Shown here in pieces: positions 1 to 64,000 of a stretch of 64,000 nt of DNA. Source of the stretch: Aromatoleum buckelii (GTDB taxonomy: Bacteria > Pseudomonadota > Gammaproteobacteria > Burkholderiales > Rhodocyclaceae); contig NZ_WTVH02000001.1 in NCBI RefSeq assembly GCF_012910785.2, forward strand, positions 186,001 to 250,000. Reading direction: 5' to 3'. Within the stretch, counting starts at the first letter, position 1. The number at the start of each line of letters is the position of its first letter. The notes under the pieces were generated by a model. It was not told where the DNA came from, ran no database searches, and saw only the letters and a program-made list of their open reading frames with translations. The translations under genes were made by a program, and so were the position numbers.

Positions 1-415
1 CGATGAGCAGGGGATACCAATACCACGCCACCGGAATGCCAAGCTGCTGTGAGCGGTCGCCGAACATCGAGCGAACCTCGAAAGTTTCGAAGCCGTACCA
101 AAGCATCAACCCTACCAGTACCAACGCGACCGCTGCAGCAAAAAGCTGCAGCGGAACCCTCAACGCCTTCGGCAGTGAATTGATCACGAAGTCGACGCCG
201 ACATGGGCGCCCGTCATGAACGCATACGGCATCACCAGCCAGGCGCCGGTGACAACGAACAACTGAACCAGATCGACCACCCCTTGCACGGGCATGTCTA
301 CGGTCCGTCCAATCACGTCGGCCACCGTCACTAACGCTGCGCCGCCGTATGCGGCGACGCCCAACGCGGCTAGGGCCGACACGAGGGAGCGTGCGAGACT
401 ATGCACTCGGCTCAT
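1..415 (-). CDS. dctQ: TRAP transporter small permease (DctQ family), 3' end outside the window
   Basis: This is the small membrane subunit of a tripartite ATP-independent periplasmic transporter, which works with the large permease DctM and the binding protein DctP to import organic acids using an ion gradient. Reading the minus strand from the ATG at 415 gives 138 codons with hydrophobic helices near residues 8-33 and 46-66, a conserved PYAF-GAHVGVDF stretch and a third helix near residues 88-106; the gene runs off the left edge of the window. It lies 85 bp downstream of dctP in the same direction. The large permease is not visible and would be expected beyond base 1. Family assignment is firm; the substrate is not known from the sequence. 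Confidence 0.85.
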   Translation of the reverse strand, partial: MSRVHSLARSLVSALAALGVAAYGGAALVTVADVIGRTVDMPVQGVVDLVQLFVVTGAWLVMPYAFMTGAHVGVDFVINSLPKALRVPLQLFAAAVALVLVGLMLWYGFETFEVRSMFGDRSQQLGIPVAWYWYPLLI

Positions 416-500
416 TGGGTTTACTCCTGTCGTGGATGAGTGACCGGCTCTGGCGCTGCTGCCACAAGGGCCGATCTGGGTCAGGACTAACAGATCCTTG

Positions 501-1535
501 CTATCTCGCCGTCTTGAACTCAGCGATCTTCTTTTGCATCAGGCGGTAGATCTCTTCGGCATTGGCCACGCCTTCGCTCTTCACCTTCTGAATGTAGGCA
601 TTGATCATGGGCTGCAGCGCCTCGCGCCAGCGCTCACGCTCGGCATCGGATAACTTCGTGATCACGTGACCGGCGGCGATCGCTTGCTCGCGGCCCGGCT
701 TGTCCCAGGCGTCCCACCAATCGCCGAACTTCGGAATCAGGGCGTCCCCGGAGTACTGATCGATGCAGGCGCGCGCCTTGGGGCTCAGCCGGGCATAGGA
801 GCGCTCGTTCATCACGAAGAAGAACGACACCGTATAGGCACCGAGTTCGAGATGGTAGTTGAGCACCTCGTTGAGACCGAAAGACTTGACTGGATCCCAC
901 GGGAACACAGTGCCGTCGAGGACGCCCCGCTGAAGATTTTCGTACACCTCGCCGGGCGGCAGGCCTTGCGGCGTAGCGCCGAGGAAGGACAACATGTCGG
1001 ATACCGCCGGGCTCGGGGTACGGAGGCGCAAACCCTTCATGTCCTCCATGGTCTCGACCTTCTTCTGGCTGGTGTGTAGCAGTCCGCCGTTGTGCGCATG
1101 CAGGGCCAGCACCTTCAGGCCCTTGTACTCTTCGGCCAAGACGTCGGGCAGCAGTTGCCACAACGCGTGGGTTGCCGCACCCGCGTCATCGGTCAGGAAG
1201 GGCATGTCGATCAGTGAGGTGCGCGGAAAGCGGCCGCGTGGAATACCATGAAGGCCGTGGGCGATATCGACCACGCCGGCCACGACTTGCTCCTGCTGCC
1301 GCGCCACGTTCCCCAACTGCGTACCGGCCGGGAAGACCTCGAACTCGACCTCACCGCCGCTACACTGAGAGACCTGCTCGGTCCACGGCACAATGAAATC
1401 GGTATGGATGCCATGTACCGATGGCAGATAGTGGCTGAGTTTTAGCTTGGTTCGAGCTTCGGCGTCGTTCGCGACGCCCAGGGCTATCGCCGCCGAGAGC
1501 GCAGCACCGACCAGCAAATTGCGGGTGGACTTCAT
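501..1535 (-). CDS. dctP: TRAP transporter solute-binding protein (DctP family)
   Basis: This is the periplasmic substrate-binding protein of the TRAP transporter. The 344-residue product begins with an Sec signal peptide (MKSTRN, then a hydrophobic run ending near ANDAEA) followed by a mature domain starting KLKLSHYLPS. The GLRLRTP segment contains the arginine that in this family contacts the substrate carboxylate. The ATG at 1535 is preceded by AAGGAGA at ideal spacing, so longer in-frame starts up to 1727 are rejected. It is 44 bp downstream of the P450 gene and just upstream of dctQ, so the transported compound is probably the substrate or a relative of the substrate of the neighbouring catabolic enzymes (inference). 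Confidence 0.9.
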   Translation of the reverse strand: MKSTRNLLVGAALSAAIALGVANDAEARTKLKLSHYLPSVHGIHTDFIVPWTEQVSQCSGGEVEFEVFPAGTQLGNVARQQEQVVAGVVDIAHGLHGIPRGRFPRTSLIDMPFLTDDAGAATHALWQLLPDVLAEEYKGLKVLALHAHNGGLLHTSQKKVETMEDMKGLRLRTPSPAVSDMLSFLGATPQGLPPGEVYENLQRGVLDGTVFPWDPVKSFGLNEVLNYHLELGAYTVSFFFVMNERSYARLSPKARACIDQYSGDALIPKFGDWWDAWDKPGREQAIAAGHVITKLSDAERERWREALQPMINAYIQKVKSEGVANAEEIYRLMQKKIAEFKTAR

Positions 1536-1579
1536 TTTGTCTCCTTCGTTTGAACTTATGTTTGCCTTAACTTCGGCGC

Positions 1580-3910
1580 TCACAGCGCGAGCTTGATCCG
1601 CCCGCCATTCTTGGCACGGGAACAGCAGGCCATCATGCGCCGGTTCTCGGCCCGTTCTGCACGGGTCAGCACGAGGTCGCGGTGATCGATCTCGCCTTCC
1701 AGCACTTCCACTTCGCAGCTTCCACACAATCCCTCACAACAATCGCTAGCGATGTCGATGCCAACCGCACGGATCGCATCGAGCAGCGTAGCGTTTGCGG
1801 CCACCGACAGGGTCAGTCCCGAATCCTTCAACTCAGCCTCGAAAGCACTTTCCCTAGTGGGGTCCAGCCCGGCATGATGGGGCGAGAAATGTTCGAAATG
1901 CAGTGTGTTCTCCGGCAGGCCAGCCGTCAGGTCCTCCAGTGCGGTGATCATCCGCGCCGGCCCGCAGGCATAAATCTGCCCTCCTTCGGGCAGCGCCGCG
2001 ACGATCGCTGCCAGATCGGCGCGCTGCCCTTCGTCCTTGGCATAGAGCTGGATACGACCGGCGTGATCCGCCTGCAATCTCGGTACGAAGGCCATCGACG
2101 CACGCGAGCGGCCGGCATAATGGACGACATACTCGCGCCCCAGCGCCTTCAGCCGGTCCGCCATCGCCAAAATTGGCGTGATGCCGATGCCGCCGGCGAC
2201 CAGCACGTAGCAGGAGGCCTCTTCATCCAGACGGAACAGATTGCTGGGGCCGCGCAGTTTCAGCTCCATCCCCTCGCGCACGACCTCGTGGATATGACGC
2301 GAACCGCCGCGACCGCCCTCCTCGCGCAGGATCGCCCCTTCGTATCCCGCCCCTTCGGGGCGACCGCACAGAGAATACTTGCGCTCGTACTCGCCCACGC
2401 ACAGTTCGACATGCGCGCCGGCACTCCAGCGCGGCAGCGGCCGACCCTTGGCATCCTCCAGTGTCAGGCCGAGGATATCTTCCGCTTCGTGCCGGACTTG
2501 CGTTACCCGGACTTTGCGAGCGATATCCTTGCGCGACGGCGCCCCTACCGGGAAATGAACGCTCCCTTGCCGCAGTGCCGGATTGGCGCGCTCCGGGTTC
2601 TGCTCGGGATCCCATTCCACCCAAAGGTCGTTCGGGCCGCGGAACGATGTATTCGGCAGGTAAGTGAATTCCTGTTCGGCCAGCCGCAGGTGCGGCAAGC
2701 GGCGAGTCACCTCCTCGAGAAAGATGCGCATCTCCATACGACCGATGTTCTTGCCCATGCATTGGTGGCTTCCGTAGCCGAAAGTCAGATGATCGACCGC
2801 GTTGTCGCGGTAGATGTCGAACTTGTCGCCGTCTTCGAAATGACGTTCGTCCTGGTTGCCCGAAGCCTGCACGATCAGCAATTTGGCGCCTTCAGGCAGA
2901 TCCACACCGCCCAGTCGGGTGGGAGCCGTCGTCTCGCGTCGCCATGCCACCACTGCACCCGCATAGCGCAGGCACTCTTCGACCGCATTGGGAATCAGCG
3001 ATGGATCGGCGCAGACGTCCCCCCAGGCCTCACGATGGGTCAGCAGCGTCTTGAACATGTTGGTCGAGGCCAGCGAGGTGGTCTCGTGCGCGGCGACGAT
3101 GATCGCCATCATCATCGAGTGGACATAGCTGTCGGTGACCACCTCCGGGATCTCTGCGTTCTTGCGGAGGGTGTAGTGCATCCAGCCCTGGCCGTCGGGG
3201 TCGGCACGCATCTTTTCGATCACCTCGCCGGCGTATTGCCAGAAACGCCCCACTGCATGCGCGACCTCTATCTGCTGGTCCGGCGTGGGGCGGCCCCACG
3301 TGTTCACCGCATGCGCCACGGCGAAGCTGCGTAGCCGCGTGATCTCGTCCTCAGGCACGCCGAGAAAGTGCAGCGCGATCGTCAGTGGAACCTCGTACAG
3401 CATGTCTTCCACGAGATCGACGCGACCGCGATCGATGAAGCCATCGATTTTCTCCCGCGTCAGGCGCCGGATCATCTCCTGCTTGGCTTCGAGGTTCTCG
3501 GGCATGAAGTGCTCCAGCAACGCTCGGCGGCGCTCCATGTGGGCGGGCTCGTCTTCGTTGACCAGCGTACGGTTCATCGCATAGCCGTAGCTTTCGAGCA
3601 CTTTCATCGCCTCCGGCGTGGCTGGAGTGATCTTTTCCAGCGCGTTGCGCGGCGAGTACAGAACGTTGTCGCGGAATACGGCCTTTATGTCGTGATAGCG
3701 ACTGACGATCCAGTAACCGAGCTTGGGACTGTAGAAAACCGGCAGCTGGTCACGTGACCAGCGCAACGCCTCGGCTGGATCGACCTGGTACGGCCCCTCG
3801 AAGGGGTCGAAGGCGGCGGCCAGCTCGGACGCTGGACAACTACCCCCGGAATGATGGACGGGGCATCCGCCTTGGGATGACTGCGGTTGAGACGAGTTCT
3901 TGATCATCAC
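1580..3910 (-). CDS. Self-sufficient cytochrome P450 fused to a phthalate-dioxygenase-type reductase (CYP116B-like)
   Basis: The 776-residue protein is a natural fusion of a heme monooxygenase and its electron-transfer partner. Residues about 30-435 are a P450 with an I-helix AAHETTS motif (about 273-279), an ExxR motif and the heme loop FGYGSHQCMG with Cys384. Residues about 465-680 are an FMN/NAD(P)H reductase (RKYSLCG at 510-516; GGIGITPI at 573-580). Residues about 695-776 are a plant-type [2Fe-2S] ferredoxin with Cys724, Cys729, Cys732 and Cys762. This order is that of the CYP116B (P450-RhF) class, which hydroxylates or dealkylates aromatics with NAD(P)H and O2. It sits 74 bp after the acetoacetyl-CoA synthetase gene in one operon, suggesting it makes the hydroxylated ring substrate for the downstream steps. 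The substrate cannot be read from sequence. Confidence 0.92.
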   Translation of the reverse strand: MMIKNSSQPQSSQGGCPVHHSGGSCPASELAAAFDPFEGPYQVDPAEALRWSRDQLPVFYSPKLGYWIVSRYHDIKAVFRDNVLYSPRNALEKITPATPEAMKVLESYGYAMNRTLVNEDEPAHMERRRALLEHFMPENLEAKQEMIRRLTREKIDGFIDRGRVDLVEDMLYEVPLTIALHFLGVPEDEITRLRSFAVAHAVNTWGRPTPDQQIEVAHAVGRFWQYAGEVIEKMRADPDGQGWMHYTLRKNAEIPEVVTDSYVHSMMMAIIVAAHETTSLASTNMFKTLLTHREAWGDVCADPSLIPNAVEECLRYAGAVVAWRRETTAPTRLGGVDLPEGAKLLIVQASGNQDERHFEDGDKFDIYRDNAVDHLTFGYGSHQCMGKNIGRMEMRIFLEEVTRRLPHLRLAEQEFTYLPNTSFRGPNDLWVEWDPEQNPERANPALRQGSVHFPVGAPSRKDIARKVRVTQVRHEAEDILGLTLEDAKGRPLPRWSAGAHVELCVGEYERKYSLCGRPEGAGYEGAILREEGGRGGSRHIHEVVREGMELKLRGPSNLFRLDEEASCYVLVAGGIGITPILAMADRLKALGREYVVHYAGRSRASMAFVPRLQADHAGRIQLYAKDEGQRADLAAIVAALPEGGQIYACGPARMITALEDLTAGLPENTLHFEHFSPHHAGLDPTRESAFEAELKDSGLTLSVAANATLLDAIRAVGIDIASDCCEGLCGSCEVEVLEGEIDHRDLVLTRAERAENRRMMACCSRAKNGGRIKLAL

Positions 3911-3984
3911 GATATCTCCTCCTGTGTTTCTTTACTGACACCGAACTTGTGGATCCCGAAGCGTTCCGAATCCACTCGGATCTC

Positions 3985-5955
<1,971 letters not shown>

Positions 5956-6039
5956 TTTTGCGACTCTCTCATGAGGCAGCCGCCCGCGAGGCGAGCCCGG
6001 GCTACGGTTCGCCGGGAAGTGGGAAAGCGTGGGACGGGT

Positions 6040-6684
6040 CTAGTCGGCATCCTGCTGGCACTCGGGCGCAGCTTGGCGAAACGCTTCCAGCATCGCGCAC
6101 TGCTCACTGATCCGCAGCACGGTGGGCATCGCCGACAGATCGCAGTCAAAGCGCCGTGCATTGAACACCTGAGGCACCAGGCAGCAGTCGGCCAGAGTCG
6201 GCGCATCCCCATGACAGTAGCGTCCGGTGCGGTCATCGTTCGCAAGCATCGCCTCGACGGCGGCCAGACCGGTCTCGACCCAGTGTCGGTACCAAGCGCT
6301 CCGCTGCTTGTCCGTCAGGCCAAACTCGCGACCGAGATACTGCAGCACGCGCAGGTTGTTCACCGGATGAATGTCGCATGCGATCGACTGGGCGATCGCG
6401 CGCACACGCGCACGGTCCAGCGCCACCGCTGGCAACAGGGGCAACTGCGGCCGCGTCTCGTCGAGATACTCGATGATCGCGAGCGACTGAGTCAGCACGT
6501 GCCCCCCGTCTTCCAGGACCGGCACAAGTCCCGCAGGGTTCAAGTCCAGATAGGCCGGGGTACGGTGCTCTCCGCCGTCGCGCACTAGATGAATGGGTAC
6601 GGCGTCGTAATCCAGCCCCTTTAGATTGAGGGCGATCCGTACGCGGTAAGCGGCGGAACTGCGGAAGTAGGTGTAGAGCTTCAT
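6040..6684 (-). CDS. maiA: Maleylacetoacetate (or maleylpyruvate) isomerase, zeta-class glutathione S-transferase
   Basis: A 214-residue glutathione transferase of the zeta class, which isomerises maleylacetoacetate or maleylpyruvate to the fumaryl form. The N-terminal thioredoxin-like domain carries the zeta signature SSAAYRVRIALNLKGL (canonical SSCSWRVRIAL, with Ala in place of the usual Cys) and the cis-proline segment AGLVPVLEDGG followed by LTQSLAIIEYLDE. Two consecutive ATG codons lie at 6687 and 6684; the second is chosen because an AAGGGCT Shine-Dalgarno then has normal spacing and the product starts MKLYTYF as in the family. The gene begins a few bases after the upstream hydrolase stop, so the two are translationally coupled. 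Confidence 0.88.
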   Translation of the reverse strand: MKLYTYFRSSAAYRVRIALNLKGLDYDAVPIHLVRDGGEHRTPAYLDLNPAGLVPVLEDGGHVLTQSLAIIEYLDETRPQLPLLPAVALDRARVRAIAQSIACDIHPVNNLRVLQYLGREFGLTDKQRSAWYRHWVETGLAAVEAMLANDDRTGRYCHGDAPTLADCCLVPQVFNARRFDCDLSAMPTVLRISEQCAMLEAFRQAAPECQQDAD

Positions 6685-6688
6685 CATC

Positions 6689-7699
6689 TCAGCCCTTGAG
6701 CGTCGCCACCCGATTCTCGATCGTACCGAAGATATTTCGACCTGCACGGTCGAACATCTCGATGCGGACCACGTCGCCGTCGCGCATGAAGGGCGTCGCC
6801 GGCTCGCCCTGCTCGATGGTTTCGTAGGTCCGCACTTCGGCCAGGCAGCAATAGCCCACGCCGCCATGCTCGATCGATGAGCCCCACAAGTCGTCCTGCT
6901 TGTTCGACACCGTGCCCGAGCCGATGATCGAGCCCGCCTCGAGTTCGCGCGTTTTCGCCACGTGGGCGATGAGCTGGCCGAAATCGAAGGTCACGTCCAC
7001 CCCGACCTCCGGGCGGCCGAACAGCTTGCCGTTCAGGTGTACCACCAGCGGCAGATGCACTTTAGCGTCGTGCCACGCCTCGCCGAGTTCATCCGGTGTG
7101 ACGGCCACCGGACTGAACGCCGAAGCAGGCTTGCTTTGGAAGAAGCCGAAGCCCTTGGCAAGCTCGTTCGGGATCAGGTTGCGCAGCGACACGTCGTTGA
7201 CCAGCATAACCAGCCGAATCGCCTTTGCCGCCTCGGCGGGGGTGGCGCCCCTAGGCACGTCGCCCGTCACCACGGTGGCCTCGGCCTCGAAGTCGATACC
7301 CCAGGCTTCGTCGGCCACCACCGCGTCCCGCGGGCCGATGAAGCTATCCGAACCGCCCTGGTACATCAGTGGGTCGGTGTAGAACGAGGACGGCACTTCG
7401 GCGTTGCGCGCCTTGCGCACGAGCTCAACGTGATTGATGTAGGCCGAACCGTCAGCCCACTGGTAGGCGCGCGGCAGAGGCGAGTGGCACGCGGCTTCAT
7501 CGAAGGGCTGCCATTCTTCCGCGTCGCTGTTCAGTGCCTCATAGACCTCGCGCAACTGCGACTCGCAGGCCGTCCAGTCGTCGAGTGCCGCCTGCAGCGT
7601 GCGAGCGACGGCTGGCACGGCGCGACAACGGGCGAGGTCGCGGCTGACGACGACCAAGGTTCCGTCACGTCCGCCCTGCTTGAGGGTGGCGAGCTTCAC
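6689..7699 (-). CDS. Fumarylacetoacetate hydrolase family protein
   Basis: The 336-residue product is a fumarylacetoacetate hydrolase of the bacterial two-domain type, which cleaves the carbon-carbon bond of fumarylacetoacetate to fumarate and acetoacetate. The conserved metal and active-site segments are visible: YTDPLMYQGG, the acidic metal ligands in GIDFEAEATVV, LVNDVSLRNLIPNELAKGFGFFQSKP and the glycine-rich GSIIGSGTVSNK. The start is the GTG at 7699, which overlaps the TGA of the upstream VOC gene (GTGA), and gives MKLATLKQ as in homologues; longer in-frame starts are not supported. Together with the isomerase and acetoacetyl-CoA synthetase it defines a homogentisate-type lower pathway. 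Confidence 0.9.
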   Translation of the reverse strand: MKLATLKQGGRDGTLVVVSRDLARCRAVPAVARTLQAALDDWTACESQLREVYEALNSDAEEWQPFDEAACHSPLPRAYQWADGSAYINHVELVRKARNAEVPSSFYTDPLMYQGGSDSFIGPRDAVVADEAWGIDFEAEATVVTGDVPRGATPAEAAKAIRLVMLVNDVSLRNLIPNELAKGFGFFQSKPASAFSPVAVTPDELGEAWHDAKVHLPLVVHLNGKLFGRPEVGVDVTFDFGQLIAHVAKTRELEAGSIIGSGTVSNKQDDLWGSSIEHGGVGYCCLAEVRTYETIEQGEPATPFMRDGDVVRIEMFDRAGRNIFGTIENRVATLKG

Positions 7700-8247
7700 T
7701 TGAAGATCTCCTTGTGGCTGCCGTCGTGCATCCAGGCCGCATGCTTGGGAGCCTTCTTCGTCTGCGCCCATTCTTCGAGCATGTCCCACTTGACCTTGTC
7801 GAGCGCCTCCAGCATGCCGGGCAGTGCGGTGTTGCAGGCAAGTTCCAGCCGATGGCCGTTGGGGTCGAAAAAGTAGATCGACTGGAAGAGCGCGTGGTCG
7901 GTGGGTCCGACGACTTCGATGCCCGCGGACTCGAGACGTGCCTTCGCGGCGAGCAGCGTCTCCATCGAATCGACCTCGAGCGCGAGGTGCTGGGTCCAGG
8001 ACGGCGTATTCTCGTCACGGCCCAACGGTTTGCGGGTGGGTAACTCGAAGAAGGCCAGCACGTTGCCCATGCCGGCATCCATGAAAATGTGCATGTAGGG
8101 GTCGGCCTCGCCGGTAGAGGGCACCGCATCCTCGGCAATCGACAGCACCAGCTTCATGCCCACGTGTTTCTCGTACCAACGCGCTGTCTCCAGTGCATCC
8201 TTGCAGCGATAAGCAACGTGGTGAATCCTCTTAACGATCGGGGTCAT
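7696..8247 (-). CDS. VOC-superfamily (glyoxalase/extradiol dioxygenase fold) metalloprotein
   Basis: A 183-residue single-module vicinal-oxygen-chelate protein and the first gene of the catabolic operon. The three metal ligands of the fold can be placed at His10 (in RIHHVAYR), His87 (in TQHLALEV) and Glu135 (in GHRLELA). Family members include glyoxalases, isomerases and ring-cleaving dioxygenases, so the sequence alone does not fix the reaction. Because the operon has the isomerase, hydrolase and synthetase of a homogentisate-type pathway but no homogentisate dioxygenase, this protein is a candidate for the missing ring-cleavage or a related step (inference). The ATG at 8247 has an excellent AAGGAGA ribosome-binding site, and the stop overlaps the next start. 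Confidence 0.8.
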   Translation of the reverse strand: MTPIVKRIHHVAYRCKDALETARWYEKHVGMKLVLSIAEDAVPSTGEADPYMHIFMDAGMGNVLAFFELPTRKPLGRDENTPSWTQHLALEVDSMETLLAAKARLESAGIEVVGPTDHALFQSIYFFDPNGHRLELACNTALPGMLEALDKVKWDMLEEWAQTKKAPKHAAWMHDGSHKEIFK

Positions 8248-8329
8248 TTCTGTCTCCTTGCTCCTCTGTAGTCGTCTCACAGACCAGCGCTCGGTGCGCT
8301 GCGCTTATCGCCGCCCTGACGACATTAAA

Positions 8330-8379
8330 TTGGAAAGCGTCTTATCATTCCAACAGATTTTTCAGATCAATTTATCTGT
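8330..8379. promoter_or_regulatory. Two overlapping palindromes, probable LysR-type regulator binding region
   Basis: In the 139-bp divergent gap between the catabolic operon and the LysR gene, TTGGAA at 8330-8335 pairs with TTCCAA at 8348-8353, and ACAGAT at 8353-8358 pairs with ATCTGT at 8374-8379. Paired dyads of this spacing, close to the regulator start, are typical LysR activation and autoregulation sites. No promoter boxes could be assigned with confidence. Confidence 0.5.
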
Positions 8380-8386
8380 CCAGCTA

Positions 8387-9295
8387 ATGAATATCACCCT
8401 GCGCCAACTGCGCGCCTTCATCGCGGTGGCCCGCACCGGCAGCTTCACCCTCGCGGCCGAAAGCTTGTTCGTGACGCAATCGGCACTCAGCGGCCTGATC
8501 AAGGAACTGGAGCAGTCGCTCGGCGTGCGCCTTTTTGACCGCAGCACGCGGCGCATCCAACTCTCCGAAGTCGGGGGCGAAATCCATCCGCTGATCGACA
8601 AGATCCTCACCGACCTTGACGGCGTGCTCGATGAGGTCGCAAACCTGAAAGCGCTGAAGAAGGGGGTGGTACGCGTAGCGGCACCGCAACTGATGGCATG
8701 CACGCTGCTACCAGAGGTAATCGCGGCTTATCGCGCTGACCATCCTGACGTGGACATCCGCTTGATCGACTGCGCAGTGGAAAGCGTGACCTCCCGCGTG
8801 TTTTCGGGCGAGGTGGACGTCGGCGTAGGACCGGAGCGCGATCCGAACTCGGATATCGATGCCACGCTGTTGTTCGAGTTGCCCTTCCACGCAGTGTTCC
8901 CGCCCGGCCATGCGCTGGCGGCGCTGCAAATGCTGCACTGGGCGGATCTGGTAAACCATCCGCTGATTACTTTACGCGGCCCGTTTACCGAGCGCCTGTC
9001 GCTGGACCTGCATAGCGCGATGCGCGAACTCGATTTCGAGCCCACGACAACCGTTACTTTCATGTCCACTGCACTCAGCATGGTAGCCGCCGGCCTCGGC
9101 GTGACCATCTGCATTCCCTACGCGGCTTCGCTGGTGCGCCTGTACCGCCTCGAGATGCGGCCGCTAATCGGGCCAGAGGTCACGCGCCGCTTCTACGTGT
9201 TCACCCGAGACGGCCGCTCGCTGTCGCCGGCAGCACAGAGCTTCCACGATTACCTATTCCGCTTCATCGTGGAAGACGGGAACTTCACTGGCTGA
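8387..9295 (+). CDS. LysR-family transcriptional regulator of the adjacent catabolic operon
   Basis: A 302-residue LysR-type regulator. Residues 1-60 form the winged helix-turn-helix (ITLRQLRAFIAVARTGSFTLAAESL, then QSALSGLIKELEQSLGVRLFDRSTR), and residues about 90-295 form the periplasmic-binding-like effector domain. It is divergent from the catabolic operon with palindromes in the gap, the classic arrangement for a regulator that activates its neighbour when bound to a pathway metabolite. The ATG at 8387 is chosen because the product then begins MNITLRQLRAF like relatives; the upstream in-frame extension overlaps the operator region. Confidence 0.9.
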   Translation: MNITLRQLRAFIAVARTGSFTLAAESLFVTQSALSGLIKELEQSLGVRLFDRSTRRIQLSEVGGEIHPLIDKILTDLDGVLDEVANLKALKKGVVRVAAPQLMACTLLPEVIAAYRADHPDVDIRLIDCAVESVTSRVFSGEVDVGVGPERDPNSDIDATLLFELPFHAVFPPGHALAALQMLHWADLVNHPLITLRGPFTERLSLDLHSAMRELDFEPTTTVTFMSTALSMVAAGLGVTICIPYAASLVRLYRLEMRPLIGPEVTRRFYVFTRDGRSLSPAAQSFHDYLFRFIVEDGNFTG

Positions 9296-9313
9296 GGCTG
9301 CGGACAGGCCACG

Positions 9314-9361
9314 TTGACATCCTCCCCCACCTCTCGCTAACGCTCGCCGGCCTTGAGGCCG
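9314..9361 (-). repeat. Outer half of the 3' end of an IS200/IS605-type (TnpB) element, split by an IS256 insertion
   Basis: TTGACATCCTCCCCC followed by a GC-rich foldback matches the 70-bp element at 36276-36345. Joining bases 9314-9361 to base 10801 onwards, with one copy of TTGAGGCCG, rebuilds a continuous stem-loop next to the tnpB remnant. The IS256 element inserted within this hairpin. Confidence 0.65.
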
Positions 9362-10791
9362 GAGATATAGTCAAGACTGGTGTATGACCAGATCCTGATA
9401 GAAGGGCTTGATGAGGCGGCGTGCCTCTGCTGAGAATTGAGTTGTCGAGACCAAATTTTCAGCAACCACGGAGGCGCGCCTTGAAGAAGGATACGAGTGA
9501 GCAGTCGGTTGAGCAATCGGAAGTGGGGCTGTCGCTGGAGGAGCTGATCCGGCGCGGCGCGCGGGATCTCATCGAGCGGGCGATTGAAGTGGAGGTGCAG
9601 CAGTTGTTGGCCGAGTACGAGAACGTGCGGATGCTGGGCGGGAGCCGAGCGGTGGTCAGAAATGGCTACCTGCCGGCACGCGAGGTGCTCACGGCGGTCG
9701 GCAACGTCGAGGTGCGGGTACCCAAGGTGCGTGACCGCTCGGGCGCTGGGGTGAAGTTCAATTCCGCCTTGGTGCCGCCGTATGTTCGCCGCTCGGCGCG
9801 GGTGTCGGCGGCGTTGCCGTGGCTGTACCTGAAGGGCATCTCGACGGGCGACATGCGCGAGGCGCTCACCGTGCTGCTCGGCGATGAGGCCAAGGGCCTC
9901 TCCCCCAACGTGGTGAGCCGCCTGAAGGCCGAGTGGGCGAGCGACTACGCCGGCTGGATGAAGCGGGATTTGTCCGGCAGCCGCTACGTCTATTGGTGGG
10001 CCGACGGCGTGCACACCAGCCTGCGCGGCGAGGACGATGCCCGCCAGTGTCTGCTGGTCGTCATCGGCGTGCGGCTCGACGGCACCAAGGAACTGGTCAC
10101 GATCGGCGACGGGCACCGCGAATCGAAGGCGTCCTGGCTCGAGTTGCTGCGCGACCTCAAGGCTCGTGGCCTCGAAGTCGGTCCGCGCCTGGCAGTAGGC
10201 GACGGGGCGCTGGGCTTCTGGGGGGCGCTCGACGAGCTCTACCCCGAAACCCGCCGGCAGCGCTGCTGGGTGCACAAGAGCGCCAACGTGCTCAACGCGC
10301 TGCCCAAGAGCCTGCAGGCCAAGGCGAAGGCGCAGCTCCACGAGATCTGGATGGCCCCGACGCGCGCCGCGGCCGTGAGCGCCTTCGAGCGCTTCGTCGA
10401 GAGCTACCAGGCGAAGTACCCGAAGGCGGCCGACAAGCTCGTCAGGGATCGCGACGCGCTGCTCGCCTTCTACGACTTCCCGGCCGAGCACTGGATTCAC
10501 CTGCGCACGACCAACCCGATCGAGTCGACTTTCGCCACCGTGCGTCACCGCACTACCCGCACGAAGAACTGCGTGTCGCGCTCGAGCTTCCTCGGTCTCG
10601 CCTTCAAGCTCGTGCAGGAAGCCGAGAAATCCTGGCGGCGGATTCGCGGCGTTGAGCGCATTGCCGAACTGATGGGCGGCGTCGTCTTCAAGGACGGCGA
10701 ACCCGTGAAAGACGAAGAGCACGAACAGCAGCGGCTCGCCGCCTGATCAGCCATGCCGGACGGGTCCATACACCAGAATTGACTTTAGCTC
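9362..10791 (+). mobile_element. Complete IS256-family insertion sequence (1430 bp) with 9-bp target duplication
   Basis: The element starts GAGATATAGTCAAGACTGG and its right end, read on the other strand, is GAGCTAAAGTCAATTCTGG, so the imperfect terminal repeats share AGTCAA and CTGGTGTATG. TTGAGGCCG is duplicated directly outside both ends (9353-9361 and 10792-10800), a 9-bp duplication as usual for IS256. It carries one intact transposase gene and appears to be a recent insertion. Confidence 0.85.
9481..10746 (+). CDS. IS256-family (Mutator-type) transposase
   Basis: A 421-residue DDE transposase with the IS256 signature residues in WWADGVHTSL (first Asp), AVGDGALGFW (second Asp) and TNPIESTFATVR (Glu), plus the RCWVHK motif between them. 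The reading frame is complete. The start is uncertain: TTG at 9481 has GGAGG six bases upstream and gives LKKDTSEQ, whereas a GTG at 9421 would add 20 residues without a ribosome-binding site. The enzyme excises and inserts its own element, here into the end of a TnpB element. Confidence 0.9.
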   Translation: MKKDTSEQSVEQSEVGLSLEELIRRGARDLIERAIEVEVQQLLAEYENVRMLGGSRAVVRNGYLPAREVLTAVGNVEVRVPKVRDRSGAGVKFNSALVPPYVRRSARVSAALPWLYLKGISTGDMREALTVLLGDEAKGLSPNVVSRLKAEWASDYAGWMKRDLSGSRYVYWWADGVHTSLRGEDDARQCLLVVIGVRLDGTKELVTIGDGHRESKASWLELLRDLKARGLEVGPRLAVGDGALGFWGALDELYPETRRQRCWVHKSANVLNALPKSLQAKAKAQLHEIWMAPTRAAAVSAFERFVESYQAKYPKAADKLVRDRDALLAFYDFPAEHWIHLRTTNPIESTFATVRHRTTRTKNCVSRSSFLGLAFKLVQEAEKSWRRIRGVERIAELMGGVVFKDGEPVKDEEHEQQRLAA

Positions 10792-10824
10792 TTGAGGCCG
10801 GAAAGGAGGGGGATTCCTACGGTG

Positions 10825-11020
10825 CTATACGCTGAACTGTTTAGTCGCTTCGGTGGGTTCTTGGCCTGACGCCCCGACTTCAGGCGAAGTATCTGCACAA
10901 GCTAACCGGGCGTGTCCCGCCCTTAAAACATTGATCGCGCCGACCACATCGGCGTTCTCCTCGAAGCCGCATTCGACGCACAGAAACCGGGCCTGCGTCG
11001 TAAGCGACCGGGGAACTCAT
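10825..11020 (-). pseudogene. C-terminal remnant of a TnpB (IS605 OrfB) nuclease gene
   Basis: The minus strand encodes RFLCVECGFEENADVVGAINVL and then about 33 more residues to a TAG at 10827. This is the second half of the TnpB zinc ribbon and the RuvC-III block with its catalytic aspartate. Everything upstream of about 11020 is lost. The stop codon is followed by the GC-rich 3' hairpin region of the element, interrupted at 10800 by the IS256 copy. TnpB proteins are RNA-guided nucleases whose guide RNA comes from this 3' end, but this copy cannot be functional. Confidence 0.8.
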
Positions 11021-11168
11021 CTTGACGGCGGGAACGGGCCGTTCGCCTTCGGTCGTCGGCGGTGGCGAGAAGTCCAGTAACCGGCAGTTGTACCATCTTG
11101 CACTGTCGTGTCGCCGTAAGGTCGCGGTGCTACGTTGTATAAGGACGCTCACTCATAGGGAGGCCCAA
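11021..11168. other. Short upstream region of the exported-protein gene
   Basis: No gene is seen. The sequence runs from the truncated tnpB to the ribosome-binding site AGGGAGG at 11157-11163; no promoter could be placed with confidence. Confidence 0.4.
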
Positions 11169-11597
11169 ATGATCAAGCGCGCAGCAGTGATGGCACTGGT
11201 AGGGTTGATGGCGCTCGCCACCGGAGCCTTCGCGGACGAAGGCAAGGACGAGTCAGGCAAGGGGAAGCAACGAGACGAGGAGCGCAAGCGCCATGAGGGG
11301 AGTTCCTCGTACTTCCATCAGCACGGCTACACCCGCATTCCGGACGGTCACCTACCGCCTCCGGGCGAGTGCCGTGTCTGGTATCCGGACAGGCCGGCAG
11401 GTCATCAGCCGCCGCCGTTCAAGTGCAGTGAAGCGCGCGGTCGGGTTGAACCGGGTGGTTGGCTGATCTCGCCCGGGCCTCAACCCAAAGAGGTCGAAGT
11501 GGCGGTCTACGACGCTCGGCGCCCCGGCGTTGTGATCGACGTGGGCATCTTTGACGCGCGCACGGGTTCGATGATCCGCATCGTTGGTACCAAGTAG
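11169..11597 (+). CDS. Small exported protein of unknown function
   Basis: A 142-residue protein with a cleavable Sec signal peptide (MIKRAAVMALVGLMALATGAFA), a short highly charged linker rich in Lys, Glu and Asp, and a conserved motif GYTRIPDGHLPPPGECRVWY followed by PPPFKC. This LPPPGxCRxWYP-PPPxxC pattern occurs in small periplasmic proteins of many proteobacteria, but I know of no assigned function; the two cysteines could form a disulfide. The ATG at 11169 has AGGGAGG upstream, so longer in-frame starts from 11022 are rejected. It stands alone between a TnpB remnant and IS66 debris. Confidence 0.7.
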   Translation: MIKRAAVMALVGLMALATGAFADEGKDESGKGKQRDEERKRHEGSSSYFHQHGYTRIPDGHLPPPGECRVWYPDRPAGHQPPPFKCSEARGRVEPGGWLISPGPQPKEVEVAVYDARRPGVVIDVGIFDARTGSMIRIVGTK

Positions 11598-11605
11598 CAG
11601 CCCGC

Positions 11606-11820
11606 TTACGCTGCAGGTTGCCAGCGATGCGGCAACAGTTCGCGAATGCGGCTGGCCGGCGTCGTCGGCAACCGCGTGAGCACGTCCTTGAGGTACGCGT
11701 AAGGGTCGTGCCCGTTGAGCCGCGCCGAATGGATGAGGCTCATGACGGCGGCAGCCCGTTGCCCTGCGCGCAGACTGCCGGCAAATAGCCAATTGGATCG
11801 ACCGAGGGCAATCACGGGGT
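11606..11820 (-). pseudogene. C-terminal fragment of an IS66-family transposase
   Basis: About 70 codons on the minus strand match the IS66 TnpC C-terminal domain: ALGRSNWLFAGSLRAGQRAA, then LNGHDPYAYLKDVLTRLP and the terminal ELLPHRW. The catalytic part and the tnpA/tnpB genes are absent, so this is a remnant. It sits upstream of the N-terminally short KdpD-like gene and may mark a deletion boundary. Confidence 0.8.
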
Positions 11821-12057
11821 CATTCTGCACCTGTCGGGCAGGAAGTTGAGGTCTTTTATCGCTGGCACCCACTGTATGGCCGTCGCCTTCGACGACAGTA
11901 CAGCGAGCAGCGGGCGGGTGGTGAAGTCGTTCACGTCGAAGCTTCCTTTGGCGTAGTCGTCGTAATGCCCGCATGGATGCTGGACGCTGCCGCTTGTGCG
12001 GGCATGGCTCTTGGCGATCCAAGGGCGTCGGTCTCTGCCCTTGTCGAACTGTGCCAC
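11812..12057 (-). CDS. Unrecognised 81-codon reading frame next to the IS66 fragment
   Basis: An open frame that I do not recognise. It starts MAQFDKGRDRRPWIAKSHAR, is polar and has no signal peptide or membrane helix, and its end overlaps the IS66 fragment by a few bases. It may be an old gene fragment or a chance frame; there is no convincing ribosome-binding site. Confidence 0.25.
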   Translation of the reverse strand: MAQFDKGRDRRPWIAKSHARTSGSVQHPCGHYDDYAKGSFDVNDFTTRPLLAVLSSKATAIQWVPAIKDLNFLPDRCRMTP

Positions 12058-12216
12058 CTACTGGCCCACCATAGGGACCCCCGCCGCAAACGTTTCTCGC
12101 TCGTTTACACCGTTTTTATTTGCGCCGCAGCACAATTAACTCGGTGAGCAACTCCGACCTCCAACCCGTCGTAACAAGTGCCCCGTCACCTGCAGGCGAG
12201 GATTCAAAGGCCGAAC

Positions 12217-13755
12217 ATGCAAAACGACGAGAGGAAGCGTCTGCCACCGATCACAAGCCATCTGCTCGCGCTTGCCGTCTGCGGCCTTGCAGTGGCGATC
12301 TGTCTGCCGCTGCGCGATCTGCTGGAGCTGACCAACATTGCGATGCTGCTGTTGGTGATAGTCGTCTTCATCGCGGCGACGCTTGGACGGTCGGAGGCCA
12401 TCCTCGCCAGTTTCGTCAGTGTTGCGGCGTTCGACTTCTTTTTCGTCACGCCCCACCTCTCGTTCCTCGTCAGCGACGTGCAGTATCTCGTCACGTTCGC
12501 CGTCATGCTGGCCGTGTCGTTGATCACCAGCCACCTCACGACTAGGCTGCAAGCGAGCGCGCGCGAAGCCCTGGCGCGCGAACGCCGCTCGCACGCCCTT
12601 TATGCGCTCGCCAAGGCCTTGGCCGGGGCAATGAGCATCGAGCAGGTCGTGGAGCGAGTGGGCGCCTTCGTGCGCGAACAGGCCGACGGCGACGCCCGGT
12701 TTTTCCTGACCGATACGGCGCAGGCACTGCACGAGTTTCCGCCCCCCGGAGTGCCGCTCGGACTGGATGAGTCGATCGCGATCCGGGCAGTATTCCAGAG
12801 CGACGTCGCGGACAGGTCCTGCTGCATCGCCAACCCAAATGGATTGGATATGATGTTTCCGCTTGGCGGCGCGATGCGGCGGCACGGGGTCCTGTTTGTC
12901 AGGGCGGGTGCCGGCGGCCGGCCCGCTCTGCGGCCGATGCTCGAGGGCATCGCGTCGCTGACCGCGATCGCCCTCGAACGCCTGCGCTTTGTCGACATTG
13001 CGGAGGCGAGCCGACTCGAGACCGAAGCGGAGCGATTGCGAAGTTCGATCCTGTCGTCGATTTCGCACGACATCCGGACGCCGCTCACGGTGCTGTTCGG
13101 GCAGGCCGATTCGCTGACGCTCGCCGGCGGCCACGTGACCGATGAAGAGCGCGATGCCGCCCGGGCGATTCGAGATCAGGCGGGCCGCCTGAACCAGATG
13201 GTGGAGAAACTTCTCGACATGGCGCGGCTGCAGGCCGGGCAAGTGCGCCTGCGCAAGGAATGGCAAGCGATCGACGAGGTGATCGGCGCCAGCATCCAGA
13301 TGCTCGACAATGCGCTGCGTGAGCATCCCGTGAAGGTCACGCTGGCACCGGACCTGCCGCTCGTTGCCGTCGACGCCGTGCTAATGGAGCGCGTCTTCTT
13401 CAATCTGATTGAGAATGCGGCGAAGTATTCGCCGGCCGGCGCGCCGATCGCGGTCGTCGTCGCAGGCGAGGCCGAAGGGCTGGTCGTCGAGGTTCGAGAC
13501 TGCGGTCCAGGCTTTCCGCCGGCGAGCCTGCCGCGCCTCTTCGAGCTCTTCGAGCGGGGCGTCGCGGAGTCGGCAATCGCCGGCGTCGGCCTAGGGCTGG
13601 CAATCTGCCGCGCGGTCGTCGAAGCGCACGGTGGGAGAATCAGCGCGTCGAATCTGGCCGACGGCGGCGCCTGCGTCCGCTTCACGCTGCCGTCGGCCGG
13701 CGAGCCGCCGCGCATCGAGCCGGAGCTTACCGACGCGGCCGGAGTCGGGTCGTGA
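12217..13755 (+). CDS. KdpD-like sensor histidine kinase lacking the N-terminal KdpD/Usp domains
   Basis: The 512-residue protein corresponds to the C-terminal half of KdpD: the four-helix DUF4118 membrane domain (about residues 13-105), a GAF-like segment (about 130-265), the dimerisation and phosphoacceptor domain with His284 in SISHDIRTPLT, and an ATPase domain with N box NLIENAAKYSP, G1 DCGPGFPP and G2 GVGLGLAI. Full KdpD is about 900 residues, and the cytoplasmic KdpD and UspA-like domains that sense ions and c-di-AMP are absent. The ATG at 12217 has AAGG upstream. Its end overlaps the kdpE-like start (GTGA), and kup follows, so it most likely controls potassium uptake. Whether the short form is a relic of an IS66-linked deletion or a natural short sensor is open. 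Confidence 0.85.
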   Translation: MQNDERKRLPPITSHLLALAVCGLAVAICLPLRDLLELTNIAMLLLVIVVFIAATLGRSEAILASFVSVAAFDFFFVTPHLSFLVSDVQYLVTFAVMLAVSLITSHLTTRLQASAREALARERRSHALYALAKALAGAMSIEQVVERVGAFVREQADGDARFFLTDTAQALHEFPPPGVPLGLDESIAIRAVFQSDVADRSCCIANPNGLDMMFPLGGAMRRHGVLFVRAGAGGRPALRPMLEGIASLTAIALERLRFVDIAEASRLETEAERLRSSILSSISHDIRTPLTVLFGQADSLTLAGGHVTDEERDAARAIRDQAGRLNQMVEKLLDMARLQAGQVRLRKEWQAIDEVIGASIQMLDNALREHPVKVTLAPDLPLVAVDAVLMERVFFNLIENAAKYSPAGAPIAVVVAGEAEGLVVEVRDCGPGFPPASLPRLFELFERGVAESAIAGVGLGLAICRAVVEAHGGRISASNLADGGACVRFTLPSAGEPPRIEPELTDAAGVGS

Positions 13756-14444
13756 CCGAGCTTCGGACCAGGATCCTCGTCGTTGAGGACGAACTGCAAA
13801 TTCGCCGATTCATCCGGCAGACGCTCGAGCGCGCCGCCTATCGGGTGTTCGAGGCCGGGACGGTCGAGCAGGCGCTCACCGACGCCGCCTTGGGCAAGCC
13901 CGACCTGGTGATCCTCGATCTGGGCCTGCCCGACGGAGACGGCGCGCAGTTCGTGCGGTCGGTGCGCGACTGGTCGCGGATGCCAGTGCTGATCCTTTCG
14001 GCGCGCTCCGACGAGGCGGACAAGATCACGGCGCTCGATGCGGGCGCCGACGACTACTTGACCAAGCCGTTCTCGGTCGGCGAATTGCTCGCCCGCGTGC
14101 GGGCACTGCTGCGACGCGCCGACGGCGGCAAGGACGCGGGCGAGGCGCTCGTGCGTTTCGGCGACGTTGAGGTTGATCTCGCCCACCGCACGGTAACGCG
14201 CGCCGGGGAGCCGGTGCACCTCACCGCCCGCGAGTATCGCCTGCTCGTCGTCCTGCTCGCCAACGCCGGCAAAGTCCTGACCCACCGCCATCTGCTGCGC
14301 GAGGTCTGGGGGCCGACCTACGTGGACAGCACCCACTATCTGCGCATCTACGTCGGTCATCTGCGGCAAAAGCTGGAGGCGGACCCAACGCAACCGGCGC
14401 ATCTGCGCACCGAAATCGGCGTCGGCTATCGCTTTCAGGGGTGA
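13752..14444 (+). CDS. KdpE-like response regulator
   Basis: A 230-residue OmpR/PhoB-type response regulator. The receiver domain has the acidic pair in VVEDE, the phosphoacceptor Asp in DLVILDLGLPDGDG and the conserved Lys in LTKPF. The C-terminal winged helix carries LTAREYRLL and HLLREVWGPTYVDSTHYLRIYV, a match to KdpE. The start is a GTG overlapping the kinase stop codon, indicating translational coupling. In most bacteria KdpE activates the kdpFABC pump operon, but here the next gene is kup, suggesting regulation of a different potassium transporter (inference). Confidence 0.88.
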   Translation: MTELRTRILVVEDELQIRRFIRQTLERAAYRVFEAGTVEQALTDAALGKPDLVILDLGLPDGDGAQFVRSVRDWSRMPVLILSARSDEADKITALDAGADDYLTKPFSVGELLARVRALLRRADGGKDAGEALVRFGDVEVDLAHRTVTRAGEPVHLTAREYRLLVVLLANAGKVLTHRHLLREVWGPTYVDSTHYLRIYVGHLRQKLEADPTQPAHLRTEIGVGYRFQG

Positions 14445-14479
14445 CCGCCGCTCCGGCTCGCCTTTTTCGAGGATTCAGC

Positions 14480-16357
14480 ATGTCTGTAACACCGGATCGT
14501 TCGCACAGCAGTCTGGGCGGGCTTGCGCTCGCGGCGCTCGGCATCGTCTATGGCGATATCGGTACCAGCCCGCTGTATGCGTTCAAGGAGGCATTTCACG
14601 GCTCGCACGCGCTGGCCGTCAGCGAGGCCAACGTGCTGGCGGCGCTTTCCGCCTTCTTCTGGGCGATGATGCTGATCATCTCTCTCAAGTACGTCTGGAT
14701 CGTTCTGAAATACGACAACGACGGCGAGGGCGGCGTGCTGGCGCTGACCGCGCTCGCCCATCGCACCGCGTCGCACGCGCCGCGGCTCGCGACGCTGGTG
14801 ATCGGGGCCGGCGTCTTCGCCGCCGCGTTGTTCTACGGCGATGCGATCATCACCCCAGCGATCTCGGTACTCTCGGCGGTGGAAGGCCTCGCGGTCGCCG
14901 CACCACAGTTCGAACGGTTGATCGTGCCGATCACGATCGGAATTCTCGTCACCCTGTTCTTGATCCAGAAGCACGGCACGAGCCGGGTCGGCACGCTCTT
15001 CGGACCCGTAACGCTGATCTGGTTCGCGACGCTTGCCGTATTGGGCCTGCAATCGATCATCCAGACGCCGCACGTGCTCGCAGCGATCGACCCCCGCCAC
15101 GCGGTGAGCTTCGCACTGGACCATCCGCACGCGGCCTTCCTGCTGCTGTCAGCGGTATTCCTGGCGTTAACCGGGGGCGAGGCGCTGTACGCCGATATGG
15201 GCCACTTCGGTGCGAGAGCAGTGCGCGTTGCCTGGTACGGGCTAGTCTGCCCGGCGCTGCTGATCAATTACTTCGGCCAAGGGGCACTCGTGCTGCGCGA
15301 CCCGACTGCGGCCGAAAATCCGTTCTACCTGCTCGCGCCGGACTGGTTCGTCTTTCCGCTCATCGGCCTCGCGACCGCTGCGACCGTGATCGCCTCGCAG
15401 GCAACGATTTCCGGCGCGTACTCGATGACCCTGCAGGCCTCGCGCCTCGGTTACCTGCCGCGCGTGCGCATTCTGCACACCTCCGACAGCGAACGCGGTC
15501 AGATCTACATCCCCAGCGTCAACTGGCTGATGCTGCTGTCGGTGGTCCTGCTGGTGCTGGAGTTCGGGTCGTCGGCCGCGCTAGCGGCCGCCTATGGCAT
15601 CGCCGTCTCAGGCACGATGATCATAACCACCGTGCTCACGATCTTCGTCACGCTCGCCGCCGCCGCTCGCTTCCGACTGCCGATCGTGGCCTGCCTGGGA
15701 CTATTCGCGCTGCTGGAGTGCGTCTTCTTCAGCTCGAATCTCACCAAGATCGCCGCCGGCGGCTGGTTCCCGATGCTGCTTGGCGCGCTCATCTTCGTCG
15801 CCCTCACCAGTTGGAAGGAAGGCAGCCAGCTGGTTGCCGAGCAGCGGCGGAAGATCGACGTGCCGATGGAGGGCTTCCTCTGCGGACCGCACCCGGATGT
15901 GCCGCGAGTGGCGGGGACTGCCGTCTACTTGACCTCCGACACGAGCGTCGTTCCCAGCGCGCTGTTCCACAACCTAAAGCATTACAAGGTTATGCACGAG
16001 CAGACAGTGTTCCTGCATGTCATAAACGAGGAGATCCCTTACGTCGCCAACGCCGATCGTCTGCGTCTGACCCGGCTCGCGCCCGAGACCTATCAACTCG
16101 ATGTGCATTTCGGTTTTCGTGAGGAGCCGGACCTGCCGATGGCGCTGGAGGGAGTCACCAGGTTCGGCCTCACATTCGAGCCGATGATGACGACCTATTT
16201 CGTCGCGCGCTCGGTGATCGGCGATGGCCCTGGTGCGCTCCCTCGCTGGCGCTGCGTGCTGTTTTCGTGGATGACCCGGCAGGCGGAGGGCGCGGCAACC
16301 TATTTCCGTCTGCCAGCGAATCAGGTGGTCGAACTGGGGACTCAGGTCTTGCTATAA
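14480..16357 (+). CDS. kup: Kup-family potassium uptake protein
   Basis: A 625-residue low-affinity potassium/proton symporter of the KUP/HAK/KT family. The signature GIVYGDIGTSPLYAFKEAF is near the N-terminus, about 12 hydrophobic helices occupy residues 15-450, and a soluble C-terminal domain follows, all at the usual family length. The ATG at 14480 is preferred because GAGGA precedes it and the product starts MSVTPDRSHSSLGGLAL; an in-frame GTG at 14441 overlapping the kdpE stop would add 13 residues. It is the third gene of a kdpD-like/kdpE-like/kup unit. An IS256 element has inserted 40 bp after the stop. Confidence 0.93.
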   Translation: MSVTPDRSHSSLGGLALAALGIVYGDIGTSPLYAFKEAFHGSHALAVSEANVLAALSAFFWAMMLIISLKYVWIVLKYDNDGEGGVLALTALAHRTASHAPRLATLVIGAGVFAAALFYGDAIITPAISVLSAVEGLAVAAPQFERLIVPITIGILVTLFLIQKHGTSRVGTLFGPVTLIWFATLAVLGLQSIIQTPHVLAAIDPRHAVSFALDHPHAAFLLLSAVFLALTGGEALYADMGHFGARAVRVAWYGLVCPALLINYFGQGALVLRDPTAAENPFYLLAPDWFVFPLIGLATAATVIASQATISGAYSMTLQASRLGYLPRVRILHTSDSERGQIYIPSVNWLMLLSVVLLVLEFGSSAALAAAYGIAVSGTMIITTVLTIFVTLAAAARFRLPIVACLGLFALLECVFFSSNLTKIAAGGWFPMLLGALIFVALTSWKEGSQLVAEQRRKIDVPMEGFLCGPHPDVPRVAGTAVYLTSDTSVVPSALFHNLKHYKVMHEQTVFLHVINEEIPYVANADRLRLTRLAPETYQLDVHFGFREEPDLPMALEGVTRFGLTFEPMMTTYFVARSVIGDGPGALPRWRCVLFSWMTRQAEGAATYFRLPANQVVELGTQVLL

Positions 16358-16453
16358 CAGGGCGGCAGATCATTGCCCACGGCGTGCGCCGGCATCTAGT
16401 TGTGTGCGTCAAGTTGTGCAAATTGGGTGAGCACGACATGGTTGATGTCATTT

Positions 16454-16500
16454 CGCTTTCAGCGCCGCACAGGGCGTAGCCCGAAGCGGCGCTGAAAGCG
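16454..16500. terminator. 15-bp foldback at the IS256 end
   Basis: CGCTTTCAGCGCCGC at 16454-16468 pairs exactly with GCGGCGCTGAAAGCG at 16486-16500 around a 17-base loop. It lies inside the IS, just beyond the transposase stop, where it could end transposase transcription or block read-through from kup. There is no T-tract on either strand, so the termination role is an inference. Confidence 0.45.
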
Positions 16501-16510
16501 GGTGGCGGCC

Positions 16511-17707
16511 TCACGCGGCCAGCCGCAGGGCCTCCTTCTTCTGCTCGGCGAGCAGGGTCATGTTCAGGTAGCGGTTGTCCTCGAGCCAGCTCTCGTGCGT
16601 TTCGACGCACAGCGCGCGGATCAGTCGCAGGCACGAATCGGTATTGGGGAAGATGCGCACGACATGGGTGCGTCGTTTGATCTCCTCGTTGAGCCGTTCG
16701 AGCATGTTGGTGCTCTTCATGTGCTTGTGATGCTGGCGCGGCAGCCGGTAGAAGGTCAGCGTCTCGCCGATGTTCGACTCGGCCCAGTCGACGAGCTTCG
16801 GATACTTTGCCTGCCACTTCGTGATCCACGCGGCCAGGTCGCGGTGGGCCTCCTGGATGTCGCGCCGGTCGTAGATCCAGCGCAGCTCCTGCAGACAGTC
16901 GTCGTCAGCCTTGCGCGGCAGGTAATCAAGGGCGTTCCTCAGGAAGTGGACGTAGCAGCGCTGCCAGACCGCCTCGCTCAACACTTCGGAAATGGCCTTC
17001 TTGAGCCCTGCGTGATCGTCCGAGACGACGAACTCGACCCCCGCGAGGCCCCGCTCCTTGAGCCGCAGCAGAAAGTCCTTCCAACTGCTCTGGCTCTCGC
17101 GGTGGGCGAGCTCGACCGCGAGCACCTGGCGGTGCCCCTCCCAATTGATGCCGATCGCGATCAGCACCGCTTGCGCGCGAATCACGCCGTCTTCGCGGAT
17201 TTTCTCGTAGCGGGCATCGAGGATCAGATAGGGGTACGCTTCGTCCAGCTGCCGCGCGGCAAAGCGCGCCAGCGCCTCGTCCAGGCTCTTGTTGATCGCC
17301 GAGATGGCCGAGGCCGAGAAGCTGTGCCCGCACAGCTCTTCGGTGATCATTTTGACCTTGCGCGTCGACACCCCCTGCACGTACATCTCGGCGAGCGCCG
17401 CGACCAGCGCCTTCTCGCTGCGCGCATAGCGCTCGAACAGCGCGGTGGAAAACTCGCCGTTACGGTCACGTGGCACGCGCAGCTCCAGTTTTCCGATGCG
17501 CGTCACCAAGCCACGACTGTAGTAGCCGGCCCGGTAGCCCTGACGGCGGTCGGTGCGCTCGCCCGGCGCCGCTCCCAGCAACTCGGTCATCTCGCCTTCC
17601 AGGACCTCCTGCAGCGCCTGCTTCATCAGCGCCTTCATCAGCTCCGGATCCGACGCCACCAATGCTTCCACTGTCGCGCCCTTCGAACTACGCTTGATCG
17701 TGGTCAT
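16511..17707 (-). CDS. IS256-family (Mutator-type) transposase
   Basis: A 398-residue transposase with the IS256 order of motifs: the first Asp in YLILDARYEKIR, the second in FVVSDDHAGLKKAI, the RCYVHFLRN segment and the Glu in STNMLERLNEEIKRRT. The frame is intact. The ATG at 17707 gives MTTIKRSSKG like relatives; an in-frame ATG 42 bases upstream is less likely. It is the only gene of the element at 16398-17813. Confidence 0.92.
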   Translation of the reverse strand: MTTIKRSSKGATVEALVASDPELMKALMKQALQEVLEGEMTELLGAAPGERTDRRQGYRAGYYSRGLVTRIGKLELRVPRDRNGEFSTALFERYARSEKALVAALAEMYVQGVSTRKVKMITEELCGHSFSASAISAINKSLDEALARFAARQLDEAYPYLILDARYEKIREDGVIRAQAVLIAIGINWEGHRQVLAVELAHRESQSSWKDFLLRLKERGLAGVEFVVSDDHAGLKKAISEVLSEAVWQRCYVHFLRNALDYLPRKADDDCLQELRWIYDRRDIQEAHRDLAAWITKWQAKYPKLVDWAESNIGETLTFYRLPRQHHKHMKSTNMLERLNEEIKRRTHVVRIFPNTDSCLRLIRALCVETHESWLEDNRYLNMTLLAEQKKEALRLAA

Positions 17708-17822
17708 GGCTGCCCTCTCCACGGGGTTAAAGGTCGATCCGACAATCAACCTTAGCCATGGCCACCCGCGCCTTCCAGCCGAAGGCGCTTCTGCACACTT
17801 CTCAGCACACTACCCGGCATCT

Positions 17823-18019
17823 TTCCGTGAGGCAGCACCGTAGCACTCCATGTGCCCTTGCAAACGTCCGCTGGCTGGAGGGCGCCGACCTCCATCTAGC
17901 TGCAACTGGCCGAGGCTGTTTAAAAAAGGCTCAGGATGCGCTACCCGTCGTCCGCTTCGGCGAGATTCTTGGCAATTCAGTTATTCGATGACGGCGAGGC
18001 GGCGTCATTGAGGCCGTAA
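17823..18019. other. Intergenic stretch between IS elements
   Basis: No gene, convincing promoter or structured RNA was recognised between the IS256 target duplication and the IS3 remnant. Confidence 0.4.
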
Positions 18020-18477
18020 AAAGGCCTGCTTCAAGCTCTCATTGCCGCTAGGAGACACACCGAGCGCCTCACACCTCATCAGAACCGGCCCGGCCCCTCG
18101 GTGCTTCGCCACGAAGCCGAACTTCACATCGATTCCTTGGCAAAGTAGGCCGCGGCTTTTTTCAGGATGTCGCGCTCCATCTTGAGCTTGGCGACTTCCT
18201 TGTGCAGGCGCGCAATCTCGGCCTCTTCACGCTTCATCACGCTTGGGCCCGGAAACGCAGCTGCGGATCGGCCGCGCTCTCGCGCCCCCCTTGCGCAACA
18301 CGTTCTCGTGAACATCCAGATCACGAGCCGCCTGCGCAACCGACACGCTGCGCTCCCTGACCAGCTTTACCGCTTCAATCCTGAATTCCCGACTGAACTG
18401 CCGTCTTGTGCTCATCAACCATCTCCGGTTTCATCTTCCCTCCTTAACAAGGTGTCTGTGAAACCGGTAGCAGCCCA
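18020..18477 (-). pseudogene. Decayed IS3-family element (orfA frameshifted, orfB lost)
   Basis: The minus strand from 18418 encodes STRRQFSREFRIEAVKLVRE and the IS3 OrfA helix-turn-helix, but a frameshift near 18290 moves the second half (EEAEIARLHKEVAKLKMERD, leucine zipper) into another frame. Only the first 30 or so codons of orfB are recognisable, then the sequence degenerates by about 18020. One terminal repeat (TGGGCTGCTACCGGTTTCAC, ending at base 18477 on the plus strand) remains. A better preserved relative is at 36759-37769. Confidence 0.75.
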
Positions 18478-18988
18478 CCCCGCCCAGCGCCGGGTTTCTT
18501 CGCCTGCTTGCCTCCCGCCAGTCGTGACAACAGCCTGAGGTCTTCATCCACCCTACAAGGACCTCATCATGGCCTTCTTGAAACAACACTGCCCTGCCCT
18601 CGGCCCCTCAATCATCCTCCGTTCCCAGACCTTCCACGGGATCGTTAGCATCCTGATGACGTTCACGCCGCCCAGACCGACTACGAATGCCTCGAGGAGG
18701 ACACTGGGGAGCACCATGCGTCCCTGGGCTGCCGGGTGCGCCCGCTTAACCTTGGGGATGGCAACGCTTCGAAGTGAATTGCTAGCAAGTCAGGCTTGTC
18801 TGGCAAATCAGACAAACCTGACGGGATCGACCTAGTGACATGGGTGTCGGCCTACGCCCGCCTTACCAGGAGAATCGGAGGCGACGCATGACTGCGGCTG
18901 CCTCCTCTGCTGTGCTTCGGCTGCGAAACTTGAGTCGGGCCTTCCACGCTATCCCGATACAATTGCAGGCAGCATTCTGGGAGGCATC
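18478..18988. other. Intergenic stretch without a supported gene
   Basis: Open frames here (for example 18569-18835 plus) show no protein-like composition, and I recognise no RNA or mobile element. GGGAGG at its right end is the ribosome-binding site of the next gene. Confidence 0.4.
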
Positions 18989-19570
18989 ATGAACCCCCCG
19001 ATGACGGACGCGATCCTGCAGCTCTTCAGCAACCTGGGCGAGGAACTCGCTCGGCGCCAAGTGCCGCCCGGTACCGTCCACGCATACGTCTTCGGGGGCT
19101 GCGCGGTCCATCTCCACGCCCACTCCCGGGCCAGTACGGACGTCGACGCCGAGTTCGCGTATCCGCAGCCGCTCAAGAGCGAACTGATGCTCATCCTGGC
19201 TGACCTGCCCCCAGTGGATTACGACGATCCGGAGGAGGGGCCGTCGCAGCTGGCCTACGACCCGACCTTCAACCCGACCCTGGGCCCGCTCCACATGGAC
19301 TACCAGGACCGCGCCGTGCCCCTCGAGGGCACCCGCGAGTCACCCGTAGTCGTGATGCTGCCGAGCATCGAGGACATTGCCCTGTCCAAGCTCGGCCGCC
19401 TAGGTGACGTGGATCTGGAGGACATCCGCACCCTCCTCGCCCTGCCGGAGGCCTCCTGGGAACGGTTTGAACAATTGGCGCTGGAGGCAGCCAAATATTA
19501 CGTGGGGCCTGACTTGACCCCGAATTTGGCCCATGTTAGAAGAAAAGTTGACGAGAGGAGGTCTTCGTGA
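18989..19570 (+). CDS. Nucleotidyltransferase-like protein (DUF6036-type), first gene of a coupled pair
   Basis: A 193-residue protein with the AYVFGGCAVHLHAHSRASTDVD pattern of small nucleotidyltransferases (GG, then D-x-D about 15 residues on), resembling the DUF6036 group related to the AbiEii toxin fold. A PSIEDIALSKLGR segment and a helical C-terminus follow, as in that group. It has a good ribosome-binding site (GGGAGG) and its TGA overlaps the GTG of the next gene. Such pairs are often toxin-antitoxin or phage-defence modules on plasmids, but neither gene is assigned to a characterised system here. Confidence 0.6.
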   Translation: MNPPMTDAILQLFSNLGEELARRQVPPGTVHAYVFGGCAVHLHAHSRASTDVDAEFAYPQPLKSELMLILADLPPVDYDDPEEGPSQLAYDPTFNPTLGPLHMDYQDRAVPLEGTRESPVVVMLPSIEDIALSKLGRLGDVDLEDIRTLLALPEASWERFEQLALEAAKYYVGPDLTPNLAHVRRKVDERRSS

Positions 19571-19980
19571 AACGGTTGGCTCGAGGAGCGGCACTAGAGC
19601 GAATGCTTGGCGACGTAGTGCGCCAGGGTTTCGCGCGTGTCGATCCTGAGCTGCTGCGCGAGGTCGCTGAACGTCTCTGGTACGCCGGCGAGGTTCCCAA
19701 CCTGGCTGACGTGCCCGCCAACCTCCGGCCAGATGCCGGCTACCTGGTCGATCGGCTGGCCCGCTTCAACGTACTGCCGAAGGAGCGAAAGCTACGGCTG
19801 CTTTCGGCTATCCGCCAGTTCCAGCCCTCCTCACCTGTACCCAAAGCTGAGGCCGCCGGTTGCAAGGATCCTTTGGCGGTGGCTTGGGGCGCCTCGATGG
19901 ACCTCACCAGCCGCTTGGGCGAGCTGATGCCGTACCAGACGAGGCAGTATGCTCTGGACAGGACCAAAGCGGCTGCCTGA
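19567..19980 (+). CDS. Helical protein coupled to the nucleotidyltransferase-like gene
   Basis: A 137-residue, mostly helical protein starting at a GTG that overlaps the previous stop by four bases. It has no signal peptide or membrane segment and I do not recognise a family. Tight coupling to the nucleotidyltransferase-like gene suggests a partner subunit, possibly the other half of a toxin-antitoxin-like pair. GC content and codon use match the surrounding genes. Confidence 0.5.
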   Translation: MKRLARGAALERMLGDVVRQGFARVDPELLREVAERLWYAGEVPNLADVPANLRPDAGYLVDRLARFNVLPKERKLRLLSAIRQFQPSSPVPKAEAAGCKDPLAVAWGASMDLTSRLGELMPYQTRQYALDRTKAAA

Positions 19981-20121
19981 CGTGGTTGCGGAATTCATTG
20001 ACGACGGAGCCAGAGGGCTCCGTTTTCGTTTGGGGTCCACCGGCGGAGACTCGTGCTCTACCAAGGGATCCAGGCGCCCGAATGTGAATGCGTCCATGAT
20101 GGCATGGTCAGCGGGGACCGG

Positions 20122-20262
20122 CTACCGGGTGCTGCTGTTCGGTACCGCAGCGAACCTCATTGCCACGCTGACCAAGGCGCACAACGAAGGGCGGCTCGGC
20201 GAGAAGCTCAAGCCCTTTACCACGCTGCGGCTCCTGATCATCGATAAGATCGGCTGTGGCGA
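20122..20262 (+). pseudogene. Fragment of an IS21-family IstB helper ATPase
   Basis: About 47 codons read GYRVLLFGTAANLIATLTKA and end LLIIDKIGC, matching the IstB region from just after the Walker A motif to Walker B (usual LLIIDEIGY, here Lys and Cys substituted). Both flanks are unrelated, so this is a short relic. Confidence 0.7.
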
Positions 20263-20770
20263 GCTCATTATAGGAACGCGACCACCCTTGCCTCTAAGGC
20301 TATTTTTCAGCCAGTGTTTAACTCTGATCACCGCCTCGCGTCGCCTGACTTGCGTTGGCATGTTTGCTGCGGCCCTACCCGCAACTTCCGGGATTAGAAT
20401 TTCATTCTCCATAAATGCAATTAACCGTCGTACGGTTCTTTACCCACACTTCCACCCCTCCGCGACCTACGTGCATCTCCAAATAGTCAAACCCAGCATT
20501 CCCAGGAGCATACAAAGCAAAGACACTCGGTCGGTTAATTGCAAATGACGCTAGAAGCTAGACGCCTTCACCCTCCATTTCAGGTAACCGGGGTAACCGA
20601 CTGATTCTTTAGGAGTCTGCGGTAGGCGTGAATATGCGAGGTGGACTTGCGCCCCGCTGCATCACCGCGTATTCTCCGCTTCGGAGTTATTTTGCACCAC
20701 GAGCGTCGAATGGAAGCTTAATCGTCGCCTCAGTGCAAGAGGCGCGATCCTAAAACAAAGAAGGCTTGCC
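20263..20770. repeat. Intergenic region upstream of parA with TAACCG/CGGTTA motifs
   Basis: No gene is seen. TGCAATTAACCG at 20416-20427 is repeated inverted as CGGTTAATTGCA at 20532-20543; CGGTT recurs at 20433-20437; TAACCG occurs in tandem at 20585-20590 and 20594-20599. The composition is less GC-rich than the flanks. Such clusters upstream of parA can be partition (parS) sites, iterons or autoregulation operators; which of these is not decided. Confidence 0.45.
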
Positions 20771-21967
20771 ATGGCACTGACGACACCCGAATCTGATCTC
20801 AAGCTGAAGCCCATCGAAGCGAAGGTCGGCCCAGCTCAACTCATCGAACTCGCGAGTATCGCAGACGACATGTTGGCATTGGTGCGCGACAGCATGCTCA
20901 AGCCGCACCCACGCAAAAACCCACCTGAATACACAACCACTCAGCTGGCGACGCTCTGCGGCATCGACCGGGCGCGCATCAATTATCTCATCGGCAAGGG
21001 TGACCTGCCACCCGGGGTCGCGCAAGGCGCGGGCCGTGGGCGGGTCTTCACCTTGGCTGAGACCCGGCAATGGGTCCAGGCCGAGAGCAAGATCAAGAAA
21101 CGCCCCGAGGGAAAACGCGGCCGCATCGTAGTCGTCAGCAATTTCAAAGGGGGCTCGACCAAGACGACGACCGCGATGTCGTTGGCTCAAGGCCTGACTC
21201 TGCGCGGCCGGAAAGTGCTCATCGTCGACCTGGATCCGCAGGCATCGCTCTCTTCTCTGTGCGGGCTGCTGCCCTCTGCCGAAGTCGACAGCGACGCGAC
21301 GGTGATGCCCCTTATTTTCGGGGACCAGAAGGATCTCCGATACGCAATCCAACCCACATACTGGGACGGGCTGGATCTGATTCCCGGTGCCCCTACCCTC
21401 TTCTCGGCCGAGTTCGTCATCCCTCACAAAGTGGCCGAGAAGCCCGGCTTTGAATTCTGGAACATCCTGGCCCCTGCCCTCCAAGACTTGGCGGCGGACT
21501 ATGACATTATCGTGCTAGACACGCCGCCTTCTCTCTCGTACCTTACCATCAACGCCCTGATGGGCGCGGACGGGATGCTGATGCCGCTGCCGCCCAAGAG
21601 CTTGGACTTCGCGTCAGCTGCTCAATACTGGTCGCTGTTCTCCGACCTGGCGAGCTCGTTCGAGAAGCGGAACTTCGTCAAAGAGTTCGACTTCGTGAAC
21701 ATCCTCTTGAGCGCGGTGAATGCACAGGAGGCGTCGGCCTCCGTGGTCCGCGAGTGGATCGTTTCGACCTACACCGCTAAGGTCCTGCCCGTCGAGATAC
21801 CCTTCTCGAGCGTCATCGGCACCACCGCGACCGGCTTCGGCACCGTCTACGACGTCAGCAAGTGGGAAGGCGGCGCCAAAACCTACAGCCGTATTCGTGA
21901 CGCTTACGACCAGGTCGTCGAAATCATTGACAACAAGATCGTGAAAGCTTGGTACGAGGGGGCTTGA
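20771..21967 (+). CDS. parA: ParA-family plasmid partition ATPase
   Basis: A 398-residue ParA of the large (type Ia) form. Residues about 55-100 form an N-terminal MerR-like helix-turn-helix (YTTTQLATLCGIDRARINYL), typical of ParA proteins that autoregulate their operon. The ATPase core has a deviant Walker A FKGGSTKTTT (about 125-134), Walker A' LIVDLDPQAS and Walker B DIIVLDTPPS. It starts after AAGAAGG and is followed one base later by parB. The pair plus the rep gene downstream form a plasmid maintenance module. Confidence 0.92.
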   Translation: MALTTPESDLKLKPIEAKVGPAQLIELASIADDMLALVRDSMLKPHPRKNPPEYTTTQLATLCGIDRARINYLIGKGDLPPGVAQGAGRGRVFTLAETRQWVQAESKIKKRPEGKRGRIVVVSNFKGGSTKTTTAMSLAQGLTLRGRKVLIVDLDPQASLSSLCGLLPSAEVDSDATVMPLIFGDQKDLRYAIQPTYWDGLDLIPGAPTLFSAEFVIPHKVAEKPGFEFWNILAPALQDLAADYDIIVLDTPPSLSYLTINALMGADGMLMPLPPKSLDFASAAQYWSLFSDLASSFEKRNFVKEFDFVNILLSAVNAQEASASVVREWIVSTYTAKVLPVEIPFSSVIGTTATGFGTVYDVSKWEGGAKTYSRIRDAYDQVVEIIDNKIVKAWYEGA

Positions 21968-21968
21968 T

Positions 21969-23060
21969 ATGGCCGGCGCGAAGGATATGAAGTCGAAGAA
22001 CACCGACCTCTTGGCCGCCATGCAAGCGCGAACGGCCAGCGGCGGTGTGGCGAAAAGGCTTCCAGAGAAGCCAGATGAAGCTCGTACGGCTCCCGGACAG
22101 CTGGCAATTTTCTCCGGCCAACTGGCGGACGCCATGGCACGTGCCGAAGCGGCGGAAGCAGAGCTGGCCAAGCTCAAGGCGGAGCATGGCTCCAAGGAGG
22201 CGCTGGCAGAGGCTCATCGCAAGCTTGCCGAAGCGGAAGCAGCGCTGGCGACTGCGCTTGAAAGCCAGCCACGCCAGACGGCCAAACTCGACGAGCTCCA
22301 CGAGATTCCGGGGCGACGCCGCAAACTCACCGCCCAGCAATATGCGGAGTTGCGCGAAAACCTGCGACACAACCCGTTGGCGAACCCGGTCACTGTACGA
22401 CTGCGACCTGAGGGCGGCTACGAGATCATCGCCGGCAACAACCGCGTAAGCCTCTTCCGCGAGCTTGGCCGGGACGAGATCGACATCAACATTCTCGACC
22501 TCGACGACGACGAGACCGACCGGACGGCGTTCTACTCCAACCTCCTCGCCCCGAGCCTCACGGACTACGAGAAGTATCTCGGCTTCAAAGGGCGGATGGA
22601 GAAGAAGAAGCTGAGGCAAGCGCAGGTGGCTGCCGAAGCCGGGGTCAGCCAGCCGTACATCAGCTCCCTCATGGCGTTTGACGAGCTGCCCGAGGAGGCC
22701 TTGGCATGCATCGCCGACGCCCCTGCCCTCTTCGGTGCCAAGGCCGTGCAGCAGCTTGCTCAACTCACCAAACAGGGCAAAGCAGCTAAGGTCATTGAGG
22801 CCGTTCAGAAGATCGTAACGTCGGAGCTTTCCCAAATTGCTGCGGTGCAGCAAGCAAAAGCGAGTGACACCTTGAAGCGCCCGACTCGCCCGGAACCAGT
22901 CACCTTTCGTCAGGGCAAGACGAAGTATTGCGAAGCGCTTCGCAGCGACAAGACCGTCCGCCTCTCGTTCGCTTCGGCTGAAGAAGCAGAGGCGACTTTC
23001 GCGCTCATTACTGAGCTTATCAAAGAGCGGGCCAGCGCCGCCAAAGGCAACAAAAAGTGA
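21969..23060 (+). CDS. parB: ParB-family centromere-binding protein
   Basis: A 363-residue partition protein that binds the parS site and stimulates ParA. An N-terminal coiled coil (about residues 50-95, rich in Ala, Glu and Lys) precedes a ParB/sulfiredoxin-type N-domain with the conserved block IIAGNNRVSLFREL, then a helix-turn-helix (QAQVAAEAGVSQPYISSL) and a C-terminal dimerisation region. The usual GERR box is replaced by AGNNR, as in some plasmid ParB groups. It is directly downstream of parA. It is clearly distinct from the IncP-type KorB encoded at 35165-36208. Confidence 0.9.
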   Translation: MAGAKDMKSKNTDLLAAMQARTASGGVAKRLPEKPDEARTAPGQLAIFSGQLADAMARAEAAEAELAKLKAEHGSKEALAEAHRKLAEAEAALATALESQPRQTAKLDELHEIPGRRRKLTAQQYAELRENLRHNPLANPVTVRLRPEGGYEIIAGNNRVSLFRELGRDEIDINILDLDDDETDRTAFYSNLLAPSLTDYEKYLGFKGRMEKKKLRQAQVAAEAGVSQPYISSLMAFDELPEEALACIADAPALFGAKAVQQLAQLTKQGKAAKVIEAVQKIVTSELSQIAAVQQAKASDTLKRPTRPEPVTFRQGKTKYCEALRSDKTVRLSFASAEEAEATFALITELIKERASAAKGNKK

Positions 23061-23077
23061 TTATCAACCTGCAATAA
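23061..23077 (+). repeat. 17-bp direct repeat, first copy
   Basis: TTATCAACCTGCAATAA directly follows parB and occurs again, identical, at 24680-24696 after rep; weaker similarity continues for about 30 bp in both places, ending in an A-rich TAAAA-ATGA stretch. The copies bracket the rep gene. Confidence 0.7.
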
Positions 23078-23127
23078 TACCGAAAAACAAGGACTTAACC
23101 TAAAATGAAGCGAAAGGGAGGTGCCAG

Positions 23128-23253
23128 ATGACTGCTTTGGACGTACGGCCCTCCTCTACCCTTCCGAATGTTCAGAAAGCTGCCCATCGTCCACAGGGCA
23201 GCTTTCTGAGCATTTGGGGGCGGCATTCGTCTCGTGCGGGAACACGAGACTGA
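23128..23253 (+). CDS. Possible 41-codon leader peptide upstream of rep
   Basis: A short frame (MTALDVRPSS to GTRD) begins at an ATG with AGGGAGGT five bases upstream, one of the strongest ribosome-binding sites in this part of the window. Two perfect hairpins (23172-23209 and 23229-23250) lie inside the frame, so translating ribosomes would melt them. I do not recognise the peptide. The arrangement resembles leader peptides that couple translation to folding of a replication mRNA, but this is an inference. Confidence 0.4.
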   Translation: MTALDVRPSSTLPNVQKAAHRPQGSFLSIWGRHSSRAGTRD

Positions 23254-23351
23254 CGGCTGTCGTTTGGACAACGTAAGAGGAATCGACTAGCGACAACGCT
23301 GAGATCAACTGACCCCTGAAAAGACAAAGGCCAACTCTGGAAAGTTGGCCT
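23172..23351 (+). promoter_or_regulatory. Three perfect hairpins in the rep leader region
   Basis: TCAGAAAGCTGCCC (23172-23185) pairs with 23196-23209 in a 14-bp stem; GTCTCGTG (23229-23236) pairs with 23243-23250; AGGCCAACT (23328-23336) pairs with 23343-23351. None is followed by a clear T-tract. The first could also end parAB transcription. Confidence 0.55.
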
Positions 23352-23459
23352 CTGCTAGGGATTGAACCCTGACTTAACGCTCACCGGCGGGAACCGGTTA
23401 CGCGACAGTTGCATGTCCGTAGTTTAATGAGCGGCGAGTTGGTGTCAATACCGAAAGGG

Positions 23460-23481
23460 GTCCTTTTTGCTCAAAAAGGAC
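23460..23481 (+). promoter_or_regulatory. Hairpin that sequesters the rep ribosome-binding site
   Basis: GTCCTTTTT (23460-23468) and AAAAAGGAC (23473-23481) form a perfect 9-bp stem with a GCTC loop. The AAGGA at 23476-23480 is the Shine-Dalgarno for the GTG start at 23486, so it is buried when the stem forms. This would keep rep translation low unless the stem is opened. Confidence 0.6.
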
Positions 23482-23485
23482 TATC

Positions 23486-24667
23486 GTGCCAATTTCACTG
23501 GCTTGCGAGGGGGTTGTTCAACTCAACGCCCCCCTCCCCTCCCCTTCTGGGCCCAAGGCCCGCTTTCTGCCGGCGCCGCTCATCCGTGCCCGGGCAGAAG
23601 CGCTCAACCGGCGAAACTGCCTCGACCTGGCCAGAACGGCCCGTCAGGCCCTCTACGGCATTTTGGCCTTCTTCGACGTGAAGCGCCCCACTGAGCCAGT
23701 CTTCGCCAGTCGAGACAGCATCTGCGCCGAGTCGCTCCTCGGCAGCCACCCCACTCTTTACCGCGGTCTCGCGGAGCTTGTAACGAGGGGGTACATCACG
23801 CGCGAGCAAGGCCGCAGACGGGCGAGGGAAGCCTTCGGCCAGTATTCGGTAAGCCGCATTTGGCTCACCGAGAAGGCATTGCAGCTGCTCGGCCTGGCTG
23901 GACAAGCACAGGCCAGCAAGGGCGTCTACCAGGAACACCTGGCTACCAAGGAAGAGGTCGCTGGCCAGCCGGAGTGCAGTTTTCCACAGGGGCCGTCTCT
24001 CACCGTGAGAGACCGTTTACAAGAGATTGAACTTTCCCCTAATCAACAACTTTCTTCGAAAGGACAGCCCCCACCCGAGGCGCCATGCGAGACCGACCAG
24101 GAGAGGGCAGGGGGGTCTCGAGAAAATCGGATCGACAAGAAAACCCGGCTGCCGGCAGAGCTGGTCCGACTCATATCGCTCGGCCTTTCTCGAAGCCGTA
24201 TCTGCGCGCTCATGAAGCTGGCCCGTGAGCATGGCAACGGCGGCAAGCTCGGAGCAGTCGTCGCCCTGGTGTGGCATCGCATCCAGCAATTCAACGCAAA
24301 AGCCGCTTTCGCGTATCTGGCTACGCTTGTTCGGCAGCGGAAGGACTTTGCCCGCCTGCTCGAGATCCAAGACCGGTTCGAGGACAGAGATAGCGCGTCG
24401 AAAGTGGTCCTCGAGCGGCTCAACACGAAGCTGCCGATGTTCCTCGAGCGGGGAGACGGCATGCAGGTTGTCACCCGACGAGGCAAGCTGATCGGCGTGC
24501 TTAGGCGCATGGGCGATGGTGGGTACGTCGAATGTCTAGACGACCAGAACGTTCGTCGGACACTGCCGGTCAACGCGCGGCTGGTCGAGTCGTGGGAGGA
24601 GGGCGACATCGTACTGCGTCGCCCGGACCACGAAGTTTGCTATGAGCCAGAGTTCGCAGCGGATTGA
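23486..24667 (+). CDS. Probable plasmid replication initiator
   Basis: A 393-residue protein downstream of parAB. Residues about 45-130 look like a winged helix domain (LARTARQALYGILAFFDV, then SLLGSHPTLYRGLAELVTRGYITREQGR), as in plasmid initiators that bind iterons; residues 150-220 are low-complexity linker, and the C-terminal part (ELVRLISLGLSRSRICALMKLA) has a second helix-turn-helix-like segment. I do not assign a named Rep family. The GTG at 23486 is selected by AAGGA six bases upstream, which lies in a hairpin. Position next to parAB and between two 17-bp repeats supports the replication role. Confidence 0.6.
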   Translation: MPISLACEGVVQLNAPLPSPSGPKARFLPAPLIRARAEALNRRNCLDLARTARQALYGILAFFDVKRPTEPVFASRDSICAESLLGSHPTLYRGLAELVTRGYITREQGRRRAREAFGQYSVSRIWLTEKALQLLGLAGQAQASKGVYQEHLATKEEVAGQPECSFPQGPSLTVRDRLQEIELSPNQQLSSKGQPPPEAPCETDQERAGGSRENRIDKKTRLPAELVRLISLGLSRSRICALMKLAREHGNGGKLGAVVALVWHRIQQFNAKAAFAYLATLVRQRKDFARLLEIQDRFEDRDSASKVVLERLNTKLPMFLERGDGMQVVTRRGKLIGVLRRMGDGGYVECLDDQNVRRTLPVNARLVESWEEGDIVLRRPDHEVCYEPEFAAD

Positions 24668-24679
24668 CTCTCTCGGTGC

Positions 24680-24696
24680 TTATCAACCTGCAATAA
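24680..24696 (+). repeat. 17-bp direct repeat, second copy
   Basis: Identical to 23061-23077 and followed by a similar A-rich stretch; it lies 12 bp after the rep stop. Confidence 0.7.
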
Positions 24697-24792
24697 CGCC
24701 AATAATCAGTTACTTAGTAAAAATGATGCACTGCACTAGCAAAAATGGTAGGGGTAGGGTGGTTAAAACGGGGGTGGGTCGCGCCGATGGGC

Positions 24793-25212
24793 TTACCGTA
24801 TGAAGTTCGTCTTGATCCCTACAGCGTCGAGGCCGTCAGCCAGGTCATACGGGTCGATTGTGACGGGCGGGACCTCGACGTCGTCCGGGACCCCGTCGGT
24901 TTCGAGCAGATGCTGCCAACGCGCGGTGCAGTCTTGTGGAAACGCGAAGGCTTGGTAGACCAGCCGTTGCCCGCCGTCCAACCAACCGCATTCGACTTTG
25001 AGCTCGTCGCGCCAGTCATGCTGAAAAGCTTCCCGGAAAATCGCGCGACCAAGATTCGCGAGATCCTTCGAAACGCCGGCTTCGAGCGCGGCGGCCTCGA
25101 ATCTGTCCCAGGGAAAGTCCCCGGGCGCACCACGGAGGACCGGCGCGGTCAGCACACGGTCTCGGAGTCGAATCATGTCAACATTGTTGATCTTCGCTGC
25201 GATGAACATCAT
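24793..25212 (-). CDS. Plasmid-type hypothetical protein
   Basis: A 139-residue acidic protein (MMFIAAKINNVDMIRLRDRV, later YDLADGLDAVGIKTNFIR). No family, signal peptide or membrane segment is recognised. Tandem ATG codons at 25212 and 25209 follow AGAGGT. It ends 96 bp from the repeat behind rep, convergent with it, and is preceded in the same direction by the DUF7673-like gene. Confidence 0.55.
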   Translation of the reverse strand: MMFIAAKINNVDMIRLRDRVLTAPVLRGAPGDFPWDRFEAAALEAGVSKDLANLGRAIFREAFQHDWRDELKVECGWLDGGQRLVYQAFAFPQDCTARWQHLLETDGVPDDVEVPPVTIDPYDLADGLDAVGIKTNFIR

Positions 25213-25244
25213 CGTCGGACCTCTGTGCAATGAGGAGGTGGCTA

Positions 25245-25544
25245 CTATACGGAGCGGTCGGGAATGCGCCAATCTTCGGCGAGTTTTTCGAATTCGCCAT
25301 TCAAGCACCCCAGTAGCAGGTGAACCTCTTGCTGCGGCTGGCTATCCATTTCGAGGACGGTGAGACAGTCTCGGAAGATTGCTTGATCGAGCGCCCGGAA
25401 ACCGGTTAAGTCGACGGGAAAGCGGATGCCGTTATACAGGCCAAGAAGGAACTCAGCGATGTACTTGCACTGGCCGGAGTGACCGTTGGCGACAGTCCAG
25501 AGGCGTTTGAGCGTGGCAAGCTGTTCAGAAGTGGGGGTAGCCAT
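25245..25544 (-). CDS. DUF7673-like small plasmid protein
   Basis: A 99-residue protein with the pattern AEFLLGLYNGIRFPVDLTGFRALD followed by CLTVLEMDSQPQQEVH, which I recognise as a small conserved family (DUF7673) common on proteobacterial plasmids; its function is unknown. It is soluble, without signal peptide, and co-directional with the gene at 24793-25212 at a spacing of 32 bp, so the two may be one transcript. Confidence 0.55.
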   Translation of the reverse strand: MATPTSEQLATLKRLWTVANGHSGQCKYIAEFLLGLYNGIRFPVDLTGFRALDQAIFRDCLTVLEMDSQPQQEVHLLLGCLNGEFEKLAEDWRIPDRSV

Positions 25545-26033
25545 GGAAGGCCTTGGTTGATTACGCAGGCTGCATTATCACGCCAAGCTTTGCAGCGGAA
25601 AAGGGCAAAGCTTAGCGATGAAGGGCACGAAGCGCGACGGTTCGCTCGGGGTTCGGTGGCAGGCGGGTCCGCTGGATCCGACGTCGAGCGGTTTTTCAGC
25701 TACCGCCAAAACTGTGCCGGGATCACTTCGCGCTCGACAGGGGTCACGCGGGATCGAAGCTTCGCCGTCATCCCGCTATCGCCGCCCAGAGCTGCCTTAG
25801 CATAGAGCGGTCCCGCCGGCGCGTTATGTTGAAACACCAGGATTGGGGCGGCGCCTTCTGGTTGTAGCGGCAGACTGCAACGGCCAGGGCGGATAGCGCG
25901 CTGAGCGAGCCAGCCCCGGAGTCGGTCAGCTGATTGGCCATTTCGATGCTTTGTTGCCGCAAAGGGACGGGGGGCTTGGGCTGAAGGAGCTTGGTGCCCA
26001 TGCTCGCCCATAGGTCTCGATGACTGCGACAGC
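25545..26033. other. Stretch without a supported gene
   Basis: A minus-strand frame at 25768-26001 (MGTKLLQPKP, 77 codons) could be a small gene but lacks a ribosome-binding site and a recognisable family. Nothing else was identified. Confidence 0.3.
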
Positions 26034-26171
26034 CTAATACTGCTGTTCCAGAATCAGTTCCGCACGACGGGGCGCAGCCTCCATGGTGGTCGGCGCCAAG
26101 TTCCCGCCTCTTGCGAAAAGCCGCAACGCGGTTTGCTCGATTTCGGCTTCAATGAGAGGTGAGCTGCGCAT
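26034..26171 (-). CDS. Possible 45-residue protein downstream of the integrase
   Basis: The frame MRSSPLIEAEIEQTALRLFA to LILEQQY begins at an ATG with GAAGGGAA upstream and starts 13 bp after the integrase stop. It reads like a short helical protein. No family is recognised. Confidence 0.4.
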   Translation of the reverse strand: MRSSPLIEAEIEQTALRLFARGGNLAPTTMEAAPRRAELILEQQY

Positions 26172-26183
26172 ACCGGATTCCCT

Positions 26184-27474
26184 TCAGTCGAGATCTGCCC
26201 GTTTGGAGGCGACGTTCGCGTTGGTTGTAGGGAACTTCGTTTCGTTGTCTGCAGCGAGATGGTCGGTATTTGTGAGACGCTGCCGGGCTTCCATGTCCTC
26301 GTGGAAGGCGTGTTGATTCGTTGAGATGTAGATCTCGGTTGTCTGCACGGAGGCATGTCTGAGGGCATCCCGGGTGTGAAGCAAGCTGGCCCCGTCCTGG
26401 AGCAAATGAGTCGCGGCGGTGTGCCGCAACCAGTGTGCGCTCGCGGCCTTCAACTTCTCGGCGTGATAAGGATCCGTGCAGGCGTGAACGGCCGACAGAA
26501 ACAGATTCTTCAGGATCGCGTGGATGGTTTTCACGCTGACCGCGCGGCCAGTGCCGGTGATGTCCATCAGAAGCGGCTCGACAACGTTGGGGGAGGGAGG
26601 GAGGGCGCCCCGACGATGCCCGGTACGCTCCGAGAAGTCGCATTGCCTCGCGCGTGAGTGGAATGGGCTGGTCGACGCTGCCTTTCCCGACAACTTTGAG
26701 CCACCAGCGCCCTTCGATGCGCGTGACGTCCGCCGTGGTCGCTTTCGCCATCTCGAAGCGACGAAGCGCGGTCAGTTTGAGGAAACCCGCCAGGAACCGT
26801 GTGCGCTGATAGTGCGCTTCGTCGCGGGCGGTCTCACGTGGCCACGTCTCCAGATGAGAGAGCACGAGCTGCCAGAGATCCTGCTCGAGATAGCGGTCGA
26901 CCGTCGTCCGCCGCGGCTTGTAGCCTTTCTTCCGAGCGGCACGGAGCGGGTTGCCGGCCAGGTAGCCGACGCCGCAGAGATGCTCGAACATCCCGAACAG
27001 CACAGTGAGGGACTGACCCGCGGCGGACGAGGAGAGGGCGCCGACGAAGGGCCGCCATTCCGGGTTCGGTGAGCCATCCGCCAGGAAGCGGGGGGGGCGT
27101 TGCACCGACCGCCATTCCGGGTTGTCGGTGCCGTCCTCGAGGTAGCGGGGCACTTTGACCAAGCACCAGTCCTCGATGGGCTGAGGGTCGCGGAGAAACA
27201 GCCCGTAGTCGGTCAGGTCTTCCACCATCAGATCCGCGAGCCCCTTCCCTCTTGTTCCGCCCCACGTGAGGAGGCGCTCGGCATCCCGTTTGTAGGCCTC
27301 TAAAGTGTTCCGGTTGTCGACGTACTTTGCGAGCCAGCCGCTCACGGCCTCTATGTCCGTCTCGGCCCGGGTAAGCGTCCGAGTGCCGGCGTTCGCGCCC
27401 ACAACCAGCTTTCCTGGTTGAACAGGCAGGGCAGGGGAGAGGGGTGGGGTGGCAATTACCGGAAAGTCGGGCAT
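26184..27474 (-). pseudogene. Tyrosine recombinase/integrase with a frameshift
   Basis: The N-terminal 300 or so residues (SAM-like core-binding domain, then LKLTALRRFEMAKATTAD with the first catalytic Arg) are in one frame from 27474. The C-terminal part, with the HWLRHTAATHL box and the tyrosine in TTEIYISTNQH, is in another frame ending at 26184. The frames meet in the run GGGGGAGGGAGGGAGGG at 26588-26604, a likely slippage point, so this is either a true frameshift mutation or a sequencing error in a G-rich tract. An intact protein would be about 430 residues. The recombinase may have served plasmid dimer resolution or integration. Confidence 0.75.
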
Positions 27475-27544
27475 GGCGTTAAATGGTAGCCGGGAACGCA
27501 CGCATCGCGTCGCCCACGGGCCCGCTTGCTCTGTGGCCGCAGGG

Positions 27545-28225
27545 TCAATAGAGAGCGTCCATGCGAGGTAGGGCAGGGTACAGGCAGCCTTCGCCTGTCG
27601 GGAGGTACGTCAGATCGGTGACCCACCCCTGATTCGGTGCGCTCGGGGCAGAGGTCTGTCCGAGCACGTTCTCTGCCACCGGCAAGCTGTGATTCGAGTT
27701 CGTCGTCGCCTTGAATTTGCGCTTTTGTCGGCAGCGAAGGCCCAGCTCGCGCCACAGGCGGGCGATGCGGTCGCGGCCGGCAGCAAAGCCGCCCGCGGCC
27801 AGCTCCGGCTGCAGACGACGTACGCCGTAAGTCTCGCGGCTGCGCTGGTGGGCGGCCTTGATCGCCACTTTCAGCCGCTCGTCCGACTGGCGCTTGCACG
27901 ACGGCGGCCGTTTCAACCACGCGTAAAAGCCGCTGCGTGAGACGTCGAACACGCGGCTCATGACCTTGACTGGAAAGCGGAGTCGCCAGTGCTTCATGAA
28001 CGCGTACCGGGCAGCGACTCCCTGGCAAAGTACGCGGCGGCCTTTTTTATTACGTCGCGCTCGATCCGGGCTTCCGCCAACTCTTTGCGCAACCGGGCGT
28101 TTTCGGCCTCCAGTTCCGCGACCGACCGCCCCCCGGCGGAAACTCCGGCGTGTAATGCTGACATTTTTCTTTGCATCTGCTGCTCCCGTTCGGCAAGTCT
28201 ACCAACCGGGAGTGTCCATTTTCGT
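27545..28225 (-). pseudogene. Truncated IS3-family element (orfA and 5' part of orfB)
   Basis: OrfA C-terminus (ELEAENARLRKELAEARIER, then IKKAAAYFARES) is encoded at 28176-27994 and orfB N-terminus (SRVFDVSRSGFYAWLKRPPS, then ETYGVRRLQPEL and NQGWVTDLTYLPT) at 27997-27545. OrfB is cut before its catalytic second Asp and Glu. The putative terminal repeat is near 28200-28225 (TGACGAAAATGGACACTCCC on the minus strand); the other end is lost. It is a different IS3 subgroup from the copies at 18 and 37 kb. Confidence 0.8.
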
Positions 28226-28340
28226 CAGGCTACCTCAAGTCCCGGCCGCCCGCCACTTTCGTCCCTTCGCTCCTCCTGAAAGTGAGCGTCGTTAGCGGCG
28301 GGTTGCTATAATTGAACTCATATACCAACCGGAGCGGCGC

Positions 28341-29000
28341 ATGCCCAACGAACCCAAGCTCGGCCGACTGGTTGCTCAGTCTCGCTACCGGCCGCTGTCG
28401 CCCGCCGGCCCTCGCAAGCGCCGGGTCGTCTTTACGCAGGATCTACGGATCGTCGTTCGTGGGTTCGAGAATAGGAACTACGTGGCGCCGGCCGGCGACG
28501 CAGCTGCCGATCGCCAAGCACCCGGCGGCGCACGCGACCCCGGCCTGCAATCGCTCCTGAAGGAGCGCACCGAGGCGCTGTTGCAGCGTTCGCCCGCGCT
28601 CGCAGCGCACCTGGACGCAAACCTCGTCCTGCGGGAGCAGTTCGCCCAGCGTACGCAGCTGTGGAGCGCCGCCAAAGTCGCCGAGTTCGCCAAGTCCTCG
28701 GCCGAGAACCGGCACGCCCTCACCTCGCGCTGGTCCGCCGAAAAGCGGGTTTTCGGCGTACGAGACAAGGCTATGCTGTTCCCGGCCTTCCAGTTCGACC
28801 CGGGCACCAGCCGGCCTTATTCGGAGGTGCGCTCAATCATCGAGGCCCTCGCCCCCGATTACGAAGGGTGGTCGCTCGGGATCTGGTTCATCACTCCCAA
28901 CGACTGGCTCGACGGGGCCGCACCGCTTGACGTTTGGCCCGCCAAACGTGATCGGGTCGCTGCCGCGGCGCGCGAGGAACACGACATGTTCCATGGCTGA
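28341..29000 (+). CDS. Antitoxin of a RES-type toxin-antitoxin pair
   Basis: A 219-residue protein whose last 60 residues (PDYEGWSLGIWFITPNDWLD, then PLDVWP) fit the C-terminal toxin-binding region of Xre/MbcA/ParS-type antitoxins, where a W-x-x-x-P-x-D-x-L tail blocks the RES active site. The N-terminal half has no clear helix-turn-helix of the usual Xre type. It overlaps the toxin start by eight bases, antitoxin first, the standard order. Assignment rests on context plus the C-terminal motif. Confidence 0.65.
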   Translation: MPNEPKLGRLVAQSRYRPLSPAGPRKRRVVFTQDLRIVVRGFENRNYVAPAGDAAADRQAPGGARDPGLQSLLKERTEALLQRSPALAAHLDANLVLREQFAQRTQLWSAAKVAEFAKSSAENRHALTSRWSAEKRVFGVRDKAMLFPAFQFDPGTSRPYSEVRSIIEALAPDYEGWSLGIWFITPNDWLDGAAPLDVWPAKRDRVAAAAREEHDMFHG

Positions 29001-29649
29001 GCTCGTCCCGCTGCCGCCCGACGCGGCTGCGCTTCGAACTCTTCCGCTCGAGCCGGAATTCTGGCTGCGCGGGCGGGCGCTGTACCACATTCACGAGCTC
29101 GAGCACGGGGCGAGCAGCTTCAATCCCGGCAAAGGCAAGGGGCGCTTCCATCCGATCGCCCGCCTCGGCGGCGCGTCGATACCGACGCTCTACGGCGGCT
29201 CGACGCTCGTCGGCGCCCTGTGCGAGACGCTTTTTCGGCTCGAGCCTTCAGCGGGCTATCCGGGCCGCGCAGCGGTGCCGAAAAAGCGCGTGCTGCGCCA
29301 TGCCTACGCGCTACTCGTCCCGCGCCGTCCGTTGCGGCTGCTGCGCCTGGGCGGCGACAACCTGCGACAGCTCGCGCTGCTGCGCGCGCAGCTCCTCGAG
29401 CCCGGTCCGAGCCATTACGGGCGCACTGCGCGCTGGGGCGAAGCCCTGCACGCCGCGTTCGCCGACATCGACGGCCTTGTCTGGCGCTCGCGCCAGCATG
29501 ACGAGAGCGATTGCGTGCTGTTTTTCGGCGATCGGGTTCGTGACGGCGAGCTCGGCATCGACCGGCAAACGAGCTTCGAGACGCCCGCGGGCTGGAAAAT
29601 GTTGCTCGAGGCGGCCGCGCGCGCGGGTTTCGTCGTGGCGGAGGACTGA
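28993..29649 (+). CDS. RES-domain toxin (NAD+-degrading family)
   Basis: A 218-residue protein with the RES signature: ALYHIHELEHG, GRFHPIARLGGASIPTLYGG and GALCETLFR, containing the Arg, Glu and Ser that name the domain. Characterised RES toxins degrade NAD+ as phosphorylases or hydrolases and stop growth. The start ATG at 28993 overlaps the antitoxin stop at 29000. The pair probably stabilises the plasmid or island that carries it. Confidence 0.8.
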   Translation: MAELVPLPPDAAALRTLPLEPEFWLRGRALYHIHELEHGASSFNPGKGKGRFHPIARLGGASIPTLYGGSTLVGALCETLFRLEPSAGYPGRAAVPKKRVLRHAYALLVPRRPLRLLRLGGDNLRQLALLRAQLLEPGPSHYGRTARWGEALHAAFADIDGLVWRSRQHDESDCVLFFGDRVRDGELGIDRQTSFETPAGWKMLLEAAARAGFVVAED

Positions 29650-29740
29650 TCGCCAAAAGCGTCGTTGCAAGCGCCCCGCGCCCTTCTATAGTAGGAGTCT
29701 GAGGAAGGACCGCCGCCCTCGCGCGGCGCGGAGGTGTGCG

Positions 29741-30253
29741 ATGAGCGACGAGTTCAACAAAGGGTATTTCTCCACCGGCGCGCAGCACACCTATGAAGCG
29801 AAGATGGGGCGCTGGGCGCGACTCGAGGAGGAGCGGCGCGCCGAGGAAGCGGCGCGGCGACAGTCCGAGCGCGAAGGCCAGGAGCACCTCGAGAAGCAGC
29901 TGAAGTACGCCGCATCGCAGACGCGCCCTGCGCCAGGGTCCGCCTCCTATGGTCCTTCGGCCGTCGCCGCCGCTGGCAGCGGTGGAGCGCCGAGCCTCGC
30001 CGGTTGCGTCAAGGGTTGCGCCGTCCTGGGCGCGCTGTTGATGGTCGCATACGCCGTCTTCGGGTTGAACATCGTGACCGACTCGGTGCTGTTTGCCTGG
30101 GGCGTGAAAGGCGCGCTGTGGGGCGCGGCCGGAGGGGTTGCAGTGTATGTCGCCCTCGTGGTGCTCGGCCTTGCGATGAAGGTGCTTGGCGTCCTGATTA
30201 AGTTCGCCTTCTATGCGGCGCTCGTCGTCGGGCTGCTGTATCTGTTCAGCTAG
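29741..30253 (+). CDS. Small membrane protein of unknown function
   Basis: A 170-residue protein with a charged helical N-terminus (residues 15-65, rich in Arg and Glu, probably coiled coil), an Ala/Gly/Ser linker, and three hydrophobic segments near residues 96-112, 118-145 and 150-170. It starts at an ATG with GGAGG upstream at 29730. No family is recognised. It follows the toxin gene by 91 bp, but there is no evidence that it belongs to that unit. Confidence 0.6.
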   Translation: MSDEFNKGYFSTGAQHTYEAKMGRWARLEEERRAEEAARRQSEREGQEHLEKQLKYAASQTRPAPGSASYGPSAVAAAGSGGAPSLAGCVKGCAVLGALLMVAYAVFGLNIVTDSVLFAWGVKGALWGAAGGVAVYVALVVLGLAMKVLGVLIKFAFYAALVVGLLYLFS

Positions 30254-30333
30254 CGTGGTGAGTTGTAAATTGCATGAATAAATGGCTCATCGGCTTGTCT
30301 CTCATGCCATAAGATTGGCGGCGGGAGAAAGTG

Positions 30334-31138
30334 ATGGGCAGACCGAAGGCATAGATCGTGCTGAACGACGGCGAGCGTGAGCAGCTCGAAGCGTGGCAGC
30401 ATGGCGCGCGAGAGCGGGCTGTGGCAAACCGCCGTCAGCCGCATCTGGCGCGCCTTCGGTCTGCAACCGCACCGGCAGGAAACGTTCAAGCTCTCGACCA
30501 ATCCACTGTTTGTCGACAAAGTCCGCGACATCGACGGGCTGTATCTGGATCCCCCGGTCAAAACGATGGTGTAGTGCGTCGATGAGAAGAGCCCGATCCA
30601 GGCGCTCGACCGCACCCAGCCGATCCTGCCGCTGGCGCCGGGGCTTCCCGAATGTCGCACGCATGACTACATGCGCCACGGCACGACGACATTGTTCGCT
30701 GCGCTCGATATCGCCACGGGAGAAGTCATCGGGGAGTTGCACCGATGCCACCGCAGCGGCGAGTTTCTGACGTTTCTGCGCACCATCGAAGCCAACGTCC
30801 CGGCCGACCTCGACATCCCTCTGGTGATGGACAACTACGGCACGCACAAGACGCCCAAGATCAGGAACTGGTTTGTCCGTCATCCGCGCTTCCACGTCCA
30901 TTTCACCTGGACCTCGGCCTCGTGGATCAACCAGATCGAGCGCTGGTTTGCCGCCCTCACCGAGAAACAGAGCCGCCGCGGTACGCACCGCTCCACTCGC
31001 CAGCTCGAGCAGGCCATCCGCGATTACCTCACACGCTACAACGAAGATCCAAGACCATTCGCATGGACCAAATCAGCCGACGAAATTCTCGCCAACATTG
31101 AACCGTTTTGTCTGCGAATTTCTAACTCAGCACCCTAG
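30334..31138 (+). pseudogene. Broken IS630-family transposase gene
   Basis: The frame begins MGRPKA followed by a TAG, continues IVLNDGEREQLEAW, then loses a segment and shifts frame to WQTAVSRIWRAFGLQPHRQE. A second TAG sits just before the catalytic CVDEKS. The remainder is intact, with VMDNYGTHK (second Asp) and [10 protein letters not shown] (Glu). Two stop codons and an internal deletion make it non-functional. Terminal repeats were not resolved. Confidence 0.85.
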
Positions 31139-31513
31139 GTTAGCCAGGCAGATCTGCAGCAGATGAGTGCCGCCGAAGATTCGGTACTCGAAACGGTCGT
31201 CGGGCCAGCTGGTGACGCCGGCGATGAACGGTTGGCCGACGATCAGTTACTAATTTCTGGTTGTCGTCTGTTGCGGGCATGCGAACTCCTTTTCAGGGGG
31301 CGCGTGGAACAACGAAGAAAGAAAAAACAATTCGACCTGGAAGGCTCAGAGTCCAGCAACGGCGCGGCTTTCATGCGCCGATCAGCTTGATTTCTCCGTG
31401 GAACATTTGGGCTATTCGAAGGGTGTTTTGAGTTCGCCAACGTAGGGTAAAAGAAACTGGTCATAATGGGAATAAAGACCAGAAATAGAAACAAAAAGAC
31501 TTATATAGAACGT
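31139..31513. other. Stretch with a short gene remnant
   Basis: On the minus strand 31240-31139 encodes VGQPFIAGVTSWPDDRFEYR and then FGGTHLLQICLANL without a start codon, which looks like a fragment of a real protein of unknown family cut by the IS630 copy. The rest holds no supported gene and is AT-richer. Confidence 0.35.
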
Positions 31514-31545
31514 TATACGTGCGTATCAGCACGCATACGCGTATA
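31514..31545. promoter_or_regulatory. 32-bp imperfect palindrome upstream of the kfrA unit
   Basis: TATACG at 31514-31519 pairs with CGTATA at 31540-31545, and an inner GCGTAT/ATACGC pair (31521-31526 and 31534-31539) extends the dyad. It lies 32 bp before the first gene of the kfrA unit. KfrA proteins are autorepressors that bind such sites, so this may be the kfrA operator (inference). Confidence 0.45.
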
Positions 31546-31576
31546 TTTGCCACGTCCCCATCGTATTGGAGCCAAC

Positions 31577-32368
31577 ATGCTCCCGCTATTCCATGACAGC
31601 GGCCCGAAGGGGGCCGGTGACGACCTCGAGGCCTTGTTGCTACATGCCGGCGAGCGCCTGAAGGAGCCTGCGCGCCCTCATCAACGTACTGAAACCCGTG
31701 CACTGGCCCCAGGTTGCAAGAGAAGACATCGAGTTCTTGGCCCGCAGCCTTCTGCTGAAGGGCCCGGGGATCCGCAAGAGCATGGTTGTCAGCGCATTAC
31801 GCTGTTGTTGGAACGCAAGTACGCACCGCTGTTCGTCGCCCCGGTGTTTGTCCGGGTGAGAGGCGTGCCGCAACGACAGCCGAGGCGCCCGGCGCGAGAC
31901 GAACGGCAGACCCGGGCCAGGGCCGAAGCTGCAGGGGTCTTTGCCAATGGGTATGCCTCGGTGCTGGCCAGCATTGCGCTGGAGGCCTACAAGCTCAATC
32001 TTCCGGACTTGGCGTCGTTGCTCGTGGCGCACTACGCGGGGCCTAGTCAGGAGTTGGCGGAGTACGTGGAGTCTGCTGGCGATGTCCCGTATGCAGCGCG
32101 TATTCGCCCGCGCTTTGACTGCTTGCCCGCAACCGCTGCCGACGCCTTCCTTGGCCAGGACGAGATGGACCGGCTGCTGAAGCAGAGGCACGCCCTTCAG
32201 CTTGACGTTCAGAGCCCGGAGGCGACGCGCTCCCGGCAAGATTCAAGACCCACCCGTGCGCAGAAGTTGCAGTGGGCCGCGGCGTACCGTGAGAGGGGGG
32301 ATATTGAGACTGCCCAGGAACTTGAAGTACAGATCGAACAGGAAACCGAGAATGGTCCGCATCACTGA
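31577..32368 (+). CDS. Plasmid protein upstream of kfrA, probably damaged by paired frameshifts
   Basis: A 263-codon open frame whose C-terminal half (FANGYASVLASIALEAYKLN, ARAEAAG, QKLQWAAAYRERGD) reads like a helical protein. Between about 31660 and 31800 the plausible protein is in a different frame (ALINVLKPVHWPQVAREDIE, then SLLLKGPGIRKSMVV), whereas the open frame there is arginine- and proline-rich. Two compensating frameshifts would explain this. No family is recognised. Its stop overlaps the kfrA start by 17 bases, so the two are probably one operon. Confidence 0.5.
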   Translation: MLPLFHDSGPKGAGDDLEALLLHAGERLKEPARPHQRTETRALAPGCKRRHRVLGPQPSAEGPGDPQEHGCQRITLLLERKYAPLFVAPVFVRVRGVPQRQPRRPARDERQTRARAEAAGVFANGYASVLASIALEAYKLNLPDLASLLVAHYAGPSQELAEYVESAGDVPYAARIRPRFDCLPATAADAFLGQDEMDRLLKQRHALQLDVQSPEATRSRQDSRPTRAQKLQWAAAYRERGDIETAQELEVQIEQETENGPHH

Positions 32369-33311
32369 AGTCCAGTACGACCAGGTTGAGAAGGCGTGCA
32401 CGGAACTGTTCCGAGCGGGCGAAACCGTGTCTTTTGCAAAGGTCTATTCCGCCATCGGCAATCGGGGTGGGCAGCAGGTAGTCAGCGACATGATCCGGCG
32501 CTGGCGCCAGGAGACCGCCGCGACCATCACGGCAAAGCGCGAAAACACCGCCCTTCCAGAAGAACTGGTAGCCGCATCTGACAACCTGGTGGAAGCCGTC
32601 TGGAAGCTGGCCCTGGCCCGGGCCGAGGAAAGCTACCAGCGGAAGCTCGGCGACCTGGCAATGAATGAGGCTGAGTGGCAGGTGCGACTCGAAGCTGCAG
32701 ATGAGAAGGTGGCAGCGGTCGAACGCGAGAACCTCCTCCTGAATGGAGAACTTAAGGAGGCCAAGGCAACGCTACAGGCTAGAGAACACAGCTTGGTTGA
32801 ACTGGAGACACGCCTTCGGGAGCAGCAGGCCGCCCTCGCCGCCCGCGATCATCAGATAACGGCATTGCGGGAAGACCTGGCAAGGGCGATGACGACACTC
32901 GAGTCCGAGCGCACCCGCCACGACGAGGTGCTCCAGGCTGTACGGCATCAACACGATGAGTCCATGCGCCAGGAGCGAGAGCGCCATGGGGCAGAACTTA
33001 CCCAGGTGCATAGCCAGGCCGAGGCCGACCGCAGGCACTTCATGCAGCAGACCGACGACCTGCGCCAGGCGCATAAGCTGCAGGCGGAGCCTCTGCGGGA
33101 GCAGCTCGAGGGACAGAAAGTGGCGGCGGAGTCTTATCGGAAGCAGGCCTACACGGCCCGGGATGAGGCAGCACGTTGGCAGGGACGCGCGGAGGTCGCC
33201 CAGGAGGAGCTGGCCGCAGTGAAGAAGATCTTGGCCAAGGTACAACGGCATCGAGAGAAGCATGTCGCATCACCGACCGCGCCGCCCAGAGCCCGCGGAG
33301 ACGCGCCATGA
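32352..33311 (+). CDS. kfrA: KfrA-family plasmid DNA-binding coiled-coil protein
   Basis: A 319-residue protein with an N-terminal DNA-binding domain (ITEVQYDQVEKACTELFRAG, then VYSAIGNRGGQQVVSDMIRRW) and a very long alpha-helical coiled coil from about residue 95 to 300, the architecture of KfrA. In IncP plasmids KfrA represses its own promoter and contributes to stable inheritance, possibly by forming filament-like assemblies. The ATG at 32352 gives the conserved MVRITEVQ start; it overlaps the upstream gene. In classical IncP-1 plasmids kfrA follows the korA-incC-korB block, but here it precedes it. Confidence 0.85.
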   Translation: MVRITEVQYDQVEKACTELFRAGETVSFAKVYSAIGNRGGQQVVSDMIRRWRQETAATITAKRENTALPEELVAASDNLVEAVWKLALARAEESYQRKLGDLAMNEAEWQVRLEAADEKVAAVERENLLLNGELKEAKATLQAREHSLVELETRLREQQAALAARDHQITALREDLARAMTTLESERTRHDEVLQAVRHQHDESMRQERERHGAELTQVHSQAEADRRHFMQQTDDLRQAHKLQAEPLREQLEGQKVAAESYRKQAYTARDEAARWQGRAEVAQEELAAVKKILAKVQRHREKHVASPTAPPRARGDAP

Positions 33312-33361
33312 GTCTCCTGATCCTCGACTGAGGTGGGTCGGCAAGCGTGGAGCCCAAGCGT

Positions 33362-33480
33362 TCAAGCCATCATCTGTGTGTAGTACTGCTGCCGGAAGGA
33401 TGCAGGTGACAGGTAGCCCAATCAGGCCTGCTTTCGCTGACGGTTGTAGAAGATTTCGATGTACTCGATGATCTCCTGCC
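33362..33480 (-). pseudogene. 3' end of an IS3-family orfB
   Basis: The minus strand encodes ARQEIIEYIEIFYNRQRKQA and, after a small frame break, GYLSPASFRQQYYTQMMA to the stop at 33362. This is the end of an IS3-group transposase integrase domain, with the rest of the element missing. Confidence 0.75.
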
Positions 33481-33977
33481 GAGCGCTGAAAATAGCGCGG
33501 CAGGTCAGCCTGGGCCAGCGACTGACCCCGAGCCCGTGGGTTCGGCGAACAAATCAAAAGTCATGACGACAGTTCGCAGGCCAACCGCATGTTCGCAAGA
33601 GGAATTAAACGCACCCGAGAAGCGCAGGGACCAGGTCAGACCGACCGATTGAGGGCCTGGCTAACCTCTGGCTGACGATGGGTGGCGCGACTGATCTCCA
33701 TGCCTCGGCCGCATCGACGAATCATTGAGACCAGCCGGAGCGGGTAGTCGCAGGCCCCGGCGCACGGCGCCGAACAAGCCCGATTGGGAAAGACAGTCTG
33801 TTCTGCCCTTGTCCAAAGGCCCGCAGTCGAGAACCGATCACGCCAGGTGTAACGATGAACGCATGATCAACGGCACAATCGGTATGCGGACGGTCTGTAG
33901 GGGAGGGGTTGACAGAAAGTTCACTGGGGTCGCGTTAGGGCGGAAACGACTGCTCTGACGGAGCGCTTGAGGAGGAA
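33481..33977. other. Stretch upstream of korA without a supported gene
   Basis: No protein-like frame or RNA gene was recognised between the IS3 remnant and the korA promoter. Confidence 0.4.
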
Positions 33978-34023
33978 TTTTAGCCGCTAAAATATTGACA
34001 TGCTGAGAAAGTATAGCTAAACT
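33978..34023 (+). promoter_or_regulatory. korA-incC-korB promoter with KorB and KorA operators
   Basis: A KorB operator TTTTAGCCGCTAAAA is at 33978-33992. A promoter follows: -35 TTGACA at 33995-34000, 17-bp spacer, -10 TAAACT at 34018-34023. GTATAGCTAAAC at 34011-34022 differs by one base from the KorA operator GTTTAGCTAAAC and overlaps the -10 box. This is the IncP autoregulated design, in which KorA blocks the -10 and KorB cooperates from a nearby site. Confidence 0.85.
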
Positions 34024-34095
34024 GTTACGCATGATTAGCGGTTGGCGCCGCTGATTTCAATCATCAGGGCGGAGTGTTATGAGCAGTCCATCATC

Positions 34096-34401
34096 ATGAA
34101 GAAGAGGTTAACCGAAGCGCAGTTTCTAGAGGCCATTAAGGGCCTCGAAATCGGGAAGCAGACCCGCGAAATCGCGTGGGGTGTGCTGGTCGAGGGAAAG
34201 AAACAGGCCGGGTACGTGACAGCCTTGGGCGTGACCAAGGGAGCAGTCTGGCAAGCGGTGGAACGAGTGTGGGGGGCGCACATAACCAAGGCAATACCGG
34301 ATGGATTTGAGCGAGTCACGGCAGTACTACCCGAACACCAGGCGTTCATCGTGAAGAAGTGGGCCGAGGACGCCAAGAAAAAACAGGAACCCAAAACATG
34401 A
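34096..34401 (+). CDS. korA: KorA (TrfB) repressor of IncP-type plasmid promoters
   Basis: A 101-residue repressor closely resembling IncP KorA: MKKRLTEAQFLEAIKGLEIG, a helix-turn-helix in VTALGVTKGAVWQAVERVWG, and the C-terminal dimerisation segment VTAVLPEHQAFIVKKW. It binds GTTTAGCTAAAC sites; one near-match overlaps its own promoter. The start at 34096 is fixed by the conserved MKKRLTE. The stop overlaps the incC start (ATGA). Confidence 0.93.
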   Translation: MKKRLTEAQFLEAIKGLEIGKQTREIAWGVLVEGKKQAGYVTALGVTKGAVWQAVERVWGAHITKAIPDGFERVTAVLPEHQAFIVKKWAEDAKKKQEPKT

Positions 34402-35165
34402 AAACGATGGTCACGGCAAACCAAAAGGGCGGCGTCGGGAAGACTTCGACGGTCGTGCATGTCGCCTTCGATTTCCTCGAGCGCGGCTTGCGGGTTGCCG
34501 TGATCGATCTGGACACCCAAGCCAATGCGTCCTTCACCTTGCAGCGGCATCAAAGTGGCTATCTGGCGAGCCAGATGTTCGACCTAGACGCCGATGGCTT
34601 GCGACAGTGGTTCACTTGCCGCGTGGACGGGCCAGCTATTCACTTGATTGCGTCCGATGCCCGCTTGGCGGACATGGAGAAGCGCGGGGTGTCCGAGGCG
34701 AGCGCGAGCTTCAAGGCCAACGTGGCGGCCCTTGCCGATTGCGGCTTTGACGTGGTGCTGGTGGATACCGCCCCTTCCCTTGGCGTCGGAATGGCGGCGG
34801 CACTGTTCGCGGCTGACTACGTGCTGTCGCCCATCGAGCTGGAGGCATACAGCATTCAGGGCATCAAGAGGATGGTCACGACCATTGCGAACGTCCGCAA
34901 GGTCAATACCAAGCTGAAATTCCTCGGGATGATGCCGAGCAAGGTGGACGCCCGGAACCCCCGGCACTTGCGGCACTTGGACGAGCTGCACAAGGCGTAT
35001 CCGCAACTGATGATTCCGGCCAGCGTCGGCCTTCGCAGCAGCATCGCCGATGCTCTCGCGAGCGGCGTGCCTGTCTGGAAGATCAAGAAAACCGCAGCGC
35101 GCAAGGCGGCGAAGGAAGTCCGCGACGTGGCCGACTATGTATTCACGAAGATGGAGATTGCGTAA
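34398..35165 (+). CDS. incC: IncC, ParA-type partition ATPase of IncP plasmids
   Basis: A 255-residue ParA/IncC in the short (IncC2-like) form. Walker A is QKGGVGKTST near the N-terminus, Walker A' VIDLDTQAN and Walker B VVLVDTAPS follow. The start at 34398 overlaps korA; the frame is not open back through korA with a usable start, so a long IncC1 form is not evident. With KorB it makes the IncP active partition system. The stop overlaps the korB start (TAATG). Confidence 0.93.
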   Translation: MKTMVTANQKGGVGKTSTVVHVAFDFLERGLRVAVIDLDTQANASFTLQRHQSGYLASQMFDLDADGLRQWFTCRVDGPAIHLIASDARLADMEKRGVSEASASFKANVAALADCGFDVVLVDTAPSLGVGMAAALFAADYVLSPIELEAYSIQGIKRMVTTIANVRKVNTKLKFLGMMPSKVDARNPRHLRHLDELHKAYPQLMIPASVGLRSSIADALASGVPVWKIKKTAARKAAKEVRDVADYVFTKMEIA

Positions 35166-36208
35166 TGACCGCCGTTAAGAACGCCAGGAAGAAGGTCGTC
35201 GAGCAGCCCCATGCGTCCGGGCTGGGCCTGGATAGCATTGGCGACCTGTCGGGCCTCCTGAACGAGCCCGAGCCCTTTGCGCGCGGCGCTGGCCCCTTGG
35301 AATTGCCCTTGGAGCTGATCGATGAAGATCCAGATCAGCCCCGCACCGCAGACAACCCCGGCTTCTCGCGCGAAAGCATCGCGGAGATTGGGCAGACGAT
35401 CAAAGACCGGGGCGTGAAGTCGCCGATTTCTGTGCGCGAGAACCCGGAGGCTGAAGGGCGCTACATTATCAACCACGGCGCCCGCCGCTACCGTGGATCT
35501 CAGTGGGCCGAGAGAGCGACCATTCCGGCCTTTATCGACAACGATTACAACCACGCCGACCAGGTCATCGAGAACCTCCAACGCAACGAGCTCACCCCGC
35601 GCGAGATCGCGGATTTCATTGGCCGCGAGCTGGCGACCGGCAAAAAGAAGAGCGAGATCGCCCGCGAGATCGGCAAGTCTCCGGCGTTCGTGACCCAGCA
35701 CGTGACGCTGCTCGATCTACCCGACCCGATCGCCAAGGCGTTCAACACCGGTCGGGTCAACGACGTGACCGTGGTCAACGAACTGGTGACGGCGTTCAAG
35801 AAGAACCCGGAAGAGGTTGGCGTCTGGTTGGCCGACGACAGCCAGGAGCTGACGCGGGGATCGGTCAAGCTGCTGCGCGAGTTCCTGGAGGACAAGCGCC
35901 GGCATGGTGACGAGGACGAGCCTAATCGGAATACGGCCGACGCCATGGACAGCAAGCCTGACGCCGCTGCTGAGGAAGGCGAGCAAGGGTCGGACGGGTC
36001 GGATTCCAATAAGGAGAAGAAGGAGGCCGACTTGGACAAGCTCAAGAAGGCGATCATCCAAGTCGAGCACGATGGCCGCCCTGCCCGGCTGATCCTCAAT
36101 AAGCGCCCGCCGGCCGAGGGCTGGGCCTGGTTGAAGTATGAGGATGACGGAATGGAGTTCGAGGCCGACTTGATCCAGGTGAAACTCGTTGCGCTGATCG
36201 AGGGCTGA
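35165..36208 (+). CDS. korB: KorB, ParB-type partition protein and global repressor of IncP plasmids
   Basis: A 347-residue KorB homologue. The ParB-type N-domain contains the conserved NHGARRYRGSQWAE box, the central helix-turn-helix is in KKSEIAREIGKSPAFVTQHV, and an acidic linker (about residues 245-285, rich in Asp, Glu and Ser) leads to the C-terminal SH3-like dimer domain. KorB binds TTTAGCSGCTAAA; exact sites lie at 33978-33992 and 36735-36749. It doubles as partition protein and repressor. The operon order korA-incC-korB is that of IncP-1. Confidence 0.94.
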   Translation: MTAVKNARKKVVEQPHASGLGLDSIGDLSGLLNEPEPFARGAGPLELPLELIDEDPDQPRTADNPGFSRESIAEIGQTIKDRGVKSPISVRENPEAEGRYIINHGARRYRGSQWAERATIPAFIDNDYNHADQVIENLQRNELTPREIADFIGRELATGKKKSEIAREIGKSPAFVTQHVTLLDLPDPIAKAFNTGRVNDVTVVNELVTAFKKNPEEVGVWLADDSQELTRGSVKLLREFLEDKRRHGDEDEPNRNTADAMDSKPDAAAEEGEQGSDGSDSNKEKKEADLDKLKKAIIQVEHDGRPARLILNKRPPAEGWAWLKYEDDGMEFEADLIQVKLVALIEG

Positions 36209-36275
36209 CCGGAGGGACGCGGCTGGGATGCAAGGCGGGCTAGCTCCGCCTGTCAGTCAATTCAAACGCCTGCCC

Positions 36276-36345
36276 TTGACATCCTCCCCCTCCTTTCCGG
36301 CCTCAAGGCCGGCGAGCGTTCGCGAGAGGTGGGGGAGAATGTCAA
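36276..36345. repeat. 70-bp TTGACAT-bounded foldback derived from a TnpB element end
   Basis: The segment begins TTGACATCCTCCCCC and ends GGGGGAGAATGTCAA, so its ends are near-perfect inverted repeats, with an inner CCGGCCTCAAGGCCGG hairpin. It matches the two halves of the TnpB element end split by IS256 at 9314-9361 and 10792-10820. No transposase accompanies it. It lies between korB and kfrB. Confidence 0.7.
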
Positions 36346-36385
36346 AAATCATAGAATTGTCGACCTAACTCAAAGGGGACTCTTA

Positions 36386-36733
36386 GTGAAACAAAGACTT
36401 CTTGTGATGAATGGTTCGCGGATCGTCCAGAACGAGCGAGAAGGTCAGTGGTACACCGACAAGGTCGATAAGGCCGGGGCTTTGAAGCCCGGTATATACA
36501 ATTTGTATCTTGCTAGCCGAGCAGATAAGGCCGCCACCCACAGCGGCGTAATCGTTCATGCCGACAAGGAACGCGTATATCAGCAAATCGGCAAGAACTA
36601 CGTCATGCACGATCGCTTAGATTTCGATAAAACACCGGAAATTGGGAGCGCCAGGAGTATCAGCTACGACGCGCAAGGCAAGGCCAGCATGTCCGCCGAA
36701 ACAGTCCAGCTCGGTCGAGGGCGCTCTCGGTAG
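36386..36733 (+). CDS. kfrB: KfrB-like IncP plasmid protein
   Basis: A 115-residue protein resembling KfrB of IncP-1 plasmids: VKQRLLVMNGSRIVQNEREG, then ALKPGIYNLYLASRADKA, an IVHADKERVYQQ segment and the terminal VQLGRGRS. KfrB is thought to link KfrA to other plasmid functions, but its exact role is unsettled. The start is a GTG at 36386 with AGGGGA upstream; an in-frame GTG at 36329 lies inside the foldback repeat and has no ribosome-binding site. A KorB operator follows the stop codon directly. Confidence 0.8.
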   Translation: MKQRLLVMNGSRIVQNEREGQWYTDKVDKAGALKPGIYNLYLASRADKAATHSGVIVHADKERVYQQIGKNYVMHDRLDFDKTPEIGSARSISYDAQGKASMSAETVQLGRGRSR

Positions 36734-36734
36734 C

Positions 36735-36749
36735 TTTTAGCGGCTAAAA
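36735..36749. promoter_or_regulatory. KorB operator
   Basis: TTTTAGCGGCTAAAA is a perfect palindrome matching the KorB site TTTAGCSGCTAAA. It begins two bases after the kfrB stop, so it may have controlled a promoter or partition function now cut off by the IS3 insertion at 36759. Confidence 0.8.
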
Positions 36750-36758
36750 CGGGAGGTC

Positions 36759-37769
36759 TGGGCTGGTGCCGGTTCCGTAGACACCCACCTGCGCGTTCCG
36801 CGCGGCCTCGAACCCCCTCGGACTCACATAACCCAAGGTCGAGTGACGTCGCGTCGGATTGTAAAAACACTCCCTGTAATCGAAGACGTCTGAGCGAGCT
36901 TGCTCGCGGGTCCGATAGACCTTTCGTGACGTGCGCTCGGTCTTGAGCGAACTGAAGAAGCTCTCCATTGCCGAGTTGTCCCAGACCTCGCCGGCGCGAT
37001 TCATGCTGCAAGTGACGCCCTGTTCCTTGAGCAGCGCCTGGAAATGCTCGCTGGTGTATTGGGTGGATTCAACCGGTCGTCGCAACATCGGGCTATGCGG
37101 CAGATCTTAGGTGGTCATTGAGCGCTTCAGCCGGTGTCTTCCAGTCCAACGTTTTACGTGGCCTGTTGTTCAATGTCCGGGCCACAGCTTTGTCCCAGCG
37201 CCAACACCTCGTGCCAGACGCGTCGGGCGCCGTACGTCCGGTCGCTGCCGAGAACGCTCTTGCGGATCTGATTGCTCAGCACATCGTCATCGCGGCTGCG
37301 CTGGCTGCGCGGCCTGCTCAACCAGCCATAGAACCCGCTTCGAGACACACCGGGCGCCTCACACATCATCAGAACCGGCCAGGCCCCTCGGTGCTTCGCC
37401 ACGAAGCCGAACGTCACCTCGACGCCTTGGCAAAGTAGGCCGCGGCTTTTTTCAGGATGTCGCGCTCCATCTCGAGCTTGGCGACTTCCTTGCGCAGGCG
37501 CGCAATCTCGGCCTCTTCAGGCTTCATTACGCCTGCGCCCGGGAACGCATGCCGCGGATCGGCCGCGCTCTCGCGCACCCCCTTGCGCAACACGTTCTCG
37601 TGAACATCCCCATCACGAGCCGCCTGCGCAACCGACACGCTGCGCTCCCTGACCAGCTTTACCGCTTCAATCCTGAATTCCCGACTGAACTGCCGTCTTG
37701 TGCTCATCAACCACCTCCGGTTTCATCTTCCCTCCTTAACAAGCTGTCTGTGAAACCGGCAGCAGTCCA
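36759..37769 (-). mobile_element. Defective IS3-family element with an IS30 fragment inside
   Basis: Terminal repeats are TGGGCTGGTGCCGGTTCC at the left and, on the other strand, TGGACTGCTGCCGGTTTC at the right. OrfA is complete at 37414-37710 (STRRQFSREFRIEAVKLVRE; leucine zipper LEMERDILKKAAAYFA). OrfB is split: an N-terminal part from about 37429 to 37189 (FGFVAKHRGAWPVLMMCEAP) and a C-terminal part from about 37080 to 36744 (QYTSEHFQALLKEQGVTCSM, then RRHSTLGYVSPRGFE). Between them 37186-37093 encodes the end of an IS30 transposase (ARTLNNRPRKTLDWKTPAEA). No target duplication is visible. Confidence 0.8.
37414..37710 (-). CDS. IS3-family transposase OrfA
   Basis: A 98-residue OrfA of an IS3 element, with a helix-turn-helix (RIEAVKLVRERSVSVAQAARD) and a C-terminal leucine zipper. 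The frame is intact, in contrast to the copy near 18.2 kb, but orfB is disrupted so no active transposase can be made by frameshifting. Confidence 0.85.
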   Translation of the reverse strand: MMSTRRQFSREFRIEAVKLVRERSVSVAQAARDGDVHENVLRKGVRESAADPRHAFPGAGVMKPEEAEIARLRKEVAKLEMERDILKKAAAYFAKASR

Positions 37770-38021
37770 GGCCTTTTAGAAGATCGCCAAGTTGCCCCAG
37801 TGTTCGAAGTAGGTGCCGACGCCGAGTCCCGTCACGACATTCATCTCTCGCCATGGTAGCGGACGCGAAACGCCGCCGCCTCGACCGAACCTCCGAGTCG
37901 GCCAGCTGCGTGGGGGAAAGTACCCACGCGCCTGGCACCGCGGGTTGGGTGGTTTCCCCGAAGCGCGTGACTCAGAATCCGGCCAGGATTGTCCTAAGGA
38001 AGCTATGGAAAGGACAAAGCC
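37770..38021. other. Intergenic region before the FAD oxidase gene
   Basis: No gene is seen. GGAAAGGAC at 38007-38015 is the ribosome-binding site of the oxidase gene. Confidence 0.4.
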
Positions 38022-39371
38022 ATGTTCAGCGAATCAAGTCTCGGAACGTTCAAGGCGTGCCTGCGCGGGGAACTGATTCAACCAGGTGACCCGCGGTACG
38101 ACCAGGCGCGCAGGGTTTTCAACGGATTGATCGATAGGCGACCCGCGCTGATCGTGCGCTGCGCCGGCGTCGCGGATGTGATCGCGGCTGTCAATTTCGC
38201 TCGCGAGAACGACATGCGCACGGCCGTTCGCGGCGGCGGCCATGGGGTGACGGGTAACGCCGTGTGCGACGATGGTGTGGTGATCGACCTGTCCGCGATG
38301 AAGAGCGTTCATGTCGACCCTGGGAAGCGGACGGCTCGGGCCGAAGGCGGGGCGACCTGGGGCATCTTCGACCACGAAACCCAGGCGTTCGGCCTCGCCA
38401 CTACGGGCGGCATCGTGCCAAGCACGGGCATCGCAGGGCTCACTTTGGGCGGCGGCATCGGCTTTCTCAATCGAAGGTACGGCCTCGCCTGCGACAACCT
38501 GCTGTCTGCGGACGTGGTGAGCGCGGACGGGCGGTTGCTTCACGCAGGTCCCGCCGAACACGAGGATCTTTTCTGGGCTCTCCGCGGCGGCGGGGGCAAT
38601 TTCGGCGTGGTTACATCGTTTGAATACCGGCTCCACGCGGTAGGTCCCGTGCTGGGAGGGGAGATCGTCTTTCCACTGGAGCAGGCGCAGAGGGTGCTGC
38701 GTTTCTACCGCGACTGGTCCACGGCAGCTCCGGACGAGGTTCGAGCGGATGCGACGCTGATCGCGGGACCCGAGGGCCCGGCACTCGATATCAGCGTTTG
38801 TTACTGCGGTGCGCCCGAGGAGGGCGAGAAGGTGTTGGAACCCATACGTTTATGTGGGTGTCCGCTGGTCGACACGGTCGCGACGGTTCCGTACACGAAA
38901 GTCCAGAATCTTCTCACCGAGGTGTTCCAGCCGGGCCGGCTGCACTACTGGAAGGCTGCATTCGTCCGTGCGCTCGGCGAGGACGCGGTCGACGCGATGG
39001 TGGAGTTCTTTGCGAGCACGGCGCCGGGTTTCTTCGCCGCCATCGCGATCGAGCATCTGGGCGGAGCGGTGAGCCGCGTCGCTGCTGAGGAGAGTGCTTT
39101 CAGGCACAGGAAGGCGCAGCACAGTCTGCTCGTCCTGCGGATGTGGGAGGATCCTGCCGAATCCGAAGCCAATATGGACTGGGCCCGCCGCTGCTACCGG
39201 ACTGTGGAGCCTTTTCTGGAAAGCGGCGCGTACGTCAACTATCTGGGTGACGAGGGCGAAGCGAGAATCGTGGCTTCCTATGGTCCCAACCACGAGCGAC
39301 TTGCGGTGATCAAGAAGAAGTACGATCCAACTAATTTCTTCCGCCTCAATCAGAACATCAGACCGGGGTGA
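38022..39371 (+). CDS. FAD-dependent oxidase with berberine-bridge-type C-terminus
   Basis: A 449-residue flavoenzyme of the vanillyl-alcohol oxidase/berberine bridge fold. The FAD domain has the motif TAVRGGGHGVTGNAV, whose histidine is the usual covalent FAD attachment site, followed by GLTLGGGIGFL and LFWALRGGGGNFGVVT. The C-terminal BBE segment YDPTNFFRLNQNI is present. Relatives oxidise sugars, alkaloids or other alcohols with O2, so no substrate is assigned. A cysteine in the second FAD-linking position is not apparent. It converges on the LuxR-type gene and their 3' ends overlap by 14 bp. Confidence 0.85.
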   Translation: MFSESSLGTFKACLRGELIQPGDPRYDQARRVFNGLIDRRPALIVRCAGVADVIAAVNFARENDMRTAVRGGGHGVTGNAVCDDGVVIDLSAMKSVHVDPGKRTARAEGGATWGIFDHETQAFGLATTGGIVPSTGIAGLTLGGGIGFLNRRYGLACDNLLSADVVSADGRLLHAGPAEHEDLFWALRGGGGNFGVVTSFEYRLHAVGPVLGGEIVFPLEQAQRVLRFYRDWSTAAPDEVRADATLIAGPEGPALDISVCYCGAPEEGEKVLEPIRLCGCPLVDTVATVPYTKVQNLLTEVFQPGRLHYWKAAFVRALGEDAVDAMVEFFASTAPGFFAAIAIEHLGGAVSRVAAEESAFRHRKAQHSLLVLRMWEDPAESEANMDWARRCYRTVEPFLESGAYVNYLGDEGEARIVASYGPNHERLAVIKKKYDPTNFFRLNQNIRPG

Positions 39372-40998
39372 ACAGACGGTGGCGGTACGCGTACGCGGTC
39401 GCCGCTGTGCGCGAGGAGACGTCGAGCTTCATGAAAATGTTGTTCAGGTGCCGATCCACCGTTTTTTCGCTCAGCGAAAGCTCGGCGGCGATCGCCTTGT
39501 TGCTCTTGCCCGCGCTCACGAGCCGCAGGACTTGCAGCTCTCGCGGCGTGAGCTGAGGCGCGTGCGGCGCATAGCGCGCGAGCGCGTCGATGCCGGCGAG
39601 ATCGGGTGCTGCGCCCAGCGCCTGAAAGCTCGCGTACGCCGCCTCCAGCTCCAGCGCGGCACCGTCTTCGTCGCCGAGCGCGCGGCAGGCGAGTCCCTGC
39701 AGCATGCGCACGCGTGCGGTGAGATACGGCGCGTCGATCCGTTCCCACGCGTGCGCCGCGTCGCGCAGAGACGCGAGTGCGGACTGCGCATCGCCTTCGG
39801 CCAGCTCGACCTCGCCGCGCGCCTGCGCTGCGAGCCCACGCACGACGTCGGCCTCGAAGCGGCCGGCGAGGGCTTCGAGCTCTCCGCAGGCACGGCGCGC
39901 TTCGACCGTGTCGCCGACGGCGAGCATGATCTCCACGTATGCCGGCAGGAGGCGCGAGCGCTGCACTTCGTCGCCCGCGCTCGCGACGAGCGCGCGTCGG
40001 ATCGCAGCCGCCGCCGCATCCGTGCGTCCTTGCGCGAGCCGCAGCAGCGCAAGCCCCGGCTGCGGCTCGAGCCCCCATAAACTCGCGTTCCGATACGCAG
40101 CCTCGGCCGCGGTGAACTCGCCGCGCAATCGGTGCACCTCGGCTTCTTCGTACAGTGCGGCCGCTGCGGCCTGGCGGTTGGTCTGCCGGCAGCGCTCGCA
40201 CGCCTGGCGCGCCTCATCGAGAGCATCGCTCCATGCACCGTGCAGGCGCATGATCTCGGCGCGATGTACGCGGCATACCCCCGTGAACGCGATCATCTCG
40301 GGCTGCTCGTCGCACCAGCGCGCGAGCGCGCTGGTCCATTCGCGTGCGCGGTCCACGGCGTACATTTGCTGGCATGCGTCGATCACGCTGCAATAGATGA
40401 GGCCCGTCATGATGGGCGAGAGCTCCCGCGCGGCGACCGCGACCATCGCTTCGTCGAGAAGCGCGAGCCCGCGCCGCACCTGCCGGTTGAGGAGCAGCGC
40501 GCGGCCCTGCACGTGCCGTGCGCAGGCGACGAGGTCCGCGTCGCGAAAGCGCTCGCCGATCGCGGCGGCATGCGCCGCAGTGCTTTCCGCCGTCGCGTAT
40601 GCCGCCGTCGCGATTTGCTGCTCCGCGACGGGGAGCAACAGATAGCCGTGCTCCACGCGCTCGCCTTCTGCATGCTCGAGCAGACGATGAGCGCGCGCGA
40701 ACCATCCCGTGGCGTGACCCGCTTCGCCCTTCAGCATGAGATGGAGACCTAGCCAGAAGCCGCAGCGCGCGGCACGCGCCGCTTCGTCAGCCTCTACGCA
40801 GGCATGATAGGCGCGCTCGAGTGCGGCGAAATACACATCGTCATCCCCGACGAGATACGCCGTCACCGCAAGTCGCTCGAGATCTTTCACCTCGAGCGCC
40901 CGCTCCCGATCCGCGAGCGTGAATCGGCGAAAGGCGTCGGCCCAGGCGCGACGGGCGTAGCGTTCACGCGCGGATTCGAGGGTCGCATCGTTCGTCAT
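39358..40998 (-). CDS. LuxR-type transcriptional regulator with TPR-like repeats
   Basis: A 546-residue protein. Residues 1-470 are alpha-helical and rich in Ala, Arg and Glu in TPR-like repeats, and residues about 475-546 form a LuxR/FixJ-type helix-turn-helix (LTPRELQVLRLVSAGKSNKA, then LSEKTVDRHLNNIFMKLDV). There is no N-terminal P-loop, so it is not a full MalT/LAL regulator. The start is placed at the ATG at 40998 because GGACGG then has proper spacing; ATG 41004 is the alternative. It may regulate the convergent FAD oxidase, but the arrangement does not prove it. Confidence 0.8.
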   Translation of the reverse strand: MTNDATLESARERYARRAWADAFRRFTLADRERALEVKDLERLAVTAYLVGDDDVYFAALERAYHACVEADEAARAARCGFWLGLHLMLKGEAGHATGWFARAHRLLEHAEGERVEHGYLLLPVAEQQIATAAYATAESTAAHAAAIGERFRDADLVACARHVQGRALLLNRQVRRGLALLDEAMVAVAARELSPIMTGLIYCSVIDACQQMYAVDRAREWTSALARWCDEQPEMIAFTGVCRVHRAEIMRLHGAWSDALDEARQACERCRQTNRQAAAAALYEEAEVHRLRGEFTAAEAAYRNASLWGLEPQPGLALLRLAQGRTDAAAAAIRRALVASAGDEVQRSRLLPAYVEIMLAVGDTVEARRACGELEALAGRFEADVVRGLAAQARGEVELAEGDAQSALASLRDAAHAWERIDAPYLTARVRMLQGLACRALGDEDGAALELEAAYASFQALGAAPDLAGIDALARYAPHAPQLTPRELQVLRLVSAGKSNKAIAAELSLSEKTVDRHLNNIFMKLDVSSRTAATAYAYRHRLFTPV

Positions 40999-41204
40999 GT
41001 GCATCCGTCCATCGCGGAAACCAGTCGAAGCTTGGATCGTGCGCGAGCCGCGGTGTTCTTCGGTGCACTCGGCGTCAAAGCCTATAGCGCAGCAGGTGTG
41101 GCCACCGTGGGGGCACTATTGACAAGGGGCTGAAACGCTTAAGGTTTGCGGGCTGTGCCCAAGGGCACGCTGTCGAACTGAGTCACGGCGGCGAAATTGT
41201 CGCG

Positions 41205-41321
41205 GGGCGGGTGCCCGCGCGAGCCGCAATTCGCGAATACGTGGAAATCTTCCGCCAACGGCGCCACTCGCGCCTGGGCTATCCGGCGCCGGCCGTGTTT
41301 GCTCAACAGTTCAGCAAGTAG
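41205..41321 (+). pseudogene. 3' end of an IS3-family orfB
   Basis: The plus strand encodes AIREYVEIFRQRRHSRLGYP and then APAVFAQQFSK before a TAG at 41319. This is the C-terminus of an IS3 transposase; nothing else of the element remains. It lies at the left border of the injection-system region. Confidence 0.75.
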
Positions 41322-41504
41322 GCCGCTGCCGCTTGAGGCGGGAGCGTCCACGGCCCGAAACACGGTCCGTTGGGGGAGGATTGCTTCTCCGTCTCTTCGG
41401 GAATATCGTGTTCAGCGCAACCGGTCCTCGCCCTGCTGGCGGTTCCGCGGGGCGGACGGCCTGTCGAGCGGCGGCACCCGAGGCAGCTTTGCAGGAGAGG
41501 TGGC

Positions 41505-41657
41505 ATGGCCGAGTTCCGCGCTCCCGGCGTCTACATCGAGAAAAGTGCCTGCCGACGTGCAGCCGTCCACATGCGCTGCCCCCTGCATGGAAATACATCG
41601 AAGACGTCCGCCGCGACATTCACGCGTGAGAGGTGCAATCCCTCGCTGTCACGGTAA
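41505..41657 (+). pseudogene. 5' remnant of a contractile tail sheath gene
   Basis: An ATG with GGAGAGG five bases upstream opens a 50-codon frame starting MAEFRAPGVYIEK, the characteristic N-terminus of contractile sheath proteins of phages and eCIS. After residue 13 the frame loses all resemblance and stops at 41657, while a full sheath protein has several hundred residues. Another frame nearby reads PPAWKYIEDVRRDIHA, reminiscent of the sheath C-terminal domain, hinting at an internal deletion. The strong ribosome-binding site suggests this was a real gene. Confidence 0.55.
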
Positions 41658-41661
41658 TCTC

Positions 41662-43296
41662 ATGGCGACCAAAGAAACTGTAATCATCGTTCACGGCACT
41701 TTCGCCGCGCCGGTCGAGGGAAAGCCCGGGTGGTACGAGCCGGGAAGCGCATTCTGTCGCCAACTCGACGAGCGCCTTGGCGCCCACGGCTCTCAGGCTC
41801 GCTGCTGGGCGCATCTCGAGGAATGTGGCGAAGAGCTCAGGCGGCGTGCCGGACGCGCTACTCCCCACTTTTCCTGGAGTGGCCGCAATTCGTGGACCGA
41901 TCGGTCAGCCGCCGCCCAGCAGTTGCTCGATGAACTCGACTATCTGATCGACCGGGGATGGAAATGGAAGCTCGTCGCGCACAGCCATGGCGGCAATGCC
42001 GTGCTCGAGGCGTTCGACCTCGACAACCCGAACAGAATTGGCGGTTTGACGGGGAACTGCGTGCTCCTCGGCACGCCGATCCTGCACTTCGCATCGCCGC
42101 CGAAGATGTGGTCCAAGCTGGTGGAGCGCCTTCGCATCAGCACATCGCCAATGGTTCACTTCTACGGCATGCGTCGCAGTATTCCAGGTAGAGAGCCGAG
42201 TCTCCTTCGCATCGTCGCGGCGGCTGTCGTCTCTCTTCTGCTCTGGGTGCTCGCGGCCAATTATCTTGTTCACCTGAGCGGGTTCGAACTGGGTTCGCTG
42301 ATCTACGAGAGTACCCGGTTTTGGATGGCGGCGATCGGAGCAGTGGCCGTCCTGGGAGCGCTCTACTGGGGCACGCGGTACGTTGCGGCGGAGGCAGCCC
42401 CTCTCCTGACAGGATTCCAGGCGATCCGCGAAATGGTGATGTCGTATCCGCCCCGTCTCCTTTTCATCAACAGCGAGCGCGACGAAGCCTACGGGTTCCT
42501 CGCCGGCGTTCGGGCAGCCGAAGCCTGGCCGGAAGTGCCCGGCGCGAAAAACTCCGGCAGGCAATGGTTCGAGATTGTCGTCAGGCAGGCAAGGGAGAAA
42601 GACGTCCAGCGCTATCCGTGGGACGGGCGGCGGTTGGGCCTTGCAATTGCGGGTATCGTCGGGGCGGGACTCGTCATGGTGCCGTTGCTGGCAAGCCTGG
42701 ACATATCGCGCTCAATTCCGTTCATCGTCTCGTGCCTCTTCATCGGTGTGACGCTCATTGCACTCATCGCTCCGGGGCCGATGTTCTTTGCCGTCGCGGC
42801 GCCTTGGCGACTTACCGAAGCCGTATTTTTCTTCGCTTACAGCTTGGCCAGACGCCTGCTCAGTGACTATGCGCGCAGGCATGCATGGAGGACGTTGCAG
42901 GAATTGGCGCTCGGAGTGACCGGGTCGCCTCATCCGCTGGGCGACGTAACGATCCTCCGGTGTCCCGACAGGAATTTTGCTCGAGGAGAGTTCCTCTACG
43001 AAGAGCTTGCCAAAGGGGCGGAAGATGCAGCCGTCGCTGCGCGTTCGCACTCGCTGCTCGCTGAATTTCAATGGATGCAGCAACAGTCGGACACCGACTT
43101 CTGGCGGCTCGACCAATGGCGCGACAGGATCGGCGCGTTGGCAGCGGATCCCAATCTGATCCACACCGTCTACTACCGGCATCCGGATGTCATCGAACAG
43201 ATCGCCAGGCACCTCGCTCGAAGCAAGGAAGAACTCTACGCCCTGCGGAGGGACTACGAAGTACGGCACTCCACTGTGGGCGATGCGACTTATTAA
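41662..43296 (+). CDS. Membrane-anchored alpha/beta hydrolase
   Basis: A 544-residue protein. Residues 1-145 begin an alpha/beta hydrolase: IIVHGTF (oxyanion region, about 8-14) and the nucleophile elbow AHSHGGNA with Ser108. Four hydrophobic segments follow at about 183-205, 220-237, 330-352 and 357-385, with the presumed acid loop INSERDEAYGF (about 270-280) between them, so the catalytic domain is interrupted by membrane helices. The C-terminal 130 residues are soluble and helical. The start MATKETVI at 41662 is favoured by family resemblance although the ribosome-binding site is weak. Substrate is unknown; it could be a lipase or esterase linked to the injection-system locus. Confidence 0.7.
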   Translation: MATKETVIIVHGTFAAPVEGKPGWYEPGSAFCRQLDERLGAHGSQARCWAHLEECGEELRRRAGRATPHFSWSGRNSWTDRSAAAQQLLDELDYLIDRGWKWKLVAHSHGGNAVLEAFDLDNPNRIGGLTGNCVLLGTPILHFASPPKMWSKLVERLRISTSPMVHFYGMRRSIPGREPSLLRIVAAAVVSLLLWVLAANYLVHLSGFELGSLIYESTRFWMAAIGAVAVLGALYWGTRYVAAEAAPLLTGFQAIREMVMSYPPRLLFINSERDEAYGFLAGVRAAEAWPEVPGAKNSGRQWFEIVVRQAREKDVQRYPWDGRRLGLAIAGIVGAGLVMVPLLASLDISRSIPFIVSCLFIGVTLIALIAPGPMFFAVAAPWRLTEAVFFFAYSLARRLLSDYARRHAWRTLQELALGVTGSPHPLGDVTILRCPDRNFARGEFLYEELAKGAEDAAVAARSHSLLAEFQWMQQQSDTDFWRLDQWRDRIGALAADPNLIHTVYYRHPDVIEQIARHLARSKEELYALRRDYEVRHSTVGDATY

Positions 43297-43762
43297 TCCG
43301 GTACCCCAACACCGGTTGGGCTGAGCTGGCCGAAGCCTTGCGCCCTTCGACCAGCCTGTCCTGAGCGAAACCGAAGGGCTCAGGGCGAACGGGTGGATTC
43401 GATTGCCGCCTTGCCCGGGCTGTGTCATGGCCGCAGTGGTCAAGACAACATGGTGGTCAAGACAATGTGAATAGCGCGGGCAGCGGCGGATGCAGAACGA
43501 TCGACGAGCATGGCCTTGCAAGGAGAAAACCGTGTGCTATACCGACCCAGTATGGGTAGTCAGTGCGCAACGGGCAGGGCCGCCGCCGCGTGCCGTGTCG
43601 TCGCCGTGACCGTGGACGCTTAATCTGCCCGGTTCTTACTTCAGATTGCTCGAACAACGATCGAAGGGCCGCGCTCGATCCGCATGGCCATCGAAACCCC
43701 GTGTCGTAGCGGATCATCCGGCTCCATTCGGTAGGACGCAACCACCTTGATTACCGCCGGCC
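43297..43762. other. Intergenic region before the sigma-54 activator
   Basis: No gene is supported. The region contains a palindromic repeat at 43341-43392 and a short tandem GTGGTCAAGACAA at 43436-43467. No clear sigma-54 promoter was found. Confidence 0.4.
43341..43392. repeat. Imperfect palindromic intergenic repeat
   Basis: CGCCCTTCGACCAGCCTGTC is followed by CGAAGGGCTCAGGGCGAACG, matching the widespread type of intergenic repeat built from CCTTCGAC and TCAGGGCGAACG. It lies 45 bp after the hydrolase stop. Confidence 0.6.
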
Positions 43763-45172
43763 ATGGATACGAAGCTTGAGATTCAGTGTGCGGTAGTGGC
43801 TCCGCCGTCCGCCGCCGGGTCCGTTGTCGAATGGATCGCACGCTACCCGTCCCGGGATGGGATGGCGGTGCACGCTTTGTTGGAGGTCGATGACGAGCGC
43901 GTTGCGGACTCGTTGCACCGGCATCCGGCGGCGCCTTTCGACGCTATCCTGATGCTGGTTGCGAACAATAACGTGGCGGGGGCGAGGCGCTGGCTCGGAG
44001 CGAGCTTGCCCGGCAATACACCCGTCATCATCTTGAGTCGCAGGTTGCGGGCGGCTGCGATTCGCTCGTTGCTGCAACTCGGCGCGCGGGATTTCGTTGC
44101 CAGTGATTGCGATCAGGAGGAGTTGCAGCTGCGTCTTTGGCGGTTGTGCAGGACGCCTCGTTCGCGCCCCGGATCGGACTGCGCGCGAAGCTGTTGTCAT
44201 CCCTTGCTGTTGCGTCTGATCGGGTCGGACCCGACGTTCCTGACCCAGATCGAGCGCATCCCCGTGATCGCCGGATGTGATGCCGGAGTGCTGATTCTTG
44301 GCGAGACAGGTACCGGTAAGGAGTTGTGCGCGCGGGCAATCCATGAACTCAGCGGACGAGCAGCGCGACCTTGGGTGGCGGTGAATTGCGGAGCGTTGCC
44401 GGCCGATCTGGTGGAATCCGAGTTGTTTGGACATGCGCGCGGAGCCTATACGAGTGCGAACGAGGCGCGCGTCGGTCTGATCGGCGAAGCCGAAGGAGGC
44501 ACCGTCTTTCTCGACGAGATCGATAGTCTGCCGCAGGCGGCGCAGGCAAAGCTGTTGCGATTCCTGCAGGAGAAGGAGTACCGGTTGGTCGGCGACGCGC
44601 GGCCCCGCCGGGCCAACGTGCGCGTGGTCGCCGCCACCAACAGCGATCCCAGTGCGCTGGTCGAGGCAGGACGGCTGCGTCGCGACCTCTACCATCGGCT
44701 AAACGTACTTTCGCTGCATTTGCCGCCTTTGCGCGAACGTCGCGAAGATCTGATGCCACTGATCGATCATTTCGTCTGCCGCTTTGCCACCGAATCAGGG
44801 TGTCCCGTGCGCGGCCTGACGCGGGCGGCCTTGGCCCGCCTGGCCGAATACCGGTGGCCGGGCAACGTGCGCGAACTCGAGCATGCCATCCAGCGCGCCG
44901 TACTGTTTTGCCGCGGGGAATTCATCGACGCGGTCGATCTCGAGCTGCCGGCGGTCGAAGCGCCGCGGTGCCAGAACTTCCGTGCAGCCAAGGACCATGC
45001 CGTGAAAGCTTTCGAGCGCTCGTATATCGAGAGGCTGCTGCTGATGTGCGATGGGAACATCACGCACGCAGCCGAAGCGGCCGGAAAAGATCGACGCGCC
45101 TTCTGGCAGCTCATCCGCAAGCACGGCATCGATGCCGAACGCTACCGCGTCCCGGAACGGCACGACGGTTAG
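43763..45172 (+). CDS. Sigma-54-dependent activator with a pseudo-receiver domain
   Basis: A 469-residue bacterial enhancer-binding protein. Residues 1-130 resemble a receiver fold, but the phosphoacceptor position (FDAILMLVANN) and the KP position (FVASD) lack Asp and Lys, so phosphorylation is unlikely. The AAA+ domain has Walker A GETGTGKE (180-187), Walker B GGTVFLDEID (245-254) and an RRDLYHRLNV arginine region. The sigma-54 contact loop is GAYTSA (227-232) instead of GAFTGA. The C-terminus carries a Fis-type helix-turn-helix (NITHAAEAAGKDRRAFWQLI). It precedes the Imm49-like gene by 34 bp on the same strand and may control the injection-system genes. Confidence 0.85.
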   Translation: MDTKLEIQCAVVAPPSAAGSVVEWIARYPSRDGMAVHALLEVDDERVADSLHRHPAAPFDAILMLVANNNVAGARRWLGASLPGNTPVIILSRRLRAAAIRSLLQLGARDFVASDCDQEELQLRLWRLCRTPRSRPGSDCARSCCHPLLLRLIGSDPTFLTQIERIPVIAGCDAGVLILGETGTGKELCARAIHELSGRAARPWVAVNCGALPADLVESELFGHARGAYTSANEARVGLIGEAEGGTVFLDEIDSLPQAAQAKLLRFLQEKEYRLVGDARPRRANVRVVAATNSDPSALVEAGRLRRDLYHRLNVLSLHLPPLRERREDLMPLIDHFVCRFATESGCPVRGLTRAALARLAEYRWPGNVRELEHAIQRAVLFCRGEFIDAVDLELPAVEAPRCQNFRAAKDHAVKAFERSYIERLLLMCDGNITHAAEAAGKDRRAFWQLIRKHGIDAERYRVPERHDG

Positions 45173-45206
45173 CGCGTCCCCAACGTTTGCAGACAGGTCG
45201 ACCATC

Positions 45207-46235
45207 ATGGAACTCGTCACCGCCCACGACGTGAATCTCGCGCAACTGAGCGCCACGCTCGACGATGAACGCGAACTCCTGGAGCATAAGCGCCGCTACC
45301 TCGACGCGGCGTTGTCGGTGCGCCTGCTGCATTCGGCGCTGACGGATGCGCGGCGATCGGTCGATGTCATCGCCCGCCTGTCGCCCGATTCGCCGGAACT
45401 CCCCGAGTGGTGCGGCTTCATCGCGCGCGCGACGGCCGCGTTGTTCACGTTCGCGCGTCGCCCTGAGCGTGCACAGTGGCGCCTGCTCGACATCGACCGT
45501 ACGCTGAGCGATGAAGTCCGGCGGGAGTCCTTGCAGGCTTCGAGCTGGCTCACCGGCTTCTGGCTGGCGTGGGCGAGCCGGGATGCGTGTTCGCTGGCCT
45601 TGCTGACCCAGGTGCCGGCGGCGCTGCTCGCCGCGGACGAGGCTTTCGACCGCCCGCTGGTGCAGGCGCTGCAGGGCGCGATGACACGCGCCGCGGCCAC
45701 CGGGGAGCGGCTCATCGAGGCCTTGGCACTGGCTGACCCGGAGCGTGTGCAGCGCACCGATCGGGACTGGCTGCTCGACATCCTCGTTCCCGTGTTCGAA
45801 TGCCTGACGCCGCTCATCGACCATGACGAAGGGCGTTTCACCGCGGCGCTGGTCAAGCTGCTCGAACTGCGGCGCGACCATTTTTCGCGCGGCCGGGCGA
45901 AGGGGATGGAGGGCGTGCAGCATCTGTCTGAGGAGGGGGTCGGTCTCGTCGCCTGGTCGAAGGCGCTGGGTTTCGACGTGCCGGTCGCCTCGCCCTATCT
46001 GCCCGAGGCGCTGCTCGGCCTCGAGCCGCCGGAAGTCGTCGCCTGTGCAAGGTGCGCGACACCGGCCGGAGACGGCGAGCACGCGTGCCACGCGTGCGGC
46101 CACGTCGCCGCTGACGACGAGTTGCGTTTCGGCTTCGACGAATGGCTGGGGCTGGACCGCGACGACTGCCCGTATTGCGCCCATCCTTATCCGCTGATCG
46201 CCAGAACGTGTCCGGTGTGCCTGGCTGAGCGGTAG
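45207..46235 (+). CDS. Imm49-like putative immunity protein with C-terminal zinc ribbon
   Basis: A 342-residue protein. Residues about 10-280 are helical and resemble the Imm49 family, notably FWLAWASRDACSLALLTQVP and the terminal GLVAWSKALGFDVPVASPYL. Residues about 285-342 add cysteine pairs CARC, CHAC, CPYC and CPVC, a double zinc ribbon. The gene faces the DUF4157 nuclease toxin gene with only 24 bp between stop codons, so it is well placed to neutralise that toxin, although the convergent orientation is unusual. The ATG at 45207 is used; longer frames overlap the activator gene. The Imm49 call is from pattern recall, not a search. Confidence 0.55.
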   Translation: MELVTAHDVNLAQLSATLDDERELLEHKRRYLDAALSVRLLHSALTDARRSVDVIARLSPDSPELPEWCGFIARATAALFTFARRPERAQWRLLDIDRTLSDEVRRESLQASSWLTGFWLAWASRDACSLALLTQVPAALLAADEAFDRPLVQALQGAMTRAAATGERLIEALALADPERVQRTDRDWLLDILVPVFECLTPLIDHDEGRFTAALVKLLELRRDHFSRGRAKGMEGVQHLSEEGVGLVAWSKALGFDVPVASPYLPEALLGLEPPEVVACARCATPAGDGEHACHACGHVAADDELRFGFDEWLGLDRDDCPYCAHPYPLIARTCPVCLAER

Positions 46236-46259
46236 GGGAGGCCGGGAACGGGCCGCGGC

Positions 46260-49200
46260 CTATTTGAGATCGAAGGGGGTGACTTCGATTCCGGTGGCGA
46301 CGCTTTTCTCGCCGAGGACGGTGCGCGGGGCAGCGACGATGTCGAACGGGATCTGTACCTTCTCGTAATGGATTTCCGCGGCTTTGCCGCTCAGATCCTT
46401 GCCGGTGGTCAGCGCCGCGCGCAGCTCCTTCGCCGCCTGCCTCGATTCCTTCGACGACGTGGGCCGGCTCATGTCGTCGAGGATCGCGTTGAAGTAATCC
46501 AGGCTTCCCTGCTGCACGTACTTGCCGTTATACCACTTGCCGCCCAAGGGGCTCGTGCCGCCCTTGGCTTCGATGACGAGGTAATGGACCTTGCCGTTCG
46601 CGTCGGTCCATTTGTCGACGCGGTCGAAGTCGCCCGCGCGCGAGCCTTCGCCGCCGTAGACCCGGGTCGGCCGCGCGTCGGCTGCCCAGGCGCGCTGTTT
46701 CGCCCAGGCATCGGCGGCCTGCTCGCCGAGCTTCTGGCTGGCGTCGCGCACCGCCTGGTCCCAACGCTTCGCGGCGGCGTCGTTGTTTTTCGCCAGCGCA
46801 TTGGTGCGCTCGCGGCGGGCGCGGTCGCGCGCGGCGATCAGCTTGTCGATCGTCGCGCGCTGGCGCGGCGTCAGCAGGAGATCGCCTTCAGCGCGCTTGC
46901 CGGTGGTCCTGAACGATAGCTCCTCGGTCTTGCCGGGCTTTGCTGGCTCGTCGTACTTTTCGACGGTCCGGGGCACGCGGTTGGGGTTGTCCGCGCGCTT
47001 GGCTTTGGTGTACATGGCACCGATCTCGGCCTTCGTCAGGTTCGCGGCCGGGTGCGCTTTCTCGAACGCCGAGTTGAATTCGCTCAGCGTTCCCTGACTC
47101 CAGGCCGTGTCGATGCTGAAGCCGTCGATCGTCTTCTTCGCGTACAGGGTCGCCGGCTCGCTGAGGATGTCCGGCAGGTTGGCTTTGCCGAGTTTCCACG
47201 GTCTGATCTGCGCGAGTTCGAGCTGCTTCGCGCGCAGGTTGCTGATGTCCTCGTAGGCGCGGATCAACTCGTCTTCGGAGAGCGGATCGTTTGACTGTTG
47301 CAGCCGTTCGGCGATGCGCTTCTTGGCGTCGATCTCGATCTGGATCGCGGCTTTGGTCGCCGCGAGCTTTTCCCTGGGGGTCAGCTCGGCCCACGGTTTG
47401 CCGGGGTCGAGCTGGGCGAAGAGCTTCTTCATGCGCGGGTCGAGCGACTGCGCGGCGTGCACGCCTTCCTCGTACACGGCGGCGGGGGAGGCGTCTTCGG
47501 AGACGAGGATCTTGGTGACCTTGCCGTTCTCGACGACGACCTTGGCGGTGCGCTTGCTGCCGGCCGGGCCGATCTTGTCGGCGCTGACGATTTCCACCGG
47601 GGGCGCGGTGTCGCCTGCCTTCAGTGGCCCCATGCCGGCTTCGACCGCGGATTTGAGGTCGGCGTGGTGCTGAGTGCGGGCCTGGTCGGCCATGCGCTTG
47701 ACGTCAGCTTCGGGCAGCCCGGCCTGTTTCGCGGTTTCCGTCGCCGCGGCGAGGCGCGTGGCGAGCGTCGGCTTCTCGACCGGCACTGGCGCCGGATGCG
47801 GTTCTCCCGGCGGCGGGGCGCCGAGGTCGGCTTCCAGCGCCTTGAGCGCCTGCACCTGCGGGTCGTGCGCACCCTTGGACTTTTCCAGCTGCTCGCGCGC
47901 GGCCTTGACTTCGGCATGCACGATCGGCAGCTGGCTGGGTTCGAGCCATGCCTTGACGGCTTCGCTGACTTCGCGCGTCGTCTTCGGCGCCCAGCGCGCG
48001 GGGCTGCCCCATTTGCGCACGTTCTTGGCGAGGCCGCCGACGACCTTGTCCTGGACGAACGCAGCCAGCGCGTCGACGACGTCGACGGCGAAGTAGGCCT
48101 GCGCGCGCGCGCCGGCGAAGTGGTTGACATGCATCGCGTCGAAGATCCAGCTCACCAGCGCGAGCACGGTGCCGAGCGGCGAGCCGCCGCTTTTCGCCAT
48201 GATCTTGCCGATGATGCCGGAGAGGAGCCGGCCGATCGGTCCGAGCTGGGCGAGCGCTTCGAGCAGCAGGGAGATGGCCACCGCCTGCGCGACCGCTTCG
48301 GCGAGCACCTTGGGGGCGAAATACTGCAGGACGACGTCCTTGAGGTCGTGCTCGCGGTAGGCGACGTAGAGCGTCGCGCCGACGCGGAATACGGCCGAAT
48401 CGTTGCGCGCGAGCCCTTCGCTCATCGAGCGTTCGAGCGACGCGATGATGTGCCCGGCCGACAGCTGGCTGCTGTCGAAGCGCTTGCGAAGTTCTTCGAT
48501 GCGCGCGCGGGCGGTGTCGACGGTGACGTTGGTCGGCGCCGCGGTGAGGCCGTAGCGCGCCTGGCTGCGGCCTTCGGCGCCTTCGATGCCGTGCTCGCGG
48601 ATCGCCTTTTCGCCGAGCGGGGCGCCGCCCGCCGATTTCGGGTGGTGCGTCTGGGCGAGCAGCGCGCCGGCCTGCGCCGAGGTGGCCCCGTACTCGGCCA
48701 GCGGGGCGGCCATCGTCTTCTGCTCGGCGACCTTGTAGCTGTCGTCGAGAATGCTCTGGTAATAGACGAGGTAGTGCCAGCCCTCGGCGGCCGTCGGGTC
48801 GCGCAGGAAGAGGTAGGTCGCGGCCGGGGGCGCGAGCTGCATCGCGCGCGCAGCGGGCAGCACCGGCACGCCGGCGTGCTGCATCGCCCACAACGCGCGA
48901 AAGGCCGCGCCGGACACGCCGATACCCTGTTCGAGCGCGATCTGGCGGTCCTCCGCGTGGGTTTCGATGGCGCCGTATTCAGGTACGAACTCGTGCACGA
49001 ATTCGTAGTCGGGCATGAGGCCGGCGCCGGTCAGGTCGCGCAGGCGCGGCGCGCCGAGCGGCCCCCAGAGCGTCGGCAGCGCCAGCATCGCGTAGTTGGA
49101 GTAGCCGACCGGCTTCAGCAGCTGGTTCGCCATCCAGCCTTCGAAGCCGAGCTGCATCAGGCCCTGCGAGGCGTTGCGCCAGCCGCGCATGGCGTCGGCG

Positions 49201-50669
49201 ATGGCCGGATCGGCGGCGATCGCGCGCGAAGGCAGGAAGGTGAACCAGCTGTCGAAGACCTTGACGAAGTCGTCGAGCGTTTGCGGCGGCGTTGCCGGGA
49301 CGATCTTGCTGCGTGTGGTTTCGAGGTCTTTGAAGACTTCGTCGGCGCGGTTGGCGAGCGCCACCGACCATTTCTCGGCGGCTTCGTCGGCGGTGCGCGG
49401 GAAAGCTTCCTCCGGGGCGACCTCGACGCCCATTCCGCCCGGCATGGCCGTGGCGAGGAGTTCGGGCTTGGCGCCGAGCGCCTGCTGGGTGGCGGCTTCG
49501 CCTTTCTCGGTCTCGCGCATCTGGGCGAGGCGCCCGGAGAGCGGGCCGAGCTGCCGTTCGAGCGGCGTCGACGACGACGGGTCGAGCGGGGTTCCGACGA
49601 GCGCCGGGTCCTTCATCGCCTGGTCGAGGAGCAGCGCGTGCCGCGCCGTGCGGTTGATCTCGTCGCCGATCGTGCGTCGCTTGGCGAGATTGGCGGCAGG
49701 CGTCACGCCGGGGTCGTCGTGCAGGTCGGCGAGGCGCTGGCGCAGCTCGACCAGGTGCATCAGCGTGTCGTGCAGCTCGAACCACAACAGCGACGCGACC
49801 GAGCCGAAGCGCACCGCAATGCCGGCAAGCGCATCGACCAGCTCCGAGAAGCGTTCCTGCGCCTGCAGGTCGTCGGGGGCGGCGAGGTAGCGCGCGACGG
49901 CCAGCGTCCAGCCGCCGAGGAAGGACTCGGTGCCGACCGAGGGCACGCCGGATTCGAGCTCGCTCGGCAGGCCGGATACGGCGACGACCAGCCGCGGCGC
50001 GTTGACGAGATCCCACGGCGGGCTGGTGACCTGCGGCAGCACGGCGGCGCGTGCTTGGAAAGTCGCCAGTTCGCTGGCGTCGCCGATGTGCAGCGTCGCG
50101 TGCTTGACGAGTTCGGCGACGAATTCGGCGGTCGTCAGGCGCTGGTCGGCGAGCGCCCCCACCAGCGCGTAACGGACCCATTCGGCGTAGCGCCGCTCCT
50201 TCTGCTGCTGCGGGTCGGGCGGCACGTCCGGGTCGCGGGCGATGTGCTTGTCGCCGGTCTCGCGCTGGCGTCGCACGTGGTGCAGTTCGTGCGCGAGCAG
50301 CGCGCGGCCGGCCGGCGTTGCGGGAGCGAAGCGGCCGGCGGCGAAGTAGACGTCGTCGCCGCAGGTGAAGGCGCGTGCTTGCACGGCTTGCGCGCGCTGG
50401 GCGGCGGCGGCGTCGGTGTGCAGGCGGACGCCTGGGGGAACGTCAGGATGGTCGCCTTGCGCGGCGCGCTGGCCGGCTTCGCGTGCTGCCGCTTCCTCGG
50501 CGGCGCTTTCGGCGGCCGTGCTGCGCCGGGGCGGCGGTCTCGCGCGCGCGGCCTGCTGGGTCGCCAAGTTGTCGGCGCCCCGCCGTTCGGGGGCCGGTGG
50601 GGCAGAGAACGCCGGACGAGGTGCGGGAGAAGGCCGACGGAGCGGGGCGAAGCGGGACAGGCGCGTCAT
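46260..50669 (-). CDS. Giant DUF4157 (eCIS-core) protein with a C-terminal PD-(D/E)XK-like nuclease domain
   Basis: A 1469-residue putative injected toxin. A disordered Pro/Arg/Ala-rich N-terminus (1-75) precedes the DUF4157 domain with LLAHELHHVRRQ (HExxH at 127-131), a metallopeptidase-like domain associated with eCIS cargo proteins. A long helical middle with a hydrophobic stretch (AVAISLLLEALAQLG, LLSGIIGKIMA) follows. The last 125 residues contain GDFDRVDKW at about 1346-1354, VIEAKGG at about 1365-1371 and VQQGSLDYFNAIL, the D-ExK pattern of restriction-endonuclease-fold toxins. It ends the minus-strand eCIS unit and faces the Imm49-like gene. A YEEGVHAAQ motif in the middle is a possible second peptidase-like site. 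Confidence 0.75.
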   Translation of the reverse strand: MTRLSRFAPLRRPSPAPRPAFSAPPAPERRGADNLATQQAARARPPPRRSTAAESAAEEAAAREAGQRAAQGDHPDVPPGVRLHTDAAAAQRAQAVQARAFTCGDDVYFAAGRFAPATPAGRALLAHELHHVRRQRETGDKHIARDPDVPPDPQQQKERRYAEWVRYALVGALADQRLTTAEFVAELVKHATLHIGDASELATFQARAAVLPQVTSPPWDLVNAPRLVVAVSGLPSELESGVPSVGTESFLGGWTLAVARYLAAPDDLQAQERFSELVDALAGIAVRFGSVASLLWFELHDTLMHLVELRQRLADLHDDPGVTPAANLAKRRTIGDEINRTARHALLLDQAMKDPALVGTPLDPSSSTPLERQLGPLSGRLAQMRETEKGEAATQQALGAKPELLATAMPGGMGVEVAPEEAFPRTADEAAEKWSVALANRADEVFKDLETTRSKIVPATPPQTLDDFVKVFDSWFTFLPSRAIAADPAIADAMRGWRNASQGLMQLGFEGWMANQLLKPVGYSNYAMLALPTLWGPLGAPRLRDLTGAGLMPDYEFVHEFVPEYGAIETHAEDRQIALEQGIGVSGAAFRALWAMQHAGVPVLPAARAMQLAPPAATYLFLRDPTAAEGWHYLVYYQSILDDSYKVAEQKTMAAPLAEYGATSAQAGALLAQTHHPKSAGGAPLGEKAIREHGIEGAEGRSQARYGLTAAPTNVTVDTARARIEELRKRFDSSQLSAGHIIASLERSMSEGLARNDSAVFRVGATLYVAYREHDLKDVVLQYFAPKVLAEAVAQAVAISLLLEALAQLGPIGRLLSGIIGKIMAKSGGSPLGTVLALVSWIFDAMHVNHFAGARAQAYFAVDVVDALAAFVQDKVVGGLAKNVRKWGSPARWAPKTTREVSEAVKAWLEPSQLPIVHAEVKAAREQLEKSKGAHDPQVQALKALEADLGAPPPGEPHPAPVPVEKPTLATRLAAATETAKQAGLPEADVKRMADQARTQHHADLKSAVEAGMGPLKAGDTAPPVEIVSADKIGPAGSKRTAKVVVENGKVTKILVSEDASPAAVYEEGVHAAQSLDPRMKKLFAQLDPGKPWAELTPREKLAATKAAIQIEIDAKKRIAERLQQSNDPLSEDELIRAYEDISNLRAKQLELAQIRPWKLGKANLPDILSEPATLYAKKTIDGFSIDTAWSQGTLSEFNSAFEKAHPAANLTKAEIGAMYTKAKRADNPNRVPRTVEKYDEPAKPGKTEELSFRTTGKRAEGDLLLTPRQRATIDKLIAARDRARRERTNALAKNNDAAAKRWDQAVRDASQKLGEQAADAWAKQRAWAADARPTRVYGGEGSRAGDFDRVDKWTDANGKVHYLVIEAKGGTSPLGGKWYNGKYVQQGSLDYFNAILDDMSRPTSSKESRQAAKELRAALTTGKDLSGKAAEIHYEKVQIPFDIVAAPRTVLGEKSVATGIEVTPFDLK

Positions 50670-50693
50670 CCTGGTCTCGTGGCGCCTCGGCGG

Positions 50694-51308
50694 TCACAGC
50701 CGCTTGCGTCCGTCCGCATCGAACACCGCCGAGATCGCGTCGCCGTCGATGATCACCGCGAACCCGGGCGGCAGCGCGAGTGCGGACAACACGACGGGCC
50801 GCTGGCGCAGGAGGGTGAAGACGCGCTGCGCGTCGAACGCGTCCGCGTCATGCGCGGATCCCGGCTGCTCCGGCGACGAGATCGTCCAGCCGCTGTCGTC
50901 ATCGCGCTGGGGGGGCGAACGGAAGAGCTGCAGCGTGCGCGATTCGAGCGCCCCGCGGGCGACGACGACGAACTGCTCGAAGCCCGCGTCCAGCGGTGTT
51001 GCGCCGACGCGGCGCACGAGCGCCGCCTGCTGCGCGAGCACGTCGAGCGTCGTGTCGACGCCTGGATGCTGGTCGCGCAGTGGATCGCCGGCGAAGTCCG
51101 GCTCGCTGACGACGAGGGCGCCGCCGTCGTCGCGCAGGGTCAGGATCGACCAGCCGAAGCGGACCTTCATGCCTGCGTGCAGCGGGTCGTCGCGGGCGAT
51201 GCGGGTGAGTATCGCGAGAAAGTCTTCGGCGAGCGGCTGGCGGGACGGCGCGCAGGCGAGCGCGACGTGGCGGCCGCCGATGGTGCGCGAGAGCGTGGTC
51301 GTCGTCAT
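50694..51308 (-). CDS. Small protein coupled between the two DUF4157 genes; possible immunity protein or chaperone
   Basis: A 204-residue soluble protein (MTTTTLSRTIGG, later DDSGWTISSPEQPG and GFAVIIDGD). I do not recognise the family with confidence; the DSGW element faintly recalls Imm33/DUF2185 proteins. Its ATG overlaps the stop of the HNH-type DUF4157 gene by four bases (ATGA), so the two are translationally coupled, and it ends 24 bp before the next DUF4157 gene start. Position directly after a nuclease toxin makes immunity or loading chaperone the likeliest roles, both inferred. Confidence 0.5.
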   Translation of the reverse strand: MTTTTLSRTIGGRHVALACAPSRQPLAEDFLAILTRIARDDPLHAGMKVRFGWSILTLRDDGGALVVSEPDFAGDPLRDQHPGVDTTLDVLAQQAALVRRVGATPLDAGFEQFVVVARGALESRTLQLFRSPPQRDDDSGWTISSPEQPGSAHDADAFDAQRVFTLLRQRPVVLSALALPPGFAVIIDGDAISAVFDADGRKRL

Positions 51309-54300
51309 CGGCTGACCCCTCGCCGCGCCAGCATTTCGTTGATCCTCGCCTGCAGCGTCTCGCGCAGTTTGGCCTCGGCCTGCGCCATCGCTGCCAGTTG
51401 CTCCTTGGTGTAGTGCTCGAGGCCTTGCGGCCAGGCGGCGAACGGACGGGCGTTGCGCGATTGGTTGGCCGCCGCCTTCATCGCTTTCAGATTGGTGAGT
51501 TCGTTGGCGAGCTTGAGCTGCTCGTCGGGGAGGAGCAGGAGGAAGCCGTCCATGTCGATCATTTCGCGCAGCGGGACCACGTGATCGACCCACATGTTCG
51601 ACGTGGCGAGGGGCGCATGGCTGATCTCGTCGATCGTCTTGCCTTCGGCGTTCCGGGCGCGGGCGATGATCTGATCGCGCACGTCTCCCGGCGAGCGGGC
51701 GCGCAGCTGCTTGTAGACGCCTTCCGCGGTTTCGCGGCGCGCCTTTTCCGCCGCCTTGAGCAGGTTCGGGATCTCGATCTGAGTCGTCTTCGCCAGCTCG
51801 CGCGCGCGATCGGCGCGCGCGGCCTGAACGTCGGCGAGCGTCAGGCTGGCCGGGTCGCGCTCGCCGAAGACGGCCGCCAGCGTTTCGCGCTCGGACGGGC
51901 TGAGGGCACCGACGCGCATTGGCGGCTGCTGCGTTTCCAGCTTGCGCAGGAGATCGTATTCCTGCCGGATGAAGCCCACTTTCTCCTGCGCTTCGGCGAC
52001 GCGCGCCTGCGCCGACTCGAGCTTCTGCAGTTTCTGCAGCTGCTCGGGACTCGGCGGCTTGGCGCCCGGAATGGTGGTTCCGCACAGGGTCTTGACGCTG
52101 AACCGGCACCACGTGCCGTCGGGACGTCGGCGCCAGACGTGCTGATTGCCCAGATCGACCTCGTCGACGTAGCCGGCGACGGTGCTGGGCTGCGGCTGGC
52201 TGGCGGCGACGACGTCGATCTCGGCCTGTCGCTCCGCCGCGGTCAAGGTCTTGCCGTCGGACTTGCCGGCGGTCTTCGCAAGGACCGCTTCCCGCTCCTT
52301 GCCGACCACTGTCCCGGGCGGGTGGCGCGCGGCGCTGCGGAAATCGGCATAGAGCTGTTCGCGCAGCACGCGCGCCTGATCCTGCGTCAGATGCGCTTCG
52401 AGCTTGTCGACGAGTTCGTTCATCGCCTTCAGGTCGCCGCGCAGCGCCGCTTCGCGCGCGGCTTTCAGCGTCGGCTCGACCCCCGCCTGCCTGAGCGTGC
52501 TTTCCAGCCCCTGCATCGCGACGGCGTTACGCAGCCACGAGGTGCCGTGCCCGAGCGTGGCCAGCGCGGCGCCGGCGACCGCGCCGCCGCCGAGGCCGGC
52601 GAGCCCGCCGACGAGCGCCGCCTGACCGACCTGCGCCAGGCCGTTGGCGATGCCGCGCCGCCACGTGCGGGCGTCGGTCATCGCGCCGAACGCTTCGCTG
52701 ATGCTGCCGGAGAACGCGCCGTCGAGCGCGCCCTCGACGGCGCTCGCGGCCACTTTACGGGCGAATTTCTGCGTCGCCTGTTCGGTGACTTCGCCGGCCA
52801 GGCGGGCCGCGTTGCTGGTCAGCGCGCGGCCGCCAAAACCCAGCAGCTCGGTGCCGCGCGACGCGAGCTGGCCGCCGACGACCGCCAGCGCCGCATCCAC
52901 CGCGCCGAGCAGCGCATCGCGGGCGCCTTCGTCGCTGAGGGCCTTGTAGTATTCGCCGCCGAACATCTCGCGCGTGACGACGCGGCTGCCGGCGCCGGCC
53001 GCCGCGGCGAGGGCGATGACCGCGGGCGTCGCGGCGCCGCCGGTGGCGGCGACAACGACGATGCCGGCCACCGTGGCCGCCACCATTCCGGCCATCTCGC
53101 CGATCATGTTGCCGGTATCGACGAACTCCTGCGTGCGCGACTCGAAGCGCTGATGCAGCGCGACCAGCGTCGAGTAGTCGATCATCGACAGCTTCTTGCG
53201 GTCGCGCACGCGCAGCCATAGCGCCTCGAACTCGCGCGCGGCAGCGTCCATCGTCTCGTCGGTTTCGGTGAAGTGCTGGACGACGCCGCGACCGAGCGCG
53301 AGCCGCGCGAGCTGCTGCTCGTACATGATCGCCGCGGCCTGGTAGCGCCCTTCGTCGCTGGCCAGTTCGGCGGCGGTCGGCTCCGAGCCGAGCACCGCGA
53401 TGAGCACGGCCGTGAAACCGCTGCGGCTGAAGATGCCGGCGGTCGTCTGCGAGGCGCGCACTTCGCTTTCGAGCTTGCGGTAGGCCTGCAGCGCGTCGTC
53501 CTGCGCTTTAGTCAAGGCCCCGGCCGGCGGCTGCTTCGTCAGGAAGTAGCCGAGCTGCAGCTGCGCGCGCTGCTCCTCGCCGATGTCGGCGAACGCGTCG
53601 CGGATCAGCTCGACGTTGCCGCTGTAGGCGAGGATCTTGGCGAGCGGCAGCCGGCGCGGGTCGGCGAGGATTTCGCGCATGACCTTGCCGGGCTCGCCGG
53701 CGGCATCGGCGCGTGCGAACACGCTCGCGGCGCCGACGTGCTGGGTCGCTTCCTCTTCGAACTTCTTCTTCCACGCCGGGTTCTGCGCGATCTTGAAGAC
53801 GACCTGGAAGAACTCGCCCCAGCGCGCGGCGTTGAGGGCGGCATGCGCCTGCGCATAGACTTCGTCGTAGCGGTCGGCCGCGATCGCATCCTTCACTCGC
53901 CTCTGCTCGCTGCCTTTCAGGCCGGCGATCACTCCCTGCACCGGACCGTTGTCGAGCACTTTCTGCCGGAACGCGATGTTCGCGAGGTGCTGGCGGTGTT
54001 CGCGCTCGCGCGCTTCCGTCCCGGGTGCGAGATCGACCGGCGGCGCATGCAACGTCTTGATGATCAGCGCGATCGCATCGGCGTCTCCGGCGGACAGGAG
54101 GATGCGCTGGCGGGCCGCGTCGATGGCGAATTTCTCGGCGTCCTTCGCCTCGACGAACTCGCCGAATCGTGCGACGTCGGCACCGAAGCCTTCGGCGCCG
54201 CGGGCCTCGGCGAGCATCGCCATGAAGGTGTTCGGCGGCAGCACGCCGGTCTCGCTGCGCTGGAAGTCGAGCAGCTTGTCGAGCTCCTTGAGTTCCTCGA

Positions 54301-55903
54301 TGCGCGCCTCGGCCTTCTTGCGTTCGTCGGCGGACAGACCGGGCGACTTGAGCTTGAGCTGCAGCGTGCGGCGCTCGCGGAACAGCGCGACGACGCGGTC
54401 GACGACCGCCTGCACGCCGGCCGGGTCGTCCTTGCGCCGTTCGGTCGCGAGCTGCAGGCGAGCGATCAGCGCCTGCACTTCGCCGCCTTGGACCAGCTCC
54501 TGCAGCCGCTGCAGGCGCAGGTCGGCGAAGAAGTCGTCCATGACGAGCGCGCGCAGCTTCTGCTCGCGCGCTTTCCACAGGCGCTTGCGGTCGGCCGGCG
54601 ACAGCTGCAGCAGCGCGGTGAAGAGCGGGTCTTCGTCGTCGCTGACGATGCCCTGCGCGCGCAGCACGAACTGGTCGACCGCCTCGTAGCGATCCTCCGG
54701 CTTGATCAGGAGCCGCGCCTCGTATTCCTCGGACGCTTCCATCTTCTTGTAGACGGCGTCGAGGCGCGCGACGTCGCACAGCGCTTCGCGCCGCTCGGCC
54801 ATCGGCGTCGAGCAGATGACCTCGATCTGCGCCTGCTCGACGACCCGGTAGCCCTCGTCGTACAACGCGAGGCGCTCGAGCAGCGGGATCGCGGGCCACA
54901 GCAGGCTCAGGCCCTTGTTGGCGGTGGCCGCCGCGGCGCGACCGCTGGTGCGCAGCGAGCCGGCGAGCAGCGGCGCCGCGAGGCCGGCGCCCGGCACCAG
55001 CGGACCGAGCAGCGGCAGCGCCGTCGCGGCCGCGCTCTTCCACGCCGCCGCCCGCACCGGCGCAATCAGCCAGCGTTCGAGGAGCACCTTGTTCTCGTCA
55101 TGGACCGCGGTGCGGATCGCCTTGAGCTCGGGAATCGTGCGCGTGTCGAGCCTGCCGGTCACCGCGTGGACGTCGCCGCGTCCGACGGCCTCCACGACGG
55201 GCTTGGTGACGCCGCCGTCGGCGACGCCGGGCGAGGGCCGGCACGTGGGCGCCGGCGGGCTTTCCGGCAGCGCCTCCTTGCAGTGCTCGGTCTGGCGGCG
55301 GACACGGTCGGGACCCGATTGGAGGGTATGGGCGAGTTCGTGCGCGAGCAGGTGGCGGCCCTCCTCCGAAGCGGGCGCGAAGCGGCCGACGCCGAAATAG
55401 ATGTCGGCGCCGCGCGTGAAGGCCCGGGCACCGAGTGCGCGGGCCGCATGCGCCGCGGCGTGGTTGTCGTGCACGCGGACGTGGCCCAGGTCGGTGGCGA
55501 AGAAGCGCTCGAAGGGACGCCGCACGGCGGGCGCCATCACCTCGCCGCGGCTGCCGGCCACGCCGGCGACCGCACGCGTCGTGACGGGGGGCGGTGCGGG
55601 AGAGTCGTCGGCCTTCCGCGACAGAGTGGGACTGTCGGGCGCGCAGCCGGAGCAGGGGCGGGCGAGGGGGCGACTGGTGACGAACGCGTCGGCCTGGTGG
55701 TCCGCCTCGCGCTCGTCGGCGTCGCCCGGCTCACTGACCGTGAGCCGGGCGCGAATGCCGAGCTGGTGGAGGACGTCTTGGTTGCCGGCGGGCCGAGGCG
55801 TTTCTGCAGCCGGCAGCGCGGCGCCGTGCGTGCCGGGGTGCGGCCGCGCGGTGCGCGCCGGTCGGCGGCGGGCCGGGACGGGTTCGAAGTCCCGCGCCTT
55901 CAT
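51305..55903 (-). CDS. Giant DUF4157 (eCIS-core) protein with a C-terminal HNH-like nuclease domain
   Basis: A 1532-residue putative injected toxin. A low-complexity N-terminus leads into DUF4157 with LLAHELAHTLQSG (HExxH at 188-192). A long helical region (about 210-1000) is followed by Gly/Ala-rich hydrophobic segments (AATVAGIVVVAATGGAA; LVGGLAGLGGGAVAGAAL) that could insert in membranes. The C-terminus has WVDHVVPLREMIDMDGF (Asp-His near 1440) and ELTNLKAMKAAANQSRNARP, an HNH/endonuclease VII-like pattern. The ATG at 55903 overlaps the stop of the AAA+ ATPase gene (ATGA). Very long open frames extend upstream into that gene but are in the wrong frame for coding and are rejected. Confidence 0.75.
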   Translation of the reverse strand: MKARDFEPVPARRRPARTARPHPGTHGAALPAAETPRPAGNQDVLHQLGIRARLTVSEPGDADEREADHQADAFVTSRPLARPCSGCAPDSPTLSRKADDSPAPPPVTTRAVAGVAGSRGEVMAPAVRRPFERFFATDLGHVRVHDNHAAAHAARALGARAFTRGADIYFGVGRFAPASEEGRHLLAHELAHTLQSGPDRVRRQTEHCKEALPESPPAPTCRPSPGVADGGVTKPVVEAVGRGDVHAVTGRLDTRTIPELKAIRTAVHDENKVLLERWLIAPVRAAAWKSAAATALPLLGPLVPGAGLAAPLLAGSLRTSGRAAAATANKGLSLLWPAIPLLERLALYDEGYRVVEQAQIEVICSTPMAERREALCDVARLDAVYKKMEASEEYEARLLIKPEDRYEAVDQFVLRAQGIVSDDEDPLFTALLQLSPADRKRLWKAREQKLRALVMDDFFADLRLQRLQELVQGGEVQALIARLQLATERRKDDPAGVQAVVDRVVALFRERRTLQLKLKSPGLSADERKKAEARIEELKELDKLLDFQRSETGVLPPNTFMAMLAEARGAEGFGADVARFGEFVEAKDAEKFAIDAARQRILLSAGDADAIALIIKTLHAPPVDLAPGTEAREREHRQHLANIAFRQKVLDNGPVQGVIAGLKGSEQRRVKDAIAADRYDEVYAQAHAALNAARWGEFFQVVFKIAQNPAWKKKFEEEATQHVGAASVFARADAAGEPGKVMREILADPRRLPLAKILAYSGNVELIRDAFADIGEEQRAQLQLGYFLTKQPPAGALTKAQDDALQAYRKLESEVRASQTTAGIFSRSGFTAVLIAVLGSEPTAAELASDEGRYQAAAIMYEQQLARLALGRGVVQHFTETDETMDAAAREFEALWLRVRDRKKLSMIDYSTLVALHQRFESRTQEFVDTGNMIGEMAGMVAATVAGIVVVAATGGAATPAVIALAAAAGAGSRVVTREMFGGEYYKALSDEGARDALLGAVDAALAVVGGQLASRGTELLGFGGRALTSNAARLAGEVTEQATQKFARKVAASAVEGALDGAFSGSISEAFGAMTDARTWRRGIANGLAQVGQAALVGGLAGLGGGAVAGAALATLGHGTSWLRNAVAMQGLESTLRQAGVEPTLKAAREAALRGDLKAMNELVDKLEAHLTQDQARVLREQLYADFRSAARHPPGTVVGKEREAVLAKTAGKSDGKTLTAAERQAEIDVVAASQPQPSTVAGYVDEVDLGNQHVWRRRPDGTWCRFSVKTLCGTTIPGAKPPSPEQLQKLQKLESAQARVAEAQEKVGFIRQEYDLLRKLETQQPPMRVGALSPSERETLAAVFGERDPASLTLADVQAARADRARELAKTTQIEIPNLLKAAEKARRETAEGVYKQLRARSPGDVRDQIIARARNAEGKTIDEISHAPLATSNMWVDHVVPLREMIDMDGFLLLLPDEQLKLANELTNLKAMKAAANQSRNARPFAAWPQGLEHYTKEQLAAMAQAEAKLRETLQARINEMLARRGVSR

Positions 55904-58041
55904 CGGGTCGGTTCTCCGGCAGGACGGCGATCGGCGCGTCCATCGGCGCTCGCGGTTTCGGCGAGCAGCGAGAAGTACTCGCGGAACTCGGCGACCGTAG
56001 ATACCCGGCCGCGCTTGGTGTTCTGCCGAGCGACCGCGCGCAGCAGGTCGGTCATGCCGATGGCGCCGGCGGCGCGCGCCGCCTGGTAGGCCGCGTCGAG
56101 GACGATGTTGCGGATGTCGCCGCCGGCGAGCGCGAACTGGCGGGCGAGGAAGGCGAAGTCGACGTCGGCGGCGAGCGGCGCCTGCGGCGGGATCATGCGC
56201 CGCCACAGCGCTTCGCGGCTCGCCGCGTCGGGCATCGGGAACTCGACGACGAACTGCATGCGGCGCGAAAAGGCTTCGTCGATGTTCTTCGCGAGGTTGG
56301 TCGCGAGGATGACGATGCCGTCGTGGTCCTCCATCTTCTGCAGCAGGTAGGCGGTTTCGATGTTGGCGTAGCGGTCGTGCGCATCCTTGACCTCGGAGCG
56401 CTTGCCGAGCAGCGCGTCGGCCTCGTCGATGAACAGCACGGCGTTGGCGCGGCGCGCCGCGGCGAACGCGCGGTCGAGGTTCTTCTCGGTCTCGCCGATG
56501 TATTTCGACGTGACCTGCGCGAGCTCGATGCGCTGCAGTTCGAGCTCGAGCGTGCGCGCAATGATGCCCGCGGCCATCGTCTTGCCGGTGCCGGACGGCC
56601 CGGCGAACAGCGCCTTGACGCCGCGGGCGGCGCCGAGGCGCGCGGCGAAGCCCCAGTCGTCGAGGACGCGGCAGCGCAGCTCGATGGCGCTGACGAGGTC
56701 GTGCAGGCGGGCGCGGACGTCGCTTGGCACCATCAGGTCGCCCCAGGCGAACGGCGTGGATACCGTGCTCGTCGTGCCGGCGCCGGCGTCGCCCGAAGCG
56801 GCGCGCGCCGCGGCGAACAGTTGCCGCGGCGACGCCGCCGGCTCGCCCGTGAGCAACGCAGCGTGCGCCGCCGTGGCGGCAGCCTCGTGAATGCGCTCGG
56901 CACCGAGGACGAAGCGGTCGGCGAGCGCGTCGACGGGGGCCGCGTCGCCGTGCGCGCCGAGGGCGCTGCGCCACAGACGGCGGCGGGCGGACGCGTCCGG
57001 TTCGGGGAGCCGGATTTCGAGCGCGGGCGTTTCGGCCAGGAGCGGGCGCCAGCGGCTTCCTTCGGACGCCGCGAGCATCAGCGTGGGCGATCGCGCCGCC
57101 AGCCGCCGCAAAGGGGCCGCGACGGTCTCGACGTTGCGGCCGTCGGGGTCCGTCAGCGCGTCGAGCGGCGACGCGACGATGGCGACGCCGAGCACTTTTT
57201 GCATCAACCCGGCCGCCGCGACGGCGTCGGCGGGCGACGGCGCGGCGGCGAGCGCGGCGAGGTCGAGGACGAGCGCCGGGCAGGCGGCACGCGCGAAAAC
57301 GGCCTGCGCCGCCAGGGCCGCGTCGCCGGCGCCGGGAGCGGTGACGACGAGCAGCGGCAGGGGCATACCGTCGTCGAGCAGGCGCGGCACGTGCGCCAGC
57401 GCTGCGGGCAGCTCGATCGCCCGGACGGCGTCGGAGTCGCGCGCCCGGACGACGCCGCTCAGGCGTTCGTCGATCCACGGCAGGCCCTGCAGCCAGCCTA
57501 CGAGCGCCGGTGCGACGCGCAGTCCGCGCCGCGCGCGCGCGAGGTCGTGCTGGCCGGAGACGACTTCGACGGCGCCGCAGGCGAGCAGCGGCGCCTCGGG
57601 CGCCAGCAGACCTTTCAGCGCGACGGCGTGCGCCGCGTCGGCGGCCAGGAGCCGCGCCGCGAGTTCGGCGGTCGGCAGCCGCCGCGTCACGTCGTTGTTG
57701 AGATAGGCGTACAGGGTTTCGTACTTGCCGTCGAGCTCGGGCGCGAGGCACACGAGCAGCAGGTCCCGCTCGTCGTCGCTCAGCGCGAGCGCCGCGGCGA
57801 CGTGCGACCAGGGCGACAGCGGCGCCGCGGCGCGTTGCTGCGCGATCGCGTCGGCCGGCTCGTCGGGGTGGGAGGCTACCGAGCGCAACAGGTCGTCGAC
57901 CTGCTCGTCGCTGATGTAGAGGCCGCGGAATTCGTCGAGCGACAGCTCGTAGCGCGCCCGCAGGCGCTCGATCGCGCGCGCGATGCGGGTGTCGAGGCGG
58001 GCGAGCTCGGGAGCGAGCGCGGCGAGGGAGTCGGCGATCAT
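55900..58041 (-). CDS. Afp15-type AAA+ ATPase of an extracellular contractile injection system
   Basis: A 713-residue AAA+ protein resembling the conserved ATPase of eCIS loci (Afp15 in the antifeeding prophage). An N-terminal helical region and a degenerate ATPase-like module (APGAGD at 235-240 where a Walker A would be) precede the active module: Walker A GPSGTGKT (481-488), Walker B LFIDEAD (536-542), sensor ATN (580-582) and FSRRM arginine finger (591-595). In characterised systems this ATPase helps assemble the particle or load cargo. Its neighbours match the usual order tape measure, ATPase, toxins. It is coupled to the following DUF4157 gene by a four-base overlap. Confidence 0.85.
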   Translation of the reverse strand: MIADSLAALAPELARLDTRIARAIERLRARYELSLDEFRGLYISDEQVDDLLRSVASHPDEPADAIAQQRAAAPLSPWSHVAAALALSDDERDLLLVCLAPELDGKYETLYAYLNNDVTRRLPTAELAARLLAADAAHAVALKGLLAPEAPLLACGAVEVVSGQHDLARARRGLRVAPALVGWLQGLPWIDERLSGVVRARDSDAVRAIELPAALAHVPRLLDDGMPLPLLVVTAPGAGDAALAAQAVFARAACPALVLDLAALAAAPSPADAVAAAGLMQKVLGVAIVASPLDALTDPDGRNVETVAAPLRRLAARSPTLMLAASEGSRWRPLLAETPALEIRLPEPDASARRRLWRSALGAHGDAAPVDALADRFVLGAERIHEAAATAAHAALLTGEPAASPRQLFAAARAASGDAGAGTTSTVSTPFAWGDLMVPSDVRARLHDLVSAIELRCRVLDDWGFAARLGAARGVKALFAGPSGTGKTMAAGIIARTLELELQRIELAQVTSKYIGETEKNLDRAFAAARRANAVLFIDEADALLGKRSEVKDAHDRYANIETAYLLQKMEDHDGIVILATNLAKNIDEAFSRRMQFVVEFPMPDAASREALWRRMIPPQAPLAADVDFAFLARQFALAGGDIRNIVLDAAYQAARAAGAIGMTDLLRAVARQNTKRGRVSTVAEFREYFSLLAETASADGRADRRPAGEPTR

Positions 58042-58086
58042 GGCGGAGTCATCGTGAGGGTTGTCGCTCGCTGCATCGCGCCGCCT

Positions 58087-59781
58087 TCACCGCTCGGCCT
58101 CGATCCGCAGCGCGCGTCCGTCCGGGAACACTATCGTGCCGCGATTGACGCCGACGAGCGTCAGCAGCACGTCGAGCGGGGCGCGCCCCAAGCGCACCGT
58201 GATGCCGGCGCTGTCCAGCGCGACGCTTGCGCTCATCGACAGGCATTGGCTGCGCAGGTACGCCGGGCTCGATTCACGGCAGCCCGGAAGGCGCGAGGCG
58301 AATTCGCGCAGCAGGTTCAGCGCGACGACGGCGAGGACGTTGTCGAGCTCGCCGTGCGCCGAAACCGGGTCGTGGGCGTCCCACCAGGCGACCGCGGCGG
58401 CGACGTCGTCCGGCGCTCCGGACGAAGGCACGTTCGCCGAGACGAGCACGGCACCGGCCGGCAGTGCGGCAGCCACCGCGGAGGCCGCGCGCGGGGGCCG
58501 GTAGAGGCCGACGACGCTGCCGCGGTCCGCCTCGATCAGCGCGACGCGCCGGCGGCGTCCGGCGCCGAGCATCGTCGTGGCGAACGTACGCGATTGCAGC
58601 GGGACGATCGGCAGCGCCAGTACCTGCCGCAGCGACGCCGTTGGCGGTCGAGGGGCGTGGCCGAGAGCGCGGCGCAGCAGCGGATCTTCGGTGATGAGGG
58701 CATGCGCATCGCCCAGCAGCGCCCGCGCCGCGACCGCGAGCACGAGACCTTGTGCGGCGCCGCAGGGCTCGAGGGCGTGCCAGCGCTGCCACCAGCCGAG
58801 CCGCCCGAGCAGCGCGAAGAGCAGCCAGATGCCGCCCCACGCGCTGCGTTCGCGAACGGCGTCGGGGGCCGCGGCGTTCACCGTGCCCTGCCGGGCCTTG
58901 TTCAGCTCGTCGAGCAGTTCGTCGACTTCGGCATCGCTCCATGCCGCGGCTGTCTCCGGACCGATGCCGACGGCCGCGCAGCAGCGCAGCAGCGCGACGC
59001 GCGGCGACGAAGCGGCTGCCAGGATCGACGCCAGCGCGCCGGCGCGGGCACTGGCTCGCAACGTTTCGAGCGCATGCAGAGCGTTCACGGCAGCGCCTCC
59101 GGCCGCTTCCGGAACGTTGCGCGCGAGCGTCGTCAGCGCCGCGAGCAGGCGATGCCGAGCGCCGGCGAAGTGCTCGACGAGCGGCGAGGCGAGCGCTTCG
59201 CGCAGCGCGGCGAGCGAGGGCGCGGGGCCGTCGCCGGTCAGCGCGGACAGCAGCCGCTGTCCATCGGCCGGAGTCAGCGCCTGCAACACGCGGCGCGCGG
59301 CGTCGTCAGTCAGGCGCGCGAGCGCCGCGCGTCCGGTCGCCCCTTCGTCGCCGAGCACCGTGCGTAGCGCCGACGACAGCGGCAACAGGCGCAGCCCCTC
59401 GAACTCGTCGAACCACCAGCGCCGGTCGGCCTCGCCATCGGCGAGCGCGATGACGAAGCTGGCGACGAACTCGGCGCGGTCGGCGAAGCGGTGTACGCTC
59501 CCGCCGTCGCCGTGCACGGTCAGCGCGCGCATGAAGTCGCGGGCGAAGACGTGTGCCATCCGATCGTCGTCCCACGCAGCGTTCAGCGCGCAGTCGAAGC
59601 TCAGACGCTCGATGAAGACGAGGCTGTCGTCGTCGGCCCCCTCGAGGCCGACCGCGATCGCCTCGGCGAGCCGCCGCCCCGCCACGTCGCGCAGGCGGGC
59701 GAGCAGCGCGTCGGCGCGATCCGGCGCGGCCGTGGCGACGACGGAAAGGTGCAGGCGGTCAATGGTGCAGGTGGCGGGCAT
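58087..59781 (-). CDS. Contractile injection system tape-measure-like protein (Afp14/CIS_TMP type)
   Basis: A 564-residue protein whose N-terminus has the pattern of the eCIS tape-measure family: IDRLHLSVVATAAPDRADAL, then VFIERLSFDC about 45 residues later. The rest is helical and Ala/Arg/Leu-rich with WGGIWLLFALLGRLGWWQRW in the middle, similar to the internal motif of that family. The tape measure sets the length of the contractile tube. The ATG at 59781 is four bases after the fibre-like gene stop; longer frames to 59865 overlap that gene. The call depends on pattern recall and on position before the ATPase gene. Confidence 0.6.
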   Translation of the reverse strand: MPATCTIDRLHLSVVATAAPDRADALLARLRDVAGRRLAEAIAVGLEGADDDSLVFIERLSFDCALNAAWDDDRMAHVFARDFMRALTVHGDGGSVHRFADRAEFVASFVIALADGEADRRWWFDEFEGLRLLPLSSALRTVLGDEGATGRAALARLTDDAARRVLQALTPADGQRLLSALTGDGPAPSLAALREALASPLVEHFAGARHRLLAALTTLARNVPEAAGGAAVNALHALETLRASARAGALASILAAASSPRVALLRCCAAVGIGPETAAAWSDAEVDELLDELNKARQGTVNAAAPDAVRERSAWGGIWLLFALLGRLGWWQRWHALEPCGAAQGLVLAVAARALLGDAHALITEDPLLRRALGHAPRPPTASLRQVLALPIVPLQSRTFATTMLGAGRRRRVALIEADRGSVVGLYRPPRAASAVAAALPAGAVLVSANVPSSGAPDDVAAAVAWWDAHDPVSAHGELDNVLAVVALNLLREFASRLPGCRESSPAYLRSQCLSMSASVALDSAGITVRLGRAPLDVLLTLVGVNRGTIVFPDGRALRIEAER

Positions 59782-59785
59782 GGTT

Positions 59786-62023
59786 TCACGACGTGCCGAT
59801 CGCGATGAAGCTGAACGCGGTGTCTTGGGGCGACGGTGCCCCACCGCCGACGACGTCGCGCACACGCACGACGAAGCCGGCAGACGTGACCCCCGACAGC
59901 GTCAGGACATTGTCGTCGTTCAGCGAGTCGATCGGCGTGGCGACGACGATCGGCGCGCCGGAAAAGAGGGGCGCGAAGCTCACCGAGTAGTTGCCGGAGC
60001 CTGCTCCGTTCCTGACCGCGACGAAGCCGCTGCCGGTGAAGCTGCCGTCCGCCTCGATCCGGCCGAAGATCATGCGCGTCGCCGCGTTGGCGCCCACGGC
60101 GAAGAGGTTGGGCACGGCGCCGAAGAGGATGTTGCCCTTGACTTCGAGCTTCTGCACGTGCGGCACGAGGCCGATGCCGACGAGACCGTCGGGTTCCCCG
60201 CCGGGGCTAGGGTTCATGACGATGTGGCGGTCGGCGGGGCCGCCCGGGTGCGTGCTGCGCAGATACAGGTGGCTGGTCGTCGACTGCACGTCGACGGCGC
60301 TGCCGTCGGTGCGCAGCTCGAGCACGCGCGACCCGGGTGCACCGGTGACGTTCTCGACGCGCACGCGGTCGCCCTGCACGTGCAGCTTCGCTGCCGGCAG
60401 CAGCGTGCCGATACCCACGTTGCCGCCAGCCTGCAGATAGAGGCGACCGTCGGCGACGCCGGTTTCGGCGACGTTGAGCGCCTTGCCGGCCGGATCCCGG
60501 TGCAGGTTGAAGTGCCACTTGCTGGCGCCGCCGGCGTCCTCGAGGCTGATCAGCTCGTCGAAGTCCGGCGACGCAGAGGTCTGGCCGCGCACTGCGAGCG
60601 GATTGCGCGGCACGTCGGCGCCGACGCCGACGCGGTGGTTCGGCGTGACGAAGACGACGCCGCGCCAGGTGCCGGGTCCGGTGCGGTGCGCGAGGCGCAG
60701 CGAGCCCGCCGGCGAGTTCGTGAGCTGCGCGATCCACGTCTCGCCGCCGACGCCCCCGTCGAAGCGCAGTGTCGGTTGCGCGCCCGACAGGCGCAGTGCG
60801 CCGTCTTCGTTTCCGGCCCAGTCCCCCTTGACTTCGAGCGCCGCGGCGGGCGTAGCGGTGTTGACGCCGACGCGCCCCTCGGCGGTGTTGCCGGCGGCGC
60901 CGCTGACGACGACGAGGCGGGGCGCGATCGTCCCCCCCGCTTCGACCGGCCCGACGAACAGCCTGTTGTCGGTTTGGCTCGTATCGCCGATGGCGACGCG
61001 CAACTCGCGCTTGCCGTCGCCGCCGAGATCGTCGCCGAAGCGGGCGAGATACAGCGGCGTCTTGCGCTCCTCGCCGTCGCCGTCGCGCAAGTGCAGCTTG
61101 CCGCCGTTGATCTTGGCGTCGCCGCCGATGCGCAGGTTGCCTTCGACCCATACCAGGTCGTCTTGCAATGCAGCCACCTTGGCGGGGTCCGCGAGCAGCC
61201 GCACGTAGCGGTGTAGCGCCGTCGGGTCCTCGCCACGCGCGTGCAGCACGATCACGCGGGCGGCCGCCTCGATGCGCTCGGCGACGACGCCGGCGTAACG
61301 GCGCAACGCGGCGATGCGCCCGTCCACTTCGTCGGTCGCGACGAGGTCGCGTTTGGCGAAGTAGCCGAGCGCGTTGTCGCGTGCAATCCAGCGCACGAAA
61401 CCGAGCGGCACGAGCCAGCGCGGCGGCTTGCCCGCAGGGAAAGTCTGGTGCGGCACCGAGGTGTCCCACAGTTTGGGCGCCGCTGCGTCGAACTGCGTCA
61501 GCGCGTCGAGCGCATCCACGCTGGCCGTACCGATCGTCACCGGCGAGCGCTGCGCGGCGGGCGGCTGCTGGCCGACGACGAAGCGGAAGCTCTCGCCGAT
61601 GCGCGCCGTCTGGTCGTCGGTCGCGCAGGTCTCGAAACCGGGCTGCGGGTTGCCGGTCGCGATCTCGTCGTAAGCGATCCACACCGGCACGAGTCGCCCG
61701 GTGCCGGTGTTCGGATCGTCGAGCGCCGGACTGAACGGGATCTGGGCGAAGAGCGTTTCCGGCAGTCGCGTCGGCCGCGCTACGGCGAGCGGCCGTCCGA
61801 AGCCGTCCCAGCCGAAGCCGGGCAGCAGCGTCACGTCGACACGGTTCGGCGCGCCGGGCGCGGCGCGCTCGCTCAAGGTCAGACCGACGGCGATTCCCCA
61901 GGTGTGCGCGCCCAGCACGTGCCGCGCGTCGCCGATGCGCTGCGCATCGACGATCGCCGTCAGGTCGTCGGCGCTGAGATATTGGCCTTCGAAGAAGCGC
62001 GGTCGTTGGTCCTGGGCGCCCAT
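59786..62023 (-). CDS. Fibre-like eCIS protein with an RFFxGQ N-terminal domain
   Basis: A 745-residue protein. The N-terminus RFFEGQYLSADDL and GAHTWGIAVGLTL is shared with the next upstream gene product (RFFPGQLLTDDDL). Residues about 290-640 contain repeated beta-structured units of tail fibres (NLRIGGDAKING, RVGVNTATPAAALEVKGD, VGIGTLLPAAKLHVQGD, VGIGLVPHVQKLEVKG), and the C-terminus is a compact beta domain. Such repeats form triple beta helices in receptor-binding fibres. It occupies the place of Afp13 upstream of the tape measure and ATPase genes, so it is probably a host-binding fibre or baseplate-attached protein. Confidence 0.65.
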   Translation of the reverse strand: MGAQDQRPRFFEGQYLSADDLTAIVDAQRIGDARHVLGAHTWGIAVGLTLSERAAPGAPNRVDVTLLPGFGWDGFGRPLAVARPTRLPETLFAQIPFSPALDDPNTGTGRLVPVWIAYDEIATGNPQPGFETCATDDQTARIGESFRFVVGQQPPAAQRSPVTIGTASVDALDALTQFDAAAPKLWDTSVPHQTFPAGKPPRWLVPLGFVRWIARDNALGYFAKRDLVATDEVDGRIAALRRYAGVVAERIEAAARVIVLHARGEDPTALHRYVRLLADPAKVAALQDDLVWVEGNLRIGGDAKINGGKLHLRDGDGEERKTPLYLARFGDDLGGDGKRELRVAIGDTSQTDNRLFVGPVEAGGTIAPRLVVVSGAAGNTAEGRVGVNTATPAAALEVKGDWAGNEDGALRLSGAQPTLRFDGGVGGETWIAQLTNSPAGSLRLAHRTGPGTWRGVVFVTPNHRVGVGADVPRNPLAVRGQTSASPDFDELISLEDAGGASKWHFNLHRDPAGKALNVAETGVADGRLYLQAGGNVGIGTLLPAAKLHVQGDRVRVENVTGAPGSRVLELRTDGSAVDVQSTTSHLYLRSTHPGGPADRHIVMNPSPGGEPDGLVGIGLVPHVQKLEVKGNILFGAVPNLFAVGANAATRMIFGRIEADGSFTGSGFVAVRNGAGSGNYSVSFAPLFSGAPIVVATPIDSLNDDNVLTLSGVTSAGFVVRVRDVVGGGAPSPQDTAFSFIAIGTS

Positions 62024-62108
62024 GGCGTGCTCCTAGCGAGTGGCTCGGGGGGAATGCGACAGGCGAGGCAGGCGTGGCACTTTCCGCGTCGTGCGTGCCC
62101 AGGCGCCC

Positions 62109-62125
62109 CCCGGCGCTGCGCCGGG
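62109..62125. terminator. Short GC-rich hairpin between eCIS genes
   Basis: CCCGGCG (62109-62115) and CGCCGGG (62119-62125) form a 7-bp stem with a CTG loop in the 153-bp gap after the 62177 gene. There is no T-tract, so it may only pause transcription or be chance. Confidence 0.25.
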
Positions 62126-62176
62126 ATGACCTTCGTTCGCGGAACGACGAGCACGGATCGGTCGCATGTGCCTCTC

Positions 62177-63961
62177 CTACTGCCGCTTGTTCAGCTTGTC
62201 GATCTGCTTCTGCTGCGCGGCGACGAGGCGCTCGAGGTCGGCGACCTTGCGCGAGATGTCGTTGACGTCCGCGGCCGGCCCTGCTGCGGCCAGCGGGGCC
62301 AGCGCGGAGGCGTCGGAAGCGCGCGCGAGCAGCGCCGCCCACAGCGGGTGGTGCTTCGACGCGGCGCCTTCGCTGCGCAGCGCTTCATAGTCCTTGAGCA
62401 TGAAGCTCAGCAGGTGGTCGGCGGCGAGCGCGTCGGCGAGCGGGTCCCCGCCCGTTTCCGGGGACGGGGTCGTCGGCGGGCGCCTCGCCGCCGCCCTGGC
62501 GATTCCCGGCGTGCTCGCGGCCCCGCCCTGCTGGCCCGAAAAGGCGACGCCGATCATCAGCATCAGCAGCCGGTAGACGCTTCGCTCGCGCTCGTCGCCG
62601 CAGCACAGGTCGGAAATCCACTTGCGCAGCAGCCCCCACGGCAGCCACGACAGCCAGTACATGATCGTGCGCCACGTGACGAGGATCTTGCGTGCTTCCC
62701 AATTGCAGATCTCGACCACGCGGCAGGTGTCGCCGCCGACGGTGACGACCGCGAGCGGAACACAGTTGTCCGGCGACGGCGGCGGGCACGCCGGCAGCAG
62801 CGCCGAGCAGAAGCACTCGGAGATGATGTCGAGCCAGGTCATGTCGAGCGCGGCGACGTTGCCCTTGAGCTGGCGTACCTGGTCCCTGGTGAGAACGCGA
62901 GGTTCGCCGACGCGGCGAACGAACTCGCGCGCGTCGTCGTACTGGCGCTGCACGCGGGAAACGAAGGCGCAGCGGTGCAGGGAAAAGTCGGCGGCAAACT
63001 CCTGCAGCGCGGCTGCGTAGTCGGTATAGACCGACAGCGAGGCGGTGACGTCGAGCGCCTTGCCTTCGCGGATCGCCGCGCGCAGCTCCATCGCACGCGT
63101 GACGCAGCACAGCAGCCGTTCGAGCAGCGGGCCGAAGCGCGCGCGGTTCGCGTACAGCCACGCCCAGATCAGGTCGCCGGAACGCTCGCCGGCCGGGTCC
63201 GGAAGCTTCGCCGGCTTCGGCGCCGGGTAGGCGACGAAGCGGTAGCCTTCGCAGACCTGCGTCGGTTCGCATTGCGGCGCGTAGTCTTTGCGCCGCGGCG
63301 GGGCCGTCTCCCCATTCAGGCCGCAGCTGCAGTCGCCGCTCCTGCCCGGCGCTGCGCCGCTGCAGCTGGCGCAGCCGCAGCTCGTCGAACCGCCGCAAGC
63401 GCAGCGCGTGCCGCAAGGGGTGTCGCCCATCCCGAGTTGCGCGGTCATGCCGCGCACCGGCCGCTCGTCGTAGCAGATCGCCAGCACCCAGTCGCGCGCC
63501 TTGCCGCTGCAGTCCTGCGGCGGCGTGTCGTACGGCGGGTCGCACACCGGCTGGCGCGGCGCACACGTGTTGATCAGCGCGCAGAGGTCGACCGACTGGT
63601 CCGCGCAGACGACGATGTCGTCGCCGCATGGCGAGACCGCGTAACCGGTGCGGACGATGACGTGCCCGGGCGCGCAGGGGTCGCAGCCGACTTCGAGGCC
63701 GCAGGCCACGCCCCACCCATGCAGGTAGCGGTTGTGCAGGCGGTTCTTGTCGATGACGTACTGCTCGAGCCGATTGAGGTCGTCGTCCGTCAGCAGCTGT
63801 CCGGGAAAGAAACGCGGGCGGCACAGGCACTTGAGTCCGCCGCATGCCGGACACCGCGGCGTGCAGTCCTCCGCGCAGGGGTCGGGCCGCTGGCGTGCCG
63901 GCGCCCACGGGTTGACCGTGTCGAGGCGTTGCGTGGCGTCGTACATGAAGTCGTGCGACAT
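62177..63961 (-). CDS. Cysteine-rich eCIS-associated protein with an RFFxGQ domain
   Basis: A 594-residue protein at the right edge of the window. A cysteine-rich head (CTPRCPACGGLKCLC) leads into RFFPGQLLTDDDLNRLEQYV and then HGWGVACGLEV, the same domain as in the fibre-like protein downstream. A second cysteine cluster (CACGGSTSCGCASCSG) interrupts the beta-rich part, a helical region with TWLDIISECFCSALLPACP follows, and the C-terminus ends in a coiled coil (VADLERLVAAQQKQIDKLNK). No function is established. It starts at an ATG with GGAGA upstream. Co-direction and shared domain suggest a structural role together with the fibre-like protein. Confidence 0.6.
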   Translation of the reverse strand: MSHDFMYDATQRLDTVNPWAPARQRPDPCAEDCTPRCPACGGLKCLCRPRFFPGQLLTDDDLNRLEQYVIDKNRLHNRYLHGWGVACGLEVGCDPCAPGHVIVRTGYAVSPCGDDIVVCADQSVDLCALINTCAPRQPVCDPPYDTPPQDCSGKARDWVLAICYDERPVRGMTAQLGMGDTPCGTRCACGGSTSCGCASCSGAAPGRSGDCSCGLNGETAPPRRKDYAPQCEPTQVCEGYRFVAYPAPKPAKLPDPAGERSGDLIWAWLYANRARFGPLLERLLCCVTRAMELRAAIREGKALDVTASLSVYTDYAAALQEFAADFSLHRCAFVSRVQRQYDDAREFVRRVGEPRVLTRDQVRQLKGNVAALDMTWLDIISECFCSALLPACPPPSPDNCVPLAVVTVGGDTCRVVEICNWEARKILVTWRTIMYWLSWLPWGLLRKWISDLCCGDERERSVYRLLMLMIGVAFSGQQGGAASTPGIARAAARRPPTTPSPETGGDPLADALAADHLLSFMLKDYEALRSEGAASKHHPLWAALLARASDASALAPLAAAGPAADVNDISRKVADLERLVAAQQKQIDKLNKRQ

Positions 63962-64000
63962 GACGGAATCTCCGGGCGAAAATGGGAACTAGCCGCGCCT

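Follow-up and report, generated by a model that had tools for sequence, protein, structure and literature searches.

The best explanation for the locus described here is that it probably encodes an antibacterial contractile injection system (CIS) armed with two nuclease toxin-immunity pairs. The overall kind is already published (Zhang et al. 2012, PMC3482391; Geller et al. 2021, PMC8213781; the Halogeometricum report of 2024, PMC11566945), and the locus is a further member of it. The most telling part is that predicted immunity genes adjoin both nuclease tips, which was absent from the initial annotation of the window (the whole stretch of 64,000 nucleotides from Aromatoleum buckelii that was analysed). 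Sequence comparison supplied the gene content, the domain families, the conservation of catalytic-type residues in one tip and the cassette that this tip forms with its immunity gene; beyond these, we infer cargo loading, a bacterial target, release of the tips and their neutralisation by both immunity proteins.

The initial annotation described seven consecutive minus-strand genes as the end of an extracellular CIS locus and proposed a search for tube, sheath and baseplate genes beyond the window. All seven genes are present, from 46260 to 63961:

62177..63961, minus strand, fibre-like protein of 594 aa resembling the CIS13 family (NCBIfam CIS13_fam at E 1.3e-7, well below its cut-off)
59786..62023, minus strand, fibre-like protein of 745 aa resembling the CIS13 family (NCBIfam CIS13_fam at E 4.8e-8, well below its cut-off)
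58087..59781, minus strand, tape measure protein candidate, 564 aa (Pfam CIS_TMP E 7.9e-6, 25.9 bits against a cut-off of 27.8; the start at the 59781 end is our choice)
55900..58041, minus strand, AAA ATPase with winged-helix N-terminal domain, 713 aa (Pfam AAA E 1.3e-26, WHD E 7.5e-22)
51305..55903, minus strand, D1, eCIS_core (DUF4157) protein, 1532 aa (Pfam eCIS_core E 7.9e-26, residues 124-196)
50694..51308, minus strand, predicted immunity protein of the Imm33-like family, 204 aa (over the cut-off of Pfam PF24719, E 1.8e-16)
46260..50669, minus strand, D2, eCIS_core (DUF4157) protein, 1469 aa (Pfam eCIS_core E 8.3e-20, residues 80-138)

Stretches reaching as far as 37 kb beyond the window were also examined for CIS genes, and the tube, sheath and baseplate genes were found there, upstream of the seven-gene run and on the same strand. 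The part outside the window comprised tube, two sheath, spike, baseplate, fibre-like and cap genes, so that tube, sheath, spike, baseplate and cap lie in one cluster. Matches over the Pfam cut-offs were gp19 tube (twice), sheath (twice), Pvc16_N, Phage_base_V, Baseplate_J, CIS_tube and Tail_P2_I; the CIS5, CIS12 and CIS13 families were also matched, all under their NCBIfam cut-offs. The operon ends with the AAA ATPase, which occupies the position of Afp15/Pvc15, the tape measure candidate and the eCIS_core proteins. In the proposed order of fibre, tape measure, ATPase and cargo, the ATPase and cargo are supported by Pfam domain matches; the fibre and tape measure matches fell under their cut-offs. 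A Pfam search with the 594-aa and 745-aa fibre-like proteins gave zero matches. When PDB sequences were searched, the tape measure and the cap had no match, and the CIS12-like protein matched NHL-type repeat proteins only. The authors of the Halogeometricum borinquense study reported no tape measure homologue in their system (PMC11566945), whereas a candidate is present here.

The two proteins of about 1.5 kilo-residues with an N-terminal HExxH motif that the initial annotation had singled out were both recovered with eCIS_core in the profile searches it had proposed; in the same searches, CIS_TMP came out slightly under its cut-off. The motif is HELAH at 188 in D1 and HELHH at 127 in D2; HELAHTLQ of D1 fits the HExxHxxQ signature, whereas HELHHVRR of D2 has no Q at that position. 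The two four-base overlaps it listed are real ATGA overlaps, one between the ATPase stop and the D1 start (55900-55903) and one between the D1 stop and the start of the Imm33-like gene (51305-51308). Upon BLASTP comparison of D1 with D2, eCIS_core alone was found to be common (51% over 81 aa, E 9e-12), and between it and the tip each giant carries more than 1,000 residues unlike the other's. The remaining alignments were at chance level (E at least 2.6), so a shared scaffold beyond eCIS_core is not supported. When whole D1 was used as the query, 22 of 100 other relatives matched and, among the matches listed, always within residues 9-246, around eCIS_core; searches of viral_contigs with D1 and D2 minus eCIS_core gave no closer relatives. 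The N-terminus of each giant is Pro/Ala/Arg-rich, as judged by eye. By their domain matches, both giants appear to have the layout of PVC-metallopeptidase polymorphic toxins, with an N-terminal eCIS_core and a C-terminal toxin domain, similar to the N-terminal HExxH and variable C-terminal toxin described by Zhang et al. (PMC3482391). Geller et al. likewise describe an N-terminal DUF4157, a C-terminal toxin and linkers sometimes longer than 1000 residues (PMC8213781). The earlier idea of interchangeable warheads on a common scaffold is therefore only partly upheld; the warheads are supported because relatives of both tips occur on other carriers, and eCIS_core is all that is left of the scaffold. 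The adapter that fits a shared warhead to this machine may accordingly be eCIS_core.

The two tips are unrelated and nuclease-like, as first noted, with DH...N...N at 1440-1480 in D1 and D...ExK...Q...Y at 1349-1392 in D2:

51305..51817, minus strand, nuclease tip of HNH type formed by the final 170 aa of D1 (matches a Tox-PAAR-like/DUF4150 C-terminus by BLASTP, E 1e-15)
46260..46976, minus strand, nuclease tip of PD-(D/E)XK type formed by the final 238 aa of D2 (matches an RHS C-terminus by BLASTP, E 1e-17)
45207..46235, plus strand, Imm49 predicted immunity gene (over the cut-off of Pfam PF15575, E 1.4e-25; we set the start at 45207, and the open frame begins earlier)

In the D2 tip, E1316, D1349, E1367xK1369, Q1387 and Y1392 were invariant in 8/8 aligned sequences, and the Tox-REase-1/6 residues E, D, ExK and Q (with Y for type 6) were all found. 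The Tox-REase-1/6 naming goes by motif, because a Pfam search of the tip matched no toxin family. An AF2 model covering the final 186 aa had a pLDDT of 86, and structure comparison of the tip revealed many restriction endonucleases, Holliday junction resolvases and cap-snatching endonucleases, which we take to be PD-(D/E)XK folds; no single hit is clearly ahead of the rest, and the first-ranked one is a protein of unknown function.

Imm49 lies tail-to-tail with D2, with 24 bp between them, just outside the region that the initial annotation covered; its C-terminus has a zinc-ribbon-like stretch (DZR E 2.2e-4, under cut-off). Among 61 sources scanned, all eight loci bearing the D2 tip had an adjoining Imm49, over the Pfam cut-off at each, and five of the eight were outside the set used to build the models; an Imm49 gene was found in one of the 53 other scanned loci, which carry no D2-type tip. 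The carriers were RHS, DUF637/CdiA-like and T6SS-type proteins and, here, eCIS_core; the Hahella carrier sits behind a gene that we read as a T6SS adaptor. Judged by sequence, the D2 tip thus forms a cassette with Imm49. The second scan was queried with a Pseudoalteromonas relative, because a search of genome_contigs with just the D2 tip gave no relatives, and this query biases its set towards RHS carriers. An RHS protein on plasmid p1 of Pseudoalteromonas shioyasakiensis has a C-terminal stretch that is homologous to this tip (E 1e-17, with 28% across 236 aligned columns) and, as at D2, Imm49 next to it; its Imm49 is on the same strand, whereas that of the eCIS_core carrier D2 is tail-to-tail. 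Imm49 was over cut-off in 5 of 150 related genomes, including one copy in this genome, and a search of 274 class genomes with the D2 tip found only itself. The table of Zhang et al. gives Imm49 for Tox-REase-1 and -6; PVC does not stand in those two rows (PMC3482391), whereas here an eCIS_core protein carries a tip of this kind.

In the D1 tip, D1440, H1441, N1471 and N1480 were kept in 3/3 aligned sequences. These agree with the DH and with two of the three N in the Tox-DHNNK motif (DH, N, N, N, K), with R here where the two relatives have K; Pfam GmrSD_C matched at E 0.016, under cut-off. The adjoining gene belongs to the Imm33 group by PF24719 and overlaps D1, and the small protein is thus predicted to be an Imm33-like immunity protein; the older Imm33 model gave E 0.055, under cut-off. 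In the table of Zhang et al., Tox-DHNNK and Tox-HNH are both assigned Imm33, and their secretion routes include PVC (PMC3482391). A relative of the D1 tip sits on a T6SS Tox-PAAR-like protein behind VgrG and DUF2169 genes, where the neighbour differs; the D1/Imm33-like pairing therefore rests on the overlap and the family. With the D1 tip, two weak matches besides itself were found in 274 class genomes and, as a three-row model, four in 349 order genomes; the annotation at a Rhodococcus relative (E 1e-3) shows no immunity gene. Imm33-like was over cut-off in 5 of 150 related genomes, again including one copy in this genome. Its relative in Priestia megaterium lies directly behind an RHS protein with a tip that looks HNH-type to us, and that in Paraburkholderia is inside a CdiA-type gene array. 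No toxin was recognised near the Priestia flexa relative or, by eye, adjoining Imm33-like in nine further loci (G073, G402, G406, G054, G658, G698, G626, G640 and G508).

We propose that the two polymorphic-toxin cargo genes close the CIS cluster, that the AAA ATPase would help to load the cargo onto the tube or spike, and that the particle would contract onto another bacterium, where the tip would be freed and cut nucleic acid. Imm33-like and Imm49 would bind the tips, so that the producer would survive its own and its sisters' toxin. This antibacterial reading is favoured because CIS genes adjoin, because two rare immunity families score over their Pfam cut-offs directly beside D1 and D2, because the D2-tip/Imm49 adjacency (8/8) extends across RHS, CdiA-like and T6SS-type carriers, because the D1 tip also occurs behind VgrG and DUF2169, and because there is published precedent in haloarchaeal DUF4157 toxins and an eCIS toxin-immunity pair. 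In H. borinquense, two of the DUF4157 proteins are toxic and rescued by a downstream partner (PMC11566945). Geller et al. describe toxin and immunity genes with eCIS operons, as here, and the pair tested in E. coli consists of a RES-like toxin and an Xre-like antitoxin; the majority of the toxins they verified have no immunity gene, which for antibacterial eCIS toxins they call an "intriguing mystery", whereas both cargos here have a candidate (PMC8213781). With a candidate for each cargo and one cassette traceable across several carrier kinds, the target, loading and immunity become directly testable.

A particle aimed at eukaryotes, like Afp and PVC, is improbable; its nucleases would hit host DNA or RNA, and immunity would serve only during synthesis. 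For four eCISs, action between a bacterium and an invertebrate host had been established (PMC8213781), and nuclease toxins could act on any cell; however, relatives of both tips are on bacterial RHS, CdiA-like and T6SS-type carriers, and those of the D2 tip are accompanied by an immunity gene in every case. Geller et al. read adjacent immunity genes as supporting an antibacterial role (PMC8213781), and Zhang et al. read missing ones as a sign of distant targets (PMC3482391).

By sequence match to solved structures, the top match of the 685-aa sheath was the Streptomyces coelicolor CIS sheath 8bky (252 bits, against 126 for the best Afp or Pvc chain), and that of the 1040-aa sheath was H. borinquense 9ezm (352 bits, compared with 323 for 8bky and 163 for the best Afp or Pvc chain). 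Baseplate J matched best to 9gtp, an entry containing the same sheath sequence as 8bky, and the tube to 7adz and 7b5h, presumably AlgoCIS and the Anabaena CIS. Both sheaths are thus nearer to solved cytoplasmic and membrane-bound CISs than to Afp or PVC, although the nearest solved match is not the lineage because few CISs are in the PDB. A tentative and somewhat doubtful possibility is that the machine stays inside, either cytoplasmic as in Streptomyces or membrane-docked and contact-dependent as in Halogeometricum, which is compatible with the antibacterial toxin-immunity reading. The sheath and Baseplate J matches point to it, whereas the tube matches, the small number of solved CISs and the fibre-like genes point away. 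The S. coelicolor CIS is cytoplasmic and linked to producer cell death, and the term DUF4157 is absent from the main text of that paper (PMC10066040); the H. borinquense CIS is archaeal and membrane-bound (PMC11566945), whereas the present one is bacterial. A search for the T6SS VipB sheath gave no match in this genome, so a canonical T6SS route for the D1 and D2 tips is not evident here; VipB was found in 6/11 same-genus genomes searched. It is quite possible, if short of probable, that in this non-T6SS genome a CIS with Streptomyces- and haloarchaeal-like sheaths kills bacteria with cassettes from the T6SS/RHS/CDI pool, eCIS_core being the sole shared loading tag.

A sigma-54 activator gene lies immediately upstream of Imm49 on the same strand:

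43763..45172, plus strand, sigma-54 activator gene (Pfam Sigma54_activat E 2.6e-61)

Control of the locus by this activator was unsupported, because sigma-54 promoters (TGGCAC-N5-TTGC, at most one mismatch) showed no excess in the window or in the two examined flanking stretches (L001 and L002).

A genus-wide origin was rejected; nine of 16 same-genus genomes carry another CIS, whose sheath shares 39-40% identity across some 250 aa, and Imm49 and Imm33-like matches were absent from all 16. The eCIS_core proteins of these nine genomes have other lengths, with two in eight genomes and one in the ninth. By eye, the C-termini of the two are nearly alike between species and lack an obvious immunity gene, which, with the metallopeptidase-like motif of eCIS_core, would suit D1 and D2 as assembly or structural proteins (for example, particle-maturing peptidases) with relic C-termini. 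We consider this very unlikely, as the D2 tip has kept its catalytic-type residues, the reading frames of both giants are open to the end, and both have immunity-type neighbours.

Upon re-reading of the window sequence, the seven consecutive minus-strand genes and their overlaps, which the initial annotation had assigned to the end of an extracellular contractile injection system (CIS) locus, were borne out. The window covers bases 186001-250000 of contig C1 in a 4.16-Mb genome. Extension of the sequence by 37 kb, with gene calling, revealed the remaining CIS genes upstream on the same strand. Pfam and NCBIfam matches identified a cap protein (Pvc16_N), sheaths of 1040 and 685 aa, a pair of gp19-type tube proteins and one CIS_tube protein. 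They also pointed to baseplate J, a TssE-like protein, two spike proteins related to VgrG, a CIS12/Tail_P2_I protein and, as the third of its kind, a CIS13-like fibre protein; the CIS12, CIS13, CIS5, TssE and VgrG-related matches were below NCBI cut-offs, so these names are given by likeness. Three cluster genes in the stretches beyond the window (L002:3-1322, L001:8078-8857 and L001:11898-12107) matched no Pfam or NCBIfam family. We also observed that the three fibre-like proteins are encoded consecutively (62177-63961, 59786-62023 and L001:490-2907), with the CIS13 match confined to the first part of each, and that the CIS12/Tail_P2_I-like baseplate protein (L001:2935-5577) has NHL repeats within its first part (Pfam E 8.3e-6).

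The best match of the tube was 7adz, which we take to be the extracellular AlgoCIS. In sequence comparison, both sheaths scored about twice as many bits against the S. coelicolor and H. borinquense sheaths of known structure as against any Afp or Pvc chain. The S. coelicolor CIS is described as cytoplasmic (PMC10066040) and that of H. borinquense as membrane-bound (PMC11566945). The particle may therefore be extracellular or may stay with the cell. No VipB match was found in the own genome; 6 of the 11 same-genus genomes searched had one.

The cluster encodes two giant cargo candidates:

51305..55903, minus strand, D1, 1532 aa, HNH-type C-terminal tip
46260..50669, minus strand, D2, 1469 aa, PD-(D/E)XK-type C-terminal tip

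Both contain Pfam eCIS_core, and a search of the own genome found no third such protein. Beyond this domain, BLASTP detected no relatedness between D1 and D2, and full-length D1 as query matched in 23 of 101 genomes (own genome counted), with the matches listed for other genomes falling inside residues 9-246, around eCIS_core. What D1 and D2 share as a putative loading scaffold is thus confined to this domain and does not extend to the whole protein. The tips (last 0.5 kb) had a GC content of 65.5% in D1 and 65.8% in D2, compared with 71.8% and 70.2% in the rest of the genes and 62.5% in the first 40 kb of the window; this gap fits tip exchange without proving it.

Each candidate adjoins a predicted immunity gene. 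A 204-aa protein whose gene shares an ATGA overlap with D1 matched Imm33-like (Pfam E 1.8e-16), and a plus-strand gene lying tail-to-tail with D2 across a 24-bp gap matched Imm49 (Pfam E 1.4e-25), its product bearing a zinc-ribbon-like stretch at the end. Among 150 relatives, own genome counted, Imm49 exceeded the cut-off in five (nine at E <= 0.001) and Imm33-like occurred in five; neither was found in the other 16 genomes of the genus. In G023 and G400, two genomes of the same family, Imm49 (assigned by Pfam) lies within a cluster whose remaining genes read, from their translations, as VgrG, a PAAR protein of DUF4150 type, toxin and immunity genes. Since the candidate toxin at these loci is of another type than D2, an Imm49 gene by itself does not predict a D2-type tip.

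The D1 tip matched the C-terminus of a Rhizobium tumorigenes Tox-PAAR-like protein (E 1e-15), whose gene follows VgrG and DUF2169 genes; a match to a Rhodococcus protein was weak (E 1e-3). All three sequences retain DH and two N. Another relative, in G414, lies on a long frame read as CdiA-like. The gene after the Rhizobium tip-bearing protein showed neither likeness to Imm33-like nor a Pfam match, and the gene after the G414 relative had no Pfam match. The putative D1/Imm33-like pair therefore rests on the overlap, the family match and the table of Zhang et al. (2012, PMC3482391), where Imm33 appears next to HNH and DHNNK toxins and PVC is one of their routes. Single-sequence structure prediction of the tip was unsuccessful (pLDDT 53). 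At L045:4819-9548, four ~284-aa genes, near-identical in appearance, and one Imm49 gene follow a long gene whose product has a D1-like tip, and may form an immunity array; one of the four was scanned and had no Pfam match.

An AAA ATPase gene occupies the Pvc15 place, and Pvc15 is reported to load cargo in PVC (PMC11495950). D1 and D2 would probably be loaded with their immunity partners held off or stripped, and the particle would fire before the tip acts in the recipient. Zhang et al. proposed tip release through cutting by eCIS_core (PMC3482391); Danov et al. consider a chaperone or loading role and report that one toxin did not require the metalloprotease motif (PMC11297309). The metallopeptidase motif of D2 is imperfect.

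Published work already describes DUF4157 proteins that combine a C-terminal toxin with a long linker, and it covers both the antibacterial activity of eCIS toxins and their immunity genes (PMC3482391, PMC8213781, PMC11297309); protective downstream partners of DUF4157 toxins are reported for H. borinquense (PMC11566945). The general type is already known; the predicted toxin-immunity cassette is unusually clear here. Within the paper collection searched, neither Imm49 nor Imm33 occurred together with 'contractile injection', which carries little weight for the idea as such since Zhang et al. use the term PVC.

Another CIS was present in 9 of 16 same-genus genomes (L052-L062, L066), with eCIS_core proteins of ~840 and ~1140 aa. 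Except where a contig end truncates them, their C-termini appear almost identical across species, and no obvious immunity gene accompanies their genes. In a same-family genome, a 1234-aa eCIS_core protein (L063:4957-8661) carries a C-terminal Endonuclea_NS_2 match (DNA/RNA non-specific endonuclease; Pfam E 5e-7), giving a third predicted nuclease tip on eCIS_core. At L065:9213-12839, a 1051-aa frame with an eCIS_core match is immediately followed by a gene for 153 aa, and the two may be another toxin-immunity pair.
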